NCBI RefSeq assembly: GCF_947496985.1
Contig: NZ_CANMEZ010000006.1
Coordinates: 62,001 to 126,000, forward strand
DNA from: an uncultured Kordia sp.
Lineage (GTDB): Bacteria; Bacteroidota; Bacteroidia; Flavobacteriales; Flavobacteriaceae
DNA: 64,000 bases
Reading direction: 5' to 3'
In this document: piece by piece, positions 1 through 64,000 of the stretch
How the letters are laid out: every line of letters begins with the position of its first letter
Numbering within the stretch: the first letter of the stretch is position 1
Translations under genes and position numbers: made by a program
The notes under the pieces: model-generated
The model's input: only the letters and a program-made list of their open reading frames with translations
What the model was told of the DNA's origin: nothing
The model's database searches: none

Positions 1-2
1 CT

Positions 3-545
3 GAAAAAGTAAATAGTTACAACAATATTTATATTGACTTCAAATACGAATTAAACAATAAAGAATCGAATACAAAACAAGAATCTAAAGGAAATGTTAC
101 TTTAGAAGGTGAAAAATATTTATTAAATTTCTTAGGATTCACTAAAATATACGATACAAAAAAAGTATATACAATTGTTCCTGCCAACGAAGAAGTAACG
201 ATTACTAATGCTGAAGATGAAGAAGGTTCACTTTCTCCTTCGCAAATGTTAACTTTCTACAAAAATGGATACACGTATTCTTGGGATATTTTACAAAATA
301 TTAGAGGACGAAAAATTCAATACATCAAATTAGTGCCAACTGACAGTGATTCAGACATTAAAAGTGTATTATTAGGAATTGACATCAAAACAAAACATAT
401 CTACAACTTAATTGAAACAGGAAAAAATGGAACAAATACCACTTTAACTGTTAATTCTTTTAAAACAAATCAGCCTTTATCAAAAAGCTTATTTATATTT
501 GACGAATCGAAATACGAGGATTATTATATTGACAAAAACGATTAG
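3..545 (+). CDS. lolA: LolA-family outer-membrane lipoprotein carrier (5' end outside window)
   Basis: The reading frame is open from the first bases of the window, so the true start lies upstream; about 180 C-terminal residues are present. The visible part alternates short strands with charged turns (for example VTLEGEKYLLNF and LTFYKNGYTYSWD), as in the half-barrel that carries lipoproteins across the periplasm from LolCDE to the outer membrane. The stop lies 5 bp before the LptF/G permease gene, so the two are probably co-transcribed. In Flavobacteriia lolA commonly sits between ftsK and an lptF/G gene, and that order supports the call. The N-terminus and signal peptide cannot be seen. Confidence 0.75.
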   Translation, partial: EKVNSYNNIYIDFKYELNNKESNTKQESKGNVTLEGEKYLLNFLGFTKIYDTKKVYTIVPANEEVTITNAEDEEGSLSPSQMLTFYKNGYTYSWDILQNIRGRKIQYIKLVPTDSDSDIKSVLLGIDIKTKHIYNLIETGKNGTNTTLTVNSFKTNQPLSKSLFIFDESKYEDYYIDKND

Positions 546-550
546 TCTAC

Positions 551-2560
551 TTGAAAATATTAGATAGATATATACTTAAGAGTTATCTCTTAACCTTCCT
601 TACTGTGTTTGTAATATTTATGTTCATATTTATATTACAAACCGTTTGGCTTTTTATAGGTGAATTAGCAGGAAAAGGTTTGGACGCAGGAATTATTTTT
701 AAATTCTTATTATATACAGCTCCAAAATTAATTCCGCTCGTTTTACCATTAAGTATTTTAGTATCTTCTATTATGACTTTTGGTCGATTTGCAGAAAGCT
801 ACGAGTTTGCTGCTATGAAATCTACCGGAATTTCACTGCAACGCGCCATGCGAAGTCTAATTGTTTTCATCGTTTTACTAAGTATAGGAACCTTCTTCTT
901 TGCAAACAATGTAATTCCATGGTCAGAATTTAAACAATATAACTTACGTAAAAACTTAGCCAAGAAAAAACCTGCGTTAGCTATTGGTGAAGGTGTTTTT
1001 AATGATATTGGAAACATCAATATTAAAGTGGATAGAAAACATGGTGATAATGATCAGTTGTTGGACAAAGTAATTATTCATCAAAAATCGAAAGATCAAA
1101 GGAATCGTATTGTAATGAAGTCTAAAAGTGGAGAACTGAAAAGTAGTCCAGATTCAGATATTTTACAAATGGTTTTATTTGATGGAAACCGTTATGAAGA
1201 TATAAAACCTTCTGACCCTAAAGAAATTATACGCGTACCACATGCCAAAGTTTCGTTTGAGAAATACATCATGAATATTGACTTACGTGAAATAAACAAA
1301 GTTGATTTTGATAATGAAAGCTACAGTACATACAAAATGTACAATGTAAAACAGTTACGCGATTCCATTGCTTCGGATGGAAGAAAATATACTAAAGAAA
1401 AAGTAGGTTTTGGAGACAATATGTACAAACGTTCTGGAATTGTAGTTATTACAAAAGATTCTACCAATATTGTACAGCAAGATTCTATTGGTTCTGTTAC
1501 CAATATGCTAGACATTTTATCGCTTCAAAATAAAAAACGTGCCCTAGATATTTCGGTAAGTAACATTAATGGACGCCGTAAAACACTTAAAAATACAAAG
1601 GAGCGTTTTCTTCGAATGGAAAAGAAAATAAACCATCACAAAATATACATGCATGATAAATTTGCAGTTGCAATTGCATGTATCATTTTATTCTTTGTAG
1701 GAGCACCATTAGGAGCTATTATTCGTAAAGGAGGAATAGGATTGCCAATGGTAGTCGCTATTTGTTTATTTTTAGCTTATCACTTTATAGGAATCTTTGG
1801 AAAAAACAGTGCAGAAGATGGTAGTATTCCTCCCTGGCTGGGCACATGGATGTCTACATTAGTTATGCTTCCGTTGAGTATTTATTTTACTAGACGAGCT
1901 ACTTCTGATCAAGGATTATTTAGTTTTGGAGGTTTCTTTGTACGATTGAGAAATCTGTTTGTAAAACCTAGAGAAGAAGACGAAAGACAAGTTGTATACG
2001 AAAAAGCACTCATTACAGAACGCGATCGACAAAGTCTTGAAAAATTCAGTTCACTAAGTGATCAGCAACTAATTGATCTTGTTAGAAATTACCAACAATA
2101 CAATTATACAGAAGGAGAACGATCGCTTGGAGTTGATATTTTAGACTCTAGAGGTATTACCGAAGAACGTTTGCAAGTACTTGGCGCTTTTGAAAATAAA
2201 GATTATGAAGCAGCTAAGGAAGATTATGCTTCTTACAGAAAGTCATCAAAATATTCCTTTTATTTTTATATTCCACTTCTATTTTCTGCATTAGGATTAC
2301 CGATTCTAAACAATAATATGGAAATGGAATCATGGATGAAATTTGGCTTAATTGCTATTATTGTTATTTGTGGAGCTTTATTTCTATATCATTACATTCG
2401 TTCTAATATATTCTTTAAAAATATTACGGATGCAACTGGAAATGAATCAAACAACAAACTATTCTCAACATTGACATCAGTTTTGGGAATTCCACTTTAT
2501 TTTGTTGTCTTTTTCTTAATTAAAAACCGTTTGAAACAAGATATCAAGAATATATTATAA
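551..2560 (+). CDS. LptF/LptG-family permease (YjgP/YjgQ), C-terminally extended
   Basis: Inner-membrane permease of the LPS export ABC transporter LptB2FG. The start is TTG, 5 bp after the lolA stop. The N-terminus (KILDRYILKSYLLTF) is typical of the family. Membrane segments fall near residues 12-34, 50-72 and 98-120, then a beta-rich periplasmic domain (about 125-370), then three more near 375-458. Normal family members end there, at about 360-390 residues. This protein, 669 aa, continues with a soluble stretch (about 480-575) and roughly three further hydrophobic segments near 585-665. The extension may be a lineage feature. Whether it is the F or the G subunit cannot be decided from one gene. 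Confidence 0.88.
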   Translation: MKILDRYILKSYLLTFLTVFVIFMFIFILQTVWLFIGELAGKGLDAGIIFKFLLYTAPKLIPLVLPLSILVSSIMTFGRFAESYEFAAMKSTGISLQRAMRSLIVFIVLLSIGTFFFANNVIPWSEFKQYNLRKNLAKKKPALAIGEGVFNDIGNINIKVDRKHGDNDQLLDKVIIHQKSKDQRNRIVMKSKSGELKSSPDSDILQMVLFDGNRYEDIKPSDPKEIIRVPHAKVSFEKYIMNIDLREINKVDFDNESYSTYKMYNVKQLRDSIASDGRKYTKEKVGFGDNMYKRSGIVVITKDSTNIVQQDSIGSVTNMLDILSLQNKKRALDISVSNINGRRKTLKNTKERFLRMEKKINHHKIYMHDKFAVAIACIILFFVGAPLGAIIRKGGIGLPMVVAICLFLAYHFIGIFGKNSAEDGSIPPWLGTWMSTLVMLPLSIYFTRRATSDQGLFSFGGFFVRLRNLFVKPREEDERQVVYEKALITERDRQSLEKFSSLSDQQLIDLVRNYQQYNYTEGERSLGVDILDSRGITEERLQVLGAFENKDYEAAKEDYASYRKSSKYSFYFYIPLLFSALGLPILNNNMEMESWMKFGLIAIIVICGALFLYHYIRSNIFFKNITDATGNESNNKLFSTLTSVLGIPLYFVVFFLIKNRLKQDIKNIL

Positions 2561-2679
2561 GTTCCTTTTTTAACTTCTTCTTATCACATTGCACTTTTAC
2601 TTTTTTGGATAATTTTTAACTTTCATAGCTGTTTCTATTTGAGATAATAAAGCTATTTTTAATGTACAAATTAGTATTT

Positions 2680-3162
2680 ATGAAAAGAGCAATTGAAATT
2701 GAATTAAGACATACCAATGAAAATGATTTAGAAACTTTTTTCTTGTTTCAACTTGATAAAGAGGCTAATTATTTAGCTGCATTTACTCCAAAAGATCCAT
2801 CAGACAAAGATGTTTATATTAAAAAATGGACACAATTGTTAACTGATGAAAAAATCAATATCAGAACAATACTTTTTGAAAAAGAGATTGTAGGTAGCAT
2901 TACAAAATTTGAAATGGAAGGTGATGCTGAAATTACGTATTGGATTGATAAAAAGTTTTGGAATAAAGGAATTGCTAGTAATGCACTTAAAAAATTCCTT
3001 GAGATTGAAAAAACTAGACCTATTTACGGTCGAATTGCTTTTGATAATGTTGGTTCTAAAAAAGTATTAGAGCATTGTGGCTTTACTAAAGTTGGAACTG
3101 AACGGGGATTTGCAAATGCACGTGATAAAGAAATTGAAGAATTCATATATAAGTTAACATAG
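2680..3162 (+). CDS. GNAT-family N-acetyltransferase
   Basis: A 160-residue acetyl-CoA-dependent acetyltransferase resembling the RimJ/RimL-like branch. The start IEIELRHTNENDLE is the usual first strand of this branch. The acetyl-CoA loop (motif A) is seen as WIDKKFWNKGIAS, and the closing motif as NVGSKKVLEHCGF. I chose the ATG at 2680; an in-frame ATG at 2662 would add MYKLVF, which matches no family feature. The substrate is unknown: relatives acetylate ribosomal proteins, antibiotics or small metabolites. It stands alone between the LptF/G gene and ribB. Confidence 0.85.
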   Translation: MKRAIEIELRHTNENDLETFFLFQLDKEANYLAAFTPKDPSDKDVYIKKWTQLLTDEKINIRTILFEKEIVGSITKFEMEGDAEITYWIDKKFWNKGIASNALKKFLEIEKTRPIYGRIAFDNVGSKKVLEHCGFTKVGTERGFANARDKEIEEFIYKLT

Positions 3163-3350
3163 CCAACATTACCTTCAAAAGAAAAAAAAAATCAACTTAC
3201 TTTTTCTCTTCTAACTATTCTATAAAATCTACTAATACTCACATCAATCTTTGCTATGTTTTTATGAAGAGGATTCAATAAGATTGATTATTTTTGTAAA
3301 CAACTACCTCAGAACATATAACGAGGCGTAGAAAAGAAAATCAAAATTAC

Positions 3351-3392
3351 AATCGAGCTAAGTCTCGAAGTATTTAAATCTCGATTATCGAG
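3351..3392 (+). promoter_or_regulatory. alternative hairpins in the ribB leader
   Basis: AATCGAG (3351-3357) can pair with CTCGATT (3380-3386). The same CTCGAT can instead pair with ATCGAG at 3387-3392, and TCGAG (3353-3357) with CTCGA (3364-3368). The structures exclude each other and end 15 bp before the ribB start. This does not look like the FMN riboswitch. A regulatory role is inference. Confidence 0.35.
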
Positions 3393-3407
3393 TCAAATTA
3401 CAAATTC

Positions 3408-4556
3408 ATGACCGCAACTACAAAAGCAAGCATTAAAATACAATTAGACAGTATTCACGAAGCCATTGAAGACATCCGTCAAGGAAAAGTAATCATTGTG
3501 GTTGATGATGAAAATCGTGAAAATGAAGGAGATTTTTTAGCAGCAGCTGAAAAAGTAACTCCAGAAATGATCAACTTTATGGCTACGCATGGTCGTGGTT
3601 TGATTTGCGCACCTTTAACTGAAAACCGATGTAAAGAATTACAATTGGGTATGATGGTAAGTAACAATACCGATCCTATGGAAACAGCATTTACCATTTC
3701 TGTAGATTTGAAAGGAAATGGTGTTACTACTGGAATTTCGGCAGCAGACCGATCTAAAACAGTTGAAGCATTAATTGACAAAAACACACGTCCGTTTGAT
3801 TTAGCACGCCCAGGACATATTTTCCCATTAAAAGCAAAAGAAGGTGGCGTATTGCGTAGAACAGGCCATACAGAAGCTGCTATTGACTTTGCACGCTTAG
3901 CAGGATTACAACCAGCAGGTGTGATTGTGGAAATCATGAATGAAGACGGAACCATGGCACGCTTACCACAATTGATGGAAGTTGCTAAAAATTTCGATGT
4001 AAAAATTGTATCTATTGAAGATTTAGTTGCTTACAGAATGGAGCACGATTCTTTAATTGAGAAGAAAGAAGATTTTGATGTTCAAACACGTTTTGGAGAT
4101 TTCCGCTTACGCGCATACCAACAAACAACAAACAATCAAATACATATTGCCTTAACTAAAGGAAGCTGGTCAGATGATGAACCTGTACTAACACGTATCA
4201 ATTCTACTTTAGTGAATGATGATATCTTAGGAACATTGACAAATAATGCTGATAAAAAGCTTGATGACATGTTTCGTTTGATCAATGAAGAAGGAAAAGG
4301 AGCGATCATTTTCATCAATCAAGATACTAGTTCTTTGAATTTGTTACGACGAATTAAAGAGTTGAAAGAATTACAAACTAATGGAGAATACAAAGCGCCG
4401 AAAATAAAAATGGATTCGAAAGATTTCGGAATTGGTGCACAAATTCTACACGATATCAATATCAGTAAAATACGATTAGTCACCAATACACATCAAGAAA
4501 AACGTGTTGGAATGATCGGATACGGTTTAGAGATTGTAGATTACGTAAATTATTAA
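3408..4556 (+). CDS. ribB: 3,4-dihydroxy-2-butanone-4-phosphate synthase with degenerate GTP cyclohydrolase II-like domain
   Basis: The N-terminal ~205 residues are RibB, which converts ribulose 5-phosphate to the four-carbon riboflavin precursor. Its acidic metal/substrate loop DDENRENEGDF and the HTEAAIDFARLAG motif are intact. The C-terminal ~170 residues keep the fold landmarks of RibA (RFGDFRLRAY near the start, DFGIGAQIL and LVTNTHQEKRVG near the end). The zinc-binding GSxRCDC segment of an active cyclohydrolase II is replaced by DILGTLTNNADKKL, with no cysteine. The protein is therefore probably RibB only, and a separate ribA would be expected elsewhere. Length (382 aa) is normal for a RibBA fusion. 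A strong hairpin terminator follows. Confidence 0.9.
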   Translation: MTATTKASIKIQLDSIHEAIEDIRQGKVIIVVDDENRENEGDFLAAAEKVTPEMINFMATHGRGLICAPLTENRCKELQLGMMVSNNTDPMETAFTISVDLKGNGVTTGISAADRSKTVEALIDKNTRPFDLARPGHIFPLKAKEGGVLRRTGHTEAAIDFARLAGLQPAGVIVEIMNEDGTMARLPQLMEVAKNFDVKIVSIEDLVAYRMEHDSLIEKKEDFDVQTRFGDFRLRAYQQTTNNQIHIALTKGSWSDDEPVLTRINSTLVNDDILGTLTNNADKKLDDMFRLINEEGKGAIIFINQDTSSLNLLRRIKELKELQTNGEYKAPKIKMDSKDFGIGAQILHDINISKIRLVTNTHQEKRVGMIGYGLEIVDYVNY

Positions 4557-4581
4557 GAAACAGATTCTTTTATATAAATAA

Positions 4582-4616
4582 AAATCCAGCGTAAATACTA
4601 CGCTGGATTTTTTTAT
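4582..4616 (+). terminator. Rho-independent terminator after ribB
   Basis: A perfect 12-bp stem, AAATCCAGCGTA / TACGCTGGATTT (4582-4593 with 4599-4610), is followed by a T run. It lies 25 bp after the ribB stop and may also serve the minus-strand peptide locus that ends at 4620. Confidence 0.85.
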
Positions 4617-4619
4617 ATA

Positions 4620-4888
4620 CTAGCACATAAGTCTAGTAATAGTGCAGTTGTTAGTTATATCAATTGTAATAGGTTTTATTGTTCCTGGATTCAAAGTAAG
4701 CATACATATAACATTTTCTGGACGTGTATTACAAGCTAACCATGAAACACAATAGTTTTCCCCTGTACGATCACATAATACTCCTGTGCCAGGATTTGGA
4801 AGTGATACATCTCCTCCAGAAACAGCTTGCTCTTGAATTCTAGAAATTGACTTCTTGTTTAATATTAGTTTTTTAATTTTTTTTTCAT
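4620..4888 (-). pseudogene. double-glycine leader (class I lanthipeptide-like) precursor, frame broken at a 9-A run
   Basis: On the minus strand an ATG at 4888 is followed by nine A, TT and six A. Read as written, it hits TAA after six codons. With one extra A the frame becomes MKKKLKKLILNKKSISRIQ...VSGG, an almost perfect match to the other leaders in this window. The frame then stays open to the TAG at 4620-4622: 82 codons from the leader LILNKKSIS, with a Cys-rich core (six Cys) and no internal stop. The long intact core suggests a recent frameshift, a phase-variable homopolymer, or expression by polymerase slippage on the A run. No other in-frame ATG precedes the leader. It lies downstream of the CHAT gene on the same strand. 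Confidence 0.65.
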
Positions 4889-4961
4889 GTTTATATTATT
4901 TTGGTTAATTATGATACAATAGCATAAAACATGAATAAGAACACACACACTCTGTAGTATA

Positions 4962-4977
4962 CACACAAACTTGTGTG
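4962..4977. promoter_or_regulatory. short inverted repeat between the CHAT gene and the broken peptide gene
   Basis: CACACAA (4962-4968) and TTGTGTG (4971-4977) form a perfect 7-bp dyad with a 2-bp centre. No T run follows on either strand, so it looks more like a protein-binding site than a terminator. It lies about 75 bp upstream of the frameshifted precursor. Confidence 0.3.
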
Positions 4978-5034
4978 CATAGAGTTTTTAGAGAAGTTTT
5001 AGGTAATCAACTACATTTCAGCACTTTAAAATGA

Positions 5035-7773
5035 CTACACTGCTCGATTTTTGTTTAAATAGTATAAAAAAGCAGCTATAAAAATTATGAGTACTGCGCC
5101 TAGTAACCACCAATAAGAAGTTGTTTTTATTGATGGTAATATATCTGTATTTCCAGTTAACACAATTCCTCCCCAATAATACGGAGAGCTTTCACTGGTA
5201 TTTTTATGCTTTGCTAAATAATTGATTTTTGCATTGTGGAGTGCTTCTGATTTGGTTTGAGATTCTCTTAAGCGCATTCTGAAATTCTCAAAAATCTCCA
5301 TTCCTGATTTTTCATTTAAATTCCATAAGCTAGACACAACACTTTTACTTCCTGAGTTTAAAAAAGCTCTCGTGAGACTAAAAACGCCTTCGCCTTCTTT
5401 AAAAATTCCGGCAGATGTTTTGCATGCATTCAATACAACCAATTCTTTCGGATTGTTTAAAAAGTAAAGTTCATTCGGATATACTTTTTCATCAAACATT
5501 GCTAACCAAGAAACATCATTTGTATTTCCTGCATGTGATGATATATATACTTCCGAAGCATTGTTATAACTGTTTAAAAATTGTTCTTTTGTTGCGTTTG
5601 CATTCACATACGTAGCGTCTTCAAAGAATTCTGTAGGTTTTACCGTTAAAGATGTTAAGCTTGAATCTTGAAAAGCTGTCAACATAAAAGAAATGCTTTT
5701 TGCTTCCTTTTCTACATAATTCAATTGATTTTCAGCGTCTAATGAAAAAGAATATTGATAACTAATTTCTTTCTGTTGTATAAGATATGAATCATGTAAA
5801 GTTGCTGTCGTTGAAGTTGGCAAAATTTCTAAAGGAAGTGCGTTAATACTTCCATCAGGAACGACTGTAATTTTTGTTGCGTTTTGATATATGGTATCAT
5901 TTCTAAAAGGAAACAATTCCTTGTAAACTTCATTTCCTTTAACCTGATAATCAACAATTTCGTTTTTTGTTTCAAACGGTTTTGCATACAATTCTTTAAA
6001 CGAACTAATTTTAGAATGCAACGTTTCAATATCTTTTAACGGATAGATTTTCACATTTTCCTTATCCATCACTAACACGTATCCTAATGCATTATTTAGA
6101 ATGTATGCAACCACAAGTTCATTTTTAGCCAAGCCTTTTTGAACGTTTTTTGTGGAACGAATAGGTAAGCTTCTACGATATCTATGATACTCTGGGTATT
6201 CGTTTTCAATCGTAGTTAAATATTTATAATAGGTTTCTTTTGCCGTAAAATAGTTTTTTTCGAGACTGTCTTTCGTTTCACTTGAAAATAATTCTTGCGC
6301 TAGTGTTTTTACCTTTTTGGCTAATTCTGCTTCTTTATCTATTACAGTTTGTGGTAATTTTGCAATTCGTTTTGCATTAAATGCAGAGACATTATCAAGC
6401 AATACAATTCCTTTATTTTTTTCTATATAGTAAAATGCTGCTGCTGGTTTATTTAGTAAAAACCATATTTTAACGGCATTGATATACAGCTTTGCTCCTT
6501 CGTTCCTCCAAAATAGTTTTGAGATTTTTTCTTTACTTTCAAAATATAAATGATCAATAACTTTGTCTATTAAAACTAACGTTTCTTCAGCAGCTACTAA
6601 GTATTTTTTTGATTTTGTATGCTCATAATAAGCAAGCCAACCGACCTGTTTATCAATCAAATATCCTAAAATATCTTTTCGATGTGGAGAATTTTTAATA
6701 CGTTCATATTCAGGAAGGTTTTCAATCGTTTTCCAATCAAACGGAAGTAATTCGTTTAATGCTTTATTATAATAGCGTATACCTTTCACATATTCTTTGG
6801 ATTGGATATAAATGTCTCCTAAGTTATCATATATTGTGCTTCTTTGATCTTTATCATTTCCCACAAACAAGAGCGCTTTATCATTTAATTCTAAGGCTTT
6901 AGCTATATTTCCCTTTTTCACATCGATTAATGCTTTGTTTGTATAAATCTGAGATATTCGGAAGGAATCTTTTAGCTTCTCAGCCAATGGCAAAGACTTT
7001 TCATAATATCCAGAAGAAGCTTTATATGCATGATTGTTGTATAAAATAGCTCCCAAATTGAATAACACCATAAGTCGCTTCTTATCGTTTGACTTTAGTT
7101 CATCTTCAAGACTTAACACATTCTCTTCCAGTAATTTAAAATCTTTCGAAGTCATCTTATAATGTTGCTCTACATATAAACTTAGTTTATTAATGTAGTT
7201 TCCTAACAAGTTGCTTTTGGCATCAACTTTTTTAAAAATTACTTCAGATGTGTCAAAATAATCCAACGCTCGTTGATAATCGCCCGTATTTTTATATACA
7301 CCAGCCATCATTTTATAAGCTTCTCCACTTCGTATATCCAATATAGTGTCATGGGAAACTACACTATCAAGATATGTCAATTGATTGGTATAATCTTTTT
7401 GAAGTCTGTAGAAATAACCTAAATTATAATATGCTTTCGTAATTAAATTTCTATCTGGCGTTGTATCTTGTTTTCTTAGGTATACTTCTTTTTTTAAGAA
7501 TGTAATTGCTGCATTTCTATTTATTTTTTTGCAAAAATTTACAACGTCATAACACACATCAGCATGCACACTTTTATTTGTATACTTTTTATGAAGTAAT
7601 TCAGATTTGAAGAGTTCTATTTTTTTTACATCAGAAAGTGGTAGCTCTACAATAGAATCATATACTCTTTTGGCAGTCGTCTGCCCTATTCCAACAATGG
7701 TATAAAAAAACGCACAAACAACTAATAAAAAATGCTTTACATGGTTAACTTTACTAGATATTTGTGCGTTCAT
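5035..7773 (-). CDS. TPR-CHAT protease with C-terminal membrane anchor
   Basis: A 912-residue protein. It has an N-terminal hydrophobic export segment (residues ~13-31), a long TPR superhelix (~100-345, with units such as ALDYFDTSEVIFKK), a helical linker (~345-560), and a CHAT (caspase-HetF-associated) peptidase domain (~600-870). The catalytic pair of the clan CD caspase-like fold is visible: His747 in VYISSHAGN and Cys784 in LVVLNACKTSAG. One membrane helix lies at ~888-905, followed by a short basic tail. The protein probably sits in the inner membrane with TPR and CHAT in the periplasm. It follows the subtilisin gene by 36 bp on the same strand, so the two proteases are probably made together. 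The substrate is unknown. Confidence 0.88.
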   Translation of the reverse strand: MNAQISSKVNHVKHFLLVVCAFFYTIVGIGQTTAKRVYDSIVELPLSDVKKIELFKSELLHKKYTNKSVHADVCYDVVNFCKKINRNAAITFLKKEVYLRKQDTTPDRNLITKAYYNLGYFYRLQKDYTNQLTYLDSVVSHDTILDIRSGEAYKMMAGVYKNTGDYQRALDYFDTSEVIFKKVDAKSNLLGNYINKLSLYVEQHYKMTSKDFKLLEENVLSLEDELKSNDKKRLMVLFNLGAILYNNHAYKASSGYYEKSLPLAEKLKDSFRISQIYTNKALIDVKKGNIAKALELNDKALLFVGNDKDQRSTIYDNLGDIYIQSKEYVKGIRYYNKALNELLPFDWKTIENLPEYERIKNSPHRKDILGYLIDKQVGWLAYYEHTKSKKYLVAAEETLVLIDKVIDHLYFESKEKISKLFWRNEGAKLYINAVKIWFLLNKPAAAFYYIEKNKGIVLLDNVSAFNAKRIAKLPQTVIDKEAELAKKVKTLAQELFSSETKDSLEKNYFTAKETYYKYLTTIENEYPEYHRYRRSLPIRSTKNVQKGLAKNELVVAYILNNALGYVLVMDKENVKIYPLKDIETLHSKISSFKELYAKPFETKNEIVDYQVKGNEVYKELFPFRNDTIYQNATKITVVPDGSINALPLEILPTSTTATLHDSYLIQQKEISYQYSFSLDAENQLNYVEKEAKSISFMLTAFQDSSLTSLTVKPTEFFEDATYVNANATKEQFLNSYNNASEVYISSHAGNTNDVSWLAMFDEKVYPNELYFLNNPKELVVLNACKTSAGIFKEGEGVFSLTRAFLNSGSKSVVSSLWNLNEKSGMEIFENFRMRLRESQTKSEALHNAKINYLAKHKNTSESSPYYWGGIVLTGNTDILPSIKTTSYWWLLGAVLIIFIAAFLYYLNKNRAV

Positions 7774-7809
7774 AGAGTGATCATCTTTTGATGGAGGATC
7801 ACTAAAATA

Positions 7810-9042
7810 CTATAAATTCAAATAGGATGCATATTTAATTTGACTCAACGTGCTCGACTCAATTTTGTCCATTAATATTTTGTGATACAATACTGACACT
7901 GGCATTCCTTCTTGATATTTTGATGCTGAAAATCCAGCTACTTTTGCACTTGAATATGACGAACCTGTCACTAAAATTGGATCTGCCCCAGAAGTCATAT
8001 AAAAAGGAAGTCCAATACCATGTACAGCAATATCTACTGATATTGGTCCGTAATTAGATATTATAGGTTCTAAATTTGGCGGCATAGCATTATCTACAGC
8101 AGTTACCGCTAAAATGTTTTTTGTTGGATATGATGATGGAAAATGTGCATCGTTATCATTATTTTCTCCTGTATTTCCTGCCGAAGCAACTATTAAAATA
8201 CGTTCTTCCACTTCTGTTATATAACTACCAATAATTGTTGAAGTCGTTGTTGTCCAACCAAAACTCATATTAATAACATTCACATCTTTCATTATTAAAT
8301 AACTCAAACCACAACCAATACGAAATAGCGAACTCTTTCCATCAGCGTCGAAAGCTTTCGCAGGTAGTATTTCAAAATCAGTTGCGGTATCTATAAGTTG
8401 TTCGTATATCATATAACTTACAATAGTTCCATGTCCGTTATCATCAAAAGGTTCGTTATTGTTATCTACAAAATTCCATCCAAAAAACTCATCACCACAG
8501 CTTTCTTGATCCAAAGCACTATTATGTAAAAATGGTTGTTCAAAACGAAAATACGTAGGGTTTATTCCTGTATCTAAAACACCAACAGTTACAGAAGCGT
8601 TATTGGAACGTATTTTTGGAAATATACTTTGGTAATGTTGTATTTCTAAAGGAACTCCTGTTGGAACTTGACTCGATATTTGAATGTCAAAATTAAAATC
8701 GGCGCCTTCCATTTCAGGTTCATCTTCCATAGAAGTTACACGTTCTTCAATAGTTGCGCCTTCATGAATTGCTTCTAAATCCCATGATTCTAAATTTTTG
8801 TCTCCGCAAGAACATTTTTCATAATCCGTAACTCCATACGTTGTTCTTAATACTGTTTTTTCAGCTTCCGACAATCCTGCTGCAAAGCGAATCACTACCG
8901 TATTACCTTTTTTACTTGCGATTGTTGGAGGTGTTCTACTTTGAAGTTGTTCTTGTTGTTGATTTTCTGTTGTAGTTTCTATAATTTCCTGTTCACAACT
9001 TAGTAAACATATAATTATAATAAAGTATCCTATTTTTTTCAT
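7810..9042 (-). CDS. S8 (subtilisin-like) serine protease lipoprotein
   Basis: A 410-residue lipoprotein: the signal sequence ends in the lipobox LLSC with lipidation expected at Cys16. Residues ~45-125 look like an inhibitor/propeptide domain. The subtilisin domain follows with Asp157 (VGVLDTGIN), His204 (NGHGTIVS), oxyanion Asn290 (VASAGNTGE) and Ser362 (TGSSYSSAKVAG). The serine motif reads GSS rather than the usual GTS, a tolerated change. A CxC pair sits at Cys77 and Cys79 in the propeptide. It is upstream of the CHAT protease in the same transcription unit and divergent from a sigma factor gene, which suggests the proteolytic arm of a signalling or stress circuit (inference). Confidence 0.88.
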   Translation of the reverse strand: MKKIGYFIIIICLLSCEQEIIETTTENQQQEQLQSRTPPTIASKKGNTVVIRFAAGLSEAEKTVLRTTYGVTDYEKCSCGDKNLESWDLEAIHEGATIEERVTSMEDEPEMEGADFNFDIQISSQVPTGVPLEIQHYQSIFPKIRSNNASVTVGVLDTGINPTYFRFEQPFLHNSALDQESCGDEFFGWNFVDNNNEPFDDNGHGTIVSYMIYEQLIDTATDFEILPAKAFDADGKSSLFRIGCGLSYLIMKDVNVINMSFGWTTTTSTIIGSYITEVEERILIVASAGNTGENNDNDAHFPSSYPTKNILAVTAVDNAMPPNLEPIISNYGPISVDIAVHGIGLPFYMTSGADPILVTGSSYSSAKVAGFSASKYQEGMPVSVLYHKILMDKIESSTLSQIKYASYLNL

Positions 9043-9237
9043 GCTGTGTAAAGTTTTAATTAAGGGAAGATAAAAAAGCCCTTTTAATTCGCGACTTTTT
9101 TAATTGTAATGTTAATTTTAGGTTTCTTCTAACTTTGGTTTTACGTGTTAGATAATTAGACGTTGTTTTCTCATGTAGAGTATTTTTAGCATCTTTGTTA
9201 CGGTTTTTATCAAAAAAAATAATCACGCCTTTTTTAA

Positions 9238-9792
9238 ATGACTCAAAAAGAAGATAGTATTCATAAATTTCTAAATGGAGATGCTGCTTTTCTAAAACAG
9301 TTGTACGCTAAAAATTATTACGGAGTTGAAACGTATATATTAAAAAATAGTGGTACTAAAGATAATGCTAAAGATATTTTTCAGCATGGTTTATTGGTTT
9401 TATATACTTTATTAAAAAAGGATAAACTGCAAGTTTCTTCTTTTGATAATTACTTATTTTCCGTGTGTAAAAACTTATGGATTAAACAATCTTCTCAAAA
9501 CAGCGTAACAAAATTACCATTGCAAACTCTAGTAGATGAAAGTCCCGATTTAGCAAGTTTTCATGTTGAACAATTGCAATGGAGCCTGTATAAAGAAAAA
9601 TACGAATTACTGAAAGAAACCTGCAAATCTATCATTAAAATGACTTTGGCGAATATTTCATATGCTGAAATTTCAAAAAAGCTAAAGTATCCTAATGAAA
9701 ATGCAGCACGCCAAAAGGCATTCAGATGTAAAACTAAATTGTTTAAAATGATAAAGTCGGATTCACGGTTTAAAAATTTAAAAAATAACTAA
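9238..9792 (+). CDS. ECF-like RNA polymerase sigma factor
   Basis: A 184-residue sigma-70-family protein. Region 2 is recognised by NAKDIFQHGLLVLY (normally DAEDxxQ...) followed by FDNYLFSVCKNLWI. Region 4 is the helix-turn-helix around SYAEISKKLKYPNENAARQ, near residues 138-158. Region 2 is more divergent than in typical ECF sigmas, as is common for Bacteroidota members. The stop is followed 2 bp later by the start of a membrane TPR protein that probably acts as its partner. It is divergent from the subtilisin/CHAT pair across 195 bp, so it may control them (inference). Confidence 0.8.
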   Translation: MTQKEDSIHKFLNGDAAFLKQLYAKNYYGVETYILKNSGTKDNAKDIFQHGLLVLYTLLKKDKLQVSSFDNYLFSVCKNLWIKQSSQNSVTKLPLQTLVDESPDLASFHVEQLQWSLYKEKYELLKETCKSIIKMTLANISYAEISKKLKYPNENAARQKAFRCKTKLFKMIKSDSRFKNLKNN

Positions 9793-9794
9793 GC

Positions 9795-10601
9795 ATGGAA
9801 GATTTTCTTTGGGAATTAAAAACCGAACGCTTTTTGAATGGTGAAATGACACCAGAAGAACTTCTTGCTTTTGAACAAGAACAAGTTGCCGAACCAGAAT
9901 TGAAAGAATATGTTACACTTAGTTTACAATTAAAAAAGGCGCTTAGTGAAAAAGATTGGTTTAGTCATAAAAATACAAGCGCGCATTATAATATCGTAAA
10001 AAAATGGTATCAAGAAGAAGATGTTCTTGACTTTAAAGAAAAAATACAACAGTACGCTGCTGAAGAGTTTACCTCTAAAAAGAAAGTATATTCATTAAAA
10101 AAATACTGGATTCCTATTGCAGCTGCCTGCATTTTAGCATGTATTGCAATGATATATCAATTTACAGCGCAACCAAGTATGCAACAGTTGTATTCTGAAT
10201 ATGCTACTTGGAGTGACACACCTTCTTTTATTGTCCAGGATGAAAATACAACGAATGGAAAAGAACAAATAGAGCTTTTGTATAAAAATAAACAATACGA
10301 AGAATGTATTTCCGCAGCTGAGAAGTTTTTACATACTGCTGCTACAGACAAAACCAATGTTATGATTTACAAAGGGTTTTCGTTGGTACAGTTACATGGT
10401 TATTCAAAAGCTTTAAATGTATTTGAAACAATTTCTAAAAGTGATGCTATTGACGCTAGTAAAGGTTTATGGTATATGGCGTTAATTTATTTAAAAACGG
10501 AAGATACCGAGAATTTAAAAACTACTTTACAGATAATTACAACTTCAGACACGAATTATCAATACTCAAAAGCCTTAGAGTTGCTACATTCTATTGAATA
10601 A
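9795..10601 (+). CDS. single-pass membrane protein with TPR-like periplasmic domain, possible anti-sigma
   Basis: 268 residues. The cytoplasmic N-terminus (~1-100) carries the RFLNGEMTPEELLAFEQE segment seen at the head of Bacteroidota anti-sigma-like proteins. One transmembrane helix lies at ~105-124 (YWIPIAAACILACIAMI), and a periplasmic part (~150-268) contains two or three helical repeat pairs of TPR type. It is coupled to the sigma factor gene with a 2-bp gap. Sigma plus membrane partner is the classical arrangement for transmembrane signalling. The zinc-binding HxxxCxxC of canonical ZAS anti-sigmas is absent, so the anti-sigma role is a guess from context. Confidence 0.6.
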   Translation: MEDFLWELKTERFLNGEMTPEELLAFEQEQVAEPELKEYVTLSLQLKKALSEKDWFSHKNTSAHYNIVKKWYQEEDVLDFKEKIQQYAAEEFTSKKKVYSLKKYWIPIAAACILACIAMIYQFTAQPSMQQLYSEYATWSDTPSFIVQDENTTNGKEQIELLYKNKQYEECISAAEKFLHTAATDKTNVMIYKGFSLVQLHGYSKALNVFETISKSDAIDASKGLWYMALIYLKTEDTENLKTTLQIITTSDTNYQYSKALELLHSIE

Positions 10602-10626
10602 TTTTGTTCCGTTTGTTCATGTATAA

Positions 10627-11394
10627 CTAAAACGTTACAACTTCTCCATCTACAGGAATGTATACTTTTTCAGATAATCCATGTTTTTCTAAAGTTTCAC
10701 GCAAGCCTTTCCGCGTTGTTGGACAGTGATTAATGGCTTCTAAATGATTTGCGATTACTTTTCCTGGTGAGTTACGCACGAACGTTAAAATGTCATCCAT
10801 TCGCATTAATACTGGATTGAACAAATCGAACTGTGCGCTTCCGGCTGCCACTATTGTAATTTGAGGTTTGTATGTTTTTAAAACTTCATCTACAGCACTT
10901 GTATAAATTGTATCCGAACTTATATAAATTGATTGTTGATTAGGCAATTCAATATAAAACCCCATTACATTTCCCATAGGCTTTGCAACAAATCCATAAC
11001 CGTGTTTTGCTGGAATTCCTTCGATTGTTCCTCCTAAAAATGATTCTCTTTTTTTATATGAAAGTGATTGTACTATTTGTAAACCTTTCTTTTTCAATAT
11101 TTTTTCATCTTTATAACTACAGGTAACTGGAATTGATTTTTCGATTAAAAAGTTAATTCCGGCTGTATCTAAATGATCAGGATGTCTGTGTGTAATTACA
11201 CAATGTGTTACGCTCTGAAGGATTTCATTACAAGAGCTTGGAAGTGAAACCGTAGGATTTTTTCGAGCTTTTGCTCTAAATAAAGTAAATGGTGGCATTA
11301 TTCCTTTTGGCCCTAACATTGGATCAATTAAAATGACATCTTTTGCAGTTTCTATAACAAAAGTAGCATTTCTGAAATGGTGTATTTTTAACAT
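10627..11394 (-). CDS. metallo-beta-lactamase-fold hydrolase
   Basis: 255 residues, cytoplasmic, of the UlaG-like branch of the MBL superfamily. The metal motif is THRHPDHLD (His69, His71, Asp73, His74), with later ligands likely in IPAKHGYG (His) and ISSDTIYT (Asp). The first strand ends in ILIDPM, as in UlaG/YtnP-like enzymes. Substrate unknown: relatives act on lactones, phosphoesters or nucleotides. It is convergent with the TPR gene and lies downstream of a Crp-like regulator on the same strand, with a 64-bp gap to that gene. Confidence 0.8.
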   Translation of the reverse strand: MLKIHHFRNATFVIETAKDVILIDPMLGPKGIMPPFTLFRAKARKNPTVSLPSSCNEILQSVTHCVITHRHPDHLDTAGINFLIEKSIPVTCSYKDEKILKKKGLQIVQSLSYKKRESFLGGTIEGIPAKHGYGFVAKPMGNVMGFYIELPNQQSIYISSDTIYTSAVDEVLKTYKPQITIVAAGSAQFDLFNPVLMRMDDILTFVRNSPGKVIANHLEAINHCPTTRKGLRETLEKHGLSEKVYIPVDGEVVTF

Positions 11395-11458
11395 GAGTAT
11401 GTGTTTTTATTCTTTATACAAAGAAATTACACCTCAAAATCATATACATTGATTCAAA

Positions 11459-12034
11459 TCAAGAAATACGTTTTCGAATTCTACTCAAAGTTTCTGGTGT
11501 AATATTTAGATAGGAAGCTATGTGATATTGTGGAATTTTTTGCAACCAATCTGGTTTGTAAATCAACAGTTCTTTATACAAATCTTCAGGTGTTTTGGTT
11601 ATTCTGTTGTATTCTAATAATTCTTTATGCCTAAACAATTTTTGAAATGAAGCTTTTACAAATTCCTTTCCACATGTATACTTTTCTAAGTGTGCTCGGA
11701 ATACAGCTTTGTCAATGGCTAACAACTCAATATTCGTTAAACATTCTTGAAATTTTCGCGTTTTTGAATCATTATTAAACGCTAGCAAATCTGTAATAAA
11801 TTGTGGTTTTGTATAGAAATTAATATTCGTTTCCTTGTTTTCGGTTGCATAATATTCTCTAATCGTTCCATAATTTAGAAAACGCAATTGATTTTCTTCC
11901 ATATCTTCCTGTAGAATGATACTTCCTTTTTCAACTTTTCGTACAGAAAAAGCCGCAAACAACTCGTTCAAACCTTCTTGATTTAAAGGATGTTCTGTTT
12001 CAAAAAACGTTGCTATTTCATTATATGAAGACAT
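11459..12034 (-). CDS. Crp/Fnr-family transcriptional regulator
   Basis: 191 residues from the ATG at 12034; an in-frame GTG two codons upstream is also possible. The N-terminal cyclic-nucleotide-type beta-roll (~15-110) begins with the VRKVEKGSIILQEDM pattern. The C-terminal winged helix is short, with HTH IPQYHIASYLNITPETLSR. No cysteine cluster of the Fnr type is present, and the glycine-rich cAMP-contact loop is not obvious, so the ligand is unknown. It starts only a few bases after the aminotransferase gene stop on the same strand, so co-transcription is likely. Its target may be the neighbouring MBL hydrolase (inference). Confidence 0.82.
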   Translation of the reverse strand: MSSYNEIATFFETEHPLNQEGLNELFAAFSVRKVEKGSIILQEDMEENQLRFLNYGTIREYYATENKETNINFYTKPQFITDLLAFNNDSKTRKFQECLTNIELLAIDKAVFRAHLEKYTCGKEFVKASFQKLFRHKELLEYNRITKTPEDLYKELLIYKPDWLQKIPQYHIASYLNITPETLSRIRKRIS

Positions 12035-12041
12035 ATACACA

Positions 12042-13238
12042 TTATTGAATCGCTTTCAATATCACTTCGCGCATCGTTGCGGCTCTAGCTTCAACTTCTG
12101 CTGCTGTCCATGACATTTTTATCAAACAAGAAATATTTCGAGCAATATAATGATCTGATTGTTCAAATGTTTTTGTGTCTAAATATTGCATTCCATCTTT
12201 CACTTCTTTTGAAATTGGATACAATGATTTTAAATCTTTTAAATGTTCCCATTTACGAATGTAATGCCAATTGTTATCAAAGTAATGAAAACATACATCG
12301 ATACCGTTTTCTTTGAAACCTGCCATTACTTTTCTAGCTATAGCTAAATCTGGCATGAAGAAATTTAAGAATGCATAACTTTCTTCTCCACCTTCAGGGA
12401 CTGTTCTAAATACCACTTCTGGGATATCTACTAATGCTTCGCGTAATATAGTATAATGCTTCTTTTGAATTGCTAAAAACTCTGGTAAACGACGTACTTG
12501 CGCCAATCCGACAGCTGCGTTTAGTTCAGAAATTCTAAAGTTATATCCTAAGAATGGATGTGTTTCTGCACCTCTATCATTTCCAACATGATCATGTCCG
12601 TGATCACTGTAATGATCGGCATTTGTTGAATAGTTTTTATTATTTGTAATGATGGCTCCACCTTCTCCACAAGTCATTGTTTTTACAAAATCGAACGAAA
12701 AACAACCAACATCACCAATACTTCCCAGTGCTTTCCCGTTGTATGTTCCACCAATTGCTTGGCAAGCATCTTCTACCAAAATTAAATTATGTTCCTCACA
12801 GATAGCTTTAATGGCGTCCAAGTTTGCCATACTTCCACACATGTGCACAGGCATAATTGCTTTTGTTTTTGGTGTAATTGCTTTGCGTATTGCCTCAGGA
12901 TCTACTGTAAGTGTGTCATCTATATCTACTAAAACCGGAACGGCACCTAACATCATAATCGCCTCAAAACTAGCTACAAATGTAAATGTTGGCATTATTA
13001 CCTCATCTCCTGCTCCAATTCCTGTGATTGCCAAAGCAACAGAAACTGCTGCTGTTCCACTTGAAACCAATTGCGCATGATTTACATCAAATTGTGCTTC
13101 TAACGCACGTTCTAGTTCTTTTGCTTTCCAATGTCCGTTACGCATTCCATCAAATCCGTAACGCATTAGTACACCACTATCTAATACATCATGTACTTCT
13201 TTTCGTTCTGCATCACTAAACAATTCAAATCCTGGCAT
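12042..13238 (-). CDS. DegT/DnrJ/EryC1/StrS-family PLP aminotransferase
   Basis: 398 residues, sugar-aminotransferase family (fold type I PLP enzymes). PLP contacts are visible: SSGTAAVSVALA for phosphate binding, Asp157 in VEDACQ, and Schiff-base Lys186 in FDFVKTMTCGEGG. The following NYSTNADHYSDHGHD segment is the family's variable substrate loop. Such enzymes make 3- or 4-amino deoxysugars for glycans or secondary metabolites. No other sugar-nucleotide gene is nearby, so the substrate is open. Confidence 0.85.
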   Translation of the reverse strand: MPGFELFSDAERKEVHDVLDSGVLMRYGFDGMRNGHWKAKELERALEAQFDVNHAQLVSSGTAAVSVALAITGIGAGDEVIMPTFTFVASFEAIMMLGAVPVLVDIDDTLTVDPEAIRKAITPKTKAIMPVHMCGSMANLDAIKAICEEHNLILVEDACQAIGGTYNGKALGSIGDVGCFSFDFVKTMTCGEGGAIITNNKNYSTNADHYSDHGHDHVGNDRGAETHPFLGYNFRISELNAAVGLAQVRRLPEFLAIQKKHYTILREALVDIPEVVFRTVPEGGEESYAFLNFFMPDLAIARKVMAGFKENGIDVCFHYFDNNWHYIRKWEHLKDLKSLYPISKEVKDGMQYLDTKTFEQSDHYIARNISCLIKMSWTAAEVEARAATMREVILKAIQ

Positions 13239-13280
13239 AGTATTCTTTATTTGTTATTTGGTAAATAGATTTTTATAACA

Positions 13281-13324
13281 TTAAAAAACCTCTTTTCTGT
13301 ATACAAAAGTATTGAAAAGAGGTT
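13281..13324 (-). terminator. terminator of the thioredoxin-like gene
   Basis: An 11-bp stem AACCTCTTTTC (13287-13297) / GAAAAGAGGTT (13314-13324), followed on the minus strand by six T. It lies 20 bp past the stop of the thioredoxin-like gene. Confidence 0.75.
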
Positions 13325-13344
13325 AATTTTTTATGTGTATTGTA

Positions 13345-13800
13345 TTAATACTTTTTCATTATTTTTTCAAGAAACTTATAATGTCTTGAAGTATCGCGCA
13401 TCATATTGTACGATGTTATATTGTCGATTTCTTTTCCTTTATGATCTACGGCTACAATGTTTGGAAACTTATTTTTGGTATTATACTTTCTTGCAAGTTT
13501 CTTGTTTTCCTCACGTTGCTCTTCCGTAATGATATCAATACGTCTTGGAAAATCAGCCATAACTAACACAAAATCTTTTGCTTTTGCTTTGAATTTTTCT
13601 GTATAAAAGAAATCTTCTTTTAGCATTTTACACGGTGGACACCAATCGCTTCCTGTAAAATAAATCAGGATTGGCTTTTTTGTCTTTTTAGAGATTTTCT
13701 TTGCTTTTTCAAAATCAGTTAACCAATTTAGTTTTACTTCTTCTTGTGCAGTTACCGAAAATCCAATGAATAAAACGGCTAAAAACAGAAACTTTTTCAT
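13345..13800 (-). CDS. exported thioredoxin-fold protein (CPPC)
   Basis: 151 residues with a signal peptide (~1-19, cleaved after FSVTAQ). The thioredoxin fold has the redox motif SDWCPPCKML (Cys54, Cys57). The sequence resembles the thioredoxin_7/DUF255-like group common in Bacteroidota periplasm, where such proteins reduce or isomerise disulfides or feed cytochrome maturation. It stands alone, with its own terminator downstream. Confidence 0.82.
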   Translation of the reverse strand: MKKFLFLAVLFIGFSVTAQEEVKLNWLTDFEKAKKISKKTKKPILIYFTGSDWCPPCKMLKEDFFYTEKFKAKAKDFVLVMADFPRRIDIITEEQREENKKLARKYNTKNKFPNIVAVDHKGKEIDNITSYNMMRDTSRHYKFLEKIMKKY

Positions 13801-13871
13801 AAGTGATGCGTTATAAGGCGATAAACAAATATATATTTTTCTTCCTTTAAAACAATAATCTTGCCAATTTA

Positions 13872-14501
13872 TTACAATTCTAATATACTTTCTGAAATTG
13901 ACTTACGTACTTTTTTAAAGTCAGCAAACATATCGTCTTCTGCTCTGTATCCTACTGGTAATACTAATACAGAAGAAAGTCCGTGTGCTTCTAAGCCTAA
14001 AATTTCATCATATTTTTCAGATACAAAACCTTCCATTGGGCATGCATCTATTTGTTCTGCTCCACAAACTGTTAATAAATTACCCATAGCAAGATACGCT
14101 TGTTTTGCTGACCAAATATTAAGATCTTCCTGAGTTCTACCTTTAAAAGAATTAGTCATAAATTCTTTAAACGGCGCTAAAATTTCATCTGGCGTGTTAC
14201 GAATAGCTTTTACACGATTAAAATAAGCTTCAATCGTTTCTGTATCAACTGTATTTTCAATACAAATTACTAACAAATGTGAAGCATCTACTACTTGTCG
14301 TTGATTCCACGAATGTGGTACTAGTTGTTCTTGTACTTCTTTATTTTGGATAACAACTAAGCGTATAGGTTGTAATCCGTACGAAGTAGCTGTTAAATTA
14401 AAAGCTTCTTTGAGTGTATCTAGCTGTGCTGTATTTAAAAAACGGTTTGCATCAAATTTTTTTGTTGCATATCTCCATTTTAAACTATCTAATATTTGCA
14501 T
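13872..14501 (-). CDS. nitroreductase-family NAD(P)H-dependent oxidoreductase
   Basis: 209 residues from the ATG at 14501 (QILDSLKWRYATKKF is the family start). An upstream in-frame start at 14540 would add 13 residues unlike the family. FMN-contact elements are the opening WRYATKKFD and the C-terminal LGLEAHGLSSVLVLPVGYR. The protein resembles NfsB/YfkO-type flavin reductases that transfer two electrons from NAD(P)H to nitroaromatics, quinones or flavins. The physiological substrate is not evident. Confidence 0.86.
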   Translation of the reverse strand: MQILDSLKWRYATKKFDANRFLNTAQLDTLKEAFNLTATSYGLQPIRLVVIQNKEVQEQLVPHSWNQRQVVDASHLLVICIENTVDTETIEAYFNRVKAIRNTPDEILAPFKEFMTNSFKGRTQEDLNIWSAKQAYLAMGNLLTVCGAEQIDACPMEGFVSEKYDEILGLEAHGLSSVLVLPVGYRAEDDMFADFKKVRKSISESILEL

Positions 14502-14658
14502 ATGTTCTATCTTTGATTCGATTAAATTATATTCAAACAAAAATACGCAATACGAAAGGGTAAAATTGGCACTTTCCTATAAATTAAACTAATTGCTTCA
14601 TAAGAAATATTCGATCTATTCATAAAGTCATTTCAATACGATTAAATTATTTGGAATT

Positions 14659-15156
14659 TTAGCACGTTAGATTTTCAATCAACTCTGGGATTAATGAACA
14701 GTTTACCACTATTGCAATTGCGATACTAATTGAAAAAAGCCAGCATTCATTCCACATTAATGGTTCAAACCATTTAAACCGTTTTTTCCATCTTTCTATT
14801 TTTGCTTTTTGATGTGACACATACATAAATGCAAAAAGTAACGTAATGATTAATGTTCCATATCCTAAATATTCTATAATTGATATTATATTGGCTTCAT
14901 TATATTCTTTTGAAACTGAAGCAATTCCTATGGCTCCAAAAATTGCTAAAACTATTTTGATGTAAAATTCAAATGCCTTGTAAACAGATTCATTATGGTA
15001 TTTTATTTCTGCACTTTGAAGCTCATCACTTAAATCTCTCCAATTATCAATTCGCTCTCCATTCTTTTTAAAATTCTTATTCCTTAAATAATTCATTATG
15101 AATAAAAAAACAACACAACTTACTATAGTTGTTCCTGTAAAAAATAATATGATCAT
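14659..15156 (-). CDS. hypothetical four-helix membrane protein
   Basis: 165 residues. Hydrophobic segments lie near residues 2-21, 66-83, 93-112 and 140-158, with a charged cytoplasmic-looking loop between the first two (NWRDLSDELQSAEIKYHNES). No motif is recognised and the product cannot be named. It lies between the nitroreductase and thioesterase genes, on the minus strand, and appears monocistronic. Confidence 0.6.
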   Translation of the reverse strand: MIILFFTGTTIVSCVVFLFIMNYLRNKNFKKNGERIDNWRDLSDELQSAEIKYHNESVYKAFEFYIKIVLAIFGAIGIASVSKEYNEANIISIIEYLGYGTLIITLLFAFMYVSHQKAKIERWKKRFKWFEPLMWNECWLFSISIAIAIVVNCSLIPELIENLTC

Positions 15157-15328
15157 AAAACTTAGTTGATTTGTTAATACTCACAAGTTTACTATTTCTT
15201 TTTTAAACTGCCCAAGTCATCTACTATAATTATGTTCTTGTAATAGGCATTAATTATCAGTTAAAAAATATAAATTCGCTACATAAAATTCACTCAAGAT
15301 AGCATATATACAAATAAAATAAACACAT

Positions 15329-15718
15329 ATGAATACACATACATTAGCTCGCATAGAAAGCTCTGAAACTCACATATTTAAAGCAGTTTTCCCAAATACA
15401 ACCAATCATTACGATACATTATTTGGAGGAACCGCATTGCAACTCATGGATGAAGCGTCTTTTATTTGTGCAACTCGGTTTAGTCGAAAAAAAGTAGTTA
15501 CCGTTTCTACAGATAAAATCGATTTCACAGAGCCTATTCCGCAAGGTACATTGGTAGAGCTTGTTGCTAAAGTAGTAAAAGTAGGAAATACAAGTTGTGT
15601 GGTACAAGTAGACATTTTTAGAGAAAACATGTATAAAGACGGACGTAAAAAGGCAGTTACCGGCTTCTTTACCTTTGTTGCTATTGATGATCACAAAAAC
15701 CCTGTAAGCATCACGTAA
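15329..15718 (+). CDS. acyl-CoA thioesterase (YciA-like hotdog fold)
   Basis: 129 residues, single hotdog domain. The family signature is clear: YDTLFGGTALQLMDEASF with catalytic Asp41, followed by VTVSTDKIDFTEPIPQG and the tail TGFFTFVAIDDHKNP. It hydrolyses acyl-CoA to fatty acid and CoA in the cytoplasm; the exact chain length is unknown. The length matches YciA/CTE-II-type enzymes. Confidence 0.88.
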   Translation: MNTHTLARIESSETHIFKAVFPNTTNHYDTLFGGTALQLMDEASFICATRFSRKKVVTVSTDKIDFTEPIPQGTLVELVAKVVKVGNTSCVVQVDIFRENMYKDGRKKAVTGFFTFVAIDDHKNPVSIT

Positions 15719-15810
15719 TCAATCAAATATATTACTCAACATTTATTTCAATAATTATGTTCACACATATATATCACGACATGATTCTCATAACCAACAC
15801 CTTACACAAG

Positions 15811-16050
15811 TGAAAACGTAATTTAAAAGGATTGCCTTTAAACAAGAAACCAGTATCTAACTTACAGCAAGAAAAAGTAAAAGGAGAACGCACTTATTGG
15901 TCTGACTGCTGTACGATAACCCAAGGTAATAGTTGTAGATGTACAGACATATGGTGTATATTTTCAATTAACCAATATCCAATACAACCTAACTATAAGA
16001 CTCACAATATATTAAAAACACATTATGGGTTTTTCTATATTTTTTTATGA
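15811..16050 (+). pseudogene. decayed double-glycine leader precursor peptide
   Basis: The frame from 15814 reads KRNLKGLPLNKKPVSNLQQ, then EKVKGE, closely matching the leaders found elsewhere in the window. A GTG at 15810 followed by four A is out of frame by one base and stops at once. Removing one A would join it to the leader. The double glycine has become Gly-Glu. The core is Cys-rich (SDCC, SCRC, WCIF), and the frame runs to 16050. The only in-frame start is a TTG at 15832 inside the leader. It is probably a dead precursor gene; use of the TTG cannot be excluded. Confidence 0.5.
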
Positions 16051-16090
16051 AAAAAGTTCCTTTTTTGTTTTCAATTTTAAAAAAGGTTTC

Positions 16091-16098
16091 TATATTTG
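16091..16098 (+). promoter_or_regulatory. -7 box of the tRNA-Ser promoter
   Basis: TATATTTG matches the Bacteroidota -7 consensus TAnnTTTG and lies 35 bp upstream of the mature tRNA. A TTTG is present at 16064-16067, with a 23-bp gap rather than the ideal 19, so the -33 assignment is weak. Confidence 0.45.
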
Positions 16099-16133
16099 CA
16101 TCCGCATTCAGGGAATACCTGATGAGGCACTCA

Positions 16134-16218
16134 GGAGAAATGGCAGAGTGGTCGAATGCGGCAGTCTTGAAAACTGTTGACTGTAACAGGTCCGGGGGTT
16201 CGAATCCCTCTTTCTCCG
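16134..16218 (+). tRNA. tRNA-Ser (anticodon TGA)
   Basis: 85 nt class II tRNA. The acceptor arm is GGAGAAA (16134-16140) with TTTCTCC (16211-16217) and discriminator G. The anticodon loop reads CTTGAAA, giving anticodon TGA, flanked by GCAGT/ACTGT-type stems. A long variable arm is present, as expected for Ser, and the T loop is GGTTCGAATCC. The CCA is not encoded. Its last bases form the left attachment core of the integrated element. Confidence 0.95.
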
Positions 16219-16223
16219 CTAAA
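16207..16223 (+). repeat. left attachment core
   Basis: CCTCTTTCTCCGCTAAA, covering the 3' end of tRNA-Ser, is repeated exactly at 23176-23192. Confidence 0.85.
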
Positions 16224-16263
16224 TCCCTTGTAAGCATCAATGTTTGCAAGGGATTCTTTTTTT
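16222..16263 (+). terminator. terminator just inside the element's left end
   Basis: AATCCCTTG (16222-16230) pairs with CAAGGGATT (16247-16255), with the inner bases GTAAGCAT/ATGTTTGC continuing the stem with wobble pairs. A run of seven T follows. It sits directly after the tRNA and inside the element, so it probably ends tRNA transcription in place of the displaced original. Confidence 0.8.
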
Positions 16264-16356
16264 AGGTGTAAAAATAGGTGTAAGTACACCCGTTTTTATC
16301 TTCACTTTTTAGCTTTGTACACCTCATTATTGTTATCGTATAAGTATTGCTTTTCT

Positions 16357-16596
16357 TTAAGCTAAATTTTCTATCAAAAATTCTAATGATTTGATGTGAT
16401 AATCTTCATTTTGATAGTCATTCGTTTTCCGAAACTGCCGTAGTAAGTTCAGTAGATCGTTTTTAAGAATGAAAAAGTACAAACCGTTTTTGATGTTCTT
16501 TTCTACTTCAAAACTTTGTTGACATTTTGCTAATGCTGTTTTAGTCTCTTTTAGTTCTTGTACTAAAACTTGGTTTACTTCTTTTTGATTTGTCAT
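16357..16596 (-). CDS. small hypothetical coiled-coil protein
   Basis: 79 residues from the ATG at 16596 (TNQKEVNQVLVQELKET); an upstream in-frame start at 16629 is less likely. Residues ~8-45 are heptad-like and charged. There is no recognised domain. It is divergent from the XRE regulator across 131 bp that contain an operator-like dyad, so it may be controlled by that regulator, as cargo or as a transfer control gene. The function is unknown. Confidence 0.5.
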   Translation of the reverse strand: MTNQKEVNQVLVQELKETKTALAKCQQSFEVEKNIKNGLYFFILKNDLLNLLRQFRKTNDYQNEDYHIKSLEFLIENLA

Positions 16597-16665
16597 ATAC
16601 GATAATTTTAATGTTACAAAACATAACAAATATAACTACTTAGTATCAAATAGTAAAATAAGATA

Positions 16666-16687
16666 TAACATTTAGATGTTACCTTTG
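16666..16687 (+). promoter_or_regulatory. operator-like dyad overlapping a -7 box upstream of the XRE regulator
   Basis: TAACAT-TTAG-ATGTTA (16666-16681) is a perfect 6+4+6 inverted repeat. Its end overlaps TACCTTTG (16680-16687), a match to the TAnnTTTG box, 40 bp before the regulator's ATG. Further ATGTTA half-sites occur at 16707-16712 and 16725-16732. Autoregulation by the XRE protein is the natural reading. Confidence 0.5.
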
Positions 16688-16727
16688 TATTTTTATATAG
16701 CTTTGAGATGTTAAATAGTATTATGTT

Positions 16728-17009
16728 ATGTTACGTGTAAAAGAAGTTGCAAAGAGTAAAAATATAAGCTTAGAGCAATTAGCTAATATTTTGCAAATAA
16801 ATAGAGTTACGTTAAGTAGAACCATAAACGGAAACCCAACTGTTGAAACATTGATGAAAATAGCCAATGCGCTTGACGTTGAAGTTAGCGAGTTATTTAG
16901 TTCCGCTAAAGGTAATACCAAGCTTAACGGCTATGTAGAGTATAAAAATGAAGTGTATCGTATTAACTCGAAAAAGGATTTGGAGAATTTGCTTGATTTG
17001 GTCAGTTAA
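16728..17009 (+). CDS. XRE-family helix-turn-helix regulator
   Basis: 93 residues. The HTH_3 domain spans ~3-57 with SLEQLANILQINRVTLSRT as the HTH core, followed by NPTVETLMKIANALDVEVSELF. A C-terminal ~35-residue tail (NGYVEYKNEVYRINSKKDL) forms the small beta hairpin common in element-borne regulators. It may control the element's lysogeny-like state or the restriction-modification genes, although it is on the opposite strand to them. Confidence 0.85.
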   Translation: MLRVKEVAKSKNISLEQLANILQINRVTLSRTINGNPTVETLMKIANALDVEVSELFSSAKGNTKLNGYVEYKNEVYRINSKKDLENLLDLVS

Positions 17010-17068
17010 TAAATTCCACTAAAATTGATCTTTCTTGTGAATTGATAAGCTTTTATTTAGTATTTCCA

Positions 17069-18169
17069 TTAACTAAGGTAAGCTTCGATTAATTCGTTCC
17101 ATTTATCTTTATGAACTTTTTTAAGCTCTGTATCATCTTGAATTAAACTACTATAATTTTTTATAAAATTTTCTAAAGAAGAAATTAATCTTAAATAATA
17201 TTTCAAACTAGGAATTACACCATTAATAATAATTTGACAACCATGAATTTTTTTTATTTCAGCTATCATATTCGATATTTCTTTTTTGTCATCTTCTTTT
17301 ACTCCAATATAAGATAAGATATAATACCTTTCAGGGTTAAACCTTTTTATCTTTTCAATTGCAATACGTACAATATTAGAGTCAATAGACTTATCTAGTT
17401 TTATCTCAATAGACTCGAAAATACTACCATCTTTTGAAATTTCTATATCTCCCGATGATTTGGAAGTTCTATCAGAAGCGGTGTGACTCCCCATTTTTTC
17501 TAATACACAACCATTAAATCTAGTTAGCTCTTCTATTAAACTAATATAAATAGAGTAAAAAGCTATAACAGGTAGCTTTGACCCCCCATGTGTTCTATAA
17601 TTAAAACCAAATTGTAGATTAAGTACATATATTATTTTTTCAATAGTCAGTTCTTCAGGATTCTCCAAAGGTCTAATTTCTACCGTTAATCTTTTTCTAG
17701 CCTCAATAGCTTGAAATATAATTAACCTTAAAATATTAGTAGCTTTATCTGCGTTCTTCTCTAAATAGTCTAAAATTTGCAGAAAAGCTTTCTTTACTGA
17801 TTTATTACTAATTTTTCCATTATAGTCCAAAGTATACTCATACGGTTGTTCTAAAGAACGTGTAAGCCATCCACTTTCAGCCATAGATGGTAATTTCAAT
17901 TCTTTTAGTGTTGGTGTTATGTATTGGGTATCTATAGTTCGACCCGAGAATCCCCCATCCATGCTAGATTGGTGCTTTCTGATATCTTGACTTGGATTAA
18001 GAATTTTATGAGTAACCAAGGTCGTTAAAACAGTAAAAACCCCTTTTTGAGAAGTTATTTTTGCGCCAATTATTTTAATATCGTTTCGTATATCTTCACT
18101 AACATCTATTACATCATCAACTGTAGAAGAGTTCTCGTAAATCTCCAATAACTTTTTTTTGTGGTTCAT
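17069..18169 (-). CDS. putative type II restriction endonuclease
   Basis: 366 residues. Its first 53 bp overlap the end of the C5-methyltransferase gene on the same strand, the usual coupling of a type II pair. A PD-(D/E)xK-like active site is readable as SSGDIEIS (Asp241) and SIEIKL (Glu255-x-Lys257), with hydrophobic strands between. An N-terminal segment SSMDGGFSGRTIDTQYITP resembles a conserved block in some GC-rich-site type II enzymes, but I cannot assign the target sequence. The methyltransferase is translated first, which protects the host before the nuclease appears. Confidence 0.72.
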   Translation of the reverse strand: MNHKKKLLEIYENSSTVDDVIDVSEDIRNDIKIIGAKITSQKGVFTVLTTLVTHKILNPSQDIRKHQSSMDGGFSGRTIDTQYITPTLKELKLPSMAESGWLTRSLEQPYEYTLDYNGKISNKSVKKAFLQILDYLEKNADKATNILRLIIFQAIEARKRLTVEIRPLENPEELTIEKIIYVLNLQFGFNYRTHGGSKLPVIAFYSIYISLIEELTRFNGCVLEKMGSHTASDRTSKSSGDIEISKDGSIFESIEIKLDKSIDSNIVRIAIEKIKRFNPERYYILSYIGVKEDDKKEISNMIAEIKKIHGCQIIINGVIPSLKYYLRLISSLENFIKNYSSLIQDDTELKKVHKDKWNELIEAYLS

Positions 18170-19148
18170 CTAATAGTAAATTTTGCTCTTTTAAACTTTT
18201 AGCAATTTCAGAAATTACGGGGATTGCTACTGAATTACCTATTTGCTTATATTGTTCACCTATTTTGAAATGTCTTTTAAAGTTTTTCGGAAACCCCATT
18301 ATCCTGTAACACTCATTTAATGTCAGTTTTCTAACTCTATTTTCCGTAGGTAAGTATATAAAAAACCTCCCTGAGGTTTCTTGTGATGGAATAGTTGGAT
18401 GAGTGCCATCTACTGAATATATTCTGTTTGGTTGTCTATGAACTCTTGATAAATGTTCTGTATTTGGTCTAACTCCATTTTTCCAAGTATTTTTATTTCT
18501 ATATCCAATAAAAATTAATCCAGTTGCTTGTTTTTTTGGATTTTCTATTAAGGTATATTCTTCTCTATCTAAATATTCAAAATTCCCATTTTTATCTAAA
18601 AAATCCTTTAATTGTACAGGAGCTTTAGTTTTAAGTTTTTCAAACTTAAAAAAGCCAATTTTAGTGGCTATAATAAATATTCTTTCTCTATTCTGTGGTA
18701 AACCAAAGTTTTTGGCGTTCAAAATTTTATGAGAAACATTGTAGCCCAAATGTGTAAGAGTCTGAATGATAGTTTTAAAAGTTCTCTTTTTATCATGATG
18801 TATTAGATGTTTTACATTTTCCAATACCACTACTTTAGGTTTCTTAGTGTCTATTATTCTACAAATATCAAAGAATAGAGTTCCTCTAGTGTCATCAAAC
18901 CCTTTCTTTTTTCCCGAGATACTAAAAGGTTGACAAGGGAAACCAGCTAATAAAACTTCAAAATCAGGAATATTTTCAGGATTAATTTGGGTAATATCCC
19001 CAAAAACTTCATCTCCAAAATTATCTTCATAGACCTCTTGACAAGCTTGGTTTATTTCAGAAGTAAAAACACATTTATAGCCTGCATCTTCAAACCCCTT
19101 TCTAAAGCCTCCTATACCTGCAAATAAATCAATAAATCTTGGCTTCAT
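18117..19148 (-). CDS. DNA (cytosine-5-)-methyltransferase
   Basis: 343 residues with the ordered motifs of C5 methyltransferases: motif I DLFAGIGGFRKGF (SAM binding), motif IV GFPCQPFS with nucleophile Cys72, motif VI VLENVKH, motif VIII QNRERIFI, the variable target-recognition region (~195-270), and motifs IX-X (LTLNECYRIMGFP and QIGNSVAIPV). All catalytic motifs are intact. It is the protective half of the restriction-modification pair in the integrated element and overlaps the endonuclease gene. The recognition sequence is not predictable by reading. Confidence 0.93.
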   Translation of the reverse strand: MKPRFIDLFAGIGGFRKGFEDAGYKCVFTSEINQACQEVYEDNFGDEVFGDITQINPENIPDFEVLLAGFPCQPFSISGKKKGFDDTRGTLFFDICRIIDTKKPKVVVLENVKHLIHHDKKRTFKTIIQTLTHLGYNVSHKILNAKNFGLPQNRERIFIIATKIGFFKFEKLKTKAPVQLKDFLDKNGNFEYLDREEYTLIENPKKQATGLIFIGYRNKNTWKNGVRPNTEHLSRVHRQPNRIYSVDGTHPTIPSQETSGRFFIYLPTENRVRKLTLNECYRIMGFPKNFKRHFKIGEQYKQIGNSVAIPVISEIAKSLKEQNLLLDEPQKKVIGDLRELFYS

Positions 19149-19279
19149 ATTTCTTATATCTAATATCTGTTTTAATTATAATTGTATGCTATAATATTTC
19201 TAATAAGAAGAATATTATAGTAAAAGAGGTGTAAAATAAATATTATCCTTTTAAAACCGTAAAGATATTAACTATTTTT

Positions 19280-20332
19280 TTATTCCTTGTCTATATCGAT
19301 ACATTCAGAAAGCAAATATTTCAGATCAATTGGCATATTATAACCTGTTAAACATTCGCCAGTATCGGTATTAATCCAGTCGGTTGCGTCGGGGGCAAAC
19401 TCCCATAATTTATAATTTTCAACCGAGCGTACATTGGCTTCTTTTTCTTCTTGTTGAGGTAAGTTGAACCCAAAACGGTCAAAGATGCGTTTTCCTTTGA
19501 ATGCTGCGTTTATGTTATCCATTGCACGTGTATAAATTTTCATATCTTTTTTTATACGCTTTTTATTATTTGGGTCGGGTTCTGTAAAAACCTTAGTGCC
19601 ATATTTAATGGTTTCAATCAAATCGCGTTCTAAACTTTCTACTTCTCTAAAATGTTGTGCTTTGTTGGAGCAATGAAACTGTCCGTTTCTATTCCATTGT
19701 TTTTTCCATTCCTGTTTTAGTAAAATTGCGGTTTGTCTGTTTGGTACAATTAAATGATAATGCGGATTGTATGTTTTATCTTTTGGGTTGAAATTACATT
19801 CTAACGATTTAATGCCTATGATTTTCATTCCTTTACCGCGTTGGTATCGCTTTTTAAATTTGTTATTTATTGTTTTGAAAGCTTTTTTAACTTCATAAAT
19901 TCTATTTCTAAGGGCATTAGCTTTTACAGTTTTTAAAGTTAAAGTGACGAAATACGGATTTTCCCAATTTTTCAATACTGGATAATATTTATTGATCTTA
20001 TCCGCTTTGCGTATGGCGTTGCAAATTGTACAATAACGAGTTTTGCAATAATTGGCATGTAGTCTGTTATTGTGTTGTATAAGTTTCGTGCAACAATAGT
20101 AAGCGTTCCAATATGATTTTGTGCGTTCGGTTGCTCCTTTCTCTTTTGCTACATCTATAAGGCTTAATAACATTGCACGGGAAATTGTTTTTCGTTGCGC
20201 TCTGTTTAGTAGTGACTCGTTACCTATCATTTCCGTGCCGTTGCCTGCAATTTGTACACTTTGAGTTTTTTTGCCTTCATTGGCTGTCACGCTTTGTGCT
20301 AATGTATAGATTTGCTTCGCTGAATGTTCCAT
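19280..20332 (-). CDS. rolling-circle replication initiator (HUH endonuclease, Rep_1-like)
   Basis: 350 residues. The HUH signature is clear: motif 1 PYFVTLTLK (~127-134), the metal motif NPHYHLIVP (His191, His193) and catalytic Tyr244 in DLIETIKYGTKVF. N-terminal cysteines (Cys80, Cys81, Cys96, Cys101, Cys104) could bind zinc. This is the type used by small rolling-circle plasmids such as the pUB110/pMV158 groups. Inside an integrase-carrying chromosomal element it suggests replication of the excised circle. A double-strand origin was not identified; the 131 bp upstream (19149-19279) show no obvious one. Confidence 0.85.
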   Translation of the reverse strand: MEHSAKQIYTLAQSVTANEGKKTQSVQIAGNGTEMIGNESLLNRAQRKTISRAMLLSLIDVAKEKGATERTKSYWNAYYCCTKLIQHNNRLHANYCKTRYCTICNAIRKADKINKYYPVLKNWENPYFVTLTLKTVKANALRNRIYEVKKAFKTINNKFKKRYQRGKGMKIIGIKSLECNFNPKDKTYNPHYHLIVPNRQTAILLKQEWKKQWNRNGQFHCSNKAQHFREVESLERDLIETIKYGTKVFTEPDPNNKKRIKKDMKIYTRAMDNINAAFKGKRIFDRFGFNLPQQEEKEANVRSVENYKLWEFAPDATDWINTDTGECLTGYNMPIDLKYLLSECIDIDKE

Positions 20333-20352
20333 ATCTTTTGGTTTTTCAGCGA

Positions 20353-20643
20353 CTAACTACGCTTATATTTTAGCGATTTCACATCATTCAAAGCGTTATA
20401 TAATTCAGAATGTAGAATGTAGTATTTACGCTTTCCGAGTTGTTGCGCTTTGATACTTCCCTTTTTGATATGATTACGGATTGTTAACTCTGTTACATTC
20501 AATATTTCAGCAGCTTCTTTTATTGAATAACGTTTGTCTGTGAGTTCTTTTTTTGTCTGTAGTTCCGTATGCGCTTCTTTTATCCATTTCTTGAATATAG
20601 GTTCAAGTTTAGATAATGGCACATTAAAAAATACCTGTTCCAT
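20353..20643 (-). CDS. excisionase-like helix-turn-helix protein
   Basis: 96 residues with a MerR/Xis-type winged HTH (HTH_17): RYSIKEAAEILNVTELTIRNH followed by GSIKAQQLGKRKYYI. Small proteins of this type assist tyrosine integrases in excision or act as regulators. It lies 20 bp upstream of rep on the same strand, and may therefore couple excision with replication. The N-terminal ~35 residues are helical and unremarkable. Confidence 0.78.
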   Translation of the reverse strand: MEQVFFNVPLSKLEPIFKKWIKEAHTELQTKKELTDKRYSIKEAAEILNVTELTIRNHIKKGSIKAQQLGKRKYYILHSELYNALNDVKSLKYKRS

Positions 20644-20734
20644 TATTTATATATTTTTATTTATAATGGTTGCAAGTATGTAATGAGTAACTGGTTGCGT
20701 AACAGTTACTTTTTATGAAAAATAATGTAAATCG

Positions 20735-21751
20735 CTAATAATCATTAATTTCACTCTTTAAATAAAGTATATCATTTTCAACTTTAGTAACGGCTAAACT
20801 ATAATGTTCTTTAAGAAATGGTATTATTGTATGTAGCTTATCTATTGGGTAATCATTCTTTTCATTAATACGTTTTTTAGCCTCATAATATTTTGTTTTC
20901 AGATTATCATAAGTTGTTGAAATATTGTGCTTTTTCAAGAACTTTATTTTTTTATTTTTTTTCGTTCTACTATTTGGAAGTAGTTTAGTTTCATTTGCAT
21001 AATAAAATATAGTAGCCCATTCTAAAACACTAAATGTTTCTTTTTTGTTTTGTATTTCTTGTTGCTTCTTCTCTTTTTCAATAAATACTTTTGTCTCGTA
21101 AATTCCTTTTTTCTTTTCAAAGAATTCTATTTGTAAATCTAAGTGGTTATGATCTTCCTTTTCCAGTAGTTTATTTTGAATTTCATCTTCTTGTAAGCTA
21201 TCTAAAGTAGTATTAATAACAGACAAACTATGTAAACCACTCGATTTAGAAAACATTTCTGTTAAAGACAAAAAACCTGCACTAAGTGAGAACTTAATCA
21301 TTTTAGCTAAATCAAAATACATTAATCCTTTTCCAGTAATGAAAGAAAAGCAATTGAAAAAGTTAATCGTTAGCTTAAAAAGTTGTTTTTTATTATCATG
21401 TATGTATTTATGTCTAAGGACTATATTAATAAATTCAGAAGAAGCCATTATAAAAGTAATTGCCATTTGATCGTAATACCTGCTACAATCCTTATCAATT
21501 TCTTTTTCACTTTCTCCTTTACAAAACTTACAATTAGTTTTTATGTCTTTAGGTAACGACTTGGTTTTATACTCATTAAAAGCATTCATTACCTTATCAT
21601 AGTTTTTTTCTGTTAACAAAAACTCCTTTAGGTAATCAATATGATTTTTTTCGGGGAACAATTCTTTAGTGTCAAAATCAGCTTTTATATAAACTCGATT
21701 TTTGTAACTTTCTTCATCTAATTCAAAACCTATTATTTTATTCTCTTTCAT
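20735..21751 (-). CDS. hypothetical element protein
   Basis: 338 residues, no recognised domain. There are few hydrophobic stretches; a CxxC pair occurs in NCKFCKGESEKEIDKDC and may bind metal. The C-terminal half is Lys/Glu-rich and helical (KTKYYEAKKRINEK). Its ATG begins on the base after the integrase stop codon, so translation is probably coupled with the integrase. Proteins in this position of Bacteroidota integrative elements are often unannotated; a role in excision or element maintenance is only a guess. Confidence 0.6.
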   Translation of the reverse strand: MKENKIIGFELDEESYKNRVYIKADFDTKELFPEKNHIDYLKEFLLTEKNYDKVMNAFNEYKTKSLPKDIKTNCKFCKGESEKEIDKDCSRYYDQMAITFIMASSEFINIVLRHKYIHDNKKQLFKLTINFFNCFSFITGKGLMYFDLAKMIKFSLSAGFLSLTEMFSKSSGLHSLSVINTTLDSLQEDEIQNKLLEKEDHNHLDLQIEFFEKKKGIYETKVFIEKEKKQQEIQNKKETFSVLEWATIFYYANETKLLPNSRTKKNKKIKFLKKHNISTTYDNLKTKYYEAKKRINEKNDYPIDKLHTIIPFLKEHYSLAVTKVENDILYLKSEINDY

Positions 21752-23026
21752 TTAATTCACTTTCTTTAGAGGTGTACTTTCCATTTTCCAGACTGTCTGC
21801 ATAAAGTCTATTTTCTCATCGTTATTAGGTTTATAATATTGATTGAAAACTTCTAAACTTTTATGCCCTATATAGCTCATAATTACTTTATCGGGAATCT
21901 TTTTATTTTTCATTATAGTTATAAAACTCCTGCGGGCGGTATGACTTGAAACTCGTTCGTAAAAAGGCGAAATAGTTTCTATTACTTCTTTTCCTATTTT
22001 ATATGTTTTCTTTACATCTTCAGTATATCCGACCTTTTCTATAACTTCTTTTACATAATCGTTAAACTTTTGATTTGTAATTTTAGGTAGTTTGTAATCA
22101 TACTTTTTTAGTATGAACTTAGAATAGTCATTTAAAGGAATTGAAAGTACTTTTGAATTGTTCTTTTGATCCCTAACATTTATGAAACCGTTTGAAATAT
22201 CATTTTCTTTAACTTTAGAGTAATTACTGTAACGCATGCCAGTAACACATCCAAATACAAACAAATCACGTACACGTTCCAATCTTGGATTTTTAGAAAA
22301 GTCATGATTAATGATTTCCGTTACTTGCTCCATTGTTAACGCAACCTCATCCGTAATCTCTTTTTTGATATTTTTAAATTCTTTGAAATCTGATTTATAC
22401 GTATAGTTATTATCAAACGCCCAATACATGAAGGTTTTAAATAAACCAATATTTCTACTAAGTGTATTTGTAGAGTGTTTCTTTTCAGTTATGCAGTAAG
22501 AAATAAATTCGTTGTACAATTTCTTATCTATTTTACTAAAGTGTAATTTTTTAGTTCGATATTCTTCAAAACTTTCTAGCAATTTTTTATTGTACTCGTA
22601 TCGTTTTATTGTTGAGGTTGAATTTCCTGTATCTGTTTTGTCGTTTTTCTTTTCATTCAGAAACAAATCATAAACCGTAAAAAAGTCATTTCCTGCGGTT
22701 TTTGTACGCTTGAATTCTTTGTTAAACTCCGAGCGTATATTTTCAATTGTTAATTCTTGTCCTGTATTCCTGTATAAGTCAGTTATTTTGATAAAGAAGT
22801 TAGCGTATCTATCTAACTGCATTTTAATTGATCTTTGCGTATTGGCAAATTCGGTACGCCCTGTTAAGTCTTTTGGCTGTCTATTTTCAAAATCCCAGTC
22901 TTTCGGGTTTATGCTTTCCCCTGTAGAGTACACAAATTTTTTGCCCTCATTTTTGAAATGTGCGATTAAATAGATTAATGTTTTGCCTTGCTTCTTTTTG
23001 CTTTTAAGATTAAAAGTACTTCTCAT
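21752..23026 (-). CDS. tyrosine recombinase / integrase
   Basis: 424 residues. The N-terminal arm-binding part (~1-90) begins STFNLKSKKKQGKTLIYL, followed by a SAM-like core-binding domain (~112-215). The catalytic domain (~225-415) carries Arg265 (CVTGMRYSN), His362 and Arg365 (SSHTARRSF), His388 (YIGHKS) and nucleophile Tyr397 or Tyr398 (FNQYYKP). The set is complete. It lies at the right end of the element, 150 bp from the attachment repeat, transcribed inward. It should catalyse insertion at the tRNA-Ser 3' end. Confidence 0.92.
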   Translation of the reverse strand: MRSTFNLKSKKKQGKTLIYLIAHFKNEGKKFVYSTGESINPKDWDFENRQPKDLTGRTEFANTQRSIKMQLDRYANFFIKITDLYRNTGQELTIENIRSEFNKEFKRTKTAGNDFFTVYDLFLNEKKNDKTDTGNSTSTIKRYEYNKKLLESFEEYRTKKLHFSKIDKKLYNEFISYCITEKKHSTNTLSRNIGLFKTFMYWAFDNNYTYKSDFKEFKNIKKEITDEVALTMEQVTEIINHDFSKNPRLERVRDLFVFGCVTGMRYSNYSKVKENDISNGFINVRDQKNNSKVLSIPLNDYSKFILKKYDYKLPKITNQKFNDYVKEVIEKVGYTEDVKKTYKIGKEVIETISPFYERVSSHTARRSFITIMKNKKIPDKVIMSYIGHKSLEVFNQYYKPNNDEKIDFMQTVWKMESTPLKKVN

Positions 23027-23175
23027 TATTTATGCGGGTGTAAAAATAGGTGTAAGTAAAGGTAGGATTTAATAGTATTTACACCTTATAATTAGATATA
23101 GAGTTTTCAACAAGTTGTTGACTATCTTAGTAATAGCAATACTTTAACAATAATGAGGTATAAAAGGTTCAATAA

Positions 23176-23192
23176 CCTCTTTCTCCGCTAAA
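23176..23192 (+). repeat. right attachment core
   Basis: An exact copy of the 17 bp at 16207-16223. The bases before it (GGTTCAATAACC) loosely imitate the T stem-loop of the tRNA, so the crossover region may be longer than the perfect core. Confidence 0.85.
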
Positions 23193-23222
23193 AAAACCGA
23201 AACGAAAGTTTCGGTTTTTTGC
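23191..23222 (+). terminator. terminator, presumably the original tRNA-Ser terminator
   Basis: AACCGAAAC-GAAA-GTTTCGGTT with flanking A and T runs (bidirectional). It follows the right attachment core directly. Before insertion it would have stood right behind the tRNA. Today it can also serve the minus-strand pentapeptide gene. Confidence 0.85.
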
Positions 23223-23262
23223 TTTTATAATATATTGTAAATATTTTTTTTAGTAATTACTT

Positions 23263-24570
23263 CTATTTTCTTTTCTTTACTATCATATACGTATAAGTAA
23301 CTCCATTATGTATACTATCAATTTTATATTCGCGCAAAATTCGCTCAGCGCCTTTTACCTTTTTTTCATCTTTTATATACTGTAACCAATCTTTTCTATG
23401 TACCCTAGCTGAATCAAGTGATACTATATTGGTCATATCGGCTTTGTAAAAATTGGTCCCATGTAAATTTGCACCTGTTAAATCCACGTAATCTAAATTT
23501 GTTTCTGTAAGGTTTGTTTCTACTAAATAAACATATTTCATAATAGCTCTACTAAAAATAACATCAGTTGCATCTACTTTCCATAAATTAGCATCTGTCA
23601 AATCTGCATAGTTAAAATTCGCCTCTATTAATTTAGCAGAGCCAAAATTAGCTCCATGAAGGTTTGCATTACTAAAATCAGTTTCAAAAAAAGTTCCACC
23701 AATCATTTTTGCGAAACTCATATCTGAATCAGACAAATCTGCAAAAGTAAGATCTGCGCCACCTAAATTTGCATGCTTAAAGTTTGATGCTCTTAAATCA
23801 GCCCATTTAAGGTTTGCGTCTTTCATATTTGCTGATTGCAATTCTGCATAGTTAAAATTTGCATTTTTAATAATTCTATTTATGAACAACAAACTATCCA
23901 TTCTACTTTCAATCAATGAAATCAAAAGCTGTCCTCTTTCTGGGCTTAATGGTTTTTGGATAAGCGAATCGTTTTCTAAATAGCGATAGGGTTTCATTGC
24001 CATAGATAAACTAATGATTCGTCCAACAAGCGCATTAGATAAAACTCGTTCTTCATTATTTGCACTTTCTAATTCTTCATTAATATCACTCAATACTTCT
24101 CCCATGATAAACATTTGAGAAGAACGCCTTGATGCTTCGGTTAAAAATGTTTGTTGATCTATTCGCTTGTTTTGTTTTTTGATGAGATCGTTTTGTAATT
24201 GTACCTTCTCATTCTGAACGCCAAAGAGTTTATTTTGACTTTTTATCAATTGATTTTGTTGGAACAATAGTATTGTTGGAAGTAACGCTATAAGTAATGT
24301 AATGATTCCTATTCTTGTAAAACGCCAAATTATATTTGATGCAAGGTCAGCAACCGTATCTTTGGATAAATTTTTATTCGTATCAAATTCATCTAAAGCA
24401 TTTAGAATACTTTTTTTAAGTCGGACACCAATAAAGAAAGTTGCCCATTTTTTTAAGATCCAAAACTTTTGCTTATGAGATTTTTGTTTACTTTCTTGTA
24501 TCCTGTCAAGCTCATTCCGTAAGGCTTCATTTTCTTGCTTTAACTTTTCAATATTCACTTCTTCTGACAT
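23263..24570 (-). CDS. pentapeptide-repeat membrane protein with coiled coil
   Basis: 435 residues. A coiled coil (~3-30), a basic segment, one membrane helix (~90-110, ITLLIALLPTILLF), a second heptad-rich stretch (~112-145, with QNxLIKxQN repeats), and then about 25 pentapeptide repeats (~240-385) of A(N/D)LxxA type, for example NANLHGANFGSAKL. The repeats form a right-handed beta-helix. Such proteins are often toxin-immunity, gyrase-protecting or signalling scaffolds, but no partner is adjacent. It lies just outside the integrated element. Confidence 0.82.
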   Translation of the reverse strand: MSEEVNIEKLKQENEALRNELDRIQESKQKSHKQKFWILKKWATFFIGVRLKKSILNALDEFDTNKNLSKDTVADLASNIIWRFTRIGIITLLIALLPTILLFQQNQLIKSQNKLFGVQNEKVQLQNDLIKKQNKRIDQQTFLTEASRRSSQMFIMGEVLSDINEELESANNEERVLSNALVGRIISLSMAMKPYRYLENDSLIQKPLSPERGQLLISLIESRMDSLLFINRIIKNANFNYAELQSANMKDANLKWADLRASNFKHANLGGADLTFADLSDSDMSFAKMIGGTFFETDFSNANLHGANFGSAKLIEANFNYADLTDANLWKVDATDVIFSRAIMKYVYLVETNLTETNLDYVDLTGANLHGTNFYKADMTNIVSLDSARVHRKDWLQYIKDEKKVKGAERILREYKIDSIHNGVTYTYMIVKKRK

Positions 24571-24688
24571 AAGTGTACAGGTTTTCCTTAAATATACTTA
24601 AAAATCCTTTTGAAATGATATGCAAATAATTGATTTTCATACTTCCCTAGTATTCAAAGACTAACAAACTTATTATAACCTACGAACA

Positions 24689-25630
24689 TTATAACTTCAG
24701 TTGCATCCATAAAGGTCTGTGGTCAGAAATATAATAACGTAGATAGGCTCTAAAATCTTTAGCACTTACATTTTCCCACAGTTCAGAAAAAATGGCACTA
24801 TCAAAATCAAATACGCCATCCGTGCTTATTTTAGATTTTATAGAAGGCAAAAAAGCTATTTGATCAAACTGTTTGTCATTTGTAATATTCGAATATACTT
24901 TCGTAGAATGCTGCGGCAACATTAAACCTCTACTTAATAACGCTTTGTACACAACATCTTTTTTATCAACCTTTGGAATATTAAAATCACCCAAGACTAT
25001 GATATTTTTCGAAAACGCATGTTTACTCTTTCGATTGAGATCTGCATAACGCGAAATAGCATAGGCTTCCAATGCTCTTCTATTCATGTCCGATTTTTTT
25101 ACACCTCCAGAAAACGAATGTACTGTAATTAAGATAAACGTAAAATTGTTCCATTGAAAGGAAGCTAAATACGGGTTTCGATCAAAACCTGTAAACTTCT
25201 CACTAATTCCTTTAATCTTTATGTATTTATGATCTTTTGGAGGTATAGCAACCTCTCCAATAAGCTCTAACAGCTTTATTTTTCTACTATTATACAAAAA
25301 CGCAGAACGTTCGTTATTGCCTCCATTATCTGAAAATACTAAATCATAGTGACTTGGTAATTCAGATTCTATATTACGAAGTCCACTTAAATTATTATTT
25401 ACTTCTTGTATGGCAATCACATCAAACCAACTAATCATTTCGGCTATCAGCTTATAATGATCTCCGTGTCGTTTTTGCAATCCCAAATTGGCTATATTCC
25501 AAGAAGCAATTAATAATTTATCATCCGAAAGCTTAGGAATATCGCGTTTTTCTTTGTGTTGTAACAAGTTATCTACTTCGTTGGCTACTGTAAAAGGAAA
25601 TACAAATTTTGTTTTTTTAAAAGATGGCAC
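24689..25630 (-). CDS. endonuclease/exonuclease/phosphatase-family protein
   Basis: 313 residues, starting at GTG (25630). EEP-fold motifs: SWNIANLG, AIQEVNNN (Glu metal ligand), VHSFSGG, VLGDFNIPK (Asp and Asn) and SDHRPLWM (Asp-His pair). The active site is complete. There is no signal peptide, so it is probably cytoplasmic. Relatives cleave DNA, phosphoinositides or other phosphodiesters; the substrate cannot be told. Confidence 0.85.
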   Translation of the reverse strand: MPSFKKTKFVFPFTVANEVDNLLQHKEKRDIPKLSDDKLLIASWNIANLGLQKRHGDHYKLIAEMISWFDVIAIQEVNNNLSGLRNIESELPSHYDLVFSDNGGNNERSAFLYNSRKIKLLELIGEVAIPPKDHKYIKIKGISEKFTGFDRNPYLASFQWNNFTFILITVHSFSGGVKKSDMNRRALEAYAISRYADLNRKSKHAFSKNIIVLGDFNIPKVDKKDVVYKALLSRGLMLPQHSTKVYSNITNDKQFDQIAFLPSIKSKISTDGVFDFDSAIFSELWENVSAKDFRAYLRYYISDHRPLWMQLKL

Positions 25631-25804
25631 GTGGTGATTATTTTATGATGTTTGTACTAAAGTTACTACTATTTTTTAAATCTGATATTGGGTTGTGTAT
25701 TTCGATAGCTATGTTCAATGTGGCACGCTCTTCTTAAAAAGCACCTTTTCCTATTCAAAAAAAAAACACACAACTACCTCATTCACAAATAGTAAACATC
25801 ATTT

Positions 25805-25821
25805 TTACGGGAAAACCGTAA
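25805..25821. promoter_or_regulatory. TACGG-N5-CCGTA dyad, copy 1
   Basis: TTACGG-GAAAA-CCGTAA is a perfect inverted repeat about 90 bp upstream of the precursor gene at 25912. It is one of five similar sites in the window. Confidence 0.5.
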
Positions 25822-25911
25822 GTCCTAATTGGGTTTTCTCATTATCTTTTTTAAATGAAAGCTTTAACCTTTCTAAAATACCTATCAAAAACCACTATAA
25901 AACTTCACATT

Positions 25912-26166
25912 ATGAAAAAAAAGAACCTAAAAAATTTAAACCTCAGAAAATCAACAATTTCAAATTTACATGCAAAAACTATTGCAGGTGGTACTGATGC
26001 TATTACTATTGTTATTGTACGTACTACAGACTTCGCTACAAGAACAGGATGTTCTAAATTAATGGTATGTGATTCTGTTGCTGCTTGCCCAGAAGGTATT
26101 CCAAAAACTAAATTTGTAGATGTAGATACACGTCCAGCTTCTAGTTGCATCCATACAGATATTTAG
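25912..26166 (+). CDS. double-glycine leader (class I lanthipeptide-like) precursor peptide
   Basis: 84 residues from the ATG at 25912; an upstream in-frame ATG at 25855 precedes the canonical leader start. The leader is MKKKNLKNLNLRKSTISNL, then HAKTIAGG with cleavage expected after Gly27. The core of ~57 residues is Thr/Ser-rich with four Cys (GCSKL, MVCDS, AACPEG, SCIH), suitable for thioether or disulfide cross-links. No LanB/LanC, radical SAM or peptidase-transporter gene is in the window, so any modification enzymes lie elsewhere. It is first in a run of three plus-strand precursors. Confidence 0.8.
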   Translation: MKKKNLKNLNLRKSTISNLHAKTIAGGTDAITIVIVRTTDFATRTGCSKLMVCDSVAACPEGIPKTKFVDVDTRPASSCIHTDI

Positions 26167-26278
26167 TATGCGTGTATACATCGGAACGTATTTTTAAATA
26201 ATTGATATCTATTCGCACCTACTTTCACGACTCTTTTTATACTTTTTCATCAATATTAATTTTTAAAACCATTATAGT

Positions 26279-26416
26279 ATGAAAAAGCAAAGTTTAAAAG
26301 TATTGAAATTAAACAAAAATGTAGTTTCTACATTTGATTTATCTAAAGTTAAAGGTGGATACTCACACAGTAATAATGTATTAGGTACACAAGAAAATTG
26401 CTGTCACCCTTTATAA
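26279..26416 (+). CDS. short double-glycine leader precursor peptide
   Basis: 45 residues. The leader is MKKQSLKVLKLNKNVVSTF, then DLSKVKGG; the core is only 18 residues (YSHSNNVLGTQENCCHPL), with a vicinal Cys pair at its end. The leader resembles that of the minus-strand peptide at 60268-60411 (STFD-SKxKGG), so the two form a subfamily. A strong terminator follows 6 bp after the stop, so it forms its own unit or ends the unit begun by the previous precursor. Confidence 0.75.
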   Translation: MKKQSLKVLKLNKNVVSTFDLSKVKGGYSHSNNVLGTQENCCHPL

Positions 26417-26422
26417 AGTAGT

Positions 26423-26448
26423 AAAGCGAGCTTCGGCTCGCTTTTTTT
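26423..26448 (+). terminator. terminator after the short precursor
   Basis: AAAGCGAGC-TTCG-GCTCGCTTT, followed by more T. It is a perfect stem with the stable TTCG loop. Confidence 0.9.
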
Positions 26449-26506
26449 AGCTCCTATTTTTTCTTCTCTATTCAATATAAGTTTAACATTTGCTGTTACT
26501 GTTAAC

Positions 26507-26521
26507 TACGGTTTTCCCGTA
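26507..26521. promoter_or_regulatory. TACGG-N5-CCGTA dyad, copy 2
   Basis: TACGG-TTTTC-CCGTA lies 30 bp upstream of the precursor at 26552 and is followed by CTATCATTTTT, a tail shared in part with copies 3 and 4. Confidence 0.5.
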
Positions 26522-26551
26522 CTATCATTTTTCTTCAAAATAGTATTTTAC

Positions 26552-26827
26552 ATGAGTAACTTTAACCTATACAAAAATGAAAAAAAGCAATTAAACGGAT
26601 TATCATTAAACAAAAAATCAATCGTAAATCTCAGTAACAAAGTAGGTGGAATGAACGAAGTACCTGCACCAACACTATATGCAGGTTGCGCAAATACAAA
26701 TGGTGCTTGCGAAAGCGGACGTTGCATTACAGGTGTACAATGTGAACTAGACAGCTTTTTATGTACAAATTTTTGTTCTCAGTTTAACTGTCCACCATTA
26801 GCTACTACGATTGCTCCTATTTGTTAG
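26552..26827 (+). CDS. Cys-rich double-glycine leader precursor peptide
   Basis: 91 residues. The N-terminus is extended (SNFNLYKNEKKQ), then the leader is LNGLSLNKKSIVNLSNKVGG with cleavage expected after Gly33. The ~58-residue core has eight Cys (AGCAN, GACES, GRCIT, VQCEL, LCTNFC, NCPP, PIC), the most in the window. Eight Cys in a secreted core suggests several cross-links. It is preceded by a TACGG dyad and followed by a terminator. Confidence 0.78.
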   Translation: MSNFNLYKNEKKQLNGLSLNKKSIVNLSNKVGGMNEVPAPTLYAGCANTNGACESGRCITGVQCELDSFLCTNFCSQFNCPPLATTIAPIC

Positions 26828-26851
26828 TTTATCAATTTTACATTTTAAATC

Positions 26852-26896
26852 AAGAGGTATTAGTCTTTATACAAATAACTAATACCTCTTTCGTTT
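26852..26896 (+). terminator. terminator after the Cys-rich precursor
   Basis: AAGAGGTATTAGT (26852-26864) pairs with ACTAATACCTCTT (26878-26890), then TCGTTTT. The rest of the gap up to 27191 shows no gene. Confidence 0.75.
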
Positions 26897-27191
26897 TCTA
26901 TAATCAACTACCTCACAAAAAAGTCTGTTAAGCATATATAAAATTCGCATGGATTAGCACATCCATTCATATGTCATGTTCACTATTCTTCAAAAGTCAA
27001 CATCTAATTACAAACAGTTGGTTTGTTGTTCGTCAACAATTATATGTCACTCGTCCCAAAGCCCTATAATCATTGGTTTTTTCAACTACATTCGTTCTGT
27101 CGTCAAACGACAATTAGTTATTTATCAGAACAGTTAAACCAAACATTTTTTATGCATGCTTGAGCATCAGAAATGTTATTAATTAAAAAAA

Positions 27192-28688
27192 ATGAAGAAA
27201 ACACTACTTACATTAAGTCAATTATTTTTGACAATCGGGCTTTTTGCTCAAGTACAATTAGGAAGCAATTTAGTTGGAGAAAACACAGGAGATCAATCTG
27301 GGCGATCTACAGCAATTAGTAATGACGGAAGTTTTGTCGTTGTAGGTGCTACTACTGCAGTTAGTGATATTAATGGAGGAATATTTATACGAGGCGGACA
27401 TGTACGTGTTTATGGATACAATGGCGTTCATTGGACAGGTGGAGATGACTTTGACGCTACAGATGGAAACGATAGCTTCGGAAGCGCTGTCACCATGAAT
27501 GGCGAAGGTACTATTATTGTGTGCGGAGCACCTACAGGAGGTACTAGCAACGTTGGATATTTACATGCCTATGTAGAAACAGGATCAGGATACATACGCT
27601 ATGACGGAAATGATCTTGTGGGCGATGTTGGAAAATCTGGTTTTGGAAGAGCGCTAGCAATGACTGATGATGGTACACGATTAATTGTTGGTGGAGATAA
27701 CTATGTAAAAGTATTGGAAAAACTAAGTTTTGGATCACCGTGGACACAAGTTGGGCAAACGCTTGAAGGAGAATCTAGCAGTGATAATTTTGGTCATGAT
27801 GTGGCTATTAGCATTAGCGGAACCCGGATTATTGTTGGTAATCCTGCAAGTGATATCGGTGGTACCGATGCGGGTTATGCACGAGTATACGATCTTGTAG
27901 GAAACACATGGACGCAACTTGGCAATGACATTACTGATGTTACGGGAGATAATGCTGGTGCAGGAGTTGATATTGCTTCTAACGGAAGTCGTATAGCGGT
28001 TAGTTTCCCAGGAGATGACAATACAAACGGAATAAATGCAGGTTCTGTACGCACCTATTCCTTAAATGGCGGCGTTTGGACACAAGTTGGAAACTCTATT
28101 TTAGGAAATGGCAATAACGACGCACTTGGAAGCGCTGGAAACCAAGGTGCTATTGATTTAAGACAATCCGGAACTTTCATTGCAGTAGGCTCACGAAGTG
28201 GTATTACAAATCTTAATGGCTATGTAGAAGTATATCAAATACCAATAGGCGGCAATATTTGGTCAAAAATAGGAACAACTATCGTTGGTAGTAATACAAG
28301 TGATCATCTTGGGTTTTCGGTAGCTATGAATGATGATGATTTTTTTGGAACTCGTGTTGCTATGGGTGCGCCTCAAGCAGATGATAATGGGAACCTTAGT
28401 GGACACACACAAGTATATGAATATAGCGGTGTAGTTTTGAGTACAAACGAGGTTTCTAACTCTATAAACTCTGTAAATGTCTACCCAAACCCAACAAAAG
28501 ATATTATATACATTACGGGCACGCAACCAAAAGAAATCACCGTATATGATGCACAAGGACGTTTCATTAAAACATATGCTCAGCCTACCAATCATATTTC
28601 GGTTAGCAACATGAGCAAAGGCATGTATTTTTTACAAATTACAGATCAGAATAATGCCATAAGTAATCAAAAAATCATCGTACAATAG
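27192..28688 (+). CDS. secreted beta-propeller-like protein with T9SS sorting domain
   Basis: 498 residues. Signal peptide ~1-19 (ends LFAQ). Residues ~22-405 hold about seven repeats with GxxDxxGxSVA-like strands and VYxxxGxxWTQxGxxI units (for example ARVYDLVGNTWTQLGND), suggesting an FG-GAP/integrin-like propeller. The C-terminal ~75 residues are a type A sorting domain of the type IX secretion system: VNVYPNPTKDIIYI, then MSKGMYFLQI and a basic end. It should be exported through T9SS and surface-attached or released. It lies between plus- and minus-strand precursor genes; no direct link is shown. Confidence 0.88.
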   Translation: MKKTLLTLSQLFLTIGLFAQVQLGSNLVGENTGDQSGRSTAISNDGSFVVVGATTAVSDINGGIFIRGGHVRVYGYNGVHWTGGDDFDATDGNDSFGSAVTMNGEGTIIVCGAPTGGTSNVGYLHAYVETGSGYIRYDGNDLVGDVGKSGFGRALAMTDDGTRLIVGGDNYVKVLEKLSFGSPWTQVGQTLEGESSSDNFGHDVAISISGTRIIVGNPASDIGGTDAGYARVYDLVGNTWTQLGNDITDVTGDNAGAGVDIASNGSRIAVSFPGDDNTNGINAGSVRTYSLNGGVWTQVGNSILGNGNNDALGSAGNQGAIDLRQSGTFIAVGSRSGITNLNGYVEVYQIPIGGNIWSKIGTTIVGSNTSDHLGFSVAMNDDDFFGTRVAMGAPQADDNGNLSGHTQVYEYSGVVLSTNEVSNSINSVNVYPNPTKDIIYITGTQPKEITVYDAQGRFIKTYAQPTNHISVSNMSKGMYFLQITDQNNAISNQKIIVQ

Positions 28689-28724
28689 TATGTAGTGTAC
28701 TATTTTATTTTTTGTTTCAAGCAG

Positions 28725-28756
28725 AAACCATACTACGCTGTAGTGTGGTTTTTTTG
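28725..28756 (+). terminator. terminator after the T9SS protein gene
   Basis: AAACCATACTAC-GCT-GTAGTGTGGTTT (one wobble), then a T run. Confidence 0.8.
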
Positions 28757-28965
28757 TTGCGAGATTGTTAGTCTGTTGGATTTTTGGTATCGCTTCACTC
28801 TTGGTAGCTGGTTAAGCTAGTATTGATACTAAATCAAATTAACATAGGAAACAAAAACATACACAGAAACACTATTACAAAGAAATATAACGAAGTAAGT
28901 TCTGATTTTAAAGCAACAGACTGCCACGTAGCTACAAGCCTTACAGTGACGTTTATATGTTCAAG

Positions 28966-28996
28966 AAAAAAAAGTGATCCGAAGATCACTTTTTAA
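28966..28996 (-). terminator. bidirectional terminator, serves the minus-strand precursor at 29002
   Basis: AAAAAGTGATC-CGAA-GATCACTTTTT with a perfect stem. Between 28757 and 28965 I see no gene. Confidence 0.82.
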
Positions 28997-29001
28997 ACAT
29001 G

Positions 29002-29286
29002 TTAAACTGCTGCTTGATGTTTTGGATTTCGTGTATCATACTCTACAGGGCATTCCATACAATTTGAAAATCGATTTGAAATACATTCGCATGCGGTATA
29101 CAATTCACTATACCATGCACATCCTGGCTCTGCTCCTTGTGTTTGTGCTGGATAAATAGTAATTGTTTCTACTCCCGTGCCTTGGTGTGCAGCATTGCCC
29201 GCATGATCATAAGCACTTCCTCCATAAAGTTTAGAAATAGACTTCTTTTTAAGTTGTAATTTTTTGAGGTTTCTTTTTTTCATCAT
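29002..29286 (-). CDS. double-glycine leader precursor peptide
   Basis: 94 residues, or 93 from the second of two adjacent ATG codons. The leader is MKKRNLKKLQLKKKSISKL, directly followed by YGG, so it is shorter than the others by about six residues. The core (~70 residues) contains five Cys (GCAWY, TACEC, NCMEC) and His-rich ends. A promoter-like element with an embedded dyad lies 56-85 bp upstream, and a terminator follows the stop by 6 bp, so it is a single-gene unit. Confidence 0.75.
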   Translation of the reverse strand: MMKKRNLKKLQLKKKSISKLYGGSAYDHAGNAAHQGTGVETITIYPAQTQGAEPGCAWYSELYTACECISNRFSNCMECPVEYDTRNPKHQAAV

Positions 29287-29341
29287 AATTTAATTTAAGA
29301 TTAATGATGTAAAGCAACTCATTTTTATGCAGCAGTAAAAA

Positions 29342-29371
29342 CAAAGGTATTGATGCATTATAAATGATCAA
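29342..29371 (-). promoter_or_regulatory. Bacteroidota-type promoter with embedded dyad
   Basis: On the minus strand TTG (29371-29369), exactly 19 bp, then TACCTTTG (29349-29342), matching TTG-N19-TAnnTTTG. The spacer forms the dyad TTGATcATTTATAATgcATCAA. The same arrangement recurs at 29775-29804. Confidence 0.65.
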
Positions 29372-29399
29372 TTTTCTTTATATCACAAACACATTATTA

Positions 29400-29711
29400 C
29401 TACCCTATTCCTTGATGTATGCTACCATAACCTCCATTTGCCTGACATCCTTCATGTTCCGATGGTGGTTTTACTTTTGTAGTACCTGCATTGGTTTGGC
29501 AATTATCAATTCTCATTGAAGGACATTCTGGTGATCCTGAATGATCTACTACGGAGCAAGTAGGACCTTCTATTGAGGCGTCATTAATTTCTATATATGT
29601 TTGTCCGTCCGTATTAGACGGGAACATTCCTCCAATTTTTCTGTGAAGCAAGGTCAAATTAGAAACACTATACTTATGTAATTTTAGGCTTTTTAATCTC
29701 TTTCTTTTCAT
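29400..29711 (-). CDS. double-glycine leader precursor peptide
   Basis: 103 residues. The leader is MKRKRLKSLKLHKYSVSNL, then TLLHRKIGG with cleavage expected after Gly28. The ~75-residue core is Gly/Ser/Asp-rich with four Cys (PTCSV, PECPS, NCQT, GCQAN) and ends GGYGSIHQGIG. It has its own promoter-like element of the same design as the preceding minus-strand precursor. The end of the TPR-AraC regulator gene lies 98 bp upstream. Confidence 0.75.
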   Translation of the reverse strand: MKRKRLKSLKLHKYSVSNLTLLHRKIGGMFPSNTDGQTYIEINDASIEGPTCSVVDHSGSPECPSMRIDNCQTNAGTTKVKPPSEHEGCQANGGYGSIHQGIG

Positions 29712-29774
29712 CTAAATATCTATTTAATTGGTTCTGTTATAGGAAAGCAAAGAAATATTCAAACAATATAAAAA

Positions 29775-29804
29775 TTATAGTATTGACGCTTTATAAATCG
29801 TCAA
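29775..29804 (-). promoter_or_regulatory. second promoter-like element with the same embedded dyad
   Basis: Minus strand: TTG, then 19 bp, then TACTATAA. The dyad TTGACG-N10-CGTCAA spans 29783-29804. Its spacer ATTTATAAAG resembles ATTTATAATG in the copy at 29342-29371, and its position before the start codon is similar (64-93 bp against 56-85 bp). Confidence 0.55.
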
Positions 29805-29808
29805 CAAA

Positions 29809-31470
29809 TCACCCTTTTTCTTTAAGGTTTCGTATATACTGCGAAGGGTAAATTCCGGTATATGCTTTAAAAGCTCTCGAAAAAGTTTCTTGTCTTTTAA
29901 AACCAAACTCGTCGGCTATTGCCATAATTGTATACGATTGTAATGTTTTATTATTTTTAAGTTTTACCAAAGCAGTTTCTATTCGTAACTCGGTTATATA
30001 GGCTGTAAACGATTTCCCCTTATGTGTATTAATTACTTTAGACAAATACGCCGTATTTGATTCAAACTCTTCTGCCATAGCTCCCAAACTGCATTCTTGC
30101 GATAAATACGCTTCGTTCTTTTCAAACTTTGTCAATCTTTTTAAAATGGCATGCACCTTCTCGTCTGATACTGTGTCTTTTTGGGTCACTATTTTTTCCT
30201 TCTTATCATTTTCTAGCGTTGACACTCTTTGCAATAATGTGTCAAATTTCTTTCGGATGCGTTTGTTTCTAATTTTTAAATACAAAACACTACTTATCAA
30301 TAAAATTAGCAATGTTACCGAAGCCATAACAAATCCTTTTTTACTTTTCGTTTCTTGCGTTAGTTGTTCCTCTAACAAATTATTTTCTGTTTTTAACGGA
30401 ACTATATCTATCAATGTGTGGGTTTCATTATTTATTTTTAAATCTTCTGCACTTTGTTTCTTTTCAAGCACTCTATACTGTTGAATATGATACAATTCTT
30501 TTTCAGAGTTTCCTGTTTCATGATACGCAAGCATTAAAAACTCATGCAATTCTTTTTCATTCGTACTAACATCATCAGAAGCTTTCATAATGGCATAGGC
30601 TTTTCCTAAATATTCAATGCATTCTTCATTAGACTTTAGCTTATATGCATTCTTTCCAAGATAAAACAAAGACGTAAGGTATAAGTCTTCCTTTTTGCCT
30701 TTTGCATACAACTCTACAAGTTTGCTAAGTTTCACTGATTGCTTGTATGCTCCTTCTTGATACTTAATAATAGCTTTGTTCATTACTAAAGGATAATATG
30801 CACTGGCATTTTTTTTATTAGTCATTTTAAGCCCAGCTTCATTATATAATGCTGCTTCCTTTGTATTCTGTAACCATAGATAAGTATCGGACATATGCAT
30901 TAATACAAGAAGCCTGTAATATTCAACATTTACTGGGTCATTCAAAGTACTCAATAGTTTCAATACATCCTTATACAGTATAATAGCCTCTTCAAAATCT
31001 TTATGTCGCTTTTTTATATTAGCAATATTGGTAAGTGTCGCAACTTCATAGATAGGATTTTTTAATTCGTTTACATACGCTCTCGCTTTTGCATGTGCTA
31101 TTAACGCTTTAGAATCTTCTCCCAATTCTGAAAGAATAATGCCTTTTAAAGACAAACCTTTATACTCAAGTAAGGTGTCATTTAAAGATATTGCTTGTAC
31201 TATGGCAGACTCTATATGAGCTAAAGCTACTTTGTTCTGTTCCAATTCAAGCTTACAATTAGCTATACAATATGCTACTTTTGCCAATTGCTTTGGATTT
31301 CCGCTTACTACTGCTAAGCTTTTTGCTTGCAATATATATTCCAATGCCTTGGAAGCGTCTTCGTTTACGGTTTTATAATAGGATTGTACCAATTTATCAA
31401 ACGAAACATCTTCCTGTGCATTAGCAACACTCAGGAAAGCAATGAATAGTAATAGTACTAGTTGTTTCAT
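29809..31470 (-). CDS. TPR - membrane helix - AraC-type transcriptional regulator
   Basis: 553 residues. Signal peptide ~1-18 (ends SVANAQ), TPR repeats ~25-330 (for example ALAHIESAIVQAISL), coiled linker, one membrane helix ~378-396 (VTLLILLISSVLYL), then a cytoplasmic AraC-type double HTH (~440-550) with IMAIADEFGFKRQETFSRAF and the signature AYTGIYPSQY. The layout places TPR sensors in the periplasm and DNA binding in the cytoplasm, in one chain, as in other Bacteroidota one-component regulators. It is directly upstream of two precursor genes on the same strand that share a dyad, so it is a candidate regulator of them (inference). Confidence 0.87.
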   Translation of the reverse strand: MKQLVLLLFIAFLSVANAQEDVSFDKLVQSYYKTVNEDASKALEYILQAKSLAVVSGNPKQLAKVAYCIANCKLELEQNKVALAHIESAIVQAISLNDTLLEYKGLSLKGIILSELGEDSKALIAHAKARAYVNELKNPIYEVATLTNIANIKKRHKDFEEAIILYKDVLKLLSTLNDPVNVEYYRLLVLMHMSDTYLWLQNTKEAALYNEAGLKMTNKKNASAYYPLVMNKAIIKYQEGAYKQSVKLSKLVELYAKGKKEDLYLTSLFYLGKNAYKLKSNEECIEYLGKAYAIMKASDDVSTNEKELHEFLMLAYHETGNSEKELYHIQQYRVLEKKQSAEDLKINNETHTLIDIVPLKTENNLLEEQLTQETKSKKGFVMASVTLLILLISSVLYLKIRNKRIRKKFDTLLQRVSTLENDKKEKIVTQKDTVSDEKVHAILKRLTKFEKNEAYLSQECSLGAMAEEFESNTAYLSKVINTHKGKSFTAYITELRIETALVKLKNNKTLQSYTIMAIADEFGFKRQETFSRAFKAYTGIYPSQYIRNLKEKG

Positions 31471-31679
31471 GGACAGACTCTTTTTATAAACGAATTGACA
31501 AAAAAGTTACGATAAATATTTTAATGAAGATTAATAGCTTCGCTCCTATTTCCTGTTATTCGGTTGTGCATACTTTTAGTTAAAAAAAACAGAACTCCGT
31601 ATACTTACCTACTATTTTTATGAATTCGTTTGGCTATCTTACAAGCAAAATCACAAACTAAACTCTATCATTTCCTAGT

Positions 31680-31865
31680 ATGCGTATTAAAAAAACGATT
31701 ATCATCACAAAACATGCATCATACTTACAACATACTAGCGAAGGTATACAAGAATATAATTTTGAAGTATATAAAACTGATGCATTTACACAAGTAACGA
31801 TACTCCAAAAAGGTAATTTACCACATAAAACTGTTTCTACTCTATACCATACATATACAATATGA
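31680..31865 (+). CDS. small ORF coupled to a lipoprotein gene
   Basis: 61 residues (RIKKTIIITKHASYLQHTS...), no domain recognised. Its stop overlaps the next start in ATGA (31862-31865), the classical coupling of real gene pairs. The composition is plausible for a small beta-strand protein. There is no signal peptide. It may be a true small gene or a chance frame. Confidence 0.4.
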   Translation: MRIKKTIIITKHASYLQHTSEGIQEYNFEVYKTDAFTQVTILQKGNLPHKTVSTLYHTYTI

Positions 31866-33043
31866 AAAAAATTTGCTTACTATTCATCATCTTACTTTCA
31901 TGCAAAACGGATACGAAAAAAACTGAGGAAGTACACAAGCCCGAGCATATAAAAGAAGAAAGCAGAAAATTATATATAGACTATGAAGTGGATGCATTTT
32001 CGCATCTCCAGAAGGAAAATGATTTAATCATAAGAAACCTGGAAGAGATCATTGATTCGCGTGACTACAAGAAATTTTGGGACGCCAATGACACCAATTA
32101 TTTTAAACTTCCGTATGTAGAATTATATAGTTTCATAAACCGCGGATATCCTACATACCAACCAACTGTAATAGCATTACAGAAAAAGAACAACGAAAAA
32201 TATTTACTAAAAATAGCTATGATGGGCGCGCCTGAAGGTTTCAGTTCTTTAGATGCTATTTATAATTTGCATGTTATAAAAAACGATCAAGGAGATTTAG
32301 TATTCAAAAATACTTTTAATGATAACATAGCTACTTGGCAGCAGAAACAATACGAAAACATAACCTATTACTTTGATAAAAATAGGCATGTAAATGTAAC
32401 CAACATAAAAAAGCAACACGAATTCGAAAACTGGCTCGTCGACTTTTTTGATGTAGAAAAAGTGAACTACAAATTTATTGTCTGTAACAACCAGCATCAA
32501 TTATATAAACTTATTGGATACGATTATATCGATTCTATGTTTTTCAATGAGCAAAATGGAGGTGTCTGCTATGCAAAAGACAAACTATTACTTTCTGCCA
32601 ACAACACAGCATACAACGAGCACGAGTTGACTCATCTATACATTTATAATAAATTTCCATACATACACGATATCATAGAAGAGGGTTTTGCTACATACTT
32701 TGGAGGATCACTTGAATTAGATTATAAAGAACACTTCAAAATTTTAAATGACTATGTCCTCAAAAATGATATCAACCTCATAGATTATCTTTTTGATGAA
32801 TACAAACGACATACTATTATAGATTTTACATCTTCCGTTAAATATTCGGGCGGCGCATTACTATGTAGTCTTATATATGAAAAACAAGGCAAAGAAGGTT
32901 TGTTCAAACTAATGGATAGTGGAAAATCCGATGAAGAATTAAAACATACGCTTAGAGAGCTCTTTGAAATGACAATGGAGGAACTAAACACACATCTCAA
33001 AACAGAATTGAATGCTATTGTTGCTAATCAGAAGAGTAATTAA
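31862..33043 (+). CDS. lipoprotein with zinc-metalloprotease (HExxH) motif
   Basis: 393 residues. Signal with lipobox LLSC (lipid at Cys14). The C-terminal half carries NEHELTHLYIYN (His254, Glu255, His258) followed by DIIEEGFATYFGG (Glu273/Glu274). This is the HExxH...E arrangement of gluzincin-type peptidases, with a GGALLCSLIYEKQGKEGLFKL helix region after it that is also seen in small M1/M61-like 'minigluzincins'. The N-terminal ~200 residues have no recognised domain. It should be anchored at the outer membrane or cell surface. The substrate is unknown. Confidence 0.72.
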   Translation: MKKICLLFIILLSCKTDTKKTEEVHKPEHIKEESRKLYIDYEVDAFSHLQKENDLIIRNLEEIIDSRDYKKFWDANDTNYFKLPYVELYSFINRGYPTYQPTVIALQKKNNEKYLLKIAMMGAPEGFSSLDAIYNLHVIKNDQGDLVFKNTFNDNIATWQQKQYENITYYFDKNRHVNVTNIKKQHEFENWLVDFFDVEKVNYKFIVCNNQHQLYKLIGYDYIDSMFFNEQNGGVCYAKDKLLLSANNTAYNEHELTHLYIYNKFPYIHDIIEEGFATYFGGSLELDYKEHFKILNDYVLKNDINLIDYLFDEYKRHTIIDFTSSVKYSGGALLCSLIYEKQGKEGLFKLMDSGKSDEELKHTLRELFEMTMEELNTHLKTELNAIVANQKSN

Positions 33044-33047
33044 CTGG

Positions 33048-33135
33048 GCTTCGAGAACCTCAGCCCACGTAACTAGAACCTCAGCCCAAGAAAAACCTCA
33101 GCCCACCTAACGAGAACCTCAGCCAGCACAACACT
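33048..33135 (+). repeat. four short AACCTCAGCC repeats
   Basis: The string (A)ACCTCAGCC recurs four times within 88 bp, at irregular spacing with GAGAACCTCAGCC context. It belongs to the same word family as the units near 38311-38685 and the CGAGTACCTCAGTCC at 46868. It probably marks a dispersed intergenic repeat family. Confidence 0.6.
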
Positions 33136-33266
33136 AATACCTAATTCCTTGTTTCTGGTAATGAGTAAAATTAATTTAAAATTCAACACTCAACATTTAA
33201 AATTAAATACTAAATACTAACATCTCAATACTACTTTCTCAATACTAAATTTCCTATATTTGAATT

Positions 33267-33887
33267 ATGAACGTACGACTGACAGCAGATCAAAAAATAC
33301 AAGTCCTCAATGCGCATGATGTTTACAGCGTAATGCAACAAATATTACTTCGTCAGAACAAAATTCGTAGAGCGCAGGAACACTTTTGGGTAGTAGGACT
33401 CTCCACTGACAATACCATACTGTTTATAGAGCTCATTGCTATAGGTGCGCAAAACCGCGTCAATGTAAATCCACCCGATGTTTTCCGTATGGGAATCTAC
33501 AAACTTGCCGTAAAAATGATAATGGTACACAACCACCCAAGCGGTAATTTACGAATATCTAATGGTGATAAGGACTTTGCTGACCGATTGCTAAAGGTTG
33601 GGAAACTCATTAATATTGACGTTGTAGACAATATGATTATTACCGAAAGTGGCTTTACCAGCTTTGAAGACAAAGGCATTATGGAGCAACTCCGCAAAAA
33701 CGGACTGTACAAAGTAGTAGACCGTGAAAGTGAAGCCATGAAAGCACTTGAATTAGAGTTTGAAAAGAAACGAGCAGACAAAGCTGGACGTATGGATATT
33801 GCTCGTAAGATGAAAGCTGATGGTGTTGATATGGATACTATTAAAAAGTATACTGGTTTGTATGTTCGGGATATTAAGAAGGCTTGA
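33267..33887 (+). CDS. RadC-like JAB/MPN-domain protein
   Basis: 206 residues. The JAMM metal motif is complete: an upstream acidic strand, then MVHNHPSGNLRISNGDKDF. This is the C-terminal (RadC) domain without the N-terminal helix-hairpin-helix of true RadC. The tail (ARKMKADGVDMDTIKKYTGL) is a small resolvase-like helical motif frequent on mobile-element variants. A TATATTTG box lies at 33255-33262, only a few bases before the ATG, suggesting a very short leader. Such proteins are common in accessory regions; despite the name, a repair role is unproven. Confidence 0.85.
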   Translation: MNVRLTADQKIQVLNAHDVYSVMQQILLRQNKIRRAQEHFWVVGLSTDNTILFIELIAIGAQNRVNVNPPDVFRMGIYKLAVKMIMVHNHPSGNLRISNGDKDFADRLLKVGKLINIDVVDNMIITESGFTSFEDKGIMEQLRKNGLYKVVDRESEAMKALELEFEKKRADKAGRMDIARKMKADGVDMDTIKKYTGLYVRDIKKA

Positions 33888-33908
33888 TTTAAAACTTACT
33901 TGAATATA

Positions 33909-34808
33909 TTATACATATACAATTTTTTCAATAGTTTTTCCTTTTTTTAATTTAAATCTTAGTGGATTCCAATCTTCAATATCAGGTTGATATATATTGT
34001 CGCTAAAAAATAAAATTTCTTTACCATCCCTTACTTCATAGGCTGTATGTTTAAATGAAAATTCTTTTTTTGAGCAATCTGAATATAGCTCTTGTATTTC
34101 AGGTACATTATCATAAGATACTATCCATTTTATATTTTCTATAGCTTTTATCTTGTCACTTACTTTTTTATGATTTTTAGCTTCGTAATGATTAAGATAT
34201 AGAGTACTAGCCTTTAAGTAATATGGTGGATCAAAATAAAAAATTACATTCTCGTTTTGTGCTTCGTTTTCAATTTTATCGATTAGCTTAATTGCATCTT
34301 TCTTATAAAGTCTTATATTATTTTTATATTTAGCTATATTTTTTATTCTGAATACCAAATCCTTTTTATTAAATCTACAATCCATTAAATAATTACCATT
34401 CTGAGCTATCCCACCCATTACGCCAGCATTAATAATTCCTGATCGATTTGTTCTATTAAGATAAAATGTAGAAAAACCTAATTCCAATAAATTAGCTGTT
34501 TTCTTTTTTGATTGAATAGCTTTCTGCTTTTTCCACTCAGTAATTGATAATTCAGCATTTTCAACTAATTCACAAAATTTCTTTGTATTATTAAGAATAG
34601 AGTGCCAAAAAGCATAAATTGACCTATCTCTATCATTTATTGTAACTCTCTCTACAAATCCTTCAATCAAAAGAAATAGGGCTACTGATGCACCTCCAGA
34701 ATATGGTTCTACATAATGCCCATTTATGTTATTATCTATACAGATTTTAGCTATAAATGCGGATAGTTTATTTTTTCCTCCGGGATATCTTAATGGTGAA
34801 TAGAACAT
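33909..34808 (-). CDS. DNA adenine methyltransferase (Dam/D12 class)
   Basis: 299 residues. The SAM-binding start LRYPGGKNKLSAFI and YVEPYSGGASVAL are typical of D12-class N6-adenine methyltransferases, and the catalytic motif is FYFDPPYYLKAS. The central target-recognition region contains NRTNRSGIINAGVMGG. It begins 3 bp after the ATPase/TOPRIM gene and closes the three-gene minus-strand cassette, so it is more likely to mark self DNA for that system than to act as housekeeping Dam. The recognition site is unknown (GATC is possible). Confidence 0.88.
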   Translation of the reverse strand: MFYSPLRYPGGKNKLSAFIAKICIDNNINGHYVEPYSGGASVALFLLIEGFVERVTINDRDRSIYAFWHSILNNTKKFCELVENAELSITEWKKQKAIQSKKKTANLLELGFSTFYLNRTNRSGIINAGVMGGIAQNGNYLMDCRFNKKDLVFRIKNIAKYKNNIRLYKKDAIKLIDKIENEAQNENVIFYFDPPYYLKASTLYLNHYEAKNHKKVSDKIKAIENIKWIVSYDNVPEIQELYSDCSKKEFSFKHTAYEVRDGKEILFFSDNIYQPDIEDWNPLRFKLKKGKTIEKIVYV

Positions 34809-34811
34809 TTT

Positions 34812-36383
34812 TTAACTACCTATTTTTTTAATAAATCTTTCATGGAATTTATCAAATTCTTCGTGAAATTTATCGACTAATTCTTTATTATCTTTTTTCC
34901 AATAATTTAATACCTTATTAGCATTTCTCCCCCATAAAGATAAGTGAGAATTAAACCATTTTTTTGCTGCTTCTCTATTATTTTGAATTTCTTCATTGGA
35001 AAAATTTTTAAAACAGTATTGGTGATCAAAAGTTTCATCTATATTTCTCCAGAGTTCATGATTATCACTAAGAGAATGTAAGTATGATGAAATTATTTGT
35101 TCTGGTGACTCTTCTGTTGGTAATAATAATACATTTTTTAGTCGCACAACTCTATTATATTGTTTTTTTTCAGTTTTAACATCTCCATCTAAAATAATCA
35201 TTGAATTCGGGAAACTGAAAGAAGGTATTTTTGACGAAGATAATTGAATTAAATTTCCACAACCTAAAGTAATATCTATAAAATTTAAATATTTTGTTTT
35301 TCTCGTTCCTAACAAAGATTTTGCAAATATAGCACCTTCTTTATCTTCAGTATACACATCTATTTTTTTTATTACCGCAGTACCTGTGATTGTTTTATTG
35401 AAATGGTTTTTAATAAAAAGATAACTAACATCATTCTTTATTTTCACCTTTCCATCTTTTTTAATCAAAAACATAAGCTTAATATCTTCTTTTCGATAAG
35501 AATCATTTTTAAGTTTAGCTACTTCTTTTAAAATTGTTAATGAGTGAGTTGTGAAGATAATTTGAATATTAAATTTTGAAGCAAATTTGACAAGGACTTC
35601 CAATAATTTAATTTGCGAACCTGGATAAAAAGTTGTTGCAATTTCATCAATTGCCAATATACCTCCTTTATAATTATCTTTATACTTATCCTTTAGTCTT
35701 TTAAATGACAATATTGATAGTAGAATTTTGCTTAAGTTATCTTGTCCCGCAGAATTAGCTTTCCAATCGTAATGATTTGTACTCACTCCTATAGTTTGTT
35801 TATTCGAACTTGAAAGAAAATTTGAGCTGATAATTTTATCACTTTCTCTTGTTAATAGCAATATTTTACTATGCCACTTTCTAAAGAATTCCAATTCTTC
35901 ATTAGTTAGAATGACAGTCTCATCTTCTTTTATCCCCTTATCTTCTGATATAGGAAATAAACGTTTTAAACTTAAATATATCACGGGTAATTGTATGTAT
36001 CCTGATCCTTTAGATTTCGTTCCTTTTTTCCAAAAACGAATTGTTCCTTTAGATTTTTCTCTATGTATACTTTCTACTGTATAAGGTTCTTCTCTATCGT
36101 CATCAAAATATAATGTCCACTCATGCTCTCCTGCATTATCATGCTTTTCCGACAATTTAAATTTATCAGCATATGCAGATTTATAAGATCCTCCAGATAA
36201 CGGCTTTTCTCCTAACATTGGATTTTCAGTAGCCGTAATAGAAAAAGGTTGACTTAACATTCCTAAAATAGTCGTTTTTTGAGTACCATTTTGACCTGAA
36301 ATAACGGTTAGATTAGTACCCATTTCAAATTCTACATCTTCAAAACCCCTAAATTTTTTTATTGATATTTTTTTTATTTTCAT
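34812..36383 (-). CDS. AAA/ABC-type ATPase with C-terminal TOPRIM-like nuclease domain (OLD/PARIS-like)
   Basis: 523 residues. The N-terminal ATPase starts KIKKISIKKFRGFEDVEF, as in OLD/RecF proteins. Walker A reads GQNGTQKTT (residues 30-38), with Gln where a Gly normally precedes the Lys. A signature-like SAGQDNLSK lies near 211, Walker B is ILAIDEIAT (Asp246, Glu247), and the H-loop is FTTHS (His280). The C-terminal part (~340-470) carries VYTEDKEGAIF (acidic residue near 346) and MIILDGDVK (Asp399, Asp401), a TOPRIM-like metal centre. The architecture resembles OLD nucleases (as in Gabija) and fused AriA/AriB of PARIS. It lies between a ParB-like protein and a Dam-like methyltransferase. 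Confidence 0.8.
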   Translation of the reverse strand: MKIKKISIKKFRGFEDVEFEMGTNLTVISGQNGTQKTTILGMLSQPFSITATENPMLGEKPLSGGSYKSAYADKFKLSEKHDNAGEHEWTLYFDDDREEPYTVESIHREKSKGTIRFWKKGTKSKGSGYIQLPVIYLSLKRLFPISEDKGIKEDETVILTNEELEFFRKWHSKILLLTRESDKIISSNFLSSSNKQTIGVSTNHYDWKANSAGQDNLSKILLSILSFKRLKDKYKDNYKGGILAIDEIATTFYPGSQIKLLEVLVKFASKFNIQIIFTTHSLTILKEVAKLKNDSYRKEDIKLMFLIKKDGKVKIKNDVSYLFIKNHFNKTITGTAVIKKIDVYTEDKEGAIFAKSLLGTRKTKYLNFIDITLGCGNLIQLSSSKIPSFSFPNSMIILDGDVKTEKKQYNRVVRLKNVLLLPTEESPEQIISSYLHSLSDNHELWRNIDETFDHQYCFKNFSNEEIQNNREAAKKWFNSHLSLWGRNANKVLNYWKKDNKELVDKFHEEFDKFHERFIKKIGS

Positions 36384-36489
36384 ACAAGCATTAAGATATT
36401 ATTCAGTTTCATTTAAAGTATAGTTTTGATATATTAGTAATAAGTTCAGAAAGTTTTGTACTGAGATGTCATAGTATTGAATAGTATAA

Positions 36490-37971
36490 TTAATTTTCTT
36501 TAATATCTAATAACTCTTCGAATAAAGGAAAGAGTAAATCCCAAAAATTATTTAAAAAACGATTACTAAGATAATGAGTGCTTTCACTATGAACATAACC
36601 ATTTAACACATTGAGACTTAATTCATTATTTGAATTAAGAATTTTTTGAATGATATCTTTTGATTTACTATTCATTTTTGTTTTGACAAATTCAAGTCGT
36701 TTACTTAAATTAATATTCTTTAAACCATTACTATCTGGATAGTGTCCACATAAATTTCCAACTAAATCCTCGCTTTTCAAATAATTCAAAATTGCTAGAT
36801 CAAGAAAAATTCTAATAGATGCCGCAATTGAGTTATTATATTTTAAAGGTATTAATTTTAATTCTTTAAATAATCCATTGAGTCTGTAGCTCGAAGAGTT
36901 TAAAGAATAAATATCTAATATTAGTCTATTTCTATTAGGGTTATTCTTTATTACTGGAGCTGGTGTAATTGGTTCTATAGGAGCATTATCAATAATTTCT
37001 TCTTCTTCTTCTTCTTCTTCTTCTTCTTCTTCTTCTTGACTTGTGTCTTCAATTCCCTCAATTAAATCATCTGTATTTACCTTAGGTAAATGTTCTAAAA
37101 TTTCTTTAAAATTTGTCGTAATAGTCCTTGTATCAATCTTTAAATCAGACTCTTTATTTACAATATGTTTAATTAATTCTGAATAAGCATTTAAAAAACC
37201 CATTTTATTTTTAAAAATTAATTCTATTCCATCAAAATCTAAACCCCACTTTTCTTTAGCTTCTTTATTTGAAAAGAATCGCTCTAATATTGTTATTGGA
37301 AACTTGTAAGAAGTAGCATTTTTATATTCCTCATCTGTCAATTTCCCCTTAACTTCTATTTGTTTAACCAAATCTTTTACTTTTAATATTCTAATAAAAC
37401 TTTCTAGTTCACTTTTGTTCATTTTGGTAATGGATATTATTCTTTCAATATCTCCATTATATTTATCATATAATTCTGAAATCCATCTTTGCTGCTGAAC
37501 TCTTGACCAAGAAAGGTGTAATGATGAAGTGCTGTTTCTTTGATTAATATACCATTCCGCATCTTCAAAAGATGGTGCTACATTCACTAAAATTTTTTCT
37601 ATATCATTTTCGTTAATTTTAGCCGATTGTAATCTAATGAAGGACCTAATACTCTTAGGAGCTTTTTGGGGTTCTCTAAGAAGTTTAAGAGCTAATACTC
37701 TTCTATTTCCCTCTGCAACATAATATTTACCATTTTCTAAACTTTTCCAAACAACAATTGGGTCGGCTGGTATAAAACCATCATCAGTAATAGACTTGAT
37801 CAACTTAAAAAATTGTTTTTTATCACGATCTTCTAATGTCAAATCTTCTGCAAAATCACTAATTTGTATATGAGTTTCCTCTGGATTTAACCTTGGATTT
37901 CCTGCCCAAAGTCTAAGCTGGTCTACCGAACGAGGTGTTTTTTTATTTAACCAATCATAATTATTATTCAT
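36490..37971 (-). CDS. ParB-like N-terminal domain protein with acidic linker and unknown helical C-terminus
   Basis: 493 residues. Residues ~50-105 form a ParB/sulfiredoxin-like domain with the box YYVAEGNRRVLALKLL (Glu87, Arg90, Arg91). Residues ~135-210 look like the ParB HTH-type helical region. A poly-Glu run (~313-325), encoded by thirteen GAA codons, and a Pro-rich linker follow. The C-terminal ~140 residues form an all-helical domain ending in a YVHSESTHYLS helix and LFEELLD, somewhat like HEPN/Apea-type domains. It lacks a partner ParA, so it is not a partition gene. It is the first gene of the cassette, 106 bp before the ATPase gene. Confidence 0.7.
   Translation of the reverse strand: MNNNYDWLNKKTPRSVDQLRLWAGNPRLNPEETHIQISDFAEDLTLEDRDKKQFFKLIKSITDDGFIPADPIVVWKSLENGKYYVAEGNRRVLALKLLREPQKAPKSIRSFIRLQSAKINENDIEKILVNVAPSFEDAEWYINQRNSTSSLHLSWSRVQQQRWISELYDKYNGDIERIISITKMNKSELESFIRILKVKDLVKQIEVKGKLTDEEYKNATSYKFPITILERFFSNKEAKEKWGLDFDGIELIFKNKMGFLNAYSELIKHIVNKESDLKIDTRTITTNFKEILEHLPKVNTDDLIEGIEDTSQEEEEEEEEEEEEEIIDNAPIEPITPAPVIKNNPNRNRLILDIYSLNSSSYRLNGLFKELKLIPLKYNNSIAASIRIFLDLAILNYLKSEDLVGNLCGHYPDSNGLKNINLSKRLEFVKTKMNSKSKDIIQKILNSNNELSLNVLNGYVHSESTHYLSNRFLNNFWDLLFPLFEELLDIKEN
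36997..37035 (-). repeat. trinucleotide microsatellite (TTC)13
   Basis: Thirteen TTC units (GAA on the coding strand) encode the poly-Glu linker of the ParB-like protein. Copy-number change would alter linker length without shifting the frame. Confidence 0.9.
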
Positions 37972-38149
37972 CTTCTACATTTCTTTTTTGACTAAACCTA
38001 ATTTACATGTACATCTATTGTCACAACAAAATAATGAAATTATCTTCCACTAAAAATAGAAATTTATTAGGAATATTATGACGTTTAATGATTAAAAATC
38101 ATTGCTTAGCTGTAATTTATACAATACTACACCTTATTGATAAATCTCC

Positions 38150-38167
38150 TTTACGGAAACCCGTAAA
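38150..38167. promoter_or_regulatory. TTTACGG-N4-CCGTAAA dyad, copy 5
   Basis: A perfect 7-bp dyad with a 4-bp centre, about 180 bp upstream of the ParB-like gene. It is similar to the sites upstream of precursor peptides. Apart from this site, 37972-38310 shows nothing I can name. Confidence 0.4.
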
Positions 38168-38364
38168 CACCACAAACAAAAAACCACCCAAAACAACTCG
38201 CATTGTATGGATGGTTTTAGAAATAAACAAATGTCGCTTTCGTTAGTCGATCTGCAAAAAGAAACGAAAGCTATTAAAAAAACAATATTCATTTTTAGTT
38301 ATGCACTTCTGGCTTCGAGTAACCTCAGCCAGCGCGCTCTAATAAGTAACCTTTCTCAATAACT

Positions 38365-38685
38365 CGTAGTCTGAGGCTCTCGAAGACTACTCAGCAATCT
38401 TTCTCAATAACTAGTAGCCTGAGGCTCTCGAAGACTACTCAGCAATCTTTCTCAATAACTCGTAGTCTGAGACTCTCGAAGACTACTCAGCAATCTTTCT
38501 CAATAACTAGTAGTCTGAGGCTCTCAAAGACTACTCAGCAATCTTTCTCTAAAACTAGTAGTCCGAGGCTCTCGAAGACTACTCAGCAATCTTTCTCAAT
38601 AACTAGTAGTCTGAGGCTCTCAAAGACTACTCAGCAATCTTTCTCAATAACCTGTAGCCTGAGGCTCTCGAAGGCTACTCAATAT
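38365..38685 (+). repeat. 48-bp tandem repeat array, about 6.7 copies
   Basis: Units begin at 38365, 38413, 38461, 38509, 38557, 38605 and 38653 (partial). The core is GTAGTCTGAGGCTCTCGAAG, then ACTACTCAGCAATCTTTCTC and AATAACT. Each unit contains a 7-bp hairpin GTAGTCT/AGACTAC. There are no unique spacers, so it is not CRISPR. The last unit runs into the stop codon of the GIY-YIG gene. Confidence 0.9.
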
Positions 38686-38968
38686 CTCTATAGGCAATAG
38701 CCAACTCTGGTAATTTTTCATAGTTTCCAGCTATCAACGCCTCTTTCTTTTTTCGGCTCCAGCCTTGTATTTGCTTTTCTCTATAAAATGCCTCATTAAT
38801 ACGGTCATATGCCTCTACATATACCAACTTTACAGGCAATCGCTTTTTGGTATGGTTTGCACCTTTACCAACTACATGTTGCATAAAACGAATTGCTAAA
38901 AATTTGGTACTTCCTGTATAGTAGCTACCATCACTACACTCTAATATATACATATAACCTTTGGGCAT
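38675..38968 (-). CDS. GIY-YIG nuclease-family protein (YhbQ/UPF0213-like)
   Basis: 97 residues, a stand-alone GIY-YIG domain: YMYILECSDGSYYTGST carries the GIY-YIG strands, with catalytic-type Arg in FLAIRFMQHVVGKGANHT and Glu in NEAFYREKQIQGWSR. The C-terminus is short. Its 3' end is built into the last copy of the 48-bp array, and another dispersed repeat lies beyond its start at 39018. In flavobacterial genomes such small GIY-YIG genes often sit in repeat-rich spacers, which suggests a link between nuclease and repeats (inference). Confidence 0.85.
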   Translation of the reverse strand: MPKGYMYILECSDGSYYTGSTKFLAIRFMQHVVGKGANHTKKRLPVKLVYVEAYDRINEAFYREKQIQGWSRKKKEALIAGNYEKLPELAIAYRDIE

Positions 38969-39017
38969 GGTATCATTATTTAATTAATGTCATGTTTCTT
39001 GTGACCTTAAGAGTTTA

Positions 39018-39037
39018 CACTGAGCATAGTCGAAGTG
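39018..39037 (+). repeat. dispersed repeat CACTGAGCATAGTCGAAGTG
   Basis: A 20-bp, partly dyadic word (CACT...AGTG) of the type known as frequent intergenic repeats in Bacteroidota genomes, ending 5 bp before the stop codon of the next minus-strand gene. Confidence 0.55.
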
Positions 39038-39041
39038 AAGA

Positions 39042-39788
39042 CTACTCACTCGAAGTTTCTTCTTCACTCGGTACTTCACTAGTATTACTTGAATTAAAGC
39101 GGGCATTTACGGATACATTGTATTGCTTTGCCAATTCGCTAATCTCATTTGCTAAATTTTGGTGTGCTACGTCTGAACCTAATGTTGCATGTGCTTCTAT
39201 ATGTGCTACCAATACACGATAGGTATTTGTACTATCATCGCGCATAGTGGTAAAACTTGTAGCTGTGCTAGCGGCACTTTCGGAAACTCTTGCTAAAAAT
39301 CGATTGTTAAAAGCTTCGTTAGCTGTTTTAAGCTCTGCAACCCAATCCGTCATTGCTAATGTTGTAATTGCTGTAGACAAATCGGTTTGAGTTTCCCAAT
39401 CAGATAACATACTATCAATCACGGCAGTTTCTGCTTGGTAATTCAATCGTGGTATATTAGTCCCAAACGTATTCATATTATATAACAATCTGCTTGCTGC
39501 GGATTGCATGGTGTCGTCATAATGATGTTCATGTGTTTCTAGCAACCCTTTGATTCCCATAAATGCTTTATCTCTTCGTGTATCTAGCTCAATCAATTCT
39601 TGAGTAATACCACTTCCTTGCTCCTGCTGAAACAAATTGTCCATTTCTAAAGCAATGTTTTGCAAAGCATCACGTTCTTTTACTAATTGTAACGTAGCAA
39701 CATCTTTCGTGTTTACTAACTCTAATACATCTTTCATGTATTGTAAAAACTCGCTATTCCTGTAGCGATCTAACATAGGTCTATTCAT
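39042..39788 (-). CDS. hypothetical helical protein, DUF6261-like
   Basis: 248 residues, predominantly alpha-helical (SEFLQYMKDVLELVNT, ELIELDTRRDKAFMGI, MLSDWETQTDLSTAI). There is no signal peptide or catalytic motif. It resembles the DUF6261 family of Bacteroidota, which occurs widely and has no assigned function; this assignment is from memory. The tail is Ser/Glu-rich (EVPSEEETSSE). Its upstream region holds the six-copy 42-bp array. Confidence 0.55.
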   Translation of the reverse strand: MNRPMLDRYRNSEFLQYMKDVLELVNTKDVATLQLVKERDALQNIALEMDNLFQQEQGSGITQELIELDTRRDKAFMGIKGLLETHEHHYDDTMQSAASRLLYNMNTFGTNIPRLNYQAETAVIDSMLSDWETQTDLSTAITTLAMTDWVAELKTANEAFNNRFLARVSESAASTATSFTTMRDDSTNTYRVLVAHIEAHATLGSDVAHQNLANEISELAKQYNVSVNARFNSSNTSEVPSEEETSSE

Positions 39789-39890
39789 CCTGTTTCTTCT
39801 TTAAATTATATATACAGTTTTAATATGTATTAACTGTTTTGCTCCAGCACACTAAATATAGTCTGAATGCCCGCCAATACGATCCCGAAA

Positions 39891-40142
39891 CCTTCCTGCA
39901 GACCTGCGACACGCTTTCGGGCAACTTCGGAACCTTCCTGCAGACCTGAAACATGCTTTCGGGTAACTTCGGAACCTTCCTGCAGACCTGCGACATGCTT
40001 TCGGGTAACTTCGGAACCTTCCTGCAGACCTGCGGCATGCTTTCGGGTAACTTCGGAACCTTCCTGCAGACCTGCGACATACTTTCGGGTAACTTCGGAA
40101 CCTTCCTGCAGACCTGCGGCATGCTTTCGGGTAACTTCGGAA
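39891..40142. repeat. 42-bp GC-rich tandem array, six copies
   Basis: Six head-to-tail units of exactly 42 bp (CCTTCCTGCAGACCTGCGAC, then ATGCTTTCGGGTAACTTCGG and AA), with few substitutions. GC content is well above the surroundings. Because 42 is a multiple of three, several frames stay open and give 14-residue repeats on both strands (VPKLPESMxQVCRK, TSEPSCRPATCFRV), but none has a credible start context. The array stands ~100 bp upstream of the DUF6261-like gene start. From 40143 to 40475 I see no gene. Confidence 0.92.
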
Positions 40143-40475
40143 CCTCTATATGAGCTTGTAACAAGCTTTCATTTTGTTACAAAAACATATTATGTTGCTG
40201 TTTCACGATGTGAATCTCGATTATTTTTTTAAAAAAAGTACTACAGAATCTATAAGCGTCGCAATTAGTTCATAAGCGTTGAATTTTTGGGTGTTAGGTC
40301 ATAGAAGAAATACACAAATACGTAACCTCAAGTATTTTTTGTAGTACAACGAAAAAATAAAATTAAAAAGCTATACAAACTAAAAATAGGAATGTAACAA
40401 AGAAATATCCCTACTCATGGGTATTCTTTACCATGATTATAGCGTATAGTTTTACGCTTATAAATACGAAATACT

Positions 40476-41051
40476 ATGGAAGCAACAGATATAATTAAAG
40501 CATTTAAACAAGGGGGCGAAGGTAATTGTGTTGCCATTGCTATTATAAAAGCTGGTATTGAAATATTTGGAATTAATAAAATATTTATCCACGGATGGGA
40601 AGGTAATGATTGTAAAGTATTAATGAAAGATGACTATACACTAAACATTACGAAGGAAGAATTGACATTGGCAAGTGAAGGTTCAAAATTTATGCTACTT
40701 AATGACAAAGAAGTTTTTGACTATGCCAACCTATGCTTTGCTGTGATGGCTAAAAGAGCCCAGAAAGAAGAAAATGACGACTTGCCAAATATGACCTATA
40801 CAGAAGCTATAGAAACGCTAAACAATGGAGAATGGTATACACATGGTGCCGATTGGTTAGGCTTACGATACCACATAAAGAATATTAAGAGGCGAAACAT
40901 TGAGCGATATAAAGGTGCTGTAGGTGCTTCGCGCAAACATTGCTTTTTTGTATCGGAAGGGAAAGAAGACAACTATGGGAGAGTTGACAATATTAACATA
41001 TTTGAACGACGATTTTGTAAATGGTTTAGAGTTACAGAAGAAGAATTATAA
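40476..41051 (+). CDS. unknown protein with possible cysteine-protease-like motif
   Basis: 191 residues, not confidently recognised. The N-terminus FKQGGEGNCVAIAIIKAGIE resembles the glycine-rich loop plus helix that carries the nucleophile (Cys18) in papain-like folds. A later KHCFFVSEGKEDNYGRVDN could supply His and Asp/Asn. There is no signal peptide. It is followed 19 bp later by another unknown gene on the same strand; a terminator comes only after the second, so they form a two-gene unit. Function is open: peptidase, transglutaminase-like toxin, or neither. Confidence 0.5.
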   Translation: MEATDIIKAFKQGGEGNCVAIAIIKAGIEIFGINKIFIHGWEGNDCKVLMKDDYTLNITKEELTLASEGSKFMLLNDKEVFDYANLCFAVMAKRAQKEENDDLPNMTYTEAIETLNNGEWYTHGADWLGLRYHIKNIKRRNIERYKGAVGASRKHCFFVSEGKEDNYGRVDNINIFERRFCKWFRVTEEEL

Positions 41052-41070
41052 CAATTAAAAAACAAAAATT

Positions 41071-41871
41071 ATGAGACTAAGTAGAAAGTACACAAGAGAT
41101 TTGTATCGAAATTTTAAATACCTAGCTACATGGAAACCAGGTGTTCCTTTACAATTAGGAGATATTGGCGTATTAAAAGGAAAACAATTTACCCGATTGG
41201 GAAACATTAAAAGTGATTTTGGAATTGATTTTACTGTACGAAAAGATACTACGCCAGATAACTTAAAATATGTTTCTAAAAGTGGTGTTTCGTTTACTGC
41301 CAAAGCAGCAAATATGAAAATTCCGGTAGGGAGTACTTTAGAAGCTTCAGATATAGGGTTCAATATTTCATTTTCAAAAGAAAAAGCCATCTTTTTTGAA
41401 GCTGAAGGCACTTATTATCATTCCATAGAAAGTCAGTTTGCGCTCGGCAAAGAAATTCTAAAACTATATAAAGAAAATAAATGGGATAAAGATTTAGTAG
41501 TCATTACGGAATTAGCCGTTGCCGATAGCTCTACAATACTAATGTCACTTGCAAAAAAGGGTTCAGTAGACATTAAAGTAAATAATACGGAAGGTATAGA
41601 AAACAAAGCCTTAAGTATTACAAACCCTGAACTTGAGTTAGGCATAAGTTATAACACTAACGTATCAGCAGAAATCATAGCAAAGGAAGGACTTACACCT
41701 TTGTTTAAAGTATCGAAAGTAAAAAAACCATTCCTTGGTAAGCCAATATTTGAAACCGCTAGAGCAAATGTAATGTTACCAACTGGTACAGAAGCCTTTA
41801 AAATGATTGATGACGATTTACTCGAATTCTCAGAAGCAACTTTTGACGATGATGGCGACTTAGAAGTATAA
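41071..41871 (+). CDS. unknown beta-rich protein, partner of the preceding gene
   Basis: 266 residues, no recognised domain, no signal peptide and no cysteine. The pattern is alternating amphipathic strands (VSFTAKAANMKIPVG, GFNISFSKEKAIFF) with one central helix (QFALGKEILKLYKENKWDK). The start is LSRKYTRDLYRNFKYLATW and the tail is acidic (EATFDDDGDLEV). The size and strand content would fit a pore-forming or lipid-binding fold, or an effector of the neighbouring putative cysteine protease, but I cannot support a family name. Confidence 0.5.
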   Translation: MRLSRKYTRDLYRNFKYLATWKPGVPLQLGDIGVLKGKQFTRLGNIKSDFGIDFTVRKDTTPDNLKYVSKSGVSFTAKAANMKIPVGSTLEASDIGFNISFSKEKAIFFEAEGTYYHSIESQFALGKEILKLYKENKWDKDLVVITELAVADSSTILMSLAKKGSVDIKVNNTEGIENKALSITNPELELGISYNTNVSAEIIAKEGLTPLFKVSKVKKPFLGKPIFETARANVMLPTGTEAFKMIDDDLLEFSEATFDDDGDLEV

Positions 41872-41885
41872 TGTATACATGTACT

Positions 41886-41924
41886 AAAAAAACAACTCAC
41901 TATTTACTATGGGTTGTTTTTTTT
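41886..41924 (+). terminator. terminator of the two-gene cassette
   Basis: AAAAAACAACTCA pairs with TGGGTTGTTTTTT, followed by more T. Confidence 0.75.
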
Positions 41925-41962
41925 AATTTGTAAAACGAACATTCCTATGCAGTCAAATAATA

Positions 41963-42688
41963 CTATATGGTATAATACCTTAAAAGTGATGGAAAGTTTT
42001 CCGCTATAATCGACTGTTTGTGTTCAGGAGTTAATTGCTGTTCTTGATATGGTTTCCCATCTTCATAAATACGTAATTGATCACCTTTTATAAAGAAGAA
42101 TTGATGCCCTTTTACAAATGTAAGTTGAAAACCGTATTGAAACGGATAAACATTAGATGGATGAAATCGGTTAGCAATGGCGGCTTCTATTGCTGTTTGT
42201 GATTGTTCCGCTAAAGGAATAATCATAAAAGGATTAAACGCAGTACTTATTTTTATACTTATGATCAAATCTAGTTGGGTAAGCTTGGCGCGAAATTCGA
42301 TTCCGAAAGCTGTAAATGAACTCGATTTAAATGCTGGAAATAGTTTAATACACGGCCAGCCCGAACCAGCATCTATAAAGTATCGTTTTCCATGAAGATA
42401 CAGAGACAGTAACCGATGGCTAGCAATACCTCCAATATGCGCCGTATGCAATTGTGTACGAATGCCGTTGTTGGCTAATATAGTTTTAAAGTACAGTGCT
42501 TTGTCGGAACAAGTGCCGCCTAATGCTCGGTTAGCTTCCGTACGCTCTTCTTCCATCATTAGATTATGAAAAGGAGTTTGCTGATAATCCTTTGCTAATA
42601 ATGCTTCTATTTTTTGTACAATGACGGCGTCTTTATGCATTGCTTTGCTGTTAGCTATAAAGATATCAAATATTGGCTTCAACTCCAT
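41963..42688 (-). CDS. arylamine N-acetyltransferase family protein
   Basis: 241 residues. The Cys-His-Asp triad of the NAT family is visible: ALGGTCSDKALYF (Cys), GIASHRLLSLYL (His) and YFIDAGSGWP (Asp). The N-terminal NAT motif (RxPFEN) is replaced by TPFHNLMM, so this is a distant member that could be a transglutaminase-like enzyme. Cytoplasmic, monocistronic, convergent with the two-gene cassette. Confidence 0.7.
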   Translation of the reverse strand: MELKPIFDIFIANSKAMHKDAVIVQKIEALLAKDYQQTPFHNLMMEEERTEANRALGGTCSDKALYFKTILANNGIRTQLHTAHIGGIASHRLLSLYLHGKRYFIDAGSGWPCIKLFPAFKSSSFTAFGIEFRAKLTQLDLIISIKISTAFNPFMIIPLAEQSQTAIEAAIANRFHPSNVYPFQYGFQLTFVKGHQFFFIKGDQLRIYEDGKPYQEQQLTPEHKQSIIAENFPSLLRYYTI

Positions 42689-42828
42689 TTTGTCTATTTT
42701 TTATTTAGAATTTTTAATTGGCGTTTTATTCTTAAAAACAATCACCTACTAAGAATTAAATTGTTAAATGATCAATACAATCCAAATGAATTTCATATTT
42801 TTAGTAACCGAAATTCATCAACCTATTA

Positions 42829-45033
42829 ATGCATACCCACAAGTTACACACGAGTGTCTTAGAAAAATCGAGCTTATTCCTCATTATACTTGATAGCAAA
42901 GGCAACATTCAGCATATAAATACACATGCTGAAAAACATTTTTATGCTTCAAAAGAAAACATTATTGGTGAATCTATATTCAATTTTGTATTGGATAATT
43001 GCAAAGCAAATCTTCAAGAAATTCTAAATACGGTTAAGACAACAGAAGCTATTCATCATCAATATATAAAGTTTTGTACCACTACGGAAGATGGCGTATT
43101 AACCTTGAAACTCGATTTTACACAGGAAAACGATGTCATTTATGCCATTGGTACAGAAACGACCAAGCAAGAAAAGGAACATCAAGTATTTATGGCAGTT
43201 TCAGAGTTTGGCGATATTGCTACTTGGTACTACAACCCAAAAACTTCAGAACTCTATTGGTCTAACGAATGCTATAACATGCATGGCATTGACCCAAATG
43301 ATCCAGACAGAGAACACAAACGACAAAATTCATATCAAGAAAAAAATAGAGACCGTGTTCGTGAACATATTGCAACACTAATTAGCACAAAGAAATCGTT
43401 TGACTTTGTTGAGGTAAACGAAAAAGAAGATGCCGAAATTCACTATTTCCGTATCATGGCAGAGCCTCTGATTCATAATGATGAGGTTATTTTTGTGAAT
43501 GGAATTGTGGTTGATGTTACAGAAATGCAAACCTATGTAGAACAACTAAAACATAGTGAAGAAACGAAAAAGCTAGCACTCAAAGGGATTCGTTCTGGCT
43601 TGTTTGATCATATCATAACTACAAATATGGTATACTACAGTCCATCGTTTCGAAAAATGTTAGGACTCTCACTTACTGAAGATTTTGTACCCGAGGAAGA
43701 ATTCCGAAAAATGATTCATCCTGATGATGTGGAAGAAGCCTATACACGACACCTAAACAATTTACAGCAAGAAGATCCACATTATTTTAATCATTACCGA
43801 TTGCGTCATATAGATGGTAAATATCGTTTTTATGAAGTATATGGCTATTCTAAAAAAGATACCGATGGAAAGGTAAGTCGTATGATTGGAAACTTGATTG
43901 ATGTTGATGAACGAAAAATAAATGAACAACTGATTCTTAAAAATCAACGTCGCTTGCAAGCTATGGTGAATAATGGTTTTTTATTCACATTTCTATTAAA
44001 TAAAAAAGGAGAAGTATTACTTACAGATGAAGCTTCGGTAGCTATTATTGAGAAAGATTTTAATGTAAACCCAAATAAAACAAATTGTCGCTTTATAGAT
44101 GTATTGCCATTGAACTTTAAGCATACGTTTGCCTATTCTTTTAATGAAGCTTTAAAAGGAAACATGACTCGTAAAGAGTTGGAACGTGTTACCACGGAAG
44201 GAAACTCACAATGGTTAGAAATACAATATTCTCCCATTTTTGATCAACAACAAAACGTAACTTCTGTATTAATAGGATTGTTAGATGTTACGGAACGAAA
44301 AATGGCAGAACTTGCTATTAAAGAAGCACATATAAAAGAGCAAGAACTCAACAGTCTTAAAACGAATATACTTGCCAACTTTAGCCATGAAATACGCACA
44401 CCACTTAATGGTATTATGGCTATTAGTAATTTGCTTATTACAGAAAAAGACGAAGACGAACGCGAAAAGTTATTGCACTATCTTAATGAAAGTAAAGAAC
44501 GCTTGCTGGAAACCATTAATAACTTATCAAACTTTAGTGAGATAGAAGCCATCAAAGCTAATATTGATTTAAAAGTATGTGATTTAAATTATACTGTAGA
44601 AAGTTCATACAGAGAATTTGATCATTTGGCAGAAGGGAAACAGCTTAATTACAAGCTTATATTAGACGAAAGTCAACCCAACGTAGAAATTGATGAAGAA
44701 TTGTTTCGTACGGCTTTCAATAATATTATTCACAATGCCATAAAGTATACACATACAGGAAACATTACAATTCATATTTATACCGATGATACAAACGAAA
44801 CAGCTTTTGTTTCTGTAAAAGATACAGGTATAGGTATTGAAGAAGAAAACCTTACCAAAATATTTGATCCGTTTGTACAAGAAAGCATTGGACTAAGCCG
44901 TAAGTATGAAGGTACAGGTATTGGCTTAAGTGTATCCAAACGCTATATTGAAATCCTTGATGGTAGTATTACAGTAACAAGTGAAGTTGTAAAAGGCTCT
45001 GAATTTATCATAACTCTTCCTATATGCAGCTAA
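42829..45033 (+). CDS. multi-PAS sensor histidine kinase
   Basis: 734 residues, no membrane segment, so a cytoplasmic sensor. There are about four PAS-type domains (~10-115, ~120-235, ~240-360, ~370-495), each ended by a VTE/VDE-like linker motif (VVDVTEMQ, LIDVDERK, LLDVTERKM). HisKA follows with phospho-His520 in NFSHEIRTPLNGI. HATPase has N box NNIIHNAIKYT, G1 DTGIGIEEENL, F box KIFDPF and G2 GTGIGLSVSK. All catalytic motifs are intact. The last 10 bp overlap the response regulator gene, its cognate partner. Confidence 0.92.
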   Translation: MHTHKLHTSVLEKSSLFLIILDSKGNIQHINTHAEKHFYASKENIIGESIFNFVLDNCKANLQEILNTVKTTEAIHHQYIKFCTTTEDGVLTLKLDFTQENDVIYAIGTETTKQEKEHQVFMAVSEFGDIATWYYNPKTSELYWSNECYNMHGIDPNDPDREHKRQNSYQEKNRDRVREHIATLISTKKSFDFVEVNEKEDAEIHYFRIMAEPLIHNDEVIFVNGIVVDVTEMQTYVEQLKHSEETKKLALKGIRSGLFDHIITTNMVYYSPSFRKMLGLSLTEDFVPEEEFRKMIHPDDVEEAYTRHLNNLQQEDPHYFNHYRLRHIDGKYRFYEVYGYSKKDTDGKVSRMIGNLIDVDERKINEQLILKNQRRLQAMVNNGFLFTFLLNKKGEVLLTDEASVAIIEKDFNVNPNKTNCRFIDVLPLNFKHTFAYSFNEALKGNMTRKELERVTTEGNSQWLEIQYSPIFDQQQNVTSVLIGLLDVTERKMAELAIKEAHIKEQELNSLKTNILANFSHEIRTPLNGIMAISNLLITEKDEDEREKLLHYLNESKERLLETINNLSNFSEIEAIKANIDLKVCDLNYTVESSYREFDHLAEGKQLNYKLILDESQPNVEIDEELFRTAFNNIIHNAIKYTHTGNITIHIYTDDTNETAFVSVKDTGIGIEEENLTKIFDPFVQESIGLSRKYEGTGIGLSVSKRYIEILDGSITVTSEVVKGSEFIITLPICS

Positions 45034-45395
45034 AAATACTATACGTAGAAGATAACAAGGTAAATGCCATGGTAATGGACAGAATGCTGTCTCAAAACGG
45101 CTCTAATATTATCATAGCCGAAAACGGAAAAGAAGCCATTGATATTGCACAAAAAAACGAACTCGATTTAATTCTATTGGATATCAACTTAGGAAAAAAT
45201 CAAATGGATGGTTGCCAAGTCCTTAAAAAACTACAAGAACTTCAAGTAGTTAAAACAACACCTGTATTTGCAGTAACGGCTTATGCCATGCCTGGCGATG
45301 AAAAACATTTTAAAAACATAGGGTTTGATCAGTACTTTTCTAAACCTATTGACTTTCCGCAACTGCGTTCAGAAATAGACAAGCTAAAACTTTAA
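45024..45395 (+). CDS. stand-alone response regulator receiver (CheY-like)
   Basis: 123 residues, a receiver domain only. The acidic pair is Glu9/Asp10 in YVEDNKVN, the phospho-acceptor is Asp53 in ILLDINLG, with Thr/Ser and Lys in VFAVTAY and YFSKPID. There is no output domain, so it passes the signal to another protein or returns it in a phosphorelay. It overlaps the histidine kinase gene. Confidence 0.92.
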   Translation: MQLKILYVEDNKVNAMVMDRMLSQNGSNIIIAENGKEAIDIAQKNELDLILLDINLGKNQMDGCQVLKKLQELQVVKTTPVFAVTAYAMPGDEKHFKNIGFDQYFSKPIDFPQLRSEIDKLKL

Positions 45396-45435
45396 CAGAT
45401 ATAACTTACTCATTTACAAGCACAATACTGCTTTT

Positions 45436-45450
45436 TATGGTAAAACCGTA
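45436..45450. promoter_or_regulatory. TATGG-N5-CCGTA dyad, copy 3
   Basis: TATGG-TAAAA-CCGTA, then CTACATTTTT, 143 bp upstream of the precursor gene at 45594. It has one mismatch from the perfect dyad. Confidence 0.45.
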
Positions 45451-45512
45451 CTACATTTTTATGGGTTCTTTTTAACTTCAAACCTCTTATTTACACATGT
45501 ACGGAAGGCAAC

Positions 45513-45537
45513 TAAAACATTGTGAAATAATGTTTTA
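45513..45537. promoter_or_regulatory. 9-bp perfect dyad upstream of a precursor gene
   Basis: TAAAACATT-GTGAAAT-AATGTTTTA, 56 bp before the ATG at 45594. No T run follows, so it is an operator or mRNA-leader hairpin rather than a terminator. Confidence 0.45.
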
Positions 45538-45593
45538 TACAGTTAAGTACATTGTAAAAGAAACCTAATTATTAATTACACAAACTATTCATC

Positions 45594-45833
45594 ATGAAGA
45601 AAAAAAAGTTAAAAAGTTTAGACATTAAAAAATCAACAATTTCTAACTTAAACAAAAACACACTTAGTGGAGGTGCGCTTGTTCCTAACACACACTATGT
45701 AGTATGCGGAACAGGACCACAAACAATCATTTGTACATTTAACTGTACATTCCAATTGGATTGCGGTACGTATAACTCTAGAAATCGTTGTAAAACGATA
45801 GAAGTTGATGCAAATACAATTCCTATTTGCTAA
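45594..45833 (+). CDS. double-glycine leader precursor peptide
   Basis: 79 residues. The leader is MKKKKLKSLDIKKSTISNL, then NKNTLSGG with cleavage expected after Gly27. The core of 52 residues is Thr- and Cys-rich (YVVCGT, IICTFNCTF, LDCGTY, NRCKTI, PIC; six Cys) and ends IPIC, similar to the end of the precursor at 26552 (IAPIC). It is a single-gene unit with its own dyads upstream and a terminator downstream. No modification or export gene is adjacent. Confidence 0.8.
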   Translation: MKKKKLKSLDIKKSTISNLNKNTLSGGALVPNTHYVVCGTGPQTIICTFNCTFQLDCGTYNSRNRCKTIEVDANTIPIC

Positions 45834-45863
45834 TAACAAGGAAAAATTAAAATTTACCAGAGG

Positions 45864-45896
45864 AAAGAGCGAACTATAATGGTTCGCTTTTTTTGT
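45864..45896 (+). terminator. terminator after the precursor gene
   Basis: AGCGAAC (45868-45874) pairs with GTTCGCT (45882-45888), then a run of T. It can also end the convergent MscS gene. Confidence 0.8.
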
Positions 45897-45898
45897 GG

Positions 45899-46741
45899 TT
45901 ATTCTACTATTTTATGCAGAGGAATAGGCAAATGCACATTTTCTTTCTGAAAACGCTTATGCACTGCTTCTTTTAACGTACATTTTGTCTTAAACTCAGC
46001 AAAAGGTTCACTAAGCCATATATATGCACGAACATGTATATATCCTTCTTTAATTTCAATAACACGAACCTCAGCAGCATCAACATCATTCTCTAAAGTA
46101 CGGTTAATAACATTATCTAAATGTGAAGCTTCTTCTTGTATAATTTCACGTACTTGATCAATATCTGCGTGAACGCCAACATAAAAATTATTAAAGCTCA
46201 ATACTTTAGAATCGTCAATTGTATGGTTTAATACAGATTCTGTACTAATTACCGAATTTGGAATAATTAAGCGTTTGTTTTCAAAATTATTAATCACCGT
46301 ATGGCGCAATGTAATATCATCTACAATACCAATACGCTGATCATCTAGCTTTATATAATCGCCCACTCTAAAGGGTTTAAAAATGACAATAAACAAACCT
46401 GCAATTAAATTGGAAATAGCGCTCTGTGCTGCAAAACCTATAATTGCAGCTAAAATTCCAGCTCCAGAGAAAATAAAGCCTGCTTGCTCTCGAAGCTTTG
46501 GCACAGTAAAAATGATGACAAAAACACCTATGATTATAAAAGTAAAACGAATGGAGTTTTTAATAAACTTTAAGGTTGTCACTCCAAATCGTTTTTGACG
46601 TTGTTTGCGTTCTAAAAAAATAATAAGGATAAATCGGAATATGCGCGAAAGTGCCCACGATATAAAAAGAACAAGAAAAGAATACCATAAAATTCCTTCA
46701 ATAGTATTTACATCTATATACGATTTTAATAAAGATAACAT
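45899..46741 (-). CDS. small-conductance mechanosensitive channel family protein (MscS-like)
   Basis: 280 residues. Membrane helices lie near 18-40, 63-83 and the pore helix ~92-115 (GILAAIIGFAAQSAISN), followed by the MscS beta domain (GDYIKLDDQRIGIVDDI) and an alpha/beta C-terminal domain. It opens on membrane tension to release solutes during hypo-osmotic shock. The length matches MscS. It is convergent with the preceding precursor gene and divergent from the metal efflux genes. Confidence 0.9.
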   Translation of the reverse strand: MLSLLKSYIDVNTIEGILWYSFLVLFISWALSRIFRFILIIFLERKQRQKRFGVTTLKFIKNSIRFTFIIIGVFVIIFTVPKLREQAGFIFSGAGILAAIIGFAAQSAISNLIAGLFIVIFKPFRVGDYIKLDDQRIGIVDDITLRHTVINNFENKRLIIPNSVISTESVLNHTIDDSKVLSFNNFYVGVHADIDQVREIIQEEASHLDNVINRTLENDVDAAEVRVIEIKEGYIHVRAYIWLSEPFAEFKTKCTLKEAVHKRFQKENVHLPIPLHKIVE

Positions 46742-46955
46742 GGCGTACAGTTTTATACAAAGCTAGCGTAGTTTTGCAGAAAGTAAAAGTAAAAAAGAAC
46801 GTTTTTTATAAGAATAATAACATGTAAAAAGTACTAGCGCATCGTTTACTCAGCATTCTTTGTTAGACTTCGAGTACCTCAGTCCATAGCTACTCATATA
46901 CCAACAGACTAATAATACTTCATTCTAAAAAAACTTTCGTACTTTTACAATTCAA

Positions 46956-47369
46956 ATGCAAAAAATTGTAAAACATACTTGTTCGTTTGTATTAGCACTT
47001 TTAGTGTTATGCTCTACATTTTCATTTACCATTAATCAACATATTTGTGGTGGACAAAAAATGAGCATGGCAATTGGTGTTGCTGCTGAAAACTGCGGAA
47101 TGGAGTTAGCACAAACTCCTTCTGATAGCACAACAGTACAACAAACGCCATGTTGTAATGACATTAGCACCTTTGTACAAGGACAAGACGAATTACAGTA
47201 TAACTACAACGATATTGCTTTTTCTACACATACATTTATTACAGCATTTGTATACAGCTACATATTCGTGCTTCCTGCCGAAGATCAAGAAAAAGCAGTA
47301 TACAAACCATACATTCCACCTCCGTTGGTCAAGGACATTCAGCTCCTCGATGAAACTTTCTTAATTTGA
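46956..47369 (+). CDS. HYC_CC_PP family protein at the head of the metal efflux operon
   Basis: 137 residues. N-terminal signal or membrane segment (~8-25), then the three marks that name the family: NQHICGG (H-x-C), TPCCND (CC) and YIPPPL (PP). Cys and His spacing suggests periplasmic metal contact. In Flavobacteriia such genes usually precede a CusA/CzcA pump, as here (100 bp upstream). The exact role is unknown; metal sensing or delivery is likely. Confidence 0.75.
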   Translation: MQKIVKHTCSFVLALLVLCSTFSFTINQHICGGQKMSMAIGVAAENCGMELAQTPSDSTTVQQTPCCNDISTFVQGQDELQYNYNDIAFSTHTFITAFVYSYIFVLPAEDQEKAVYKPYIPPPLVKDIQLLDETFLI

Positions 47370-47469
47370 TATATATACTACGAACGTTGTTTTCCAATGA
47401 TTTTTTCTTTTTGGAAACATAGCACCTATGCAATTATTAACACATTCGTATGTATAAATATCAACTTTT

Positions 47470-50400
47470 ATGCTCAACAAAAGCATTCAATTTTTAATAA
47501 ATCATAAGCTCGTTGCTGTACTCCTACTCTTTGTCATTATAGGGTTTGGACTCAACACAGCTCCTTTCAATTGGAACTTAGGTGCATTTCCTAAAAACTC
47601 AGTTGCAGTAGATGCTATTCCTAATATTGGTGAAAACCAACAAATTGTATTTACCAAATGGCAAGGACGCTCACCAAAAGATATTGAAGATCAAATCACC
47701 TATCCGTTAACAACTGCTTTGATGGGAATTCCTGGGGTAAAAACGGTTCGTAGCTCATCTATGTTTGGCTTTTCTAGTATTTATATCATTTTTAATGATG
47801 AGGTAGATTTTTACTGGAGTCGTAGCCGAATTTTAGAAAAGTTAAACGCTTTGCCTAGCTCATTATTACCTGAAAATGTACAACCCACACTTGGTCCTGA
47901 TGCTACAGGATTGGGGCAAATATTTTGGTATACCTTGGAAGGAAGAGATGCCAAAGGAAATGTAACAGGTGGTTGGGATTTACAGGAATTACGTAGTATA
48001 CAAGATTACTATGTAAAACCAGCTTTGTCAAGTGCTGCCGATGTATCAGAAGTTGCTTCTATTGGCGGTTATATACAAGAATATCAAATAGATGTAAACC
48101 CAGATGTATTAAAAAAGTACAAGCTTTCCTTAACGCAAGTAGTGAATGCTGTTAGGAATACCAACAAGGAAATTGGCGCAAAAACTATTGAAATAAATCA
48201 AGCGGAATATGTTGTTCGCGGTTTGGGCTATATAAAATCAATTGAAGACATTGAAAATACAACCATACAGTCCGAAGATTTTACACCTATTCGTGTAAAA
48301 GATGTTGCGAAAGTATATCTCGGTCCGGCCGAAAGAAGAGGAATTTTAGACAAAGAAGGCGCCGAAGTAGTTGGTGGCGTTGTCGTAGCTCGCTTTGGCG
48401 CGAATCCGATGGAAGTAATTAACAATGTAAAAGATAAAATACAAACCATTGCCAACGGTTTACCTACCAAAACACTCAACGATGGACGTGTTTCACAACT
48501 AACGGTTGTTCCTTTTTATGATCGTACAGAACTAATTGAAGAAACCTTACATACACTTGAAGAAGCCTTATCATTAGAAATTCTCATTACATTACTGATT
48601 ATCATCATTATGGTGTTAAACTTAAGAGCTTCCATACTCATTGCTAGTGTATTGCCTATTGCTGTTTTATTTGTGTTTATCACGATGAAGCTCGGACAAG
48701 TAGACGCAAATATTGTTGCCCTTTCGGGAATTGCCATTGCTATTGGTACAATGGTAGACATGGGTATCGTACTAATTGAGAACATAACACGACATCTTGA
48801 AGAAGATACAGAGAATACACCAATAAACACACTTGTATACAAAGCCACTTCGGAAGTTTCAGGTGCCATTCTCACAGCAGTATTAACGACTATTGTAAGC
48901 TTTATTCCTGTATTTATGTTGGTGGGTGCCGAAGGGAAGTTATTCAGTCCACTTGCCTATACTAAAACTATGGCGTTGGTTTCTGCCATTATTGTCACCT
49001 TGTTTATCTTACCTGCATTAGCCGCTTGGGTATTTGGTTGGAAAAATATTTCGCAAAAACTGATATATATACTCAATTTTTTATTCATTGCACTTGCAAC
49101 GTATGCAATGACACACAACATTTATATTGGAATTCCATTACTTTTGCTTGCTAGTGTTAATTTATCTCAACTAAAAAAATTCATTACAAAAACGGTAGCG
49201 AAACGAATACAGTTTATCACTGCAATTGCAACACTACTAGGTTTCCTTACAAGTTATTGGCGACCGTTGGGATACACTAATAACTTAGCTATAAACCTTG
49301 TTTTTGTAGCAGTTACTTGCGTAATAGTTATTGGCACATTTTTAGTCTTTATAAAATACTACGAACGTTTACTGAGTTGGGCATTAGCGAATAAATTACT
49401 ATTTCTTAGCATTCCGTTGGTGATTTTAGTTGCTGGTGTACAAATATGGCGTAACACTGGAAAAGAATTTATGCCAGCATTGAATGAAGGTTCCTTTTTA
49501 CTTATGCCAACTTCCTTGCCACATGCAGGCATTGCTGAAAACAAAAAAATAGTACAGCAATTGGATATGGCAGTTGCCAATATTCCAGAAATAGAAACCG
49601 TAGTTGGAAAAGCAGGTCGTGTGGAAAGTGCGCTCGATCCTGCACCATTGTCAATGTATGAAAATATCATTATTTACAAACCTGAGTATATCTTGGATGC
49701 AACAGGAAAGCCACAACGTTTTAAAGTAGATGATGAGGGACAGTTTATACGTAATGTTAGTTCGAGCGCTATCCAGAACAATAGTAAGCTCAATGTAACA
49801 GGAAAAATGTTAATTCCAGACAAAAACGGAGAGCTCTATCGCAATTGGCGACCGCATATAAAATCAACAGATGATATTTGGAAAGAAATTGTAAAAGCTA
49901 CCAAACTGCCAAGTATTACCTCTGCACCAAAGTTACAACCAATTGAAACGCGCCTGATTATGTTACAAACAGGTATGCGATCACCTATGGGAATTAAAAT
50001 AAAAGGACAAAACCTAGAACAAATTGAAGCCTTTGGTCTGGAGTTGGAAAGCATTTTAAAAGAAGTTCCTGATGTGAAGCAAGAAACCGTTTTTGCGGAA
50101 CGCTTGATTGGAAAACCTTATTTAATACTAGACATCAACCGTGATAAAATTGCACGCTACGGATTGTCTATTAAAGCAGTACAAGATATTTTAGAAGTTG
50201 CCATTGGTGGTAAAGTGGTAACACAAACCATTGAAGGACGCGAACGTTACAATGTTCGAGTTCGCTATCCGCGTGAATTGCGCTCCGACCCTACCGAGTT
50301 GGAAAACATTCAGATTCCATTGCCAAATGGAGCCGAGATTTTACTTAAAGAAATTGTAAGCATCGGCTATGAAAAAGGTCCACAAATGATTAAGAGTGAA

Positions 50401-51168
50401 GATACTTTTTTGGTGAGTTATGTATTATTTAACAAACAATCAGACATTGCGGAAGTTACGCTGGTTGAAGAATTACAAACTATTATTCAAGAACGTATAA
50501 ACTCAGGTAGTTTGACTGTTCCTAAAGGAGTTAATTTTGAGTTCTCAGGAACCTACGAACAACAAGTACGTGCCGAACAAACGTTATTGATTATTGTTCC
50601 AATTGTATTGATTATCATATTTTTAATTCTGTATTTTCAGTTTAAATCTGTAGCGACGTCCATTTTTATATTTGCGGGAATTGCTGTAGCATTTGCTGGC
50701 GGATTCCTTATGATTTGGCTCTACGGACAAGCTTGGTTTTTAGACATTTCTATTTTTGGCACCAATCTTCGTGAGTTATTTCAAATTAAAACCATCAATT
50801 TAAGTGTTGCGGTTTGGGTAGGATTTATTGCCTTGTTCGGAATTGCCACCGATGATGGCGTAATTATGGCAACCTATTTAACACAATCATTCAAAAAGAA
50901 TAAACCTACCAGCACAAAAGAAATTAGAGAAGCCGTAGTGCATGCCGGACAAAAACGTATTCGTCCGTGTTTAATGACAACTGCGACTACTTTATTAGCA
51001 TTGGTACCTATTCTAACTTCTACAGGTCGTGGAAGTGATATTATGATTCCGATGGCAATACCAAGTTTTGGGGGAATGCTCATAGCCCTCATTACTTTAT
51101 TTATAGTGCCCGTTTTATATAGTTGGCATAAAGAAATTACCTTAAAAAAACAGACACATGAAGCATAA
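47470..51168 (+). CDS. cusA: CusA/CzcA-family heavy-metal RND efflux pump
   Basis: 1232 residues, inner-membrane proton/metal antiporter. RND landmarks are present: N-terminal membrane helix, porter domain start FTKWQGRSPKDIEDQ, VPFYDRTELI, and the TM4 region AIAIGTMVDMGIVLIEN with conserved acidic residues. Methionines matching the Cu/Ag site of E. coli CusA are present in LIMLQTGM and GPQMIKSED, but the third equivalent appears to be Leu (ARYGLSI). About 100 extra residues (~520-630) form inserted hydrophobic segments, making it longer than the ~1040 of E. coli. The last bases overlap the TolC gene. It probably exports Cu(I)/Ag(I). Confidence 0.9.
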   Translation: MLNKSIQFLINHKLVAVLLLFVIIGFGLNTAPFNWNLGAFPKNSVAVDAIPNIGENQQIVFTKWQGRSPKDIEDQITYPLTTALMGIPGVKTVRSSSMFGFSSIYIIFNDEVDFYWSRSRILEKLNALPSSLLPENVQPTLGPDATGLGQIFWYTLEGRDAKGNVTGGWDLQELRSIQDYYVKPALSSAADVSEVASIGGYIQEYQIDVNPDVLKKYKLSLTQVVNAVRNTNKEIGAKTIEINQAEYVVRGLGYIKSIEDIENTTIQSEDFTPIRVKDVAKVYLGPAERRGILDKEGAEVVGGVVVARFGANPMEVINNVKDKIQTIANGLPTKTLNDGRVSQLTVVPFYDRTELIEETLHTLEEALSLEILITLLIIIIMVLNLRASILIASVLPIAVLFVFITMKLGQVDANIVALSGIAIAIGTMVDMGIVLIENITRHLEEDTENTPINTLVYKATSEVSGAILTAVLTTIVSFIPVFMLVGAEGKLFSPLAYTKTMALVSAIIVTLFILPALAAWVFGWKNISQKLIYILNFLFIALATYAMTHNIYIGIPLLLLASVNLSQLKKFITKTVAKRIQFITAIATLLGFLTSYWRPLGYTNNLAINLVFVAVTCVIVIGTFLVFIKYYERLLSWALANKLLFLSIPLVILVAGVQIWRNTGKEFMPALNEGSFLLMPTSLPHAGIAENKKIVQQLDMAVANIPEIETVVGKAGRVESALDPAPLSMYENIIIYKPEYILDATGKPQRFKVDDEGQFIRNVSSSAIQNNSKLNVTGKMLIPDKNGELYRNWRPHIKSTDDIWKEIVKATKLPSITSAPKLQPIETRLIMLQTGMRSPMGIKIKGQNLEQIEAFGLELESILKEVPDVKQETVFAERLIGKPYLILDINRDKIARYGLSIKAVQDILEVAIGGKVVTQTIEGRERYNVRVRYPRELRSDPTELENIQIPLPNGAEILLKEIVSIGYEKGPQMIKSEDTFLVSYVLFNKQSDIAEVTLVEELQTIIQERINSGSLTVPKGVNFEFSGTYEQQVRAEQTLLIIVPIVLIIIFLILYFQFKSVATSIFIFAGIAVAFAGGFLMIWLYGQAWFLDISIFGTNLRELFQIKTINLSVAVWVGFIALFGIATDDGVIMATYLTQSFKKNKPTSTKEIREAVVHAGQKRIRPCLMTTATTLLALVPILTSTGRGSDIMIPMAIPSFGGMLIALITLFIVPVLYSWHKEITLKKQTHEA

Positions 51169-52384
51169 TTTTATATATATACTTAGTTGCTTTTTAGTGG
51201 TACATATTGCCAACGGGCAAACATTAGAGGACTATCTGGCGGAAGCCCAAAAAAACAGTTCAGAAATCTTAGCCAAACAATTTCAGCATGAAAGCGCGTT
51301 GGAAAAAGTAAACGAAGTAGGCAGTTTACCCAATACACAATTGGGCGTTGGTGTGTTTGCACAAGCAGTAGAAACCAGAGTTGGGCCACAAAGAGCTCGA
51401 TTTTCGGCAAGTCAAAAAATACCTTGGTTTGGTACGCTTAGCGCGAAAAAGAAAAACGCAGCTTACATAGCAAATGCCAAAGAGAGTGAACTTGATTTTT
51501 TAAAAAGGCAGCTTTCGCTGAATGTGAAAATTGCCTATTACGAATTGTACACGTTACAACAACAGTATACAATTACTAAGCAACATATTGAAATTTTGGA
51601 TACGTATGAAAAGTTGGCGTTGAACGAATTGGAAAACAACCGCACAAACATGGTTGATGTGTTGAACATTAAGATGAAAAAGAACACGCTTGTACAACAG
51701 TTTCAAACAATTTTGGAGAATATTGACAGTAAAAAGATTCGGTTCAATTTATTATTAAATAAACCTATTCAAGAAGAAGTGATTGTGCTAGATTCTTTAC
51801 ATATTCCTGAAAAACAAGCTTTTTTAACCGATGAAGCCATTATGCTACATCCAAAGTTACAACAACTAGATTATTTAGAAAACGCGCTGCAACAATCGGA
51901 AATTGTAGCAAAGAAAGAAGGAAATCCGTCCATTGGTTTCGGGCTCGATTATGTATTGGTTTCTGAACGATCGGGTATTTCGTTACCCGATAATGGAAAA
52001 GATGTTATTATGCCAATGGTTACAGTATCAATTCCTTTGTTTAATAAGAGACACATTGCGAAGCAAAAACAATTACAACTTGAACAGGAAGCATTGACAC
52101 AAACAAAGATTACAGTAAAGAATCAGTTATTGATTGCCTTGGAAGAAGCCGGGAACAAAATGAAAAATGCGAAAGAAAGTATTGAAACTCAGTACGAAAA
52201 CATTGAACAAGCATTGCAAGCAAAAGAAGTAATATTAGCAGCATATCAAACAGCTAAGATGGATTTTGAACAGTTATTAGCGTTGGATCAATTGAAATTA
52301 GGCTTTGAACTACAGAAAGTTAAAGATGTACAAACCTATTTTACAAATGCCGCTATTGTCGCTTTTTTAACACAACAAGATTAA
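51158..52384 (+). CDS. TolC-family outer-membrane efflux protein (CusC-like)
   Basis: 408 residues. Signal peptide ~1-19 (ends HIANGQ), followed by the two long coiled-coil hairpins of the TolC fold (for example TLEDYLAEAQKNSSEILAK and ALEEAGNKMKNAKESIE) separated by short strands. It overlaps the end of cusA by 11 bp. It forms the outer-membrane channel of the tripartite metal pump. Confidence 0.87.
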   Translation: MKHNFIYILSCFLVVHIANGQTLEDYLAEAQKNSSEILAKQFQHESALEKVNEVGSLPNTQLGVGVFAQAVETRVGPQRARFSASQKIPWFGTLSAKKKNAAYIANAKESELDFLKRQLSLNVKIAYYELYTLQQQYTITKQHIEILDTYEKLALNELENNRTNMVDVLNIKMKKNTLVQQFQTILENIDSKKIRFNLLLNKPIQEEVIVLDSLHIPEKQAFLTDEAIMLHPKLQQLDYLENALQQSEIVAKKEGNPSIGFGLDYVLVSERSGISLPDNGKDVIMPMVTVSIPLFNKRHIAKQKQLQLEQEALTQTKITVKNQLLIALEEAGNKMKNAKESIETQYENIEQALQAKEVILAAYQTAKMDFEQLLALDQLKLGFELQKVKDVQTYFTNAAIVAFLTQQD

Positions 52385-52475
52385 TGAAAATGTTGATTTA
52401 TAATTATAAAATGTCATATGGAGTGTAGTAGAGATATTTTATTAAATAGAAAAGTTGAATACAATAATTAAGGAA

Positions 52476-53195
52476 ATGAAAAAAACATATACCATCACAG
52501 GAATGACTTGCAACGGTTGCAAAGCAAAAGTGGAACATCTTTTAACGAATTTGGACACAGTAACGGCTGTAGATGTAAACTTAGAACGTGGCGAAGCAAT
52601 TATTGATGCTACTACGCCAATCTCTATAAACACTTTACAAACATCGTTACCTGAGAAATATACTATTACAGCATATACTGAACCCGTTTTTGAACAACCT
52701 GAAAATGTTCAGAAAAGCGATATAAAACAACTGTTTCCATTGTTTTTAATCTTCTTTTATATTACAACCGCAAGTATTTTAAAGAATCTAAATACTTGGG
52801 AAACTTCAGAATTTATGTTCGATTTTATGGGCTTGTTTTATATTGTCTTTAGCTTTTTTAAGTTTTTAGACTATACCGGATTTCCAAAATCATTTCAAAT
52901 GTATGATCCGTTAGCCAAGCAACTTCCTGCATACGCATGGATATATCCGTTTATAGAAGTTGCGCTTGGATTGTTGTTTTTATTCAGATATCAAATTCCT
53001 ATCGCGCTTATTAGCACAATTATTATTTTAGGAATTACTACAATTGGCGTAACCAAAGCATTGTTTGACAAAAAAACGATTCAATGTGCATGTTTAGGAA
53101 CAGCCTTAAAATTACCAATGACCAAAGCTACGTTTATTGAAAACTCAATTATGCTAGTCATGGCGGTTTGGATGTTAATCAATTTATATAGTTAA
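52476..53195 (+). CDS. heavy-metal-associated domain fused to a MauE-like membrane domain
   Basis: 239 residues from the ATG at 52476; a TTG at 52455 is a poorer start. Residues ~1-68 are a ferredoxin-like HMA domain with the metal motif GMTCNGCKAKVE. Residues ~88-235 contain four membrane helices of the MauE/DoxX-like type, with a CxC (QCACLG) in the loop before the last. HMA plus MauE fusions are recurrent in Bacteroidota Cus operons. A role in passing copper or reducing equivalents to the pump is plausible but unproven. Confidence 0.78.
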   Translation: MKKTYTITGMTCNGCKAKVEHLLTNLDTVTAVDVNLERGEAIIDATTPISINTLQTSLPEKYTITAYTEPVFEQPENVQKSDIKQLFPLFLIFFYITTASILKNLNTWETSEFMFDFMGLFYIVFSFFKFLDYTGFPKSFQMYDPLAKQLPAYAWIYPFIEVALGLLFLFRYQIPIALISTIIILGITTIGVTKALFDKKTIQCACLGTALKLPMTKATFIENSIMLVMAVWMLINLYS

Positions 53196-53199
53196 GATT

Positions 53200-54903
53200 A
53201 TGAAAAAATATATCATATATATCATTTTAATTGGTGTAGGAATTATAATTGGGAAGTTTGCCCTTTCGGTAGAACAAACGCATCAACATACACATACAGA
53301 AGAAACAACTACAAAGAGTACTATGTGGACTTGTTCAATGCATCCGCAGATTCAACAACCCGAAGCTGGCGATTGCCCGATTTGTGGTATGGATTTGATT
53401 CCTGCACAAGAAATGACCACCGAATTAGCTTCCAATCAATTTCGTATGTCAGAAAATGCAATGGCTTTAGCCAATATTGAAACGACAAAGGTTAATAAAG
53501 GAAATTCTGAAAGCTCAGCTTTACAGTTGACAGGAACTATTGAAGCCAATGAAAAAACAAACGCGACACAAACGGCACATTTTGGCGGACGCATTGAAAA
53601 ACTCTATGTAAATATTACTGGAGAAGAAGTTAGAAAAGGACAACGTATTGCTTTGATATATTCACCAGAATTAGTGACCACACAACAAGAATTGATTACA
53701 GCAATGCGTATGAAAGCTTCACAACCTGCATTGTATAAAGCGGTTCGTAATAAATTGAAGTTATGGAAACTCTCTGAAGCACAAATTCAACAAATTGAAA
53801 CCTCTAAAAAAGTAGTGTCGCAATTTCCAATTTATGCAAGTGTTTCTGGTGTGGTTACAGAAAAAATAGTAGAAGAAGGAAATCATGTTATGGAAGGTGG
53901 CGCATTGTTTAAAGTGTCAAATTTAAATACAGTTTGGGCAAGTTTTGATGCGTATGAAAAACAATTAGCAAGTTTGAAAACAGGAGACGAAATTAGTATT
54001 ACAACCAATGCAAACCCAACTGAAAAAATCCTTGCAAAAATTACCTTTATTGATCCTGTATTGAATACCACTACACGCACGGTTGCGGTAAAAGCAGCGT
54101 TGAATAATAGTGATAAACAATTAAAACCTGGCATGTTTGTTACAGGAACATTAGCCCATAAAACAACTAAAAACATAGCACTCACTATTCCGAAATCGGC
54201 AATTTTATGGACTGGGAAACGATCAATTGTATATATAAAAACTTCGGCTAACGAACCTGTTTTTGAAGCCAAAGAAGTTACACTTGGAAATGCAACTTCA
54301 GATAGTTACGAAGTACTTTCTGGACTTTCCGTAGCCGATGAAATTGTTACAAACGGCGCATTTACAGTAGATGCTGCTGCGCAATTACAAGGAAAGAAAT
54401 CGATGATGAATACTTCCAAAGAAACTGTAACGAATACACTACCAACTAAAAAATTAGTATTTGATGCTGCATTAGAAAAGGCCTTTTTACCCACTATAAA
54501 AGCATATATTGAGTTAAAAGATGCTTTTGTAAAAAGTGATCCTGTATTAACATCTCAAAAAGGAGAAGCATTCCGAAAAGCATTGGAGCAACTTACAATT
54601 GCACAGCGACAAACATTAGACGGATATTGGGTTACTCCACATAAAACATCAAAATTCATTACGAAACTGTTACCATTAGACAAGCAACGAAAACATTTTC
54701 AAGTAATTTCAGATCATATAATTGCGATTGTTGAAAATTTCAAAACTTTGGAACAGCCACTAATGGTACAATTTTGCCCAATGGCAGATAATGACAAAGG
54801 TGCGTATTGGTTAAGTGATGAAACTCAAATTAGAAATCCGTATTTTGGAGATGCCATGTTAACCTGTGGAAGTGTGAATAAGGTAATAGATGCGGGGAAA
54901 TAG
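53200..54903 (+). CDS. cusB: CusB-like periplasmic adaptor with heavy-metal-binding domain and DUF3347 tail
   Basis: 567 residues. N-terminal membrane anchor (~3-22), His-rich linker (QTHQHTHTEE), heavy-metal-binding domain with TCSMHPQIQQP and CPICGMDLIP (~46-70), then the membrane-fusion-protein body: barrel-sandwich (HFGGRIEKLYVNITGEEV), helical hairpin, beta-barrel and membrane-proximal domain to ~410. A C-terminal DUF3347-type helical domain (~425-565) holds VQFCPMADNDKGAYWL, whose Cys/Met may bind copper. It connects CusA with the TolC channel. Confidence 0.9.
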   Translation: MKKYIIYIILIGVGIIIGKFALSVEQTHQHTHTEETTTKSTMWTCSMHPQIQQPEAGDCPICGMDLIPAQEMTTELASNQFRMSENAMALANIETTKVNKGNSESSALQLTGTIEANEKTNATQTAHFGGRIEKLYVNITGEEVRKGQRIALIYSPELVTTQQELITAMRMKASQPALYKAVRNKLKLWKLSEAQIQQIETSKKVVSQFPIYASVSGVVTEKIVEEGNHVMEGGALFKVSNLNTVWASFDAYEKQLASLKTGDEISITTNANPTEKILAKITFIDPVLNTTTRTVAVKAALNNSDKQLKPGMFVTGTLAHKTTKNIALTIPKSAILWTGKRSIVYIKTSANEPVFEAKEVTLGNATSDSYEVLSGLSVADEIVTNGAFTVDAAAQLQGKKSMMNTSKETVTNTLPTKKLVFDAALEKAFLPTIKAYIELKDAFVKSDPVLTSQKGEAFRKALEQLTIAQRQTLDGYWVTPHKTSKFITKLLPLDKQRKHFQVISDHIIAIVENFKTLEQPLMVQFCPMADNDKGAYWLSDETQIRNPYFGDAMLTCGSVNKVIDAGK

Positions 54904-54979
54904 GTTTTGGTAGAATTTTTAAATAAACGAAGAACGAATTAACAAATACATAAAACAAATTAACAAAAGAAAAACAAAT

Positions 54980-55369
54980 ATGAAAAAAGTAATCTTAAGT
55001 GTACTTGCAATTGTATGCATAACAGTAATTAGCTGTAAAAACGAAACGAAAACAGAAACTCCAACAACAACCGTTGAAGGTAAAGAATTAGCTATGGCAA
55101 ATTTTGGTGTCCGTGGCAATTGTGGTATGTGCAAAGCTACCATTGAAAAAGCAGCTAAAGCAGTAGACGGAGTTGCCGAAGCAACTTGGGATGTAAAAAA
55201 GAAAAGTATCGCCGTTTCGTATGATGCATCAAAAGCAAATGAAAAAGACCTTCATAAAGCAATTGCTGCCGCAGGTTATGATACAGAACAAACTTCCGGA
55301 GATAAAACGGCATATGACAAGTTACCAAAATGCTGCAAATTTGATGATAATCAGAAAATGAATCAGTAA
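54980..55369 (+). CDS. HMA-domain lipoprotein
   Basis: 129 residues. Lipobox ITVISC (lipid at Cys19), then one HMA-type domain (~38-105) with the metal motif RGNCGMCKATIEKA, and a C-terminal KLPKCCKFD that adds a Cys pair. It is probably a periplasmic copper chaperone tethered to a membrane, feeding the CusABC pump encoded just upstream. The spacing to the next gene is short (19 bp). Confidence 0.85.
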   Translation: MKKVILSVLAIVCITVISCKNETKTETPTTTVEGKELAMANFGVRGNCGMCKATIEKAAKAVDGVAEATWDVKKKSIAVSYDASKANEKDLHKAIAAAGYDTEQTSGDKTAYDKLPKCCKFDDNQKMNQ

Positions 55370-55388
55370 TATAACTTACCTTTGCGCC

Positions 55389-55763
55389 ATGACAACATAT
55401 GTATTATTAATTGCAGCTTTGTATGGCGCATTGGGAATTATTTTTGGTGCTTTTGGTGCGCACGCACTAAAGAAAACATTTTCAGAAGAATTATTGAAAA
55501 GCTTTGAAACTGGCGTAAAATATCAAATGTATCATGCAATTGTATTGTTGGTCATTGGTTTTCAATTTTCGTTTACAGAAACCTTACAAAAAGCGATTGT
55601 TTGGTGTTTTATAGTAGGCATATTTCTGTTTTCTTTTAGTATTTATGGCTTATGTATTAGCAGTGCGAAAGGAAAAAAACTGCGCTTTCTTGGGCCAATT
55701 ACACCACTTGGTGGATTATTGCTCGTAATCGGATGGATACTTTTAGGCGTTTCTTTTTTGTAA
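55389..55763 (+). CDS. DUF423-family membrane protein
   Basis: 124 residues with four membrane helices. The family opening GALGIIFGAFGAHALKK and the MYHAIVLLVIG segment are diagnostic of DUF423 (YgdD-like). The function of the family is unknown. It may be the last gene of the metal operon by read-through, but it is not metal-specific elsewhere. Confidence 0.88.
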   Translation: MTTYVLLIAALYGALGIIFGAFGAHALKKTFSEELLKSFETGVKYQMYHAIVLLVIGFQFSFTETLQKAIVWCFIVGIFLFSFSIYGLCISSAKGKKLRFLGPITPLGGLLLVIGWILLGVSFL

Positions 55764-55803
55764 TATACTTCAAGTAGAAGTTTGTGATTACAAATAACAC
55801 ATG

Positions 55804-55830
55804 AAAAAGCGAACCGAAGTTCGCTTTCAG
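55804..55830 (-). terminator. bidirectional hairpin below the micropeptide genes
   Basis: AAAGCGAAC-CGAA-GTTCGCTTT (55806-55827), followed on the minus strand by further T. Confidence 0.75.
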
Positions 55831-55833
55831 ATA

Positions 55834-55926
55834 CTAAATACCACCAATTTCTTCTATAATAAAGCCACCAACAATATGTTGATCATTTTCAATTTAGCAC
55901 TGTATAAACTGTGCTAATGTATTCAT
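55834..55926 (-). pseudogene. duplicated 30-residue micropeptide gene with an internal stop
   Basis: Same length (93 bp) and largely the same sequence as the copy at 55951-56043. Codon 11 is TAA (CAG-TGC-TAA where the intact copy has CAG-TAT-CAA). The rest of the frame (IENDQHIVGGFIIEEIGGI) is preserved, so the nonsense change is probably recent. Confidence 0.55.
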
Positions 55927-55950
55927 AAAGATTGTTTTTAATCATTTAAA

Positions 55951-56043
55951 TTATATACCACTAATTTCTTCTACAATGAAACCGCCAACAATGTGTTGAT
56001 CGTTTTCTATTTGATACTGTGTTAATTGTGTGAATGTGTTCAT
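55951..56043 (-). CDS. 30-residue micropeptide
   Basis: Encodes MNTFTQLTQYQIENDQHIVG, then GFIVEEISGI. It has no Cys and a GG in the middle followed by a hydrophobic/acidic ten-residue tail. It is unlike the KKxxLxxLxLxKxxIS leaders. The tandem duplicate next door retains the same codons apart from a few changes, which supports real coding. Function unknown: a leader-plus-decapeptide signal, a toxin peptide or an antiterminated leader are all possible. The rest of the gap (56044-56168) shows no gene. Confidence 0.5.
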   Translation of the reverse strand: MNTFTQLTQYQIENDQHIVGGFIVEEISGI

Positions 56044-56168
56044 AATAAATAGTTTTAAATTTATAATGACACTAAATTAGTTCGCAGAAAAGAGACCTCA
56101 TAATATTATACTTGACAATTCAGTGAATTATCAGATACTTAATAGATTGTATACGTTACAAAGGATAT

Positions 56169-56738
56169 TTAGTAGGCGCGTTTTAACTCTTGCAAGGTTT
56201 TGTTGGAAGTAATTAGTCCATTGATGAGGAATGCTCGCAAATCTTCTAAATCGTCATGCGGAATGTATTTTGCCCATTTGGTTTCAGTAGTAATTACTTT
56301 GAGCTGGCGTAATATTTTACGAGTTTCTCCAGCAGTTCGTAAGACATAATCAGGTGTATAAATTGGTTCATCTTTATGATAATACTCGTATTTCTGTGTA
56401 AATAAACTCTTTTGGATAAAATACAGTTTTTCTACTTCATTATCTTTATAAAAATGAGTCCATTTGGCAAAACCTGCTTTGCTCCCATTTCGAAAGTTTG
56501 AAGCATCAGTTTGCAAACGCCATTTGCAAGTTGCAGCTCTTCCCCAATGTGATGAAATACGGTATACACCTTCTTCTGCGTAGAAATATTGACTACCTGA
56601 TCTACTTACATAATCTGGAGTTTTATCTGCTAAAGTGCTCATATCAACAGCTATAAAAACACAATATGTATTTCTAAAGAAGTTACGTTTGTGGTATATA
56701 AATTTCTTCACTAGTTTCGAATCATGTATTTTTGCCAA
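56169..56738 (-). CDS. conserved hypothetical protein
   Basis: 189 residues from a TTG at 56738; an internal ATG (residue 33, position 56642) is possible. The upstream part (KFIYHKRNFFRNTYCVFIAVD) reads like genuine protein, so I kept the longer form. Soluble and mixed alpha/beta, with SRSGSQYFYAEEGVYRIS and HWGRAATCKWRL as its most distinctive stretches. I recall similar unnamed proteins in other Flavobacteriia. No function can be given. Confidence 0.65.
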   Translation of the reverse strand: MAKIHDSKLVKKFIYHKRNFFRNTYCVFIAVDMSTLADKTPDYVSRSGSQYFYAEEGVYRISSHWGRAATCKWRLQTDASNFRNGSKAGFAKWTHFYKDNEVEKLYFIQKSLFTQKYEYYHKDEPIYTPDYVLRTAGETRKILRQLKVITTETKWAKYIPHDDLEDLRAFLINGLITSNKTLQELKRAY

Positions 56739-56844
56739 AGCTACAAAATGTATAAAGATATTTTAACGTAAATATTTGTTTGGCACAATAAGTGTTTAAC
56801 TGTGCGTTATACTATCGAATAAATAAAGAACTAAATAACGGAAT

Positions 56845-57624
56845 ATGAAAAAGATCGTATGCTTATTGGTGATGTCATACCTGTTTCAATTTACAGTTAC
56901 GGCACAACAAACAATACCTTTTAAAGATGGAGAAAAGCTCACCTTTACGGCATCCTATAACATGTCGGGCTTTATGACTCAACTTGCACAGGTAACCATG
57001 GAAACTTCAGAAGTAAAAACAAAGAAAAATACACTTTATCATTTTAAATGTCGCGCAAGTACCTTTAAAAAGTTTGATGCTTTTTTTAGAATTAGAGACG
57101 TATACGAATCTTATGTAAGTCGTTCTTCGTTATTGCCTTTATTATATAGAAGAGACATACAAGAAGGTGGCTATAAAAAGAAGATGAAGTATGTGTATAA
57201 TCAAAAAAATAAAACAATAAAGAGTACACAAACTAAACGTAGAGGAAACGGGACAGACTGGGTTCAGGATAAAAACTTTAGTTTCAGTAACCGAGCTATG
57301 GATGTCGTATCTACACTATACAATTTGAGAAATTTGCCAATTGCAAATGCTAAAGTGGGTGACACGAAAACTTTTAAAATATTATTTGACAGACAGGAAA
57401 CGCCTATCACGATTAAATTTGTTGGAAAAGAAACCATAAATGCAGGAAACTTAGGAAGTAAAGAATGTTATAAATTACAGGTACTTACTTCGGGTGATTT
57501 CTTAAAATCTGGTACACTTTGGCTAACTGCTGATGCTAATAAAATTCCTGTCCAAGCAAGATTTACCATTCCTATTGGAAGCGGAACACTACAATTAACA
57601 AAAGCTGTTGGTGTTGCCAACTAA
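56845..57624 (+). CDS. DUF3108-family exported protein
   Basis: 259 residues. Signal peptide ~1-20 (ends TVTAQQ). The remainder is beta-rich (GEKLTFTASYNMSGFMTQLAQVTM; SGTLWLTADANKIPVQARF), matching DUF3108, a periplasmic lipocalin/LolA-like fold of unknown function. It is followed 24 bp later by a small membrane protein on the same strand, probably in one transcript that ends at the hairpin near 58000. Confidence 0.82.
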   Translation: MKKIVCLLVMSYLFQFTVTAQQTIPFKDGEKLTFTASYNMSGFMTQLAQVTMETSEVKTKKNTLYHFKCRASTFKKFDAFFRIRDVYESYVSRSSLLPLLYRRDIQEGGYKKKMKYVYNQKNKTIKSTQTKRRGNGTDWVQDKNFSFSNRAMDVVSTLYNLRNLPIANAKVGDTKTFKILFDRQETPITIKFVGKETINAGNLGSKECYKLQVLTSGDFLKSGTLWLTADANKIPVQARFTIPIGSGTLQLTKAVGVAN

Positions 57625-57648
57625 ACCATAAAACCAAAAGAAAAAAAC

Positions 57649-57963
57649 ATGAGAACATTTTGTATTATACTAGGAAGTATTGCTGCAGTGTTAGGTTTTC
57701 TGCTTTCTTTTATCATAGAAAGCTTTGCCTATATTCCTGTAGTAGCTGGTTTAATTTTAGGAGGTGCTGCCTTAGTACTTTCACGAAAAAAAGGAATGCG
57801 TGAAAGCGTTCCGAAATTAATTATTGCTCTGTCATTTTTGGCTGGAGCCATCACTACAATGAATCTATTTAAAGAACAAAAAGTAGCTAATGATGTAGAG
57901 CAGGTAGAAAAAGAAGAAAAACAAAAAGAAAAAGATTTAGAAGAAATAGAAGGTATTGAGTAA
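57649..57963 (+). CDS. small membrane protein with charged coiled-coil tail
   Basis: 104 residues. Three membrane helices (~3-21, ~24-42, ~57-74) and a Glu/Lys-rich C-terminal helix (VEKEEKQKEKDLEEIEGIE). No family recognised. It is co-transcribed with the DUF3108 gene and followed by a terminator. Confidence 0.65.
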   Translation: MRTFCIILGSIAAVLGFLLSFIIESFAYIPVVAGLILGGAALVLSRKKGMRESVPKLIIALSFLAGAITTMNLFKEQKVANDVEQVEKEEKQKEKDLEEIEGIE

Positions 57964-57993
57964 AAACAAATAACCGAACTAAAAATCTTACAA

Positions 57994-58032
57994 AAGTCTA
58001 TCAGAAATGTAACTGATAGGCTTTTTTTTTGC
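57994..58032 (+). terminator. terminator after the DUF3108 operon
   Basis: GTCTATCAG (57996-58004) pairs with CTGATAGGC (58013-58021, one wobble), then nine T. Confidence 0.85.
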
Positions 58033-58181
58033 GAAAAAGTGAAGTTTTTCACACTTTTTTAAGAAATCTATAACTAAAATACGTATTGGTTTTCAGTACT
58101 TTTGGACATCCTAAAAATAGTTTATTTGGAATAATGTTATAACTCTAAATACACTACAATATTTAATATAACTTAAAATAG

Positions 58182-59747
58182 ATGAAAAAATTAGCATCCT
58201 TAGCCCTTTTAGTCATTATGGGATGTGGCACAAATTACAAAGCCACGGACAAAAAAATGACTAAAAATCTTGATCCTGTACCTTATGGTGAAACGATTAC
58301 AGAAGCCGAACTTAAAACACATTTATATACGTACGCTTCTGATGAATTTGAAGGAAGAGATACTGGTGCTCCAGGACAAAAGAAAGCGGTTGCCTATTTA
58401 AGAGATGAGTACAAAAATCTTGATATTGCTGCTGCACAAAAGGATGGAAACTATTTTCAAAATGTTCCATTAGTAAAAGGAAGCGATTTAAAATCGGAAT
58501 TGACTCTTAATGGAAAAGAGTATTTATTTGAAGATCAGTTTTTAACTTTTGCTGCAAATGATAAAGGAATAAAAAATATTTCTGAAATTGAATATATTGG
58601 ATATGGAGTTGACGATGAGAAATATTCTGATTATAAAGGAAAAAACTTAGAAGGGAAAGTTGTATTAATTAAACTTGGTGAACCCAAAAATGCAGACGGA
58701 ACGTATATTATTTCTGGAACGGAAGAGCCTACGAAATGGTCTGCTTATTTACGTCAAGAAATGGCTTCTAAAGTTAATGCCGCTAGAGAGAACAAAGTAA
58801 AAGGTCTTTTCTTTTATGTTGAAGATGATTATCCACGTTTTAAAGCACAACTTCCATATGTAAAGAAAGGTGGACGAATGAAACTAAAAAGTAATGATAA
58901 AAATGATTTCTTCTATTATTTTGTAAATACAGAACTAGCCAAAGCTATCAACCCTACTATTATTGACGATGCTACAGCAAAAAATATTTCTATAAATGCA
59001 AAACTTACTATTGCTGATGAAATTAATGAGATCAACTCTGAAAATGTTGCCGCAATTATTAAAGGAGATGAAAAACCTGATGAATACATTATCATTTCAG
59101 CACATTTAGATCATGAAGGTATTAAAGATGGAAAAATATATAATGGTGCTGATGATGACGGATCTGGTACTGTAGCCATTCTTGAAATAGCAGAAGCCTT
59201 TAAAAAAGCAAAAGCTGAAGGAAATGGACCTAAACGTTCAATTGTATTTTTACATGTTACAGGAGAAGAAAAAGGATTACTTGGTTCAAGATATTATACA
59301 GATTACAACCCTATTTTCCCATTAGAAAATACCGTTACAAATTTGAATATTGACATGATTGGACGTATCGATCCTAAACGTAAAGAAGGTGATCGTAACT
59401 ATATTTATTTAATCGGATCAGATAAATTAAGTACTGAATTACACGAAATTTCAGAAGCTGCCAACGCAAAATATACTAACATTGAATTAGATTATACTTT
59501 TAATGATGAAAACGATAAAAATCGTTATTACTATCGTTCTGATCATTACAATTTTGCAAAGAATAACATTCCAGTAATTTTCTATTTTAATGGAACACAT
59601 GACGATTACCACAAGCCTACAGATACAGTTGAAAAAATCAATTACGACCTATTGACAAATCGTACGCGTTTGGTATTCTATACTGCATGGGAATTGGCAA
59701 ATAGAGAAAATAAAGTAGTTGTAGACAAAGCGACAGAAACGAAATAG
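58182..59747 (+). CDS. M28-family zinc metallopeptidase lipoprotein
   Basis: 521 residues. Lipobox VIMGC (lipid at Cys15). A PA-like inserted domain (~125-260) precedes or interrupts the peptidase fold. Zinc-site motifs are complete: SAHLDHEG (His), NGADDDGSGT (Asp), TGEEKGLLGS (catalytic Glu pair), NIDMIGRID (Asp) and YRSDHYNFA (His). It is probably an aminopeptidase in the periplasm or on the surface. The length suits the M28 lipoproteins of Bacteroidota. A terminator follows. Confidence 0.9.
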   Translation: MKKLASLALLVIMGCGTNYKATDKKMTKNLDPVPYGETITEAELKTHLYTYASDEFEGRDTGAPGQKKAVAYLRDEYKNLDIAAAQKDGNYFQNVPLVKGSDLKSELTLNGKEYLFEDQFLTFAANDKGIKNISEIEYIGYGVDDEKYSDYKGKNLEGKVVLIKLGEPKNADGTYIISGTEEPTKWSAYLRQEMASKVNAARENKVKGLFFYVEDDYPRFKAQLPYVKKGGRMKLKSNDKNDFFYYFVNTELAKAINPTIIDDATAKNISINAKLTIADEINEINSENVAAIIKGDEKPDEYIIISAHLDHEGIKDGKIYNGADDDGSGTVAILEIAEAFKKAKAEGNGPKRSIVFLHVTGEEKGLLGSRYYTDYNPIFPLENTVTNLNIDMIGRIDPKRKEGDRNYIYLIGSDKLSTELHEISEAANAKYTNIELDYTFNDENDKNRYYYRSDHYNFAKNNIPVIFYFNGTHDDYHKPTDTVEKINYDLLTNRTRLVFYTAWELANRENKVVVDKATETK

Positions 59748-59772
59748 TTTTTACAACATATATAAAAATCAG

Positions 59773-59800
59773 AAAAGCTTCCATAATGGAAGCTTTTTCT
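59773..59800 (+). terminator. terminator after the M28 peptidase gene
   Basis: AAAAGCTTCCA-TAA-TGGAAGCTTTT, then TTCTTTTT. Bidirectional in appearance. Confidence 0.85.
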
Positions 59801-59834
59801 TTTTACTAAGTTTTCTTTTTAAGCAATAAACTTC

Positions 59835-59984
59835 TTAAAGTTTTAACTTGCAAAGTACTCCTTCTTTTGTAACCTTAACAACTGTAGACTGTTGTGTTGT
59901 TGGTAAAGCTCCTCCAAAAACAGTATTCAATGCTACGATACTTTCTTTTCCTATTGCCAATTTTTTAAGTTTACTTTTTTTCAT
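59835..59984 (-). CDS. short double-glycine leader precursor peptide
   Basis: 49 residues. The leader is MKKSKLKKLAIGKESIVALN, then TVFGG; the core of 24 residues (ALPTTQQSTVVKVTKEGVLC, then KLKL) has one Cys and a TTQQST stretch. It keeps the KLKKLxIxKESI pattern of the leader family but is the most diverged. It has no dyad of the TACGG type upstream. Confidence 0.65.
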   Translation of the reverse strand: MKKSKLKKLAIGKESIVALNTVFGGALPTTQQSTVVKVTKEGVLCKLKL

Positions 59985-60036
59985 AATGATATGTCTTTAA
60001 ATTAATAATATATTCAGAAGTCCTTGTAAACTAATT

Positions 60037-60165
60037 TTGTTACCCTATTTTATAAATAAAGATTATGATATAATTGATAGTTGGCCAATTGATCCGAGTG
60101 CTTGGAAAGATTTTCAAGTGAATAGTGTTGAATTTACATTGAATGATGAGGAAGATTCAACCTAG
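60037..60165 (+). pseudogene. fragment of a former gene
   Basis: A 42-codon frame with a protein-like composition (DIIDSWPIDPSAWKDFQVNS, then VEFTLNDEEDST and a stop). The only start is a TTG at 60037, and the frame extends further upstream without an ATG. It reads like the C-terminus of a lost gene; an active short gene is less likely. Confidence 0.3.
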
Positions 60166-60214
60166 ATTTTAGTTATTGTAAACACTAGTTAAACATAAAT
60201 GAAATTTATATATT

Positions 60215-60247
60215 GAAAAAGCGAACTATGAAGTTCGCTTTTTTTGT
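60215..60247 (-). terminator. bidirectional terminator below the precursor at 60268
   Basis: AAAAGCGAACT (60217-60227) pairs with AGTTCGCTTTT (60232-60242), with A and T runs on both sides. Confidence 0.85.
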
Positions 60248-60267
60248 GAAATAAAAACTAATAAATT

Positions 60268-60411
60268 TTACCTCGGATCATGGCATGAAATACAATTGGT
60301 AGGACAATTTGTAGCCAATTGAGTGTGTCCGCCTCCTTTTATTTTTGATGGATCAAAAGTTGAAATGGATTGCTTGTTCAAATTCAATGTGTTTAATTGC
60401 TTTTTTTTCAT
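60268..60411 (-). CDS. short double-glycine leader precursor peptide
   Basis: 47 residues from the ATG at 60411; the longer frame to 60492 adds an unrelated hydrophobic stretch. The leader is MKKKQLNTLNLNKQSISTF, then DPSKIKGG; the core of 20 residues is GHTQLATNCPTNCISCHDPR with three Cys in NCPTNCISC. The leader pairs with that at 26279 (STFD-SKxKGG). A TACGG-like dyad lies 54 bp upstream. Confidence 0.75.
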   Translation of the reverse strand: MKKKQLNTLNLNKQSISTFDPSKIKGGGHTQLATNCPTNCISCHDPR

Positions 60412-60464
60412 GGTATAAAGATTTTGGTTATAAACTAAAGCTAGTAAATACAATTGATAGTACG

Positions 60465-60480
60465 TTACAGGAAAACCGTT
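60465..60480. promoter_or_regulatory. imperfect TACGG-N5-CCGTA dyad, copy 4
   Basis: TTACAG-GAAAA-CCGTT. On the minus strand it reads AACGGTTTTCCTGTAA, followed by CGTACTATCAATTG, which resembles the flank of copy 2. Confidence 0.35.
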
Positions 60481-60563
60481 CTTAACATACAATGAAAAAC
60501 ATACTTTACTTCACTCATAAAAACGTATCTTTCTATCATTGAAAATCAAATATGATTCTAGTC

Positions 60564-60980
60564 ATGAAAAAAACATGGTTGCTCCTCCTCTTTTTTACAA
60601 TATCATTCTATAGCTTCAGCCAAGAAAAAAGACATCCTATTGATGTTGAAAATAGCAAATGTCTTCAAAATGCAGTACCAACTACAATTGGAAGTATTCA
60701 GTGCGAACAAAAAGCTCTTAAAGCATGGAAACTTGAACTAATCAAAGTATTGAACCAAATAAAAGCAAAATCTTCACATTTAGATGTAGCATTATTTGAA
60801 GAAACACAAAAAAAGTGGGAAGCATTTCATAAATCAGATGTTTCGTTTTATCATTCTTACTATCGAAAAAATTACCAAGGTGGAAGCTTAGCAATGGCTG
60901 CTGCTGCGAGTTACGAAAAGAGACAACTTCGAGAACGTGTCCTGTATTTAGTAGCGTTTTACGAAGAACTTGAAGAGTAA
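60564..60980 (+). CDS. LprI-like (DUF1311) exported protein
   Basis: 138 residues from the ATG at 60564; an ATG at 60552 would add four residues. Signal peptide ~1-19 (ends SFSQ). The mature part has the DUF1311 pattern: Cys-rich start (SKCLQNAVPTTIGSIQCEQKA), then AWKLELIKVLNQIK, EETQKKWEAFHKSD and a helical end. Some family members inhibit lysozyme, but that role is not shown for Bacteroidota. Confidence 0.7.
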   Translation: MKKTWLLLLFFTISFYSFSQEKRHPIDVENSKCLQNAVPTTIGSIQCEQKALKAWKLELIKVLNQIKAKSSHLDVALFEETQKKWEAFHKSDVSFYHSYYRKNYQGGSLAMAAAASYEKRQLRERVLYLVAFYEELEE

Positions 60981-61075
60981 TAACACTAGTACTTTCAAGG
61001 ATTTACACAAAAACCTTTATTTGTAGCAATATTTACTTATATTTGTAGTAATACTGATTTATAACATTCTGTATT

Positions 61076-61846
61076 ATGAAAAATATTCAAATCAACATAA
61101 AACACCTTCGTTCATTAAAGAAATTCTCGCAGGAACGCTTTGCGCAAGAATTAGGTTGGACACGTTCCATGGTAGGTTCCTACGAAGAAGGTCGCTCCGA
61201 ACCGCCAATTGATCGTTTAATTGACATTTCTGACTATTTCAAATTACCTATTGATATATTAGTCAAAAACGATTTATCTCAATCAAAAGAATCATCTTTT
61301 ATGCAAATTGGAAATCAACGTTTACTATTTCCGATTTCTGTAAATGATAACGACGAAGAACTCATCGAAATCATTCCCACAAAAGCTTCTGCTGGTTACT
61401 TAGCCGGTTATGCCGATCCAGAATACATTGAACAATTACAAAAAATAAAATTACCGTTTTTACCAACAGGAACGCACAGAGCATTTCCCATCAAAGGAGA
61501 TTCTATGCTACCTGTAAAAGATGGTGCGTATATCGTAGCTAAATTTGTAGATGATGTAAGAGATATCAAAGACGGACGTACTTATATTGTATTGACCAAA
61601 AGTGATGGTTTGGTCTACAAACGTGTGTACAATCAGATCGCAGAAAAGCAAACCTTATTACTCAGTAGTGATAACAAAACTTATGATCCGTATGAAGTTC
61701 CTATTCAAGAAGTATTAGAAGTTTGGGAATTTACTTGCTGTATTAACACACAAGAATATGATGAAAAAGAATTGAAACTAAGCAGTATTATGACCATGTT
61801 TAGAGAATTACAAGTAGAATTAGAAGCCGTTCGTAAAATGTCGTAA
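61076..61846 (+). CDS. XRE repressor with S24 (LexA/CI-like) autopeptidase domain
   Basis: 256 residues. HTH_3 domain ~5-62 (FSQERFAQELGWTRSMVGSY). S24 domain ~120-230 with Ser in PIKGDSMLPVKDGAYIVA and Lys in LVYKRVYNQ, the Ser-Lys dyad. The cleavage site may be the AlaGly-like TKASAGYLAGY hinge near residue 105. The protein should respond to RecA-ssDNA by self-cleavage or act as a stress repressor. Its stop lies 3 bp before a DnaQ/UvrC-like nuclease, which suggests that it controls a DNA-repair function. Confidence 0.87.
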   Translation: MKNIQINIKHLRSLKKFSQERFAQELGWTRSMVGSYEEGRSEPPIDRLIDISDYFKLPIDILVKNDLSQSKESSFMQIGNQRLLFPISVNDNDEELIEIIPTKASAGYLAGYADPEYIEQLQKIKLPFLPTGTHRAFPIKGDSMLPVKDGAYIVAKFVDDVRDIKDGRTYIVLTKSDGLVYKRVYNQIAEKQTLLLSSDNKTYDPYEVPIQEVLEVWEFTCCINTQEYDEKELKLSSIMTMFRELQVELEAVRKMS

Positions 61847-61849
61847 CTC

Positions 61850-63235
61850 ATGTTAAAAAACCCAACCTACACTATCATTGATGTTGAAACTACAGGACGT
61901 AGCAATCAAATTACAGAAATTTCTATTTTTAAGTTTGATGGAACTACAATTGTAGACGAATTCACTTCACTTGTAAATCCGAACGCATACATTCCTGCAC
62001 ATATTACCGCATTAACAGGAATTGATAATGCAATGGTTGCTAATGCACCTACATTTGCAGAAATTGCCAAAGATGTATTGAACATTACTGAGAATACCAT
62101 TTTTGTAGCGCATAATGTAAATTTTGATTACAATGTAATTCGAAACGAATTCAAAGCCATTGATATTGAATTTAGACGAAAAAAACTATGTACTGTTCGG
62201 TTATCAAGAAGTTTAATTCCTGGTCTAAAATCGTATAGTTTAGGAAAATTATGCAAATCATTGGACATACATATTTCTGATAGACATAGAGCGCGTGGAG
62301 ACGCCGCTGCCACTGTTATATTATTTCAATTATTGCTTGCGCAAGAAAACGCAGAAGAAACATTTCAAAAGTTTTTAAAACGTACCTCTAAAGAAGCTAC
62401 ATTACCGCCACACTTGCCTAGTAACATTTTTGAAGCACTACCAACTAAACCTGGTATATACTATTTTAAGAATAAAAAAGGCAAGATAATTTATGTGGGA
62501 AAGGCAAAAAATATACAAAAACGCGTATTAAGCCATTTTTACAACAAAGCACAAAAAGAACTCGATTTATGCAGAGAAACAGCTGATATTGATTTTGAAT
62601 TATCAGGAAGTGAATTGGTGGCATTATTAATGGAAGATGCTGCTATCAAACATTATTATCCAATATATAATACGGCTTCAAAACGAACACCAAAAAGATA
62701 TGCCATTTTTGAATATTCTGATCGCCGTGGCGTTAAACATTTGGCAATAAATGATGCTAAAATGATTCCGAATCCGATCATTACATTTTATAATGTTCGC
62801 GATTGTAGAACCTATATAGAAAGCTTATGCATGCAATTTGATTTATGTCCAAAATATTGTCATTTACAAGAACGCGTTTCAGAATGTTCGCACTTTTTAT
62901 TAGAAACCTGCAAAGGTATTTGCAAACATGAAGAAGCTGTAACTACTTATAATGAACGTGTAGACAAAGCCATTGATCACACACGAAATGCTTCTAAAAA
63001 TGTTGTTATTAAAGAAACAGGACGCACTTCAGAAGAAGAAGCATTTATCATCGTAAAGAATGGTCTATATTTAGGTTATGGTTTCATTGGGCACGATTTA
63101 CAAATAAGTCATACTGATGAATTGGAAGATCATTTAATTAAACAAAAAGACAATGTAGATGTACAACGTATTCTAAAAAAAGTGTTATTCAGTGCAGCTT
63201 CAAACAATAGAAATATTACAACTATTGCTTGTTAG
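61850..63235 (+). CDS. DnaQ-like 3'-5' exonuclease fused to a GIY-YIG (UvrC/Cho-like) nuclease
   Basis: 461 residues. DEDDh exonuclease (~5-170) with Asp11 and Glu13 in IIDVETTG, Asp in AHNVNFDYNV, and His/Asp in HRARGDAAATV. A UvrC-type GIY-YIG domain (~198-280) follows: KPGIYYFKNKKGKIIYVGKA and KRVLSHFYN. The C-terminal ~170 residues have Cys motifs LCPKYCHL and ETCKGICKHE, possibly metal binding. The fusion is common in Bacteroidota and resembles the exonuclease/Cho proteins, which suggests a role in excision of DNA damage. Co-transcribed with the S24 repressor. Confidence 0.87.
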   Translation: MLKNPTYTIIDVETTGRSNQITEISIFKFDGTTIVDEFTSLVNPNAYIPAHITALTGIDNAMVANAPTFAEIAKDVLNITENTIFVAHNVNFDYNVIRNEFKAIDIEFRRKKLCTVRLSRSLIPGLKSYSLGKLCKSLDIHISDRHRARGDAAATVILFQLLLAQENAEETFQKFLKRTSKEATLPPHLPSNIFEALPTKPGIYYFKNKKGKIIYVGKAKNIQKRVLSHFYNKAQKELDLCRETADIDFELSGSELVALLMEDAAIKHYYPIYNTASKRTPKRYAIFEYSDRRGVKHLAINDAKMIPNPIITFYNVRDCRTYIESLCMQFDLCPKYCHLQERVSECSHFLLETCKGICKHEEAVTTYNERVDKAIDHTRNASKNVVIKETGRTSEEEAFIIVKNGLYLGYGFIGHDLQISHTDELEDHLIKQKDNVDVQRILKKVLFSAASNNRNITTIAC

Positions 63236-63273
63236 GCACTAACTGATTTTAGAAATTTTAAGAAGACGAAAGA

Positions 63274-63714
63274 TTAAACACCAATATCTTCATTCCAAAG
63301 TTCAGGTCGATTTTTAATGAAATCTGCCATCATAGCAATGCATTCTTCATCATTTACAACAACAACTTCTACTCCATTAGCGCGCAAATGCTCTTCTGCT
63401 CCCATGAATGTTTTGTTTTCTCCAACAACAACTTTTGGGATTCCATATAACAAAATAGCACCTGTACACATTGGACATGGTGAAAGCGTTGTGTAAATTA
63501 CAGATTCTCTATACACGGAAGCCAATTGCCTGCCTGCATTTTCTAAGGCGTCCATTTCACCATGCAATACAACACTTCCATCTTGCACTCTTTTATTGTG
63601 TCCTTTTCCCAATATTTTTCCATTGTGAACCAATACACTTCCTATTGGAATTCCTCCTGCATTCAGTCCTATTTTTGCTTCTTTTATAGCTTCTTTCAAA
63701 AATGTATCTTGCAT
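63274..63714 (-). CDS. cytosine deaminase-like nucleoside deaminase (Fcy1 type)
   Basis: 146 residues. The zinc deaminase motifs are LHGEMDALENAG (His51, catalytic Glu53) and SPCPMCTGAI (Cys80, Cys83). The sequence is strikingly like yeast cytosine deaminase Fcy1: GGIPIGSVLVH, LHGEMDALENAGR, YTTLSPCPMCTGAILLYGIP, VVVGENK, and the ending RPELWNEDIG are all recognisable. It should convert cytosine to uracil for pyrimidine salvage, as a homodimer. The bacterial CodA is unrelated in fold. Monocistronic. Confidence 0.85.
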   Translation of the reverse strand: MQDTFLKEAIKEAKIGLNAGGIPIGSVLVHNGKILGKGHNKRVQDGSVVLHGEMDALENAGRQLASVYRESVIYTTLSPCPMCTGAILLYGIPKVVVGENKTFMGAEEHLRANGVEVVVVNDEECIAMMADFIKNRPELWNEDIGV

Positions 63715-63813
63715 GTTAATTGTATTTTCATGATGTAAAGTTGAAGATATTTATTTTAAAATAGATTCACAAATGATACTATTTCAAAAACAGAAAGTGA
63801 AAAATAAATTTAG

Positions 63814-63999
63814 CTATTCATATAATGAGTTACAGTTGTATTCTAAATCTGTAATTTCTAGGGTTAACCAATGGAAATCGCCTTCATTAAGTTTCCATAT
63901 CACATTAGAGATATTTGGTATTTTTATACCGTTGAATTCTGTGTAAGAAACCATTTCTACGCACCATTTCTCAAGTGTTGCTTCTTTTGCTCCACCATA
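63814..63999 (-). CDS. C-terminal part of an unnamed protein (runs off the window)
   Basis: A minus-strand open frame from the window end to a TAG at 63814: about 61 residues (YGGAKEATLEKWCVEMVSYT... WKLNEGDFHWLTLEITDLEYN). It resembles the C-terminal end of DUF6544/DUF6920-type proteins (IPxxxxxxWKLxEGDF pattern), from memory. The beginning lies outside the window. Confidence 0.5.
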   Translation of the reverse strand, partial: YGGAKEATLEKWCVEMVSYTEFNGIKIPNISNVIWKLNEGDFHWLTLEITDLEYNCNSLYE

Positions 64000-64000
64000 A

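Follow-up and report, generated by a model that had tools for sequence, protein, structure and literature searches.

A genome-wide repertoire of leader-sharing precursors in Kordia, probably served in trans by a single class I lanthipeptide machine

The ten double-glycine leader loci in the 64-kb window (the whole stretch of DNA analysed here, from a marine Kordia) are very probably part of a genome-wide class I lanthipeptide-type precursor repertoire that is served in trans by one machine. The sequence-level support consists of the genes of this machine, the shared leader, leader/LanB co-occurrence, the spacing of Ser/Thr and Cys in the cores, between-species constraint, and the proximity of TPR-AraC genes to many precursors. 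We infer that the central machine would process the dispersed peptides, that rings would form, and that the peptides would be secreted. LanB would bind the shared leader; the split LanB (a glutamylation protein and an elimination protein) would dehydrate Ser and Thr of the core; LanC would link the dehydrated residues to Cys 3-6 residues downstream; and the C39-ABC exporter, with HlyD, would cut after GG and export the peptides.

The leader is present in all ten loci that the first-pass annotation had reported, but ATG and GG are intact in eight, and two loci are broken. At 4620-4888 (minus strand), the start codon is in one frame and the leader and core are in another, with an A-run between them; at 15811-16050 (plus strand), the precursor is decayed, the in-frame start codon being absent and GG replaced by GE. 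Intact precursors on the plus strand are located at 25912-26166 (84 aa, 4 Cys; relative G306 has a similar core close by, at another position), 26279-26416 (45 aa, 2 Cys), 26552-26827 (91 aa, 8 Cys; an N-terminal extension is present and the leader match begins at residue 11), and 45594-45833 (79 aa, 6 Cys). Those on the minus strand are located at 29002-29286 (94 aa, 5 Cys; G306 has an orthologue at the same position), 29400-29711 (103 aa, 4 Cys; this subfamily adjoins related TPR-AraC genes here and in further genomes), and 60268-60411 (47 aa, 3 Cys; 17 of 20 core residues are identical in relative G299). The intact ORF at 59835-59984 (minus strand, 49 aa, 1 Cys) has a core of 24 aa, shorter and with fewer Cys than those of four relatives (33-40 aa, 3-4 Cys), and may therefore be truncated. 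At a threshold of 15 bits, the window yielded no leader match beyond these ten. None of the ten peptides reached the curated cut-off (22 bits) of NF038153 (lant_leader_L1a), which was reached by 35 of 147 listed genome matches, frame neighbours counted. One of the ten matched TIGR04149 (radical-SAM GG precursors), at 8.4 bits vs. a cut-off of 25 bits.

A whole-genome search with a leader profile, proposed in the first-pass annotation, revealed the leader throughout the genome: at least 246 precursor ORFs with a start codon and 5 broken copies (251 frames, 119 groups), with 249 of the 251 frames outside the LanB region (C1:465-495 kb). The profile, which had been iterated on the very 484 kb that it then scored, detected 245 frames at E≤1e-3, vs. 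none in reversed and none in shuffled sequence at E≤0.1. Leader-match counts given here per genome, for this genome, the genus, the family and the phylum sample, are lower bounds. The Bacteroidota -7 motif was barely enriched upstream of the precursors (41 of 245 vs. 35.7 in shuffled sequence); its longer two-part form occurred 11 times vs. 4.4. The scale of the repertoire, the two broken copies in the window, the Ser/Thr-to-Cys spacing, and the TPR-AraC regulators go beyond the earlier annotation.

Genome-wide location of LanB, LanC and C39-transporter genes, also proposed earlier, gave one complete class I locus: LanC, a split LanB (N- and C-terminal proteins), HlyD and a C39 peptidase-ABC exporter are encoded within 11 kb at C1:474-485 kb. 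This contains the single LanB match in the whole genome, and two precursors with the same leader adjoin it. Both domains of a class I dehydratase, glutamylation and elimination, are present, on separate adjacent genes. LanB aligns with NisB over its length; in LanC, the WCYG and LCHG motifs, which presumably hold the zinc ligands, align with a LanC-like protein of solved structure; and residues 2-728 of the C39-ABC protein align with the bacteriocin transporter 4ry2. Gene order of the machine is identical in all eight named Kordia loci. The window itself was said to lack a modification or export machine, and this is correct: the LanB, LanC and C39 matches of the genome all lie outside it, and of the 43 window ORFs of at least 150 aa, the 42 scanned against Pfam gave no match to a LanB, LanC, radical SAM or C39-ABC family (E cut-offs 1e-3 to 1e-6). 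Absence of an export and protease system from the genome had been named as evidence against dispersed precursors; the C39 peptidase-ABC exporter and HlyD are present. The open frames that hold the genome's four LanC-domain matches are 405-640 aa long, and none has the usual LanM size; judged by LanC-domain matches and frame size alone, the genome has no class II LanM synthetase.

Conservation of the leader was examined in relatives, where its absence would likewise have weakened the proposal. The leader was found genus-wide, with at least 104 matches in each of the 11 Kordia genomes examined. At the family level it was present in at least 14 of 299 genomes, and among the matches listed 13 of these 14 also had LanB (Fisher p 4e-15); the exception is one genome, G190, with a leader match and no LanB. 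LanB occurred without the leader in 12 of the 25 LanB-bearing family genomes, again among the matches listed. In a phylum-wide sample, at least 5 of 395 genomes had the leader, our own genome counted. The earlier suggestion, that one central machine may act on many dispersed substrates, has good sequence-level support from the single LanB match, the same-leader precursors beside it, and this co-occurrence.

It is unlikely that other enzymes process many of the precursors, although candidates exist. A second lanthipeptide-like set (APH-like, HopA1, LanC) is present at C1:150-154 kb and may be a second dehydrating system; a second LanC, at C15, has three precursors beside it; and a further enzyme type, such as a radical SAM, YcaO or ATP-grasp enzyme, may be involved; radical-SAM-modified peptides are credited to Kordia in PMC11118758. 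However, the 16 kb surrounding the HopA1 set contained no leader match, and a leader-matching precursor lies within 10 kb of LanB in 19 of 20 LanB loci. Service by the one class I machine is the reading that we prefer.

The cores are rich in Cys (11.4% vs. 0.8% in window ORFs of at least 180 aa) and Thr (13.1 vs. 6.3 in the same ORFs). With one core counted per family (153 core families), 569 of 629 core Cys had a Ser or Thr 3-6 residues upstream, and an own, separate Ser/Thr could be assigned to 567 of the 629. The range -3 to -6 was chosen post hoc, after a first look at the cores; the corresponding values were 54% on average and 60% at most in 100 shuffles, 51% for the mirror range, and 43 of 121 Cys in ordinary window ORFs. 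The spacing (hereafter, ring rule) was weaker in other genera (55 of 96 Cys). If the chemistry holds, it would allow ring patterns to be predicted from sequence.

GG leaders also occur in unmodified bacteriocins and pheromones, and Cys in the cores is abundant and conserved. The precursors could accordingly be unmodified or disulfide-bonded peptides, cut and exported by C39-ABC, with LanB acting solely on the two adjoining precursors. We consider this improbable. Enrichment of Ser/Thr at 3-6 residues from Cys is confined to the upstream side, although Ser/Thr at +2 is enriched too; in Kordia, precursors beside LanB obey the same spacing (95 of 98 Cys); and the leader tracks LanB. Cys parity, tried as a disulfide test, gave no signal: counts were even in 130 of 241 cores, and the excess was not significant (p 0.25).

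Constraint between species was estimated from eight precursor pairs at matching positions. dN/dS was 0.16 for the leader and 0.21 for the core, values that are rough, given nearly saturated synonymous sites (dS about 1.2). Cys columns were identical in 33 of 34 cases, vs. 200 of 319 for other columns. The 25912-26166 pair lies at a different position in the relative, and the Cys and dN/dS counts were therefore redone with eight of the nine cross-species pairs. The eight are those with recognisable cores; three precursors whose cores are unrelated despite the shared location were excluded, namely the G307 pair beside an M28 gene and one weak G305 precursor. Paralogue dN/dS was set aside because those pairs had been selected by similarity. 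That the majority of dispersed copies make no product, as decaying remnants or selfish duplicates, is very improbable: broken copies exist (no start codon in 5 of 251 frames) and precursor presence beside the M28 gene differs among relatives, but a start is kept in 246 of 251 frames and a GG or GA site in 241 of these 246, Cys columns are nearly invariant with dN/dS near 0.2, and the ring rule is kept across the core families.

The TPR-AraC gene at 29809-31470 (minus strand), ~100 bp from precursor 29400-29711, encodes a regulator with a hydrophobic N-terminus, TPR, one central TM-like segment, and an AraC-type HTH. Genome-wide, 26 of 40 TPR-AraC matches were within 1 kb of a precursor vs. 3.6 expected. 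AraC-type genes that matched the C-terminal domain only were not enriched at this distance (3 of 27 vs. 1.9 expected); within 2 kb there were 8 vs. 3.1 expected, a value reached in 11 of 1000 trials. Before the test, 3 of 220 sites were removed as implausible, and 1 of 68 regulator matches was removed as part of another ORF. A bolder proposal, which we regard as possible but doubtful, is that a trans-acting class I library of ~250 peptides serves many-channel lanthionine-ring signalling or self-recognition; precursor and transmembrane TPR-AraC sensor would have spread together as a cassette, and beyond the inner membrane each sensor would read its cognate cyclised product. The association with regulators provides a starting point for asking what purpose such large peptide repertoires serve.

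In the accessible text of PMC7268733, class I lanthipeptides of Bacteroidota, including pinensin relatives, have LxLxKx5L GG leaders. The Kordia system resembles these in leader motif, GG, LanB/LanC and C39 protease; however, that survey as described covered only genes within seven of a LanC protein, whereas nearly all Kordia frames are outside the LanB region. Machine-learned mining had already marked Kordia as RiPP-rich and had counted as many as 176 precursors in one Bacteroidota genome; LanC with nucleotidyltransferase was noted near precursors (PMC11118758). The parts of that paper compared here do not tie the precursors to one machine, to a ring rule or to regulators. In the literature, supplements and most subscription papers excepted, we found no account of a single LanB that serves dispersed precursors in Kordia.

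By analogy, the closest counterpart is the prochlorosins (class II). In prochlorosins and synechococsins, one enzyme (ProcM, SyncM) acts on scattered precursors, 29 and 79 respectively, according to PMC10783134; PMC9872173 gives up to 79 substrates for one enzyme of this type. Kordia has dispersed precursors and a single LanB match, but the HopA1/APH-like set may be a second dehydrating system. The prochlorosin and synechococsin enzymes are class II LanM, whereas Kordia has a class I split LanB with LanC, another leader type, a larger set, and TPR-AraC genes. If the chemistry holds, the Kordia LanB would be a natural substrate-tolerant enzyme for peptide engineering, and the system a class I counterpart of the prochlorosins, ~3-fold larger than the 79 putative SyncM substrates.

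Translation of the ten stretches in both directions upheld most of what the first-pass annotation had claimed of ten double-glycine leader loci. The leader was present in all ten stretches, and eight encoded it in the form MKKxxLKxLxLNKxxISxL followed by GG within a short intact ORF; the loci at 4620-4888 and 15811-16050 were broken. No further leader match of at least 15 bits was found in the window. Maturation and export genes were indeed missing from the 64 kb: LanB, LanC, radical SAM and peptidase-ABC were absent from the 42 scanned ORFs (of 43 with at least 150 aa), and no genome-wide LanB, LanC or C39 match fell inside the window. Among other window genes, a subtilase adjoins a CHAT-TPR protein (5035-9042). 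Consecutive genes for a C5 DNA methylase, a plasmid-type Rep_1 protein, an unmatched ORF and a phage integrase (18117-23026) are likely an integrative element, and a RadC-like protein, a D12 adenine methyltransferase and an AAA_15/AbiEii-like ATPase (33267-36383) possibly form a defence island.

The whole-genome search with a leader profile, as proposed on first pass, revealed a dispersed repertoire. The NCBIfam leader model gave at least 147 matches (best 150 of 246 candidates scored) and a profile from the ten window leaders at least 150 (best 150 of 356), their union being at least 220 sites. Stretches around 217 of these sites, the window among them, came to 484 kb, and we searched them again with a profile that had itself been iterated on this sequence. 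This yielded 251 leader frames of at least 15 bits, a lower bound because a weak copy standing alone beyond the fetched DNA would escape; 245 had E≤1e-3, and no reversed or shuffled frame reached E≤0.1 with the iterated profile. A start codon was present in 246 of the 251 frames, and 241 of these 246 had a GG or GA cut site (GG in 234). The frames were spread over 18 contigs and formed 119 groups, each separated from the next by more than 6 kb; only two lay in the LanB locus. Clustering of the 241 cores gave 153 families under one linking rule and 162 under another.

LanB (PF04738) had a single match in the genome, and the LanB, LanC and C39-transporter genes were found together at 474-485 kb of contig C1. 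This locus encodes LanC and a LanB split into an N-terminal protein of 751 aa and a C-terminal one of 308 aa, followed in the list by a TPR-AraC protein, two precursors that share the leader, HlyD and a C39-ABC exporter of 735 aa. Its gene order was conserved in all eight named Kordia loci, which carry one or two TPR-AraC genes each and, in three cases, an extra precursor before them. This LanB shared 97% identity with the Kordia jejudonensis protein and 86-91% with LanB of other Kordia, on which ground the window is assigned to Kordia. In named genomes, a precursor matching the leader lay no more than 10 kb away at 19 of 20 LanB loci; the remaining one was on an 8-kb contig in a MAG of another phylum. 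The single LanB match and the same-leader precursors beside it suggest that, as the first-pass annotation had supposed, one central LanB/LanC/C39 machine most likely takes the dispersed precursors as in-trans substrates. It would bind the leader, dehydrate and cyclise the core and export the product, which may act in signalling or antagonism.

Among 299 family genomes (own included), the leader was present in 14, LanB in 25 and both in 13 (Fisher p 4e-15). The lone leader-bearing genome without LanB (G190) had one leader match, and LanB was present in every one of the seven genomes for which at least three matches were listed. Within the genus the leader was conserved, contrary to one refuting outcome named on first pass: all 11 genomes compared had from at least 104 to at least 150 matches (at least 150 in four). 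Genus g78 had a smaller set (15 and at least 28 matches), and five of the 395 genomes in a phylum-wide sample, this genome among them, had the leader. Thus, in these samples the great precursor expansion belongs to this genus and a lesser one to g78.

The genome-wide cores were Cys- and Thr-rich, as described for the window: Cys 11.4% (vs 0.8% in window ORFs of at least 180 aa), Thr 13.1% and Lys 2.2%. Ser/Thr placed 3-6 residues before Cys is the spacing of ordinary (methyl)lanthionine rings. With one core per family, and the range chosen after per-position counts were known, 569 of 629 Cys had Ser/Thr at -3 to -6, exactly one in 489 cases. The same count in shuffled cores averaged 54.2% (maximum 60.1%, 100 shuffles); it was 318/629 in the mirror test (3-6 residues C-terminal of Cys) and 43/121 in ordinary window ORFs. 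One-to-one Ser/Thr-Cys pairing was possible for 567 of 629 Cys and for the whole core in 100 of 153 (at most 21 in 30 shuffles). Three other spacing ranges gave the same picture. At single positions of the family-reduced set, Ser/Thr was enriched at -4, -5 and -6, not at -3 alone, and also at +2, which rings do not directly predict. The rule fitted 95 of 98 Cys in 15 LanB-side precursors of Kordia, which are mutually related and so not 98 independent cases. In LanB-side precursors of other genera it fitted 55 of 96, only just above shuffles (200; mean 42%, maximum 56%). Judged from sequence, the spacing is consistent with lanthionine rings and would not be expected of disulfide peptides. Cys number per core was balanced between even (130) and odd (111).

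A second lanthipeptide-like set in the same genome (APH-like, HopA1, LanC) could be an alternative enzyme source, but no leader match was found in 16 kb of surrounding sequence. That set, and the radical-SAM-modified peptides that PMC11118758 attributes to Kordia, make the one-machine reading slightly less certain. The set is preceded by genes for an S8 protease and then a 460-aa protein (L062:5398-6780, a fetched stretch; C1:149398-150780) with 42 Cys, 87 Thr, zero Lys and GPTGTQGC-like repeats, in which every Cys is preceded by Ser/Thr at a distance of 3-6 residues. This protein is a candidate giant lanthipeptide substrate, putatively class V-like. A second LanC lies with three same-type precursors on contig C15 (L151:8722-11976; C15:9722-12976), the genome's one LanB being elsewhere; a gene found with them reads like a nucleotidyltransferase, and the pairing of LanC with nucleotidyltransferase is mentioned for Kordia in PMC11118758. 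A 626-aa ORF (L110:6311-8191; C5:309311-311191) with a weak fourth LanC-like match adjoins a 1734-aa ORF, and a stand-alone C39 peptidase-like protein has 200 aa (L116:6057-6659; C7:120057-120659).

We compared eight positional precursor pairs (29002, 29400, 59835 twice, 60268, one relative-relative pair and two LanB-side precursors) and a ninth (25912) whose positions do not match. In the eight pairs, leaders had a dN/dS of 0.16 and cores one of 0.21 (0.16 and 0.22 in all nine); these values are rough and biased low because synonymous sites were almost saturated and any pair whose cores could not be recognised was left out. Identical columns were 33/34 for Cys and 200/319 for others in the eight pairs (37/38 and 222/372 in all nine). 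Beside the M28 gene, a leader match was present in seven of ten relatives (one weak) and absent from the fetched stretch in three, and the cores of one relative were unrelated to the others. Thus, individual precursors are gained and lost between relatives.

The product of the gene adjoining 29400-29711 combines TPR repeats with an AraC-type HTH. All three copies checked by hydropathy had a hydrophobic N-terminus and one further TM-like segment between TPR and HTH, a layout that points to a sensor domain beyond the inner membrane. At a threshold of 80 bits the genome had 40 TPR-AraC matches, a number of them short or broken, and 26 lay within 1 kb of one of the 217 precursor sites; the nearest precursor lay downstream of 22 and shared the strand of 19. 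Random placement predicted 3.6 and never exceeded 11 (1000 trials). Such placement ignores joint duplication, so the association may stem from cassettes that were copied as units, itself informative. In ten of ten regulator loci from relatives the leader was matched no more than 1 kb away (in two by decayed copies only), a weaker test because two precursors were part of the DNA-search query and one locus is the LanB locus of a relative. Only 23 of the 119 site groups had a TPR-AraC gene within 2 kb; most precursors stand without such a regulator nearby.

The GG leader type with C39 is already known from Bacteroidota class I clusters (PMC7268733), Kordia is named RiPP-rich, with up to 176 precursors in Bacteroidota genomes (PMC11118758), and reported rich in clusters (PMC10734526), and antiSMASH found a lanthipeptide cluster in K. 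antarctica (PMC7477175). Precursor abundance in Kordia is thus known; in the literature, examined in part, no earlier account was found that ties the precursors to one LanB or describes the ring rule or the regulator link, and these appear to be new. The nearest likeness is to the prochlorosins, in which one enzyme serves scattered precursors (29 and 79; PMC10783134, PMC9872173), as proposed here for Kordia; the prochlorosins are class II.
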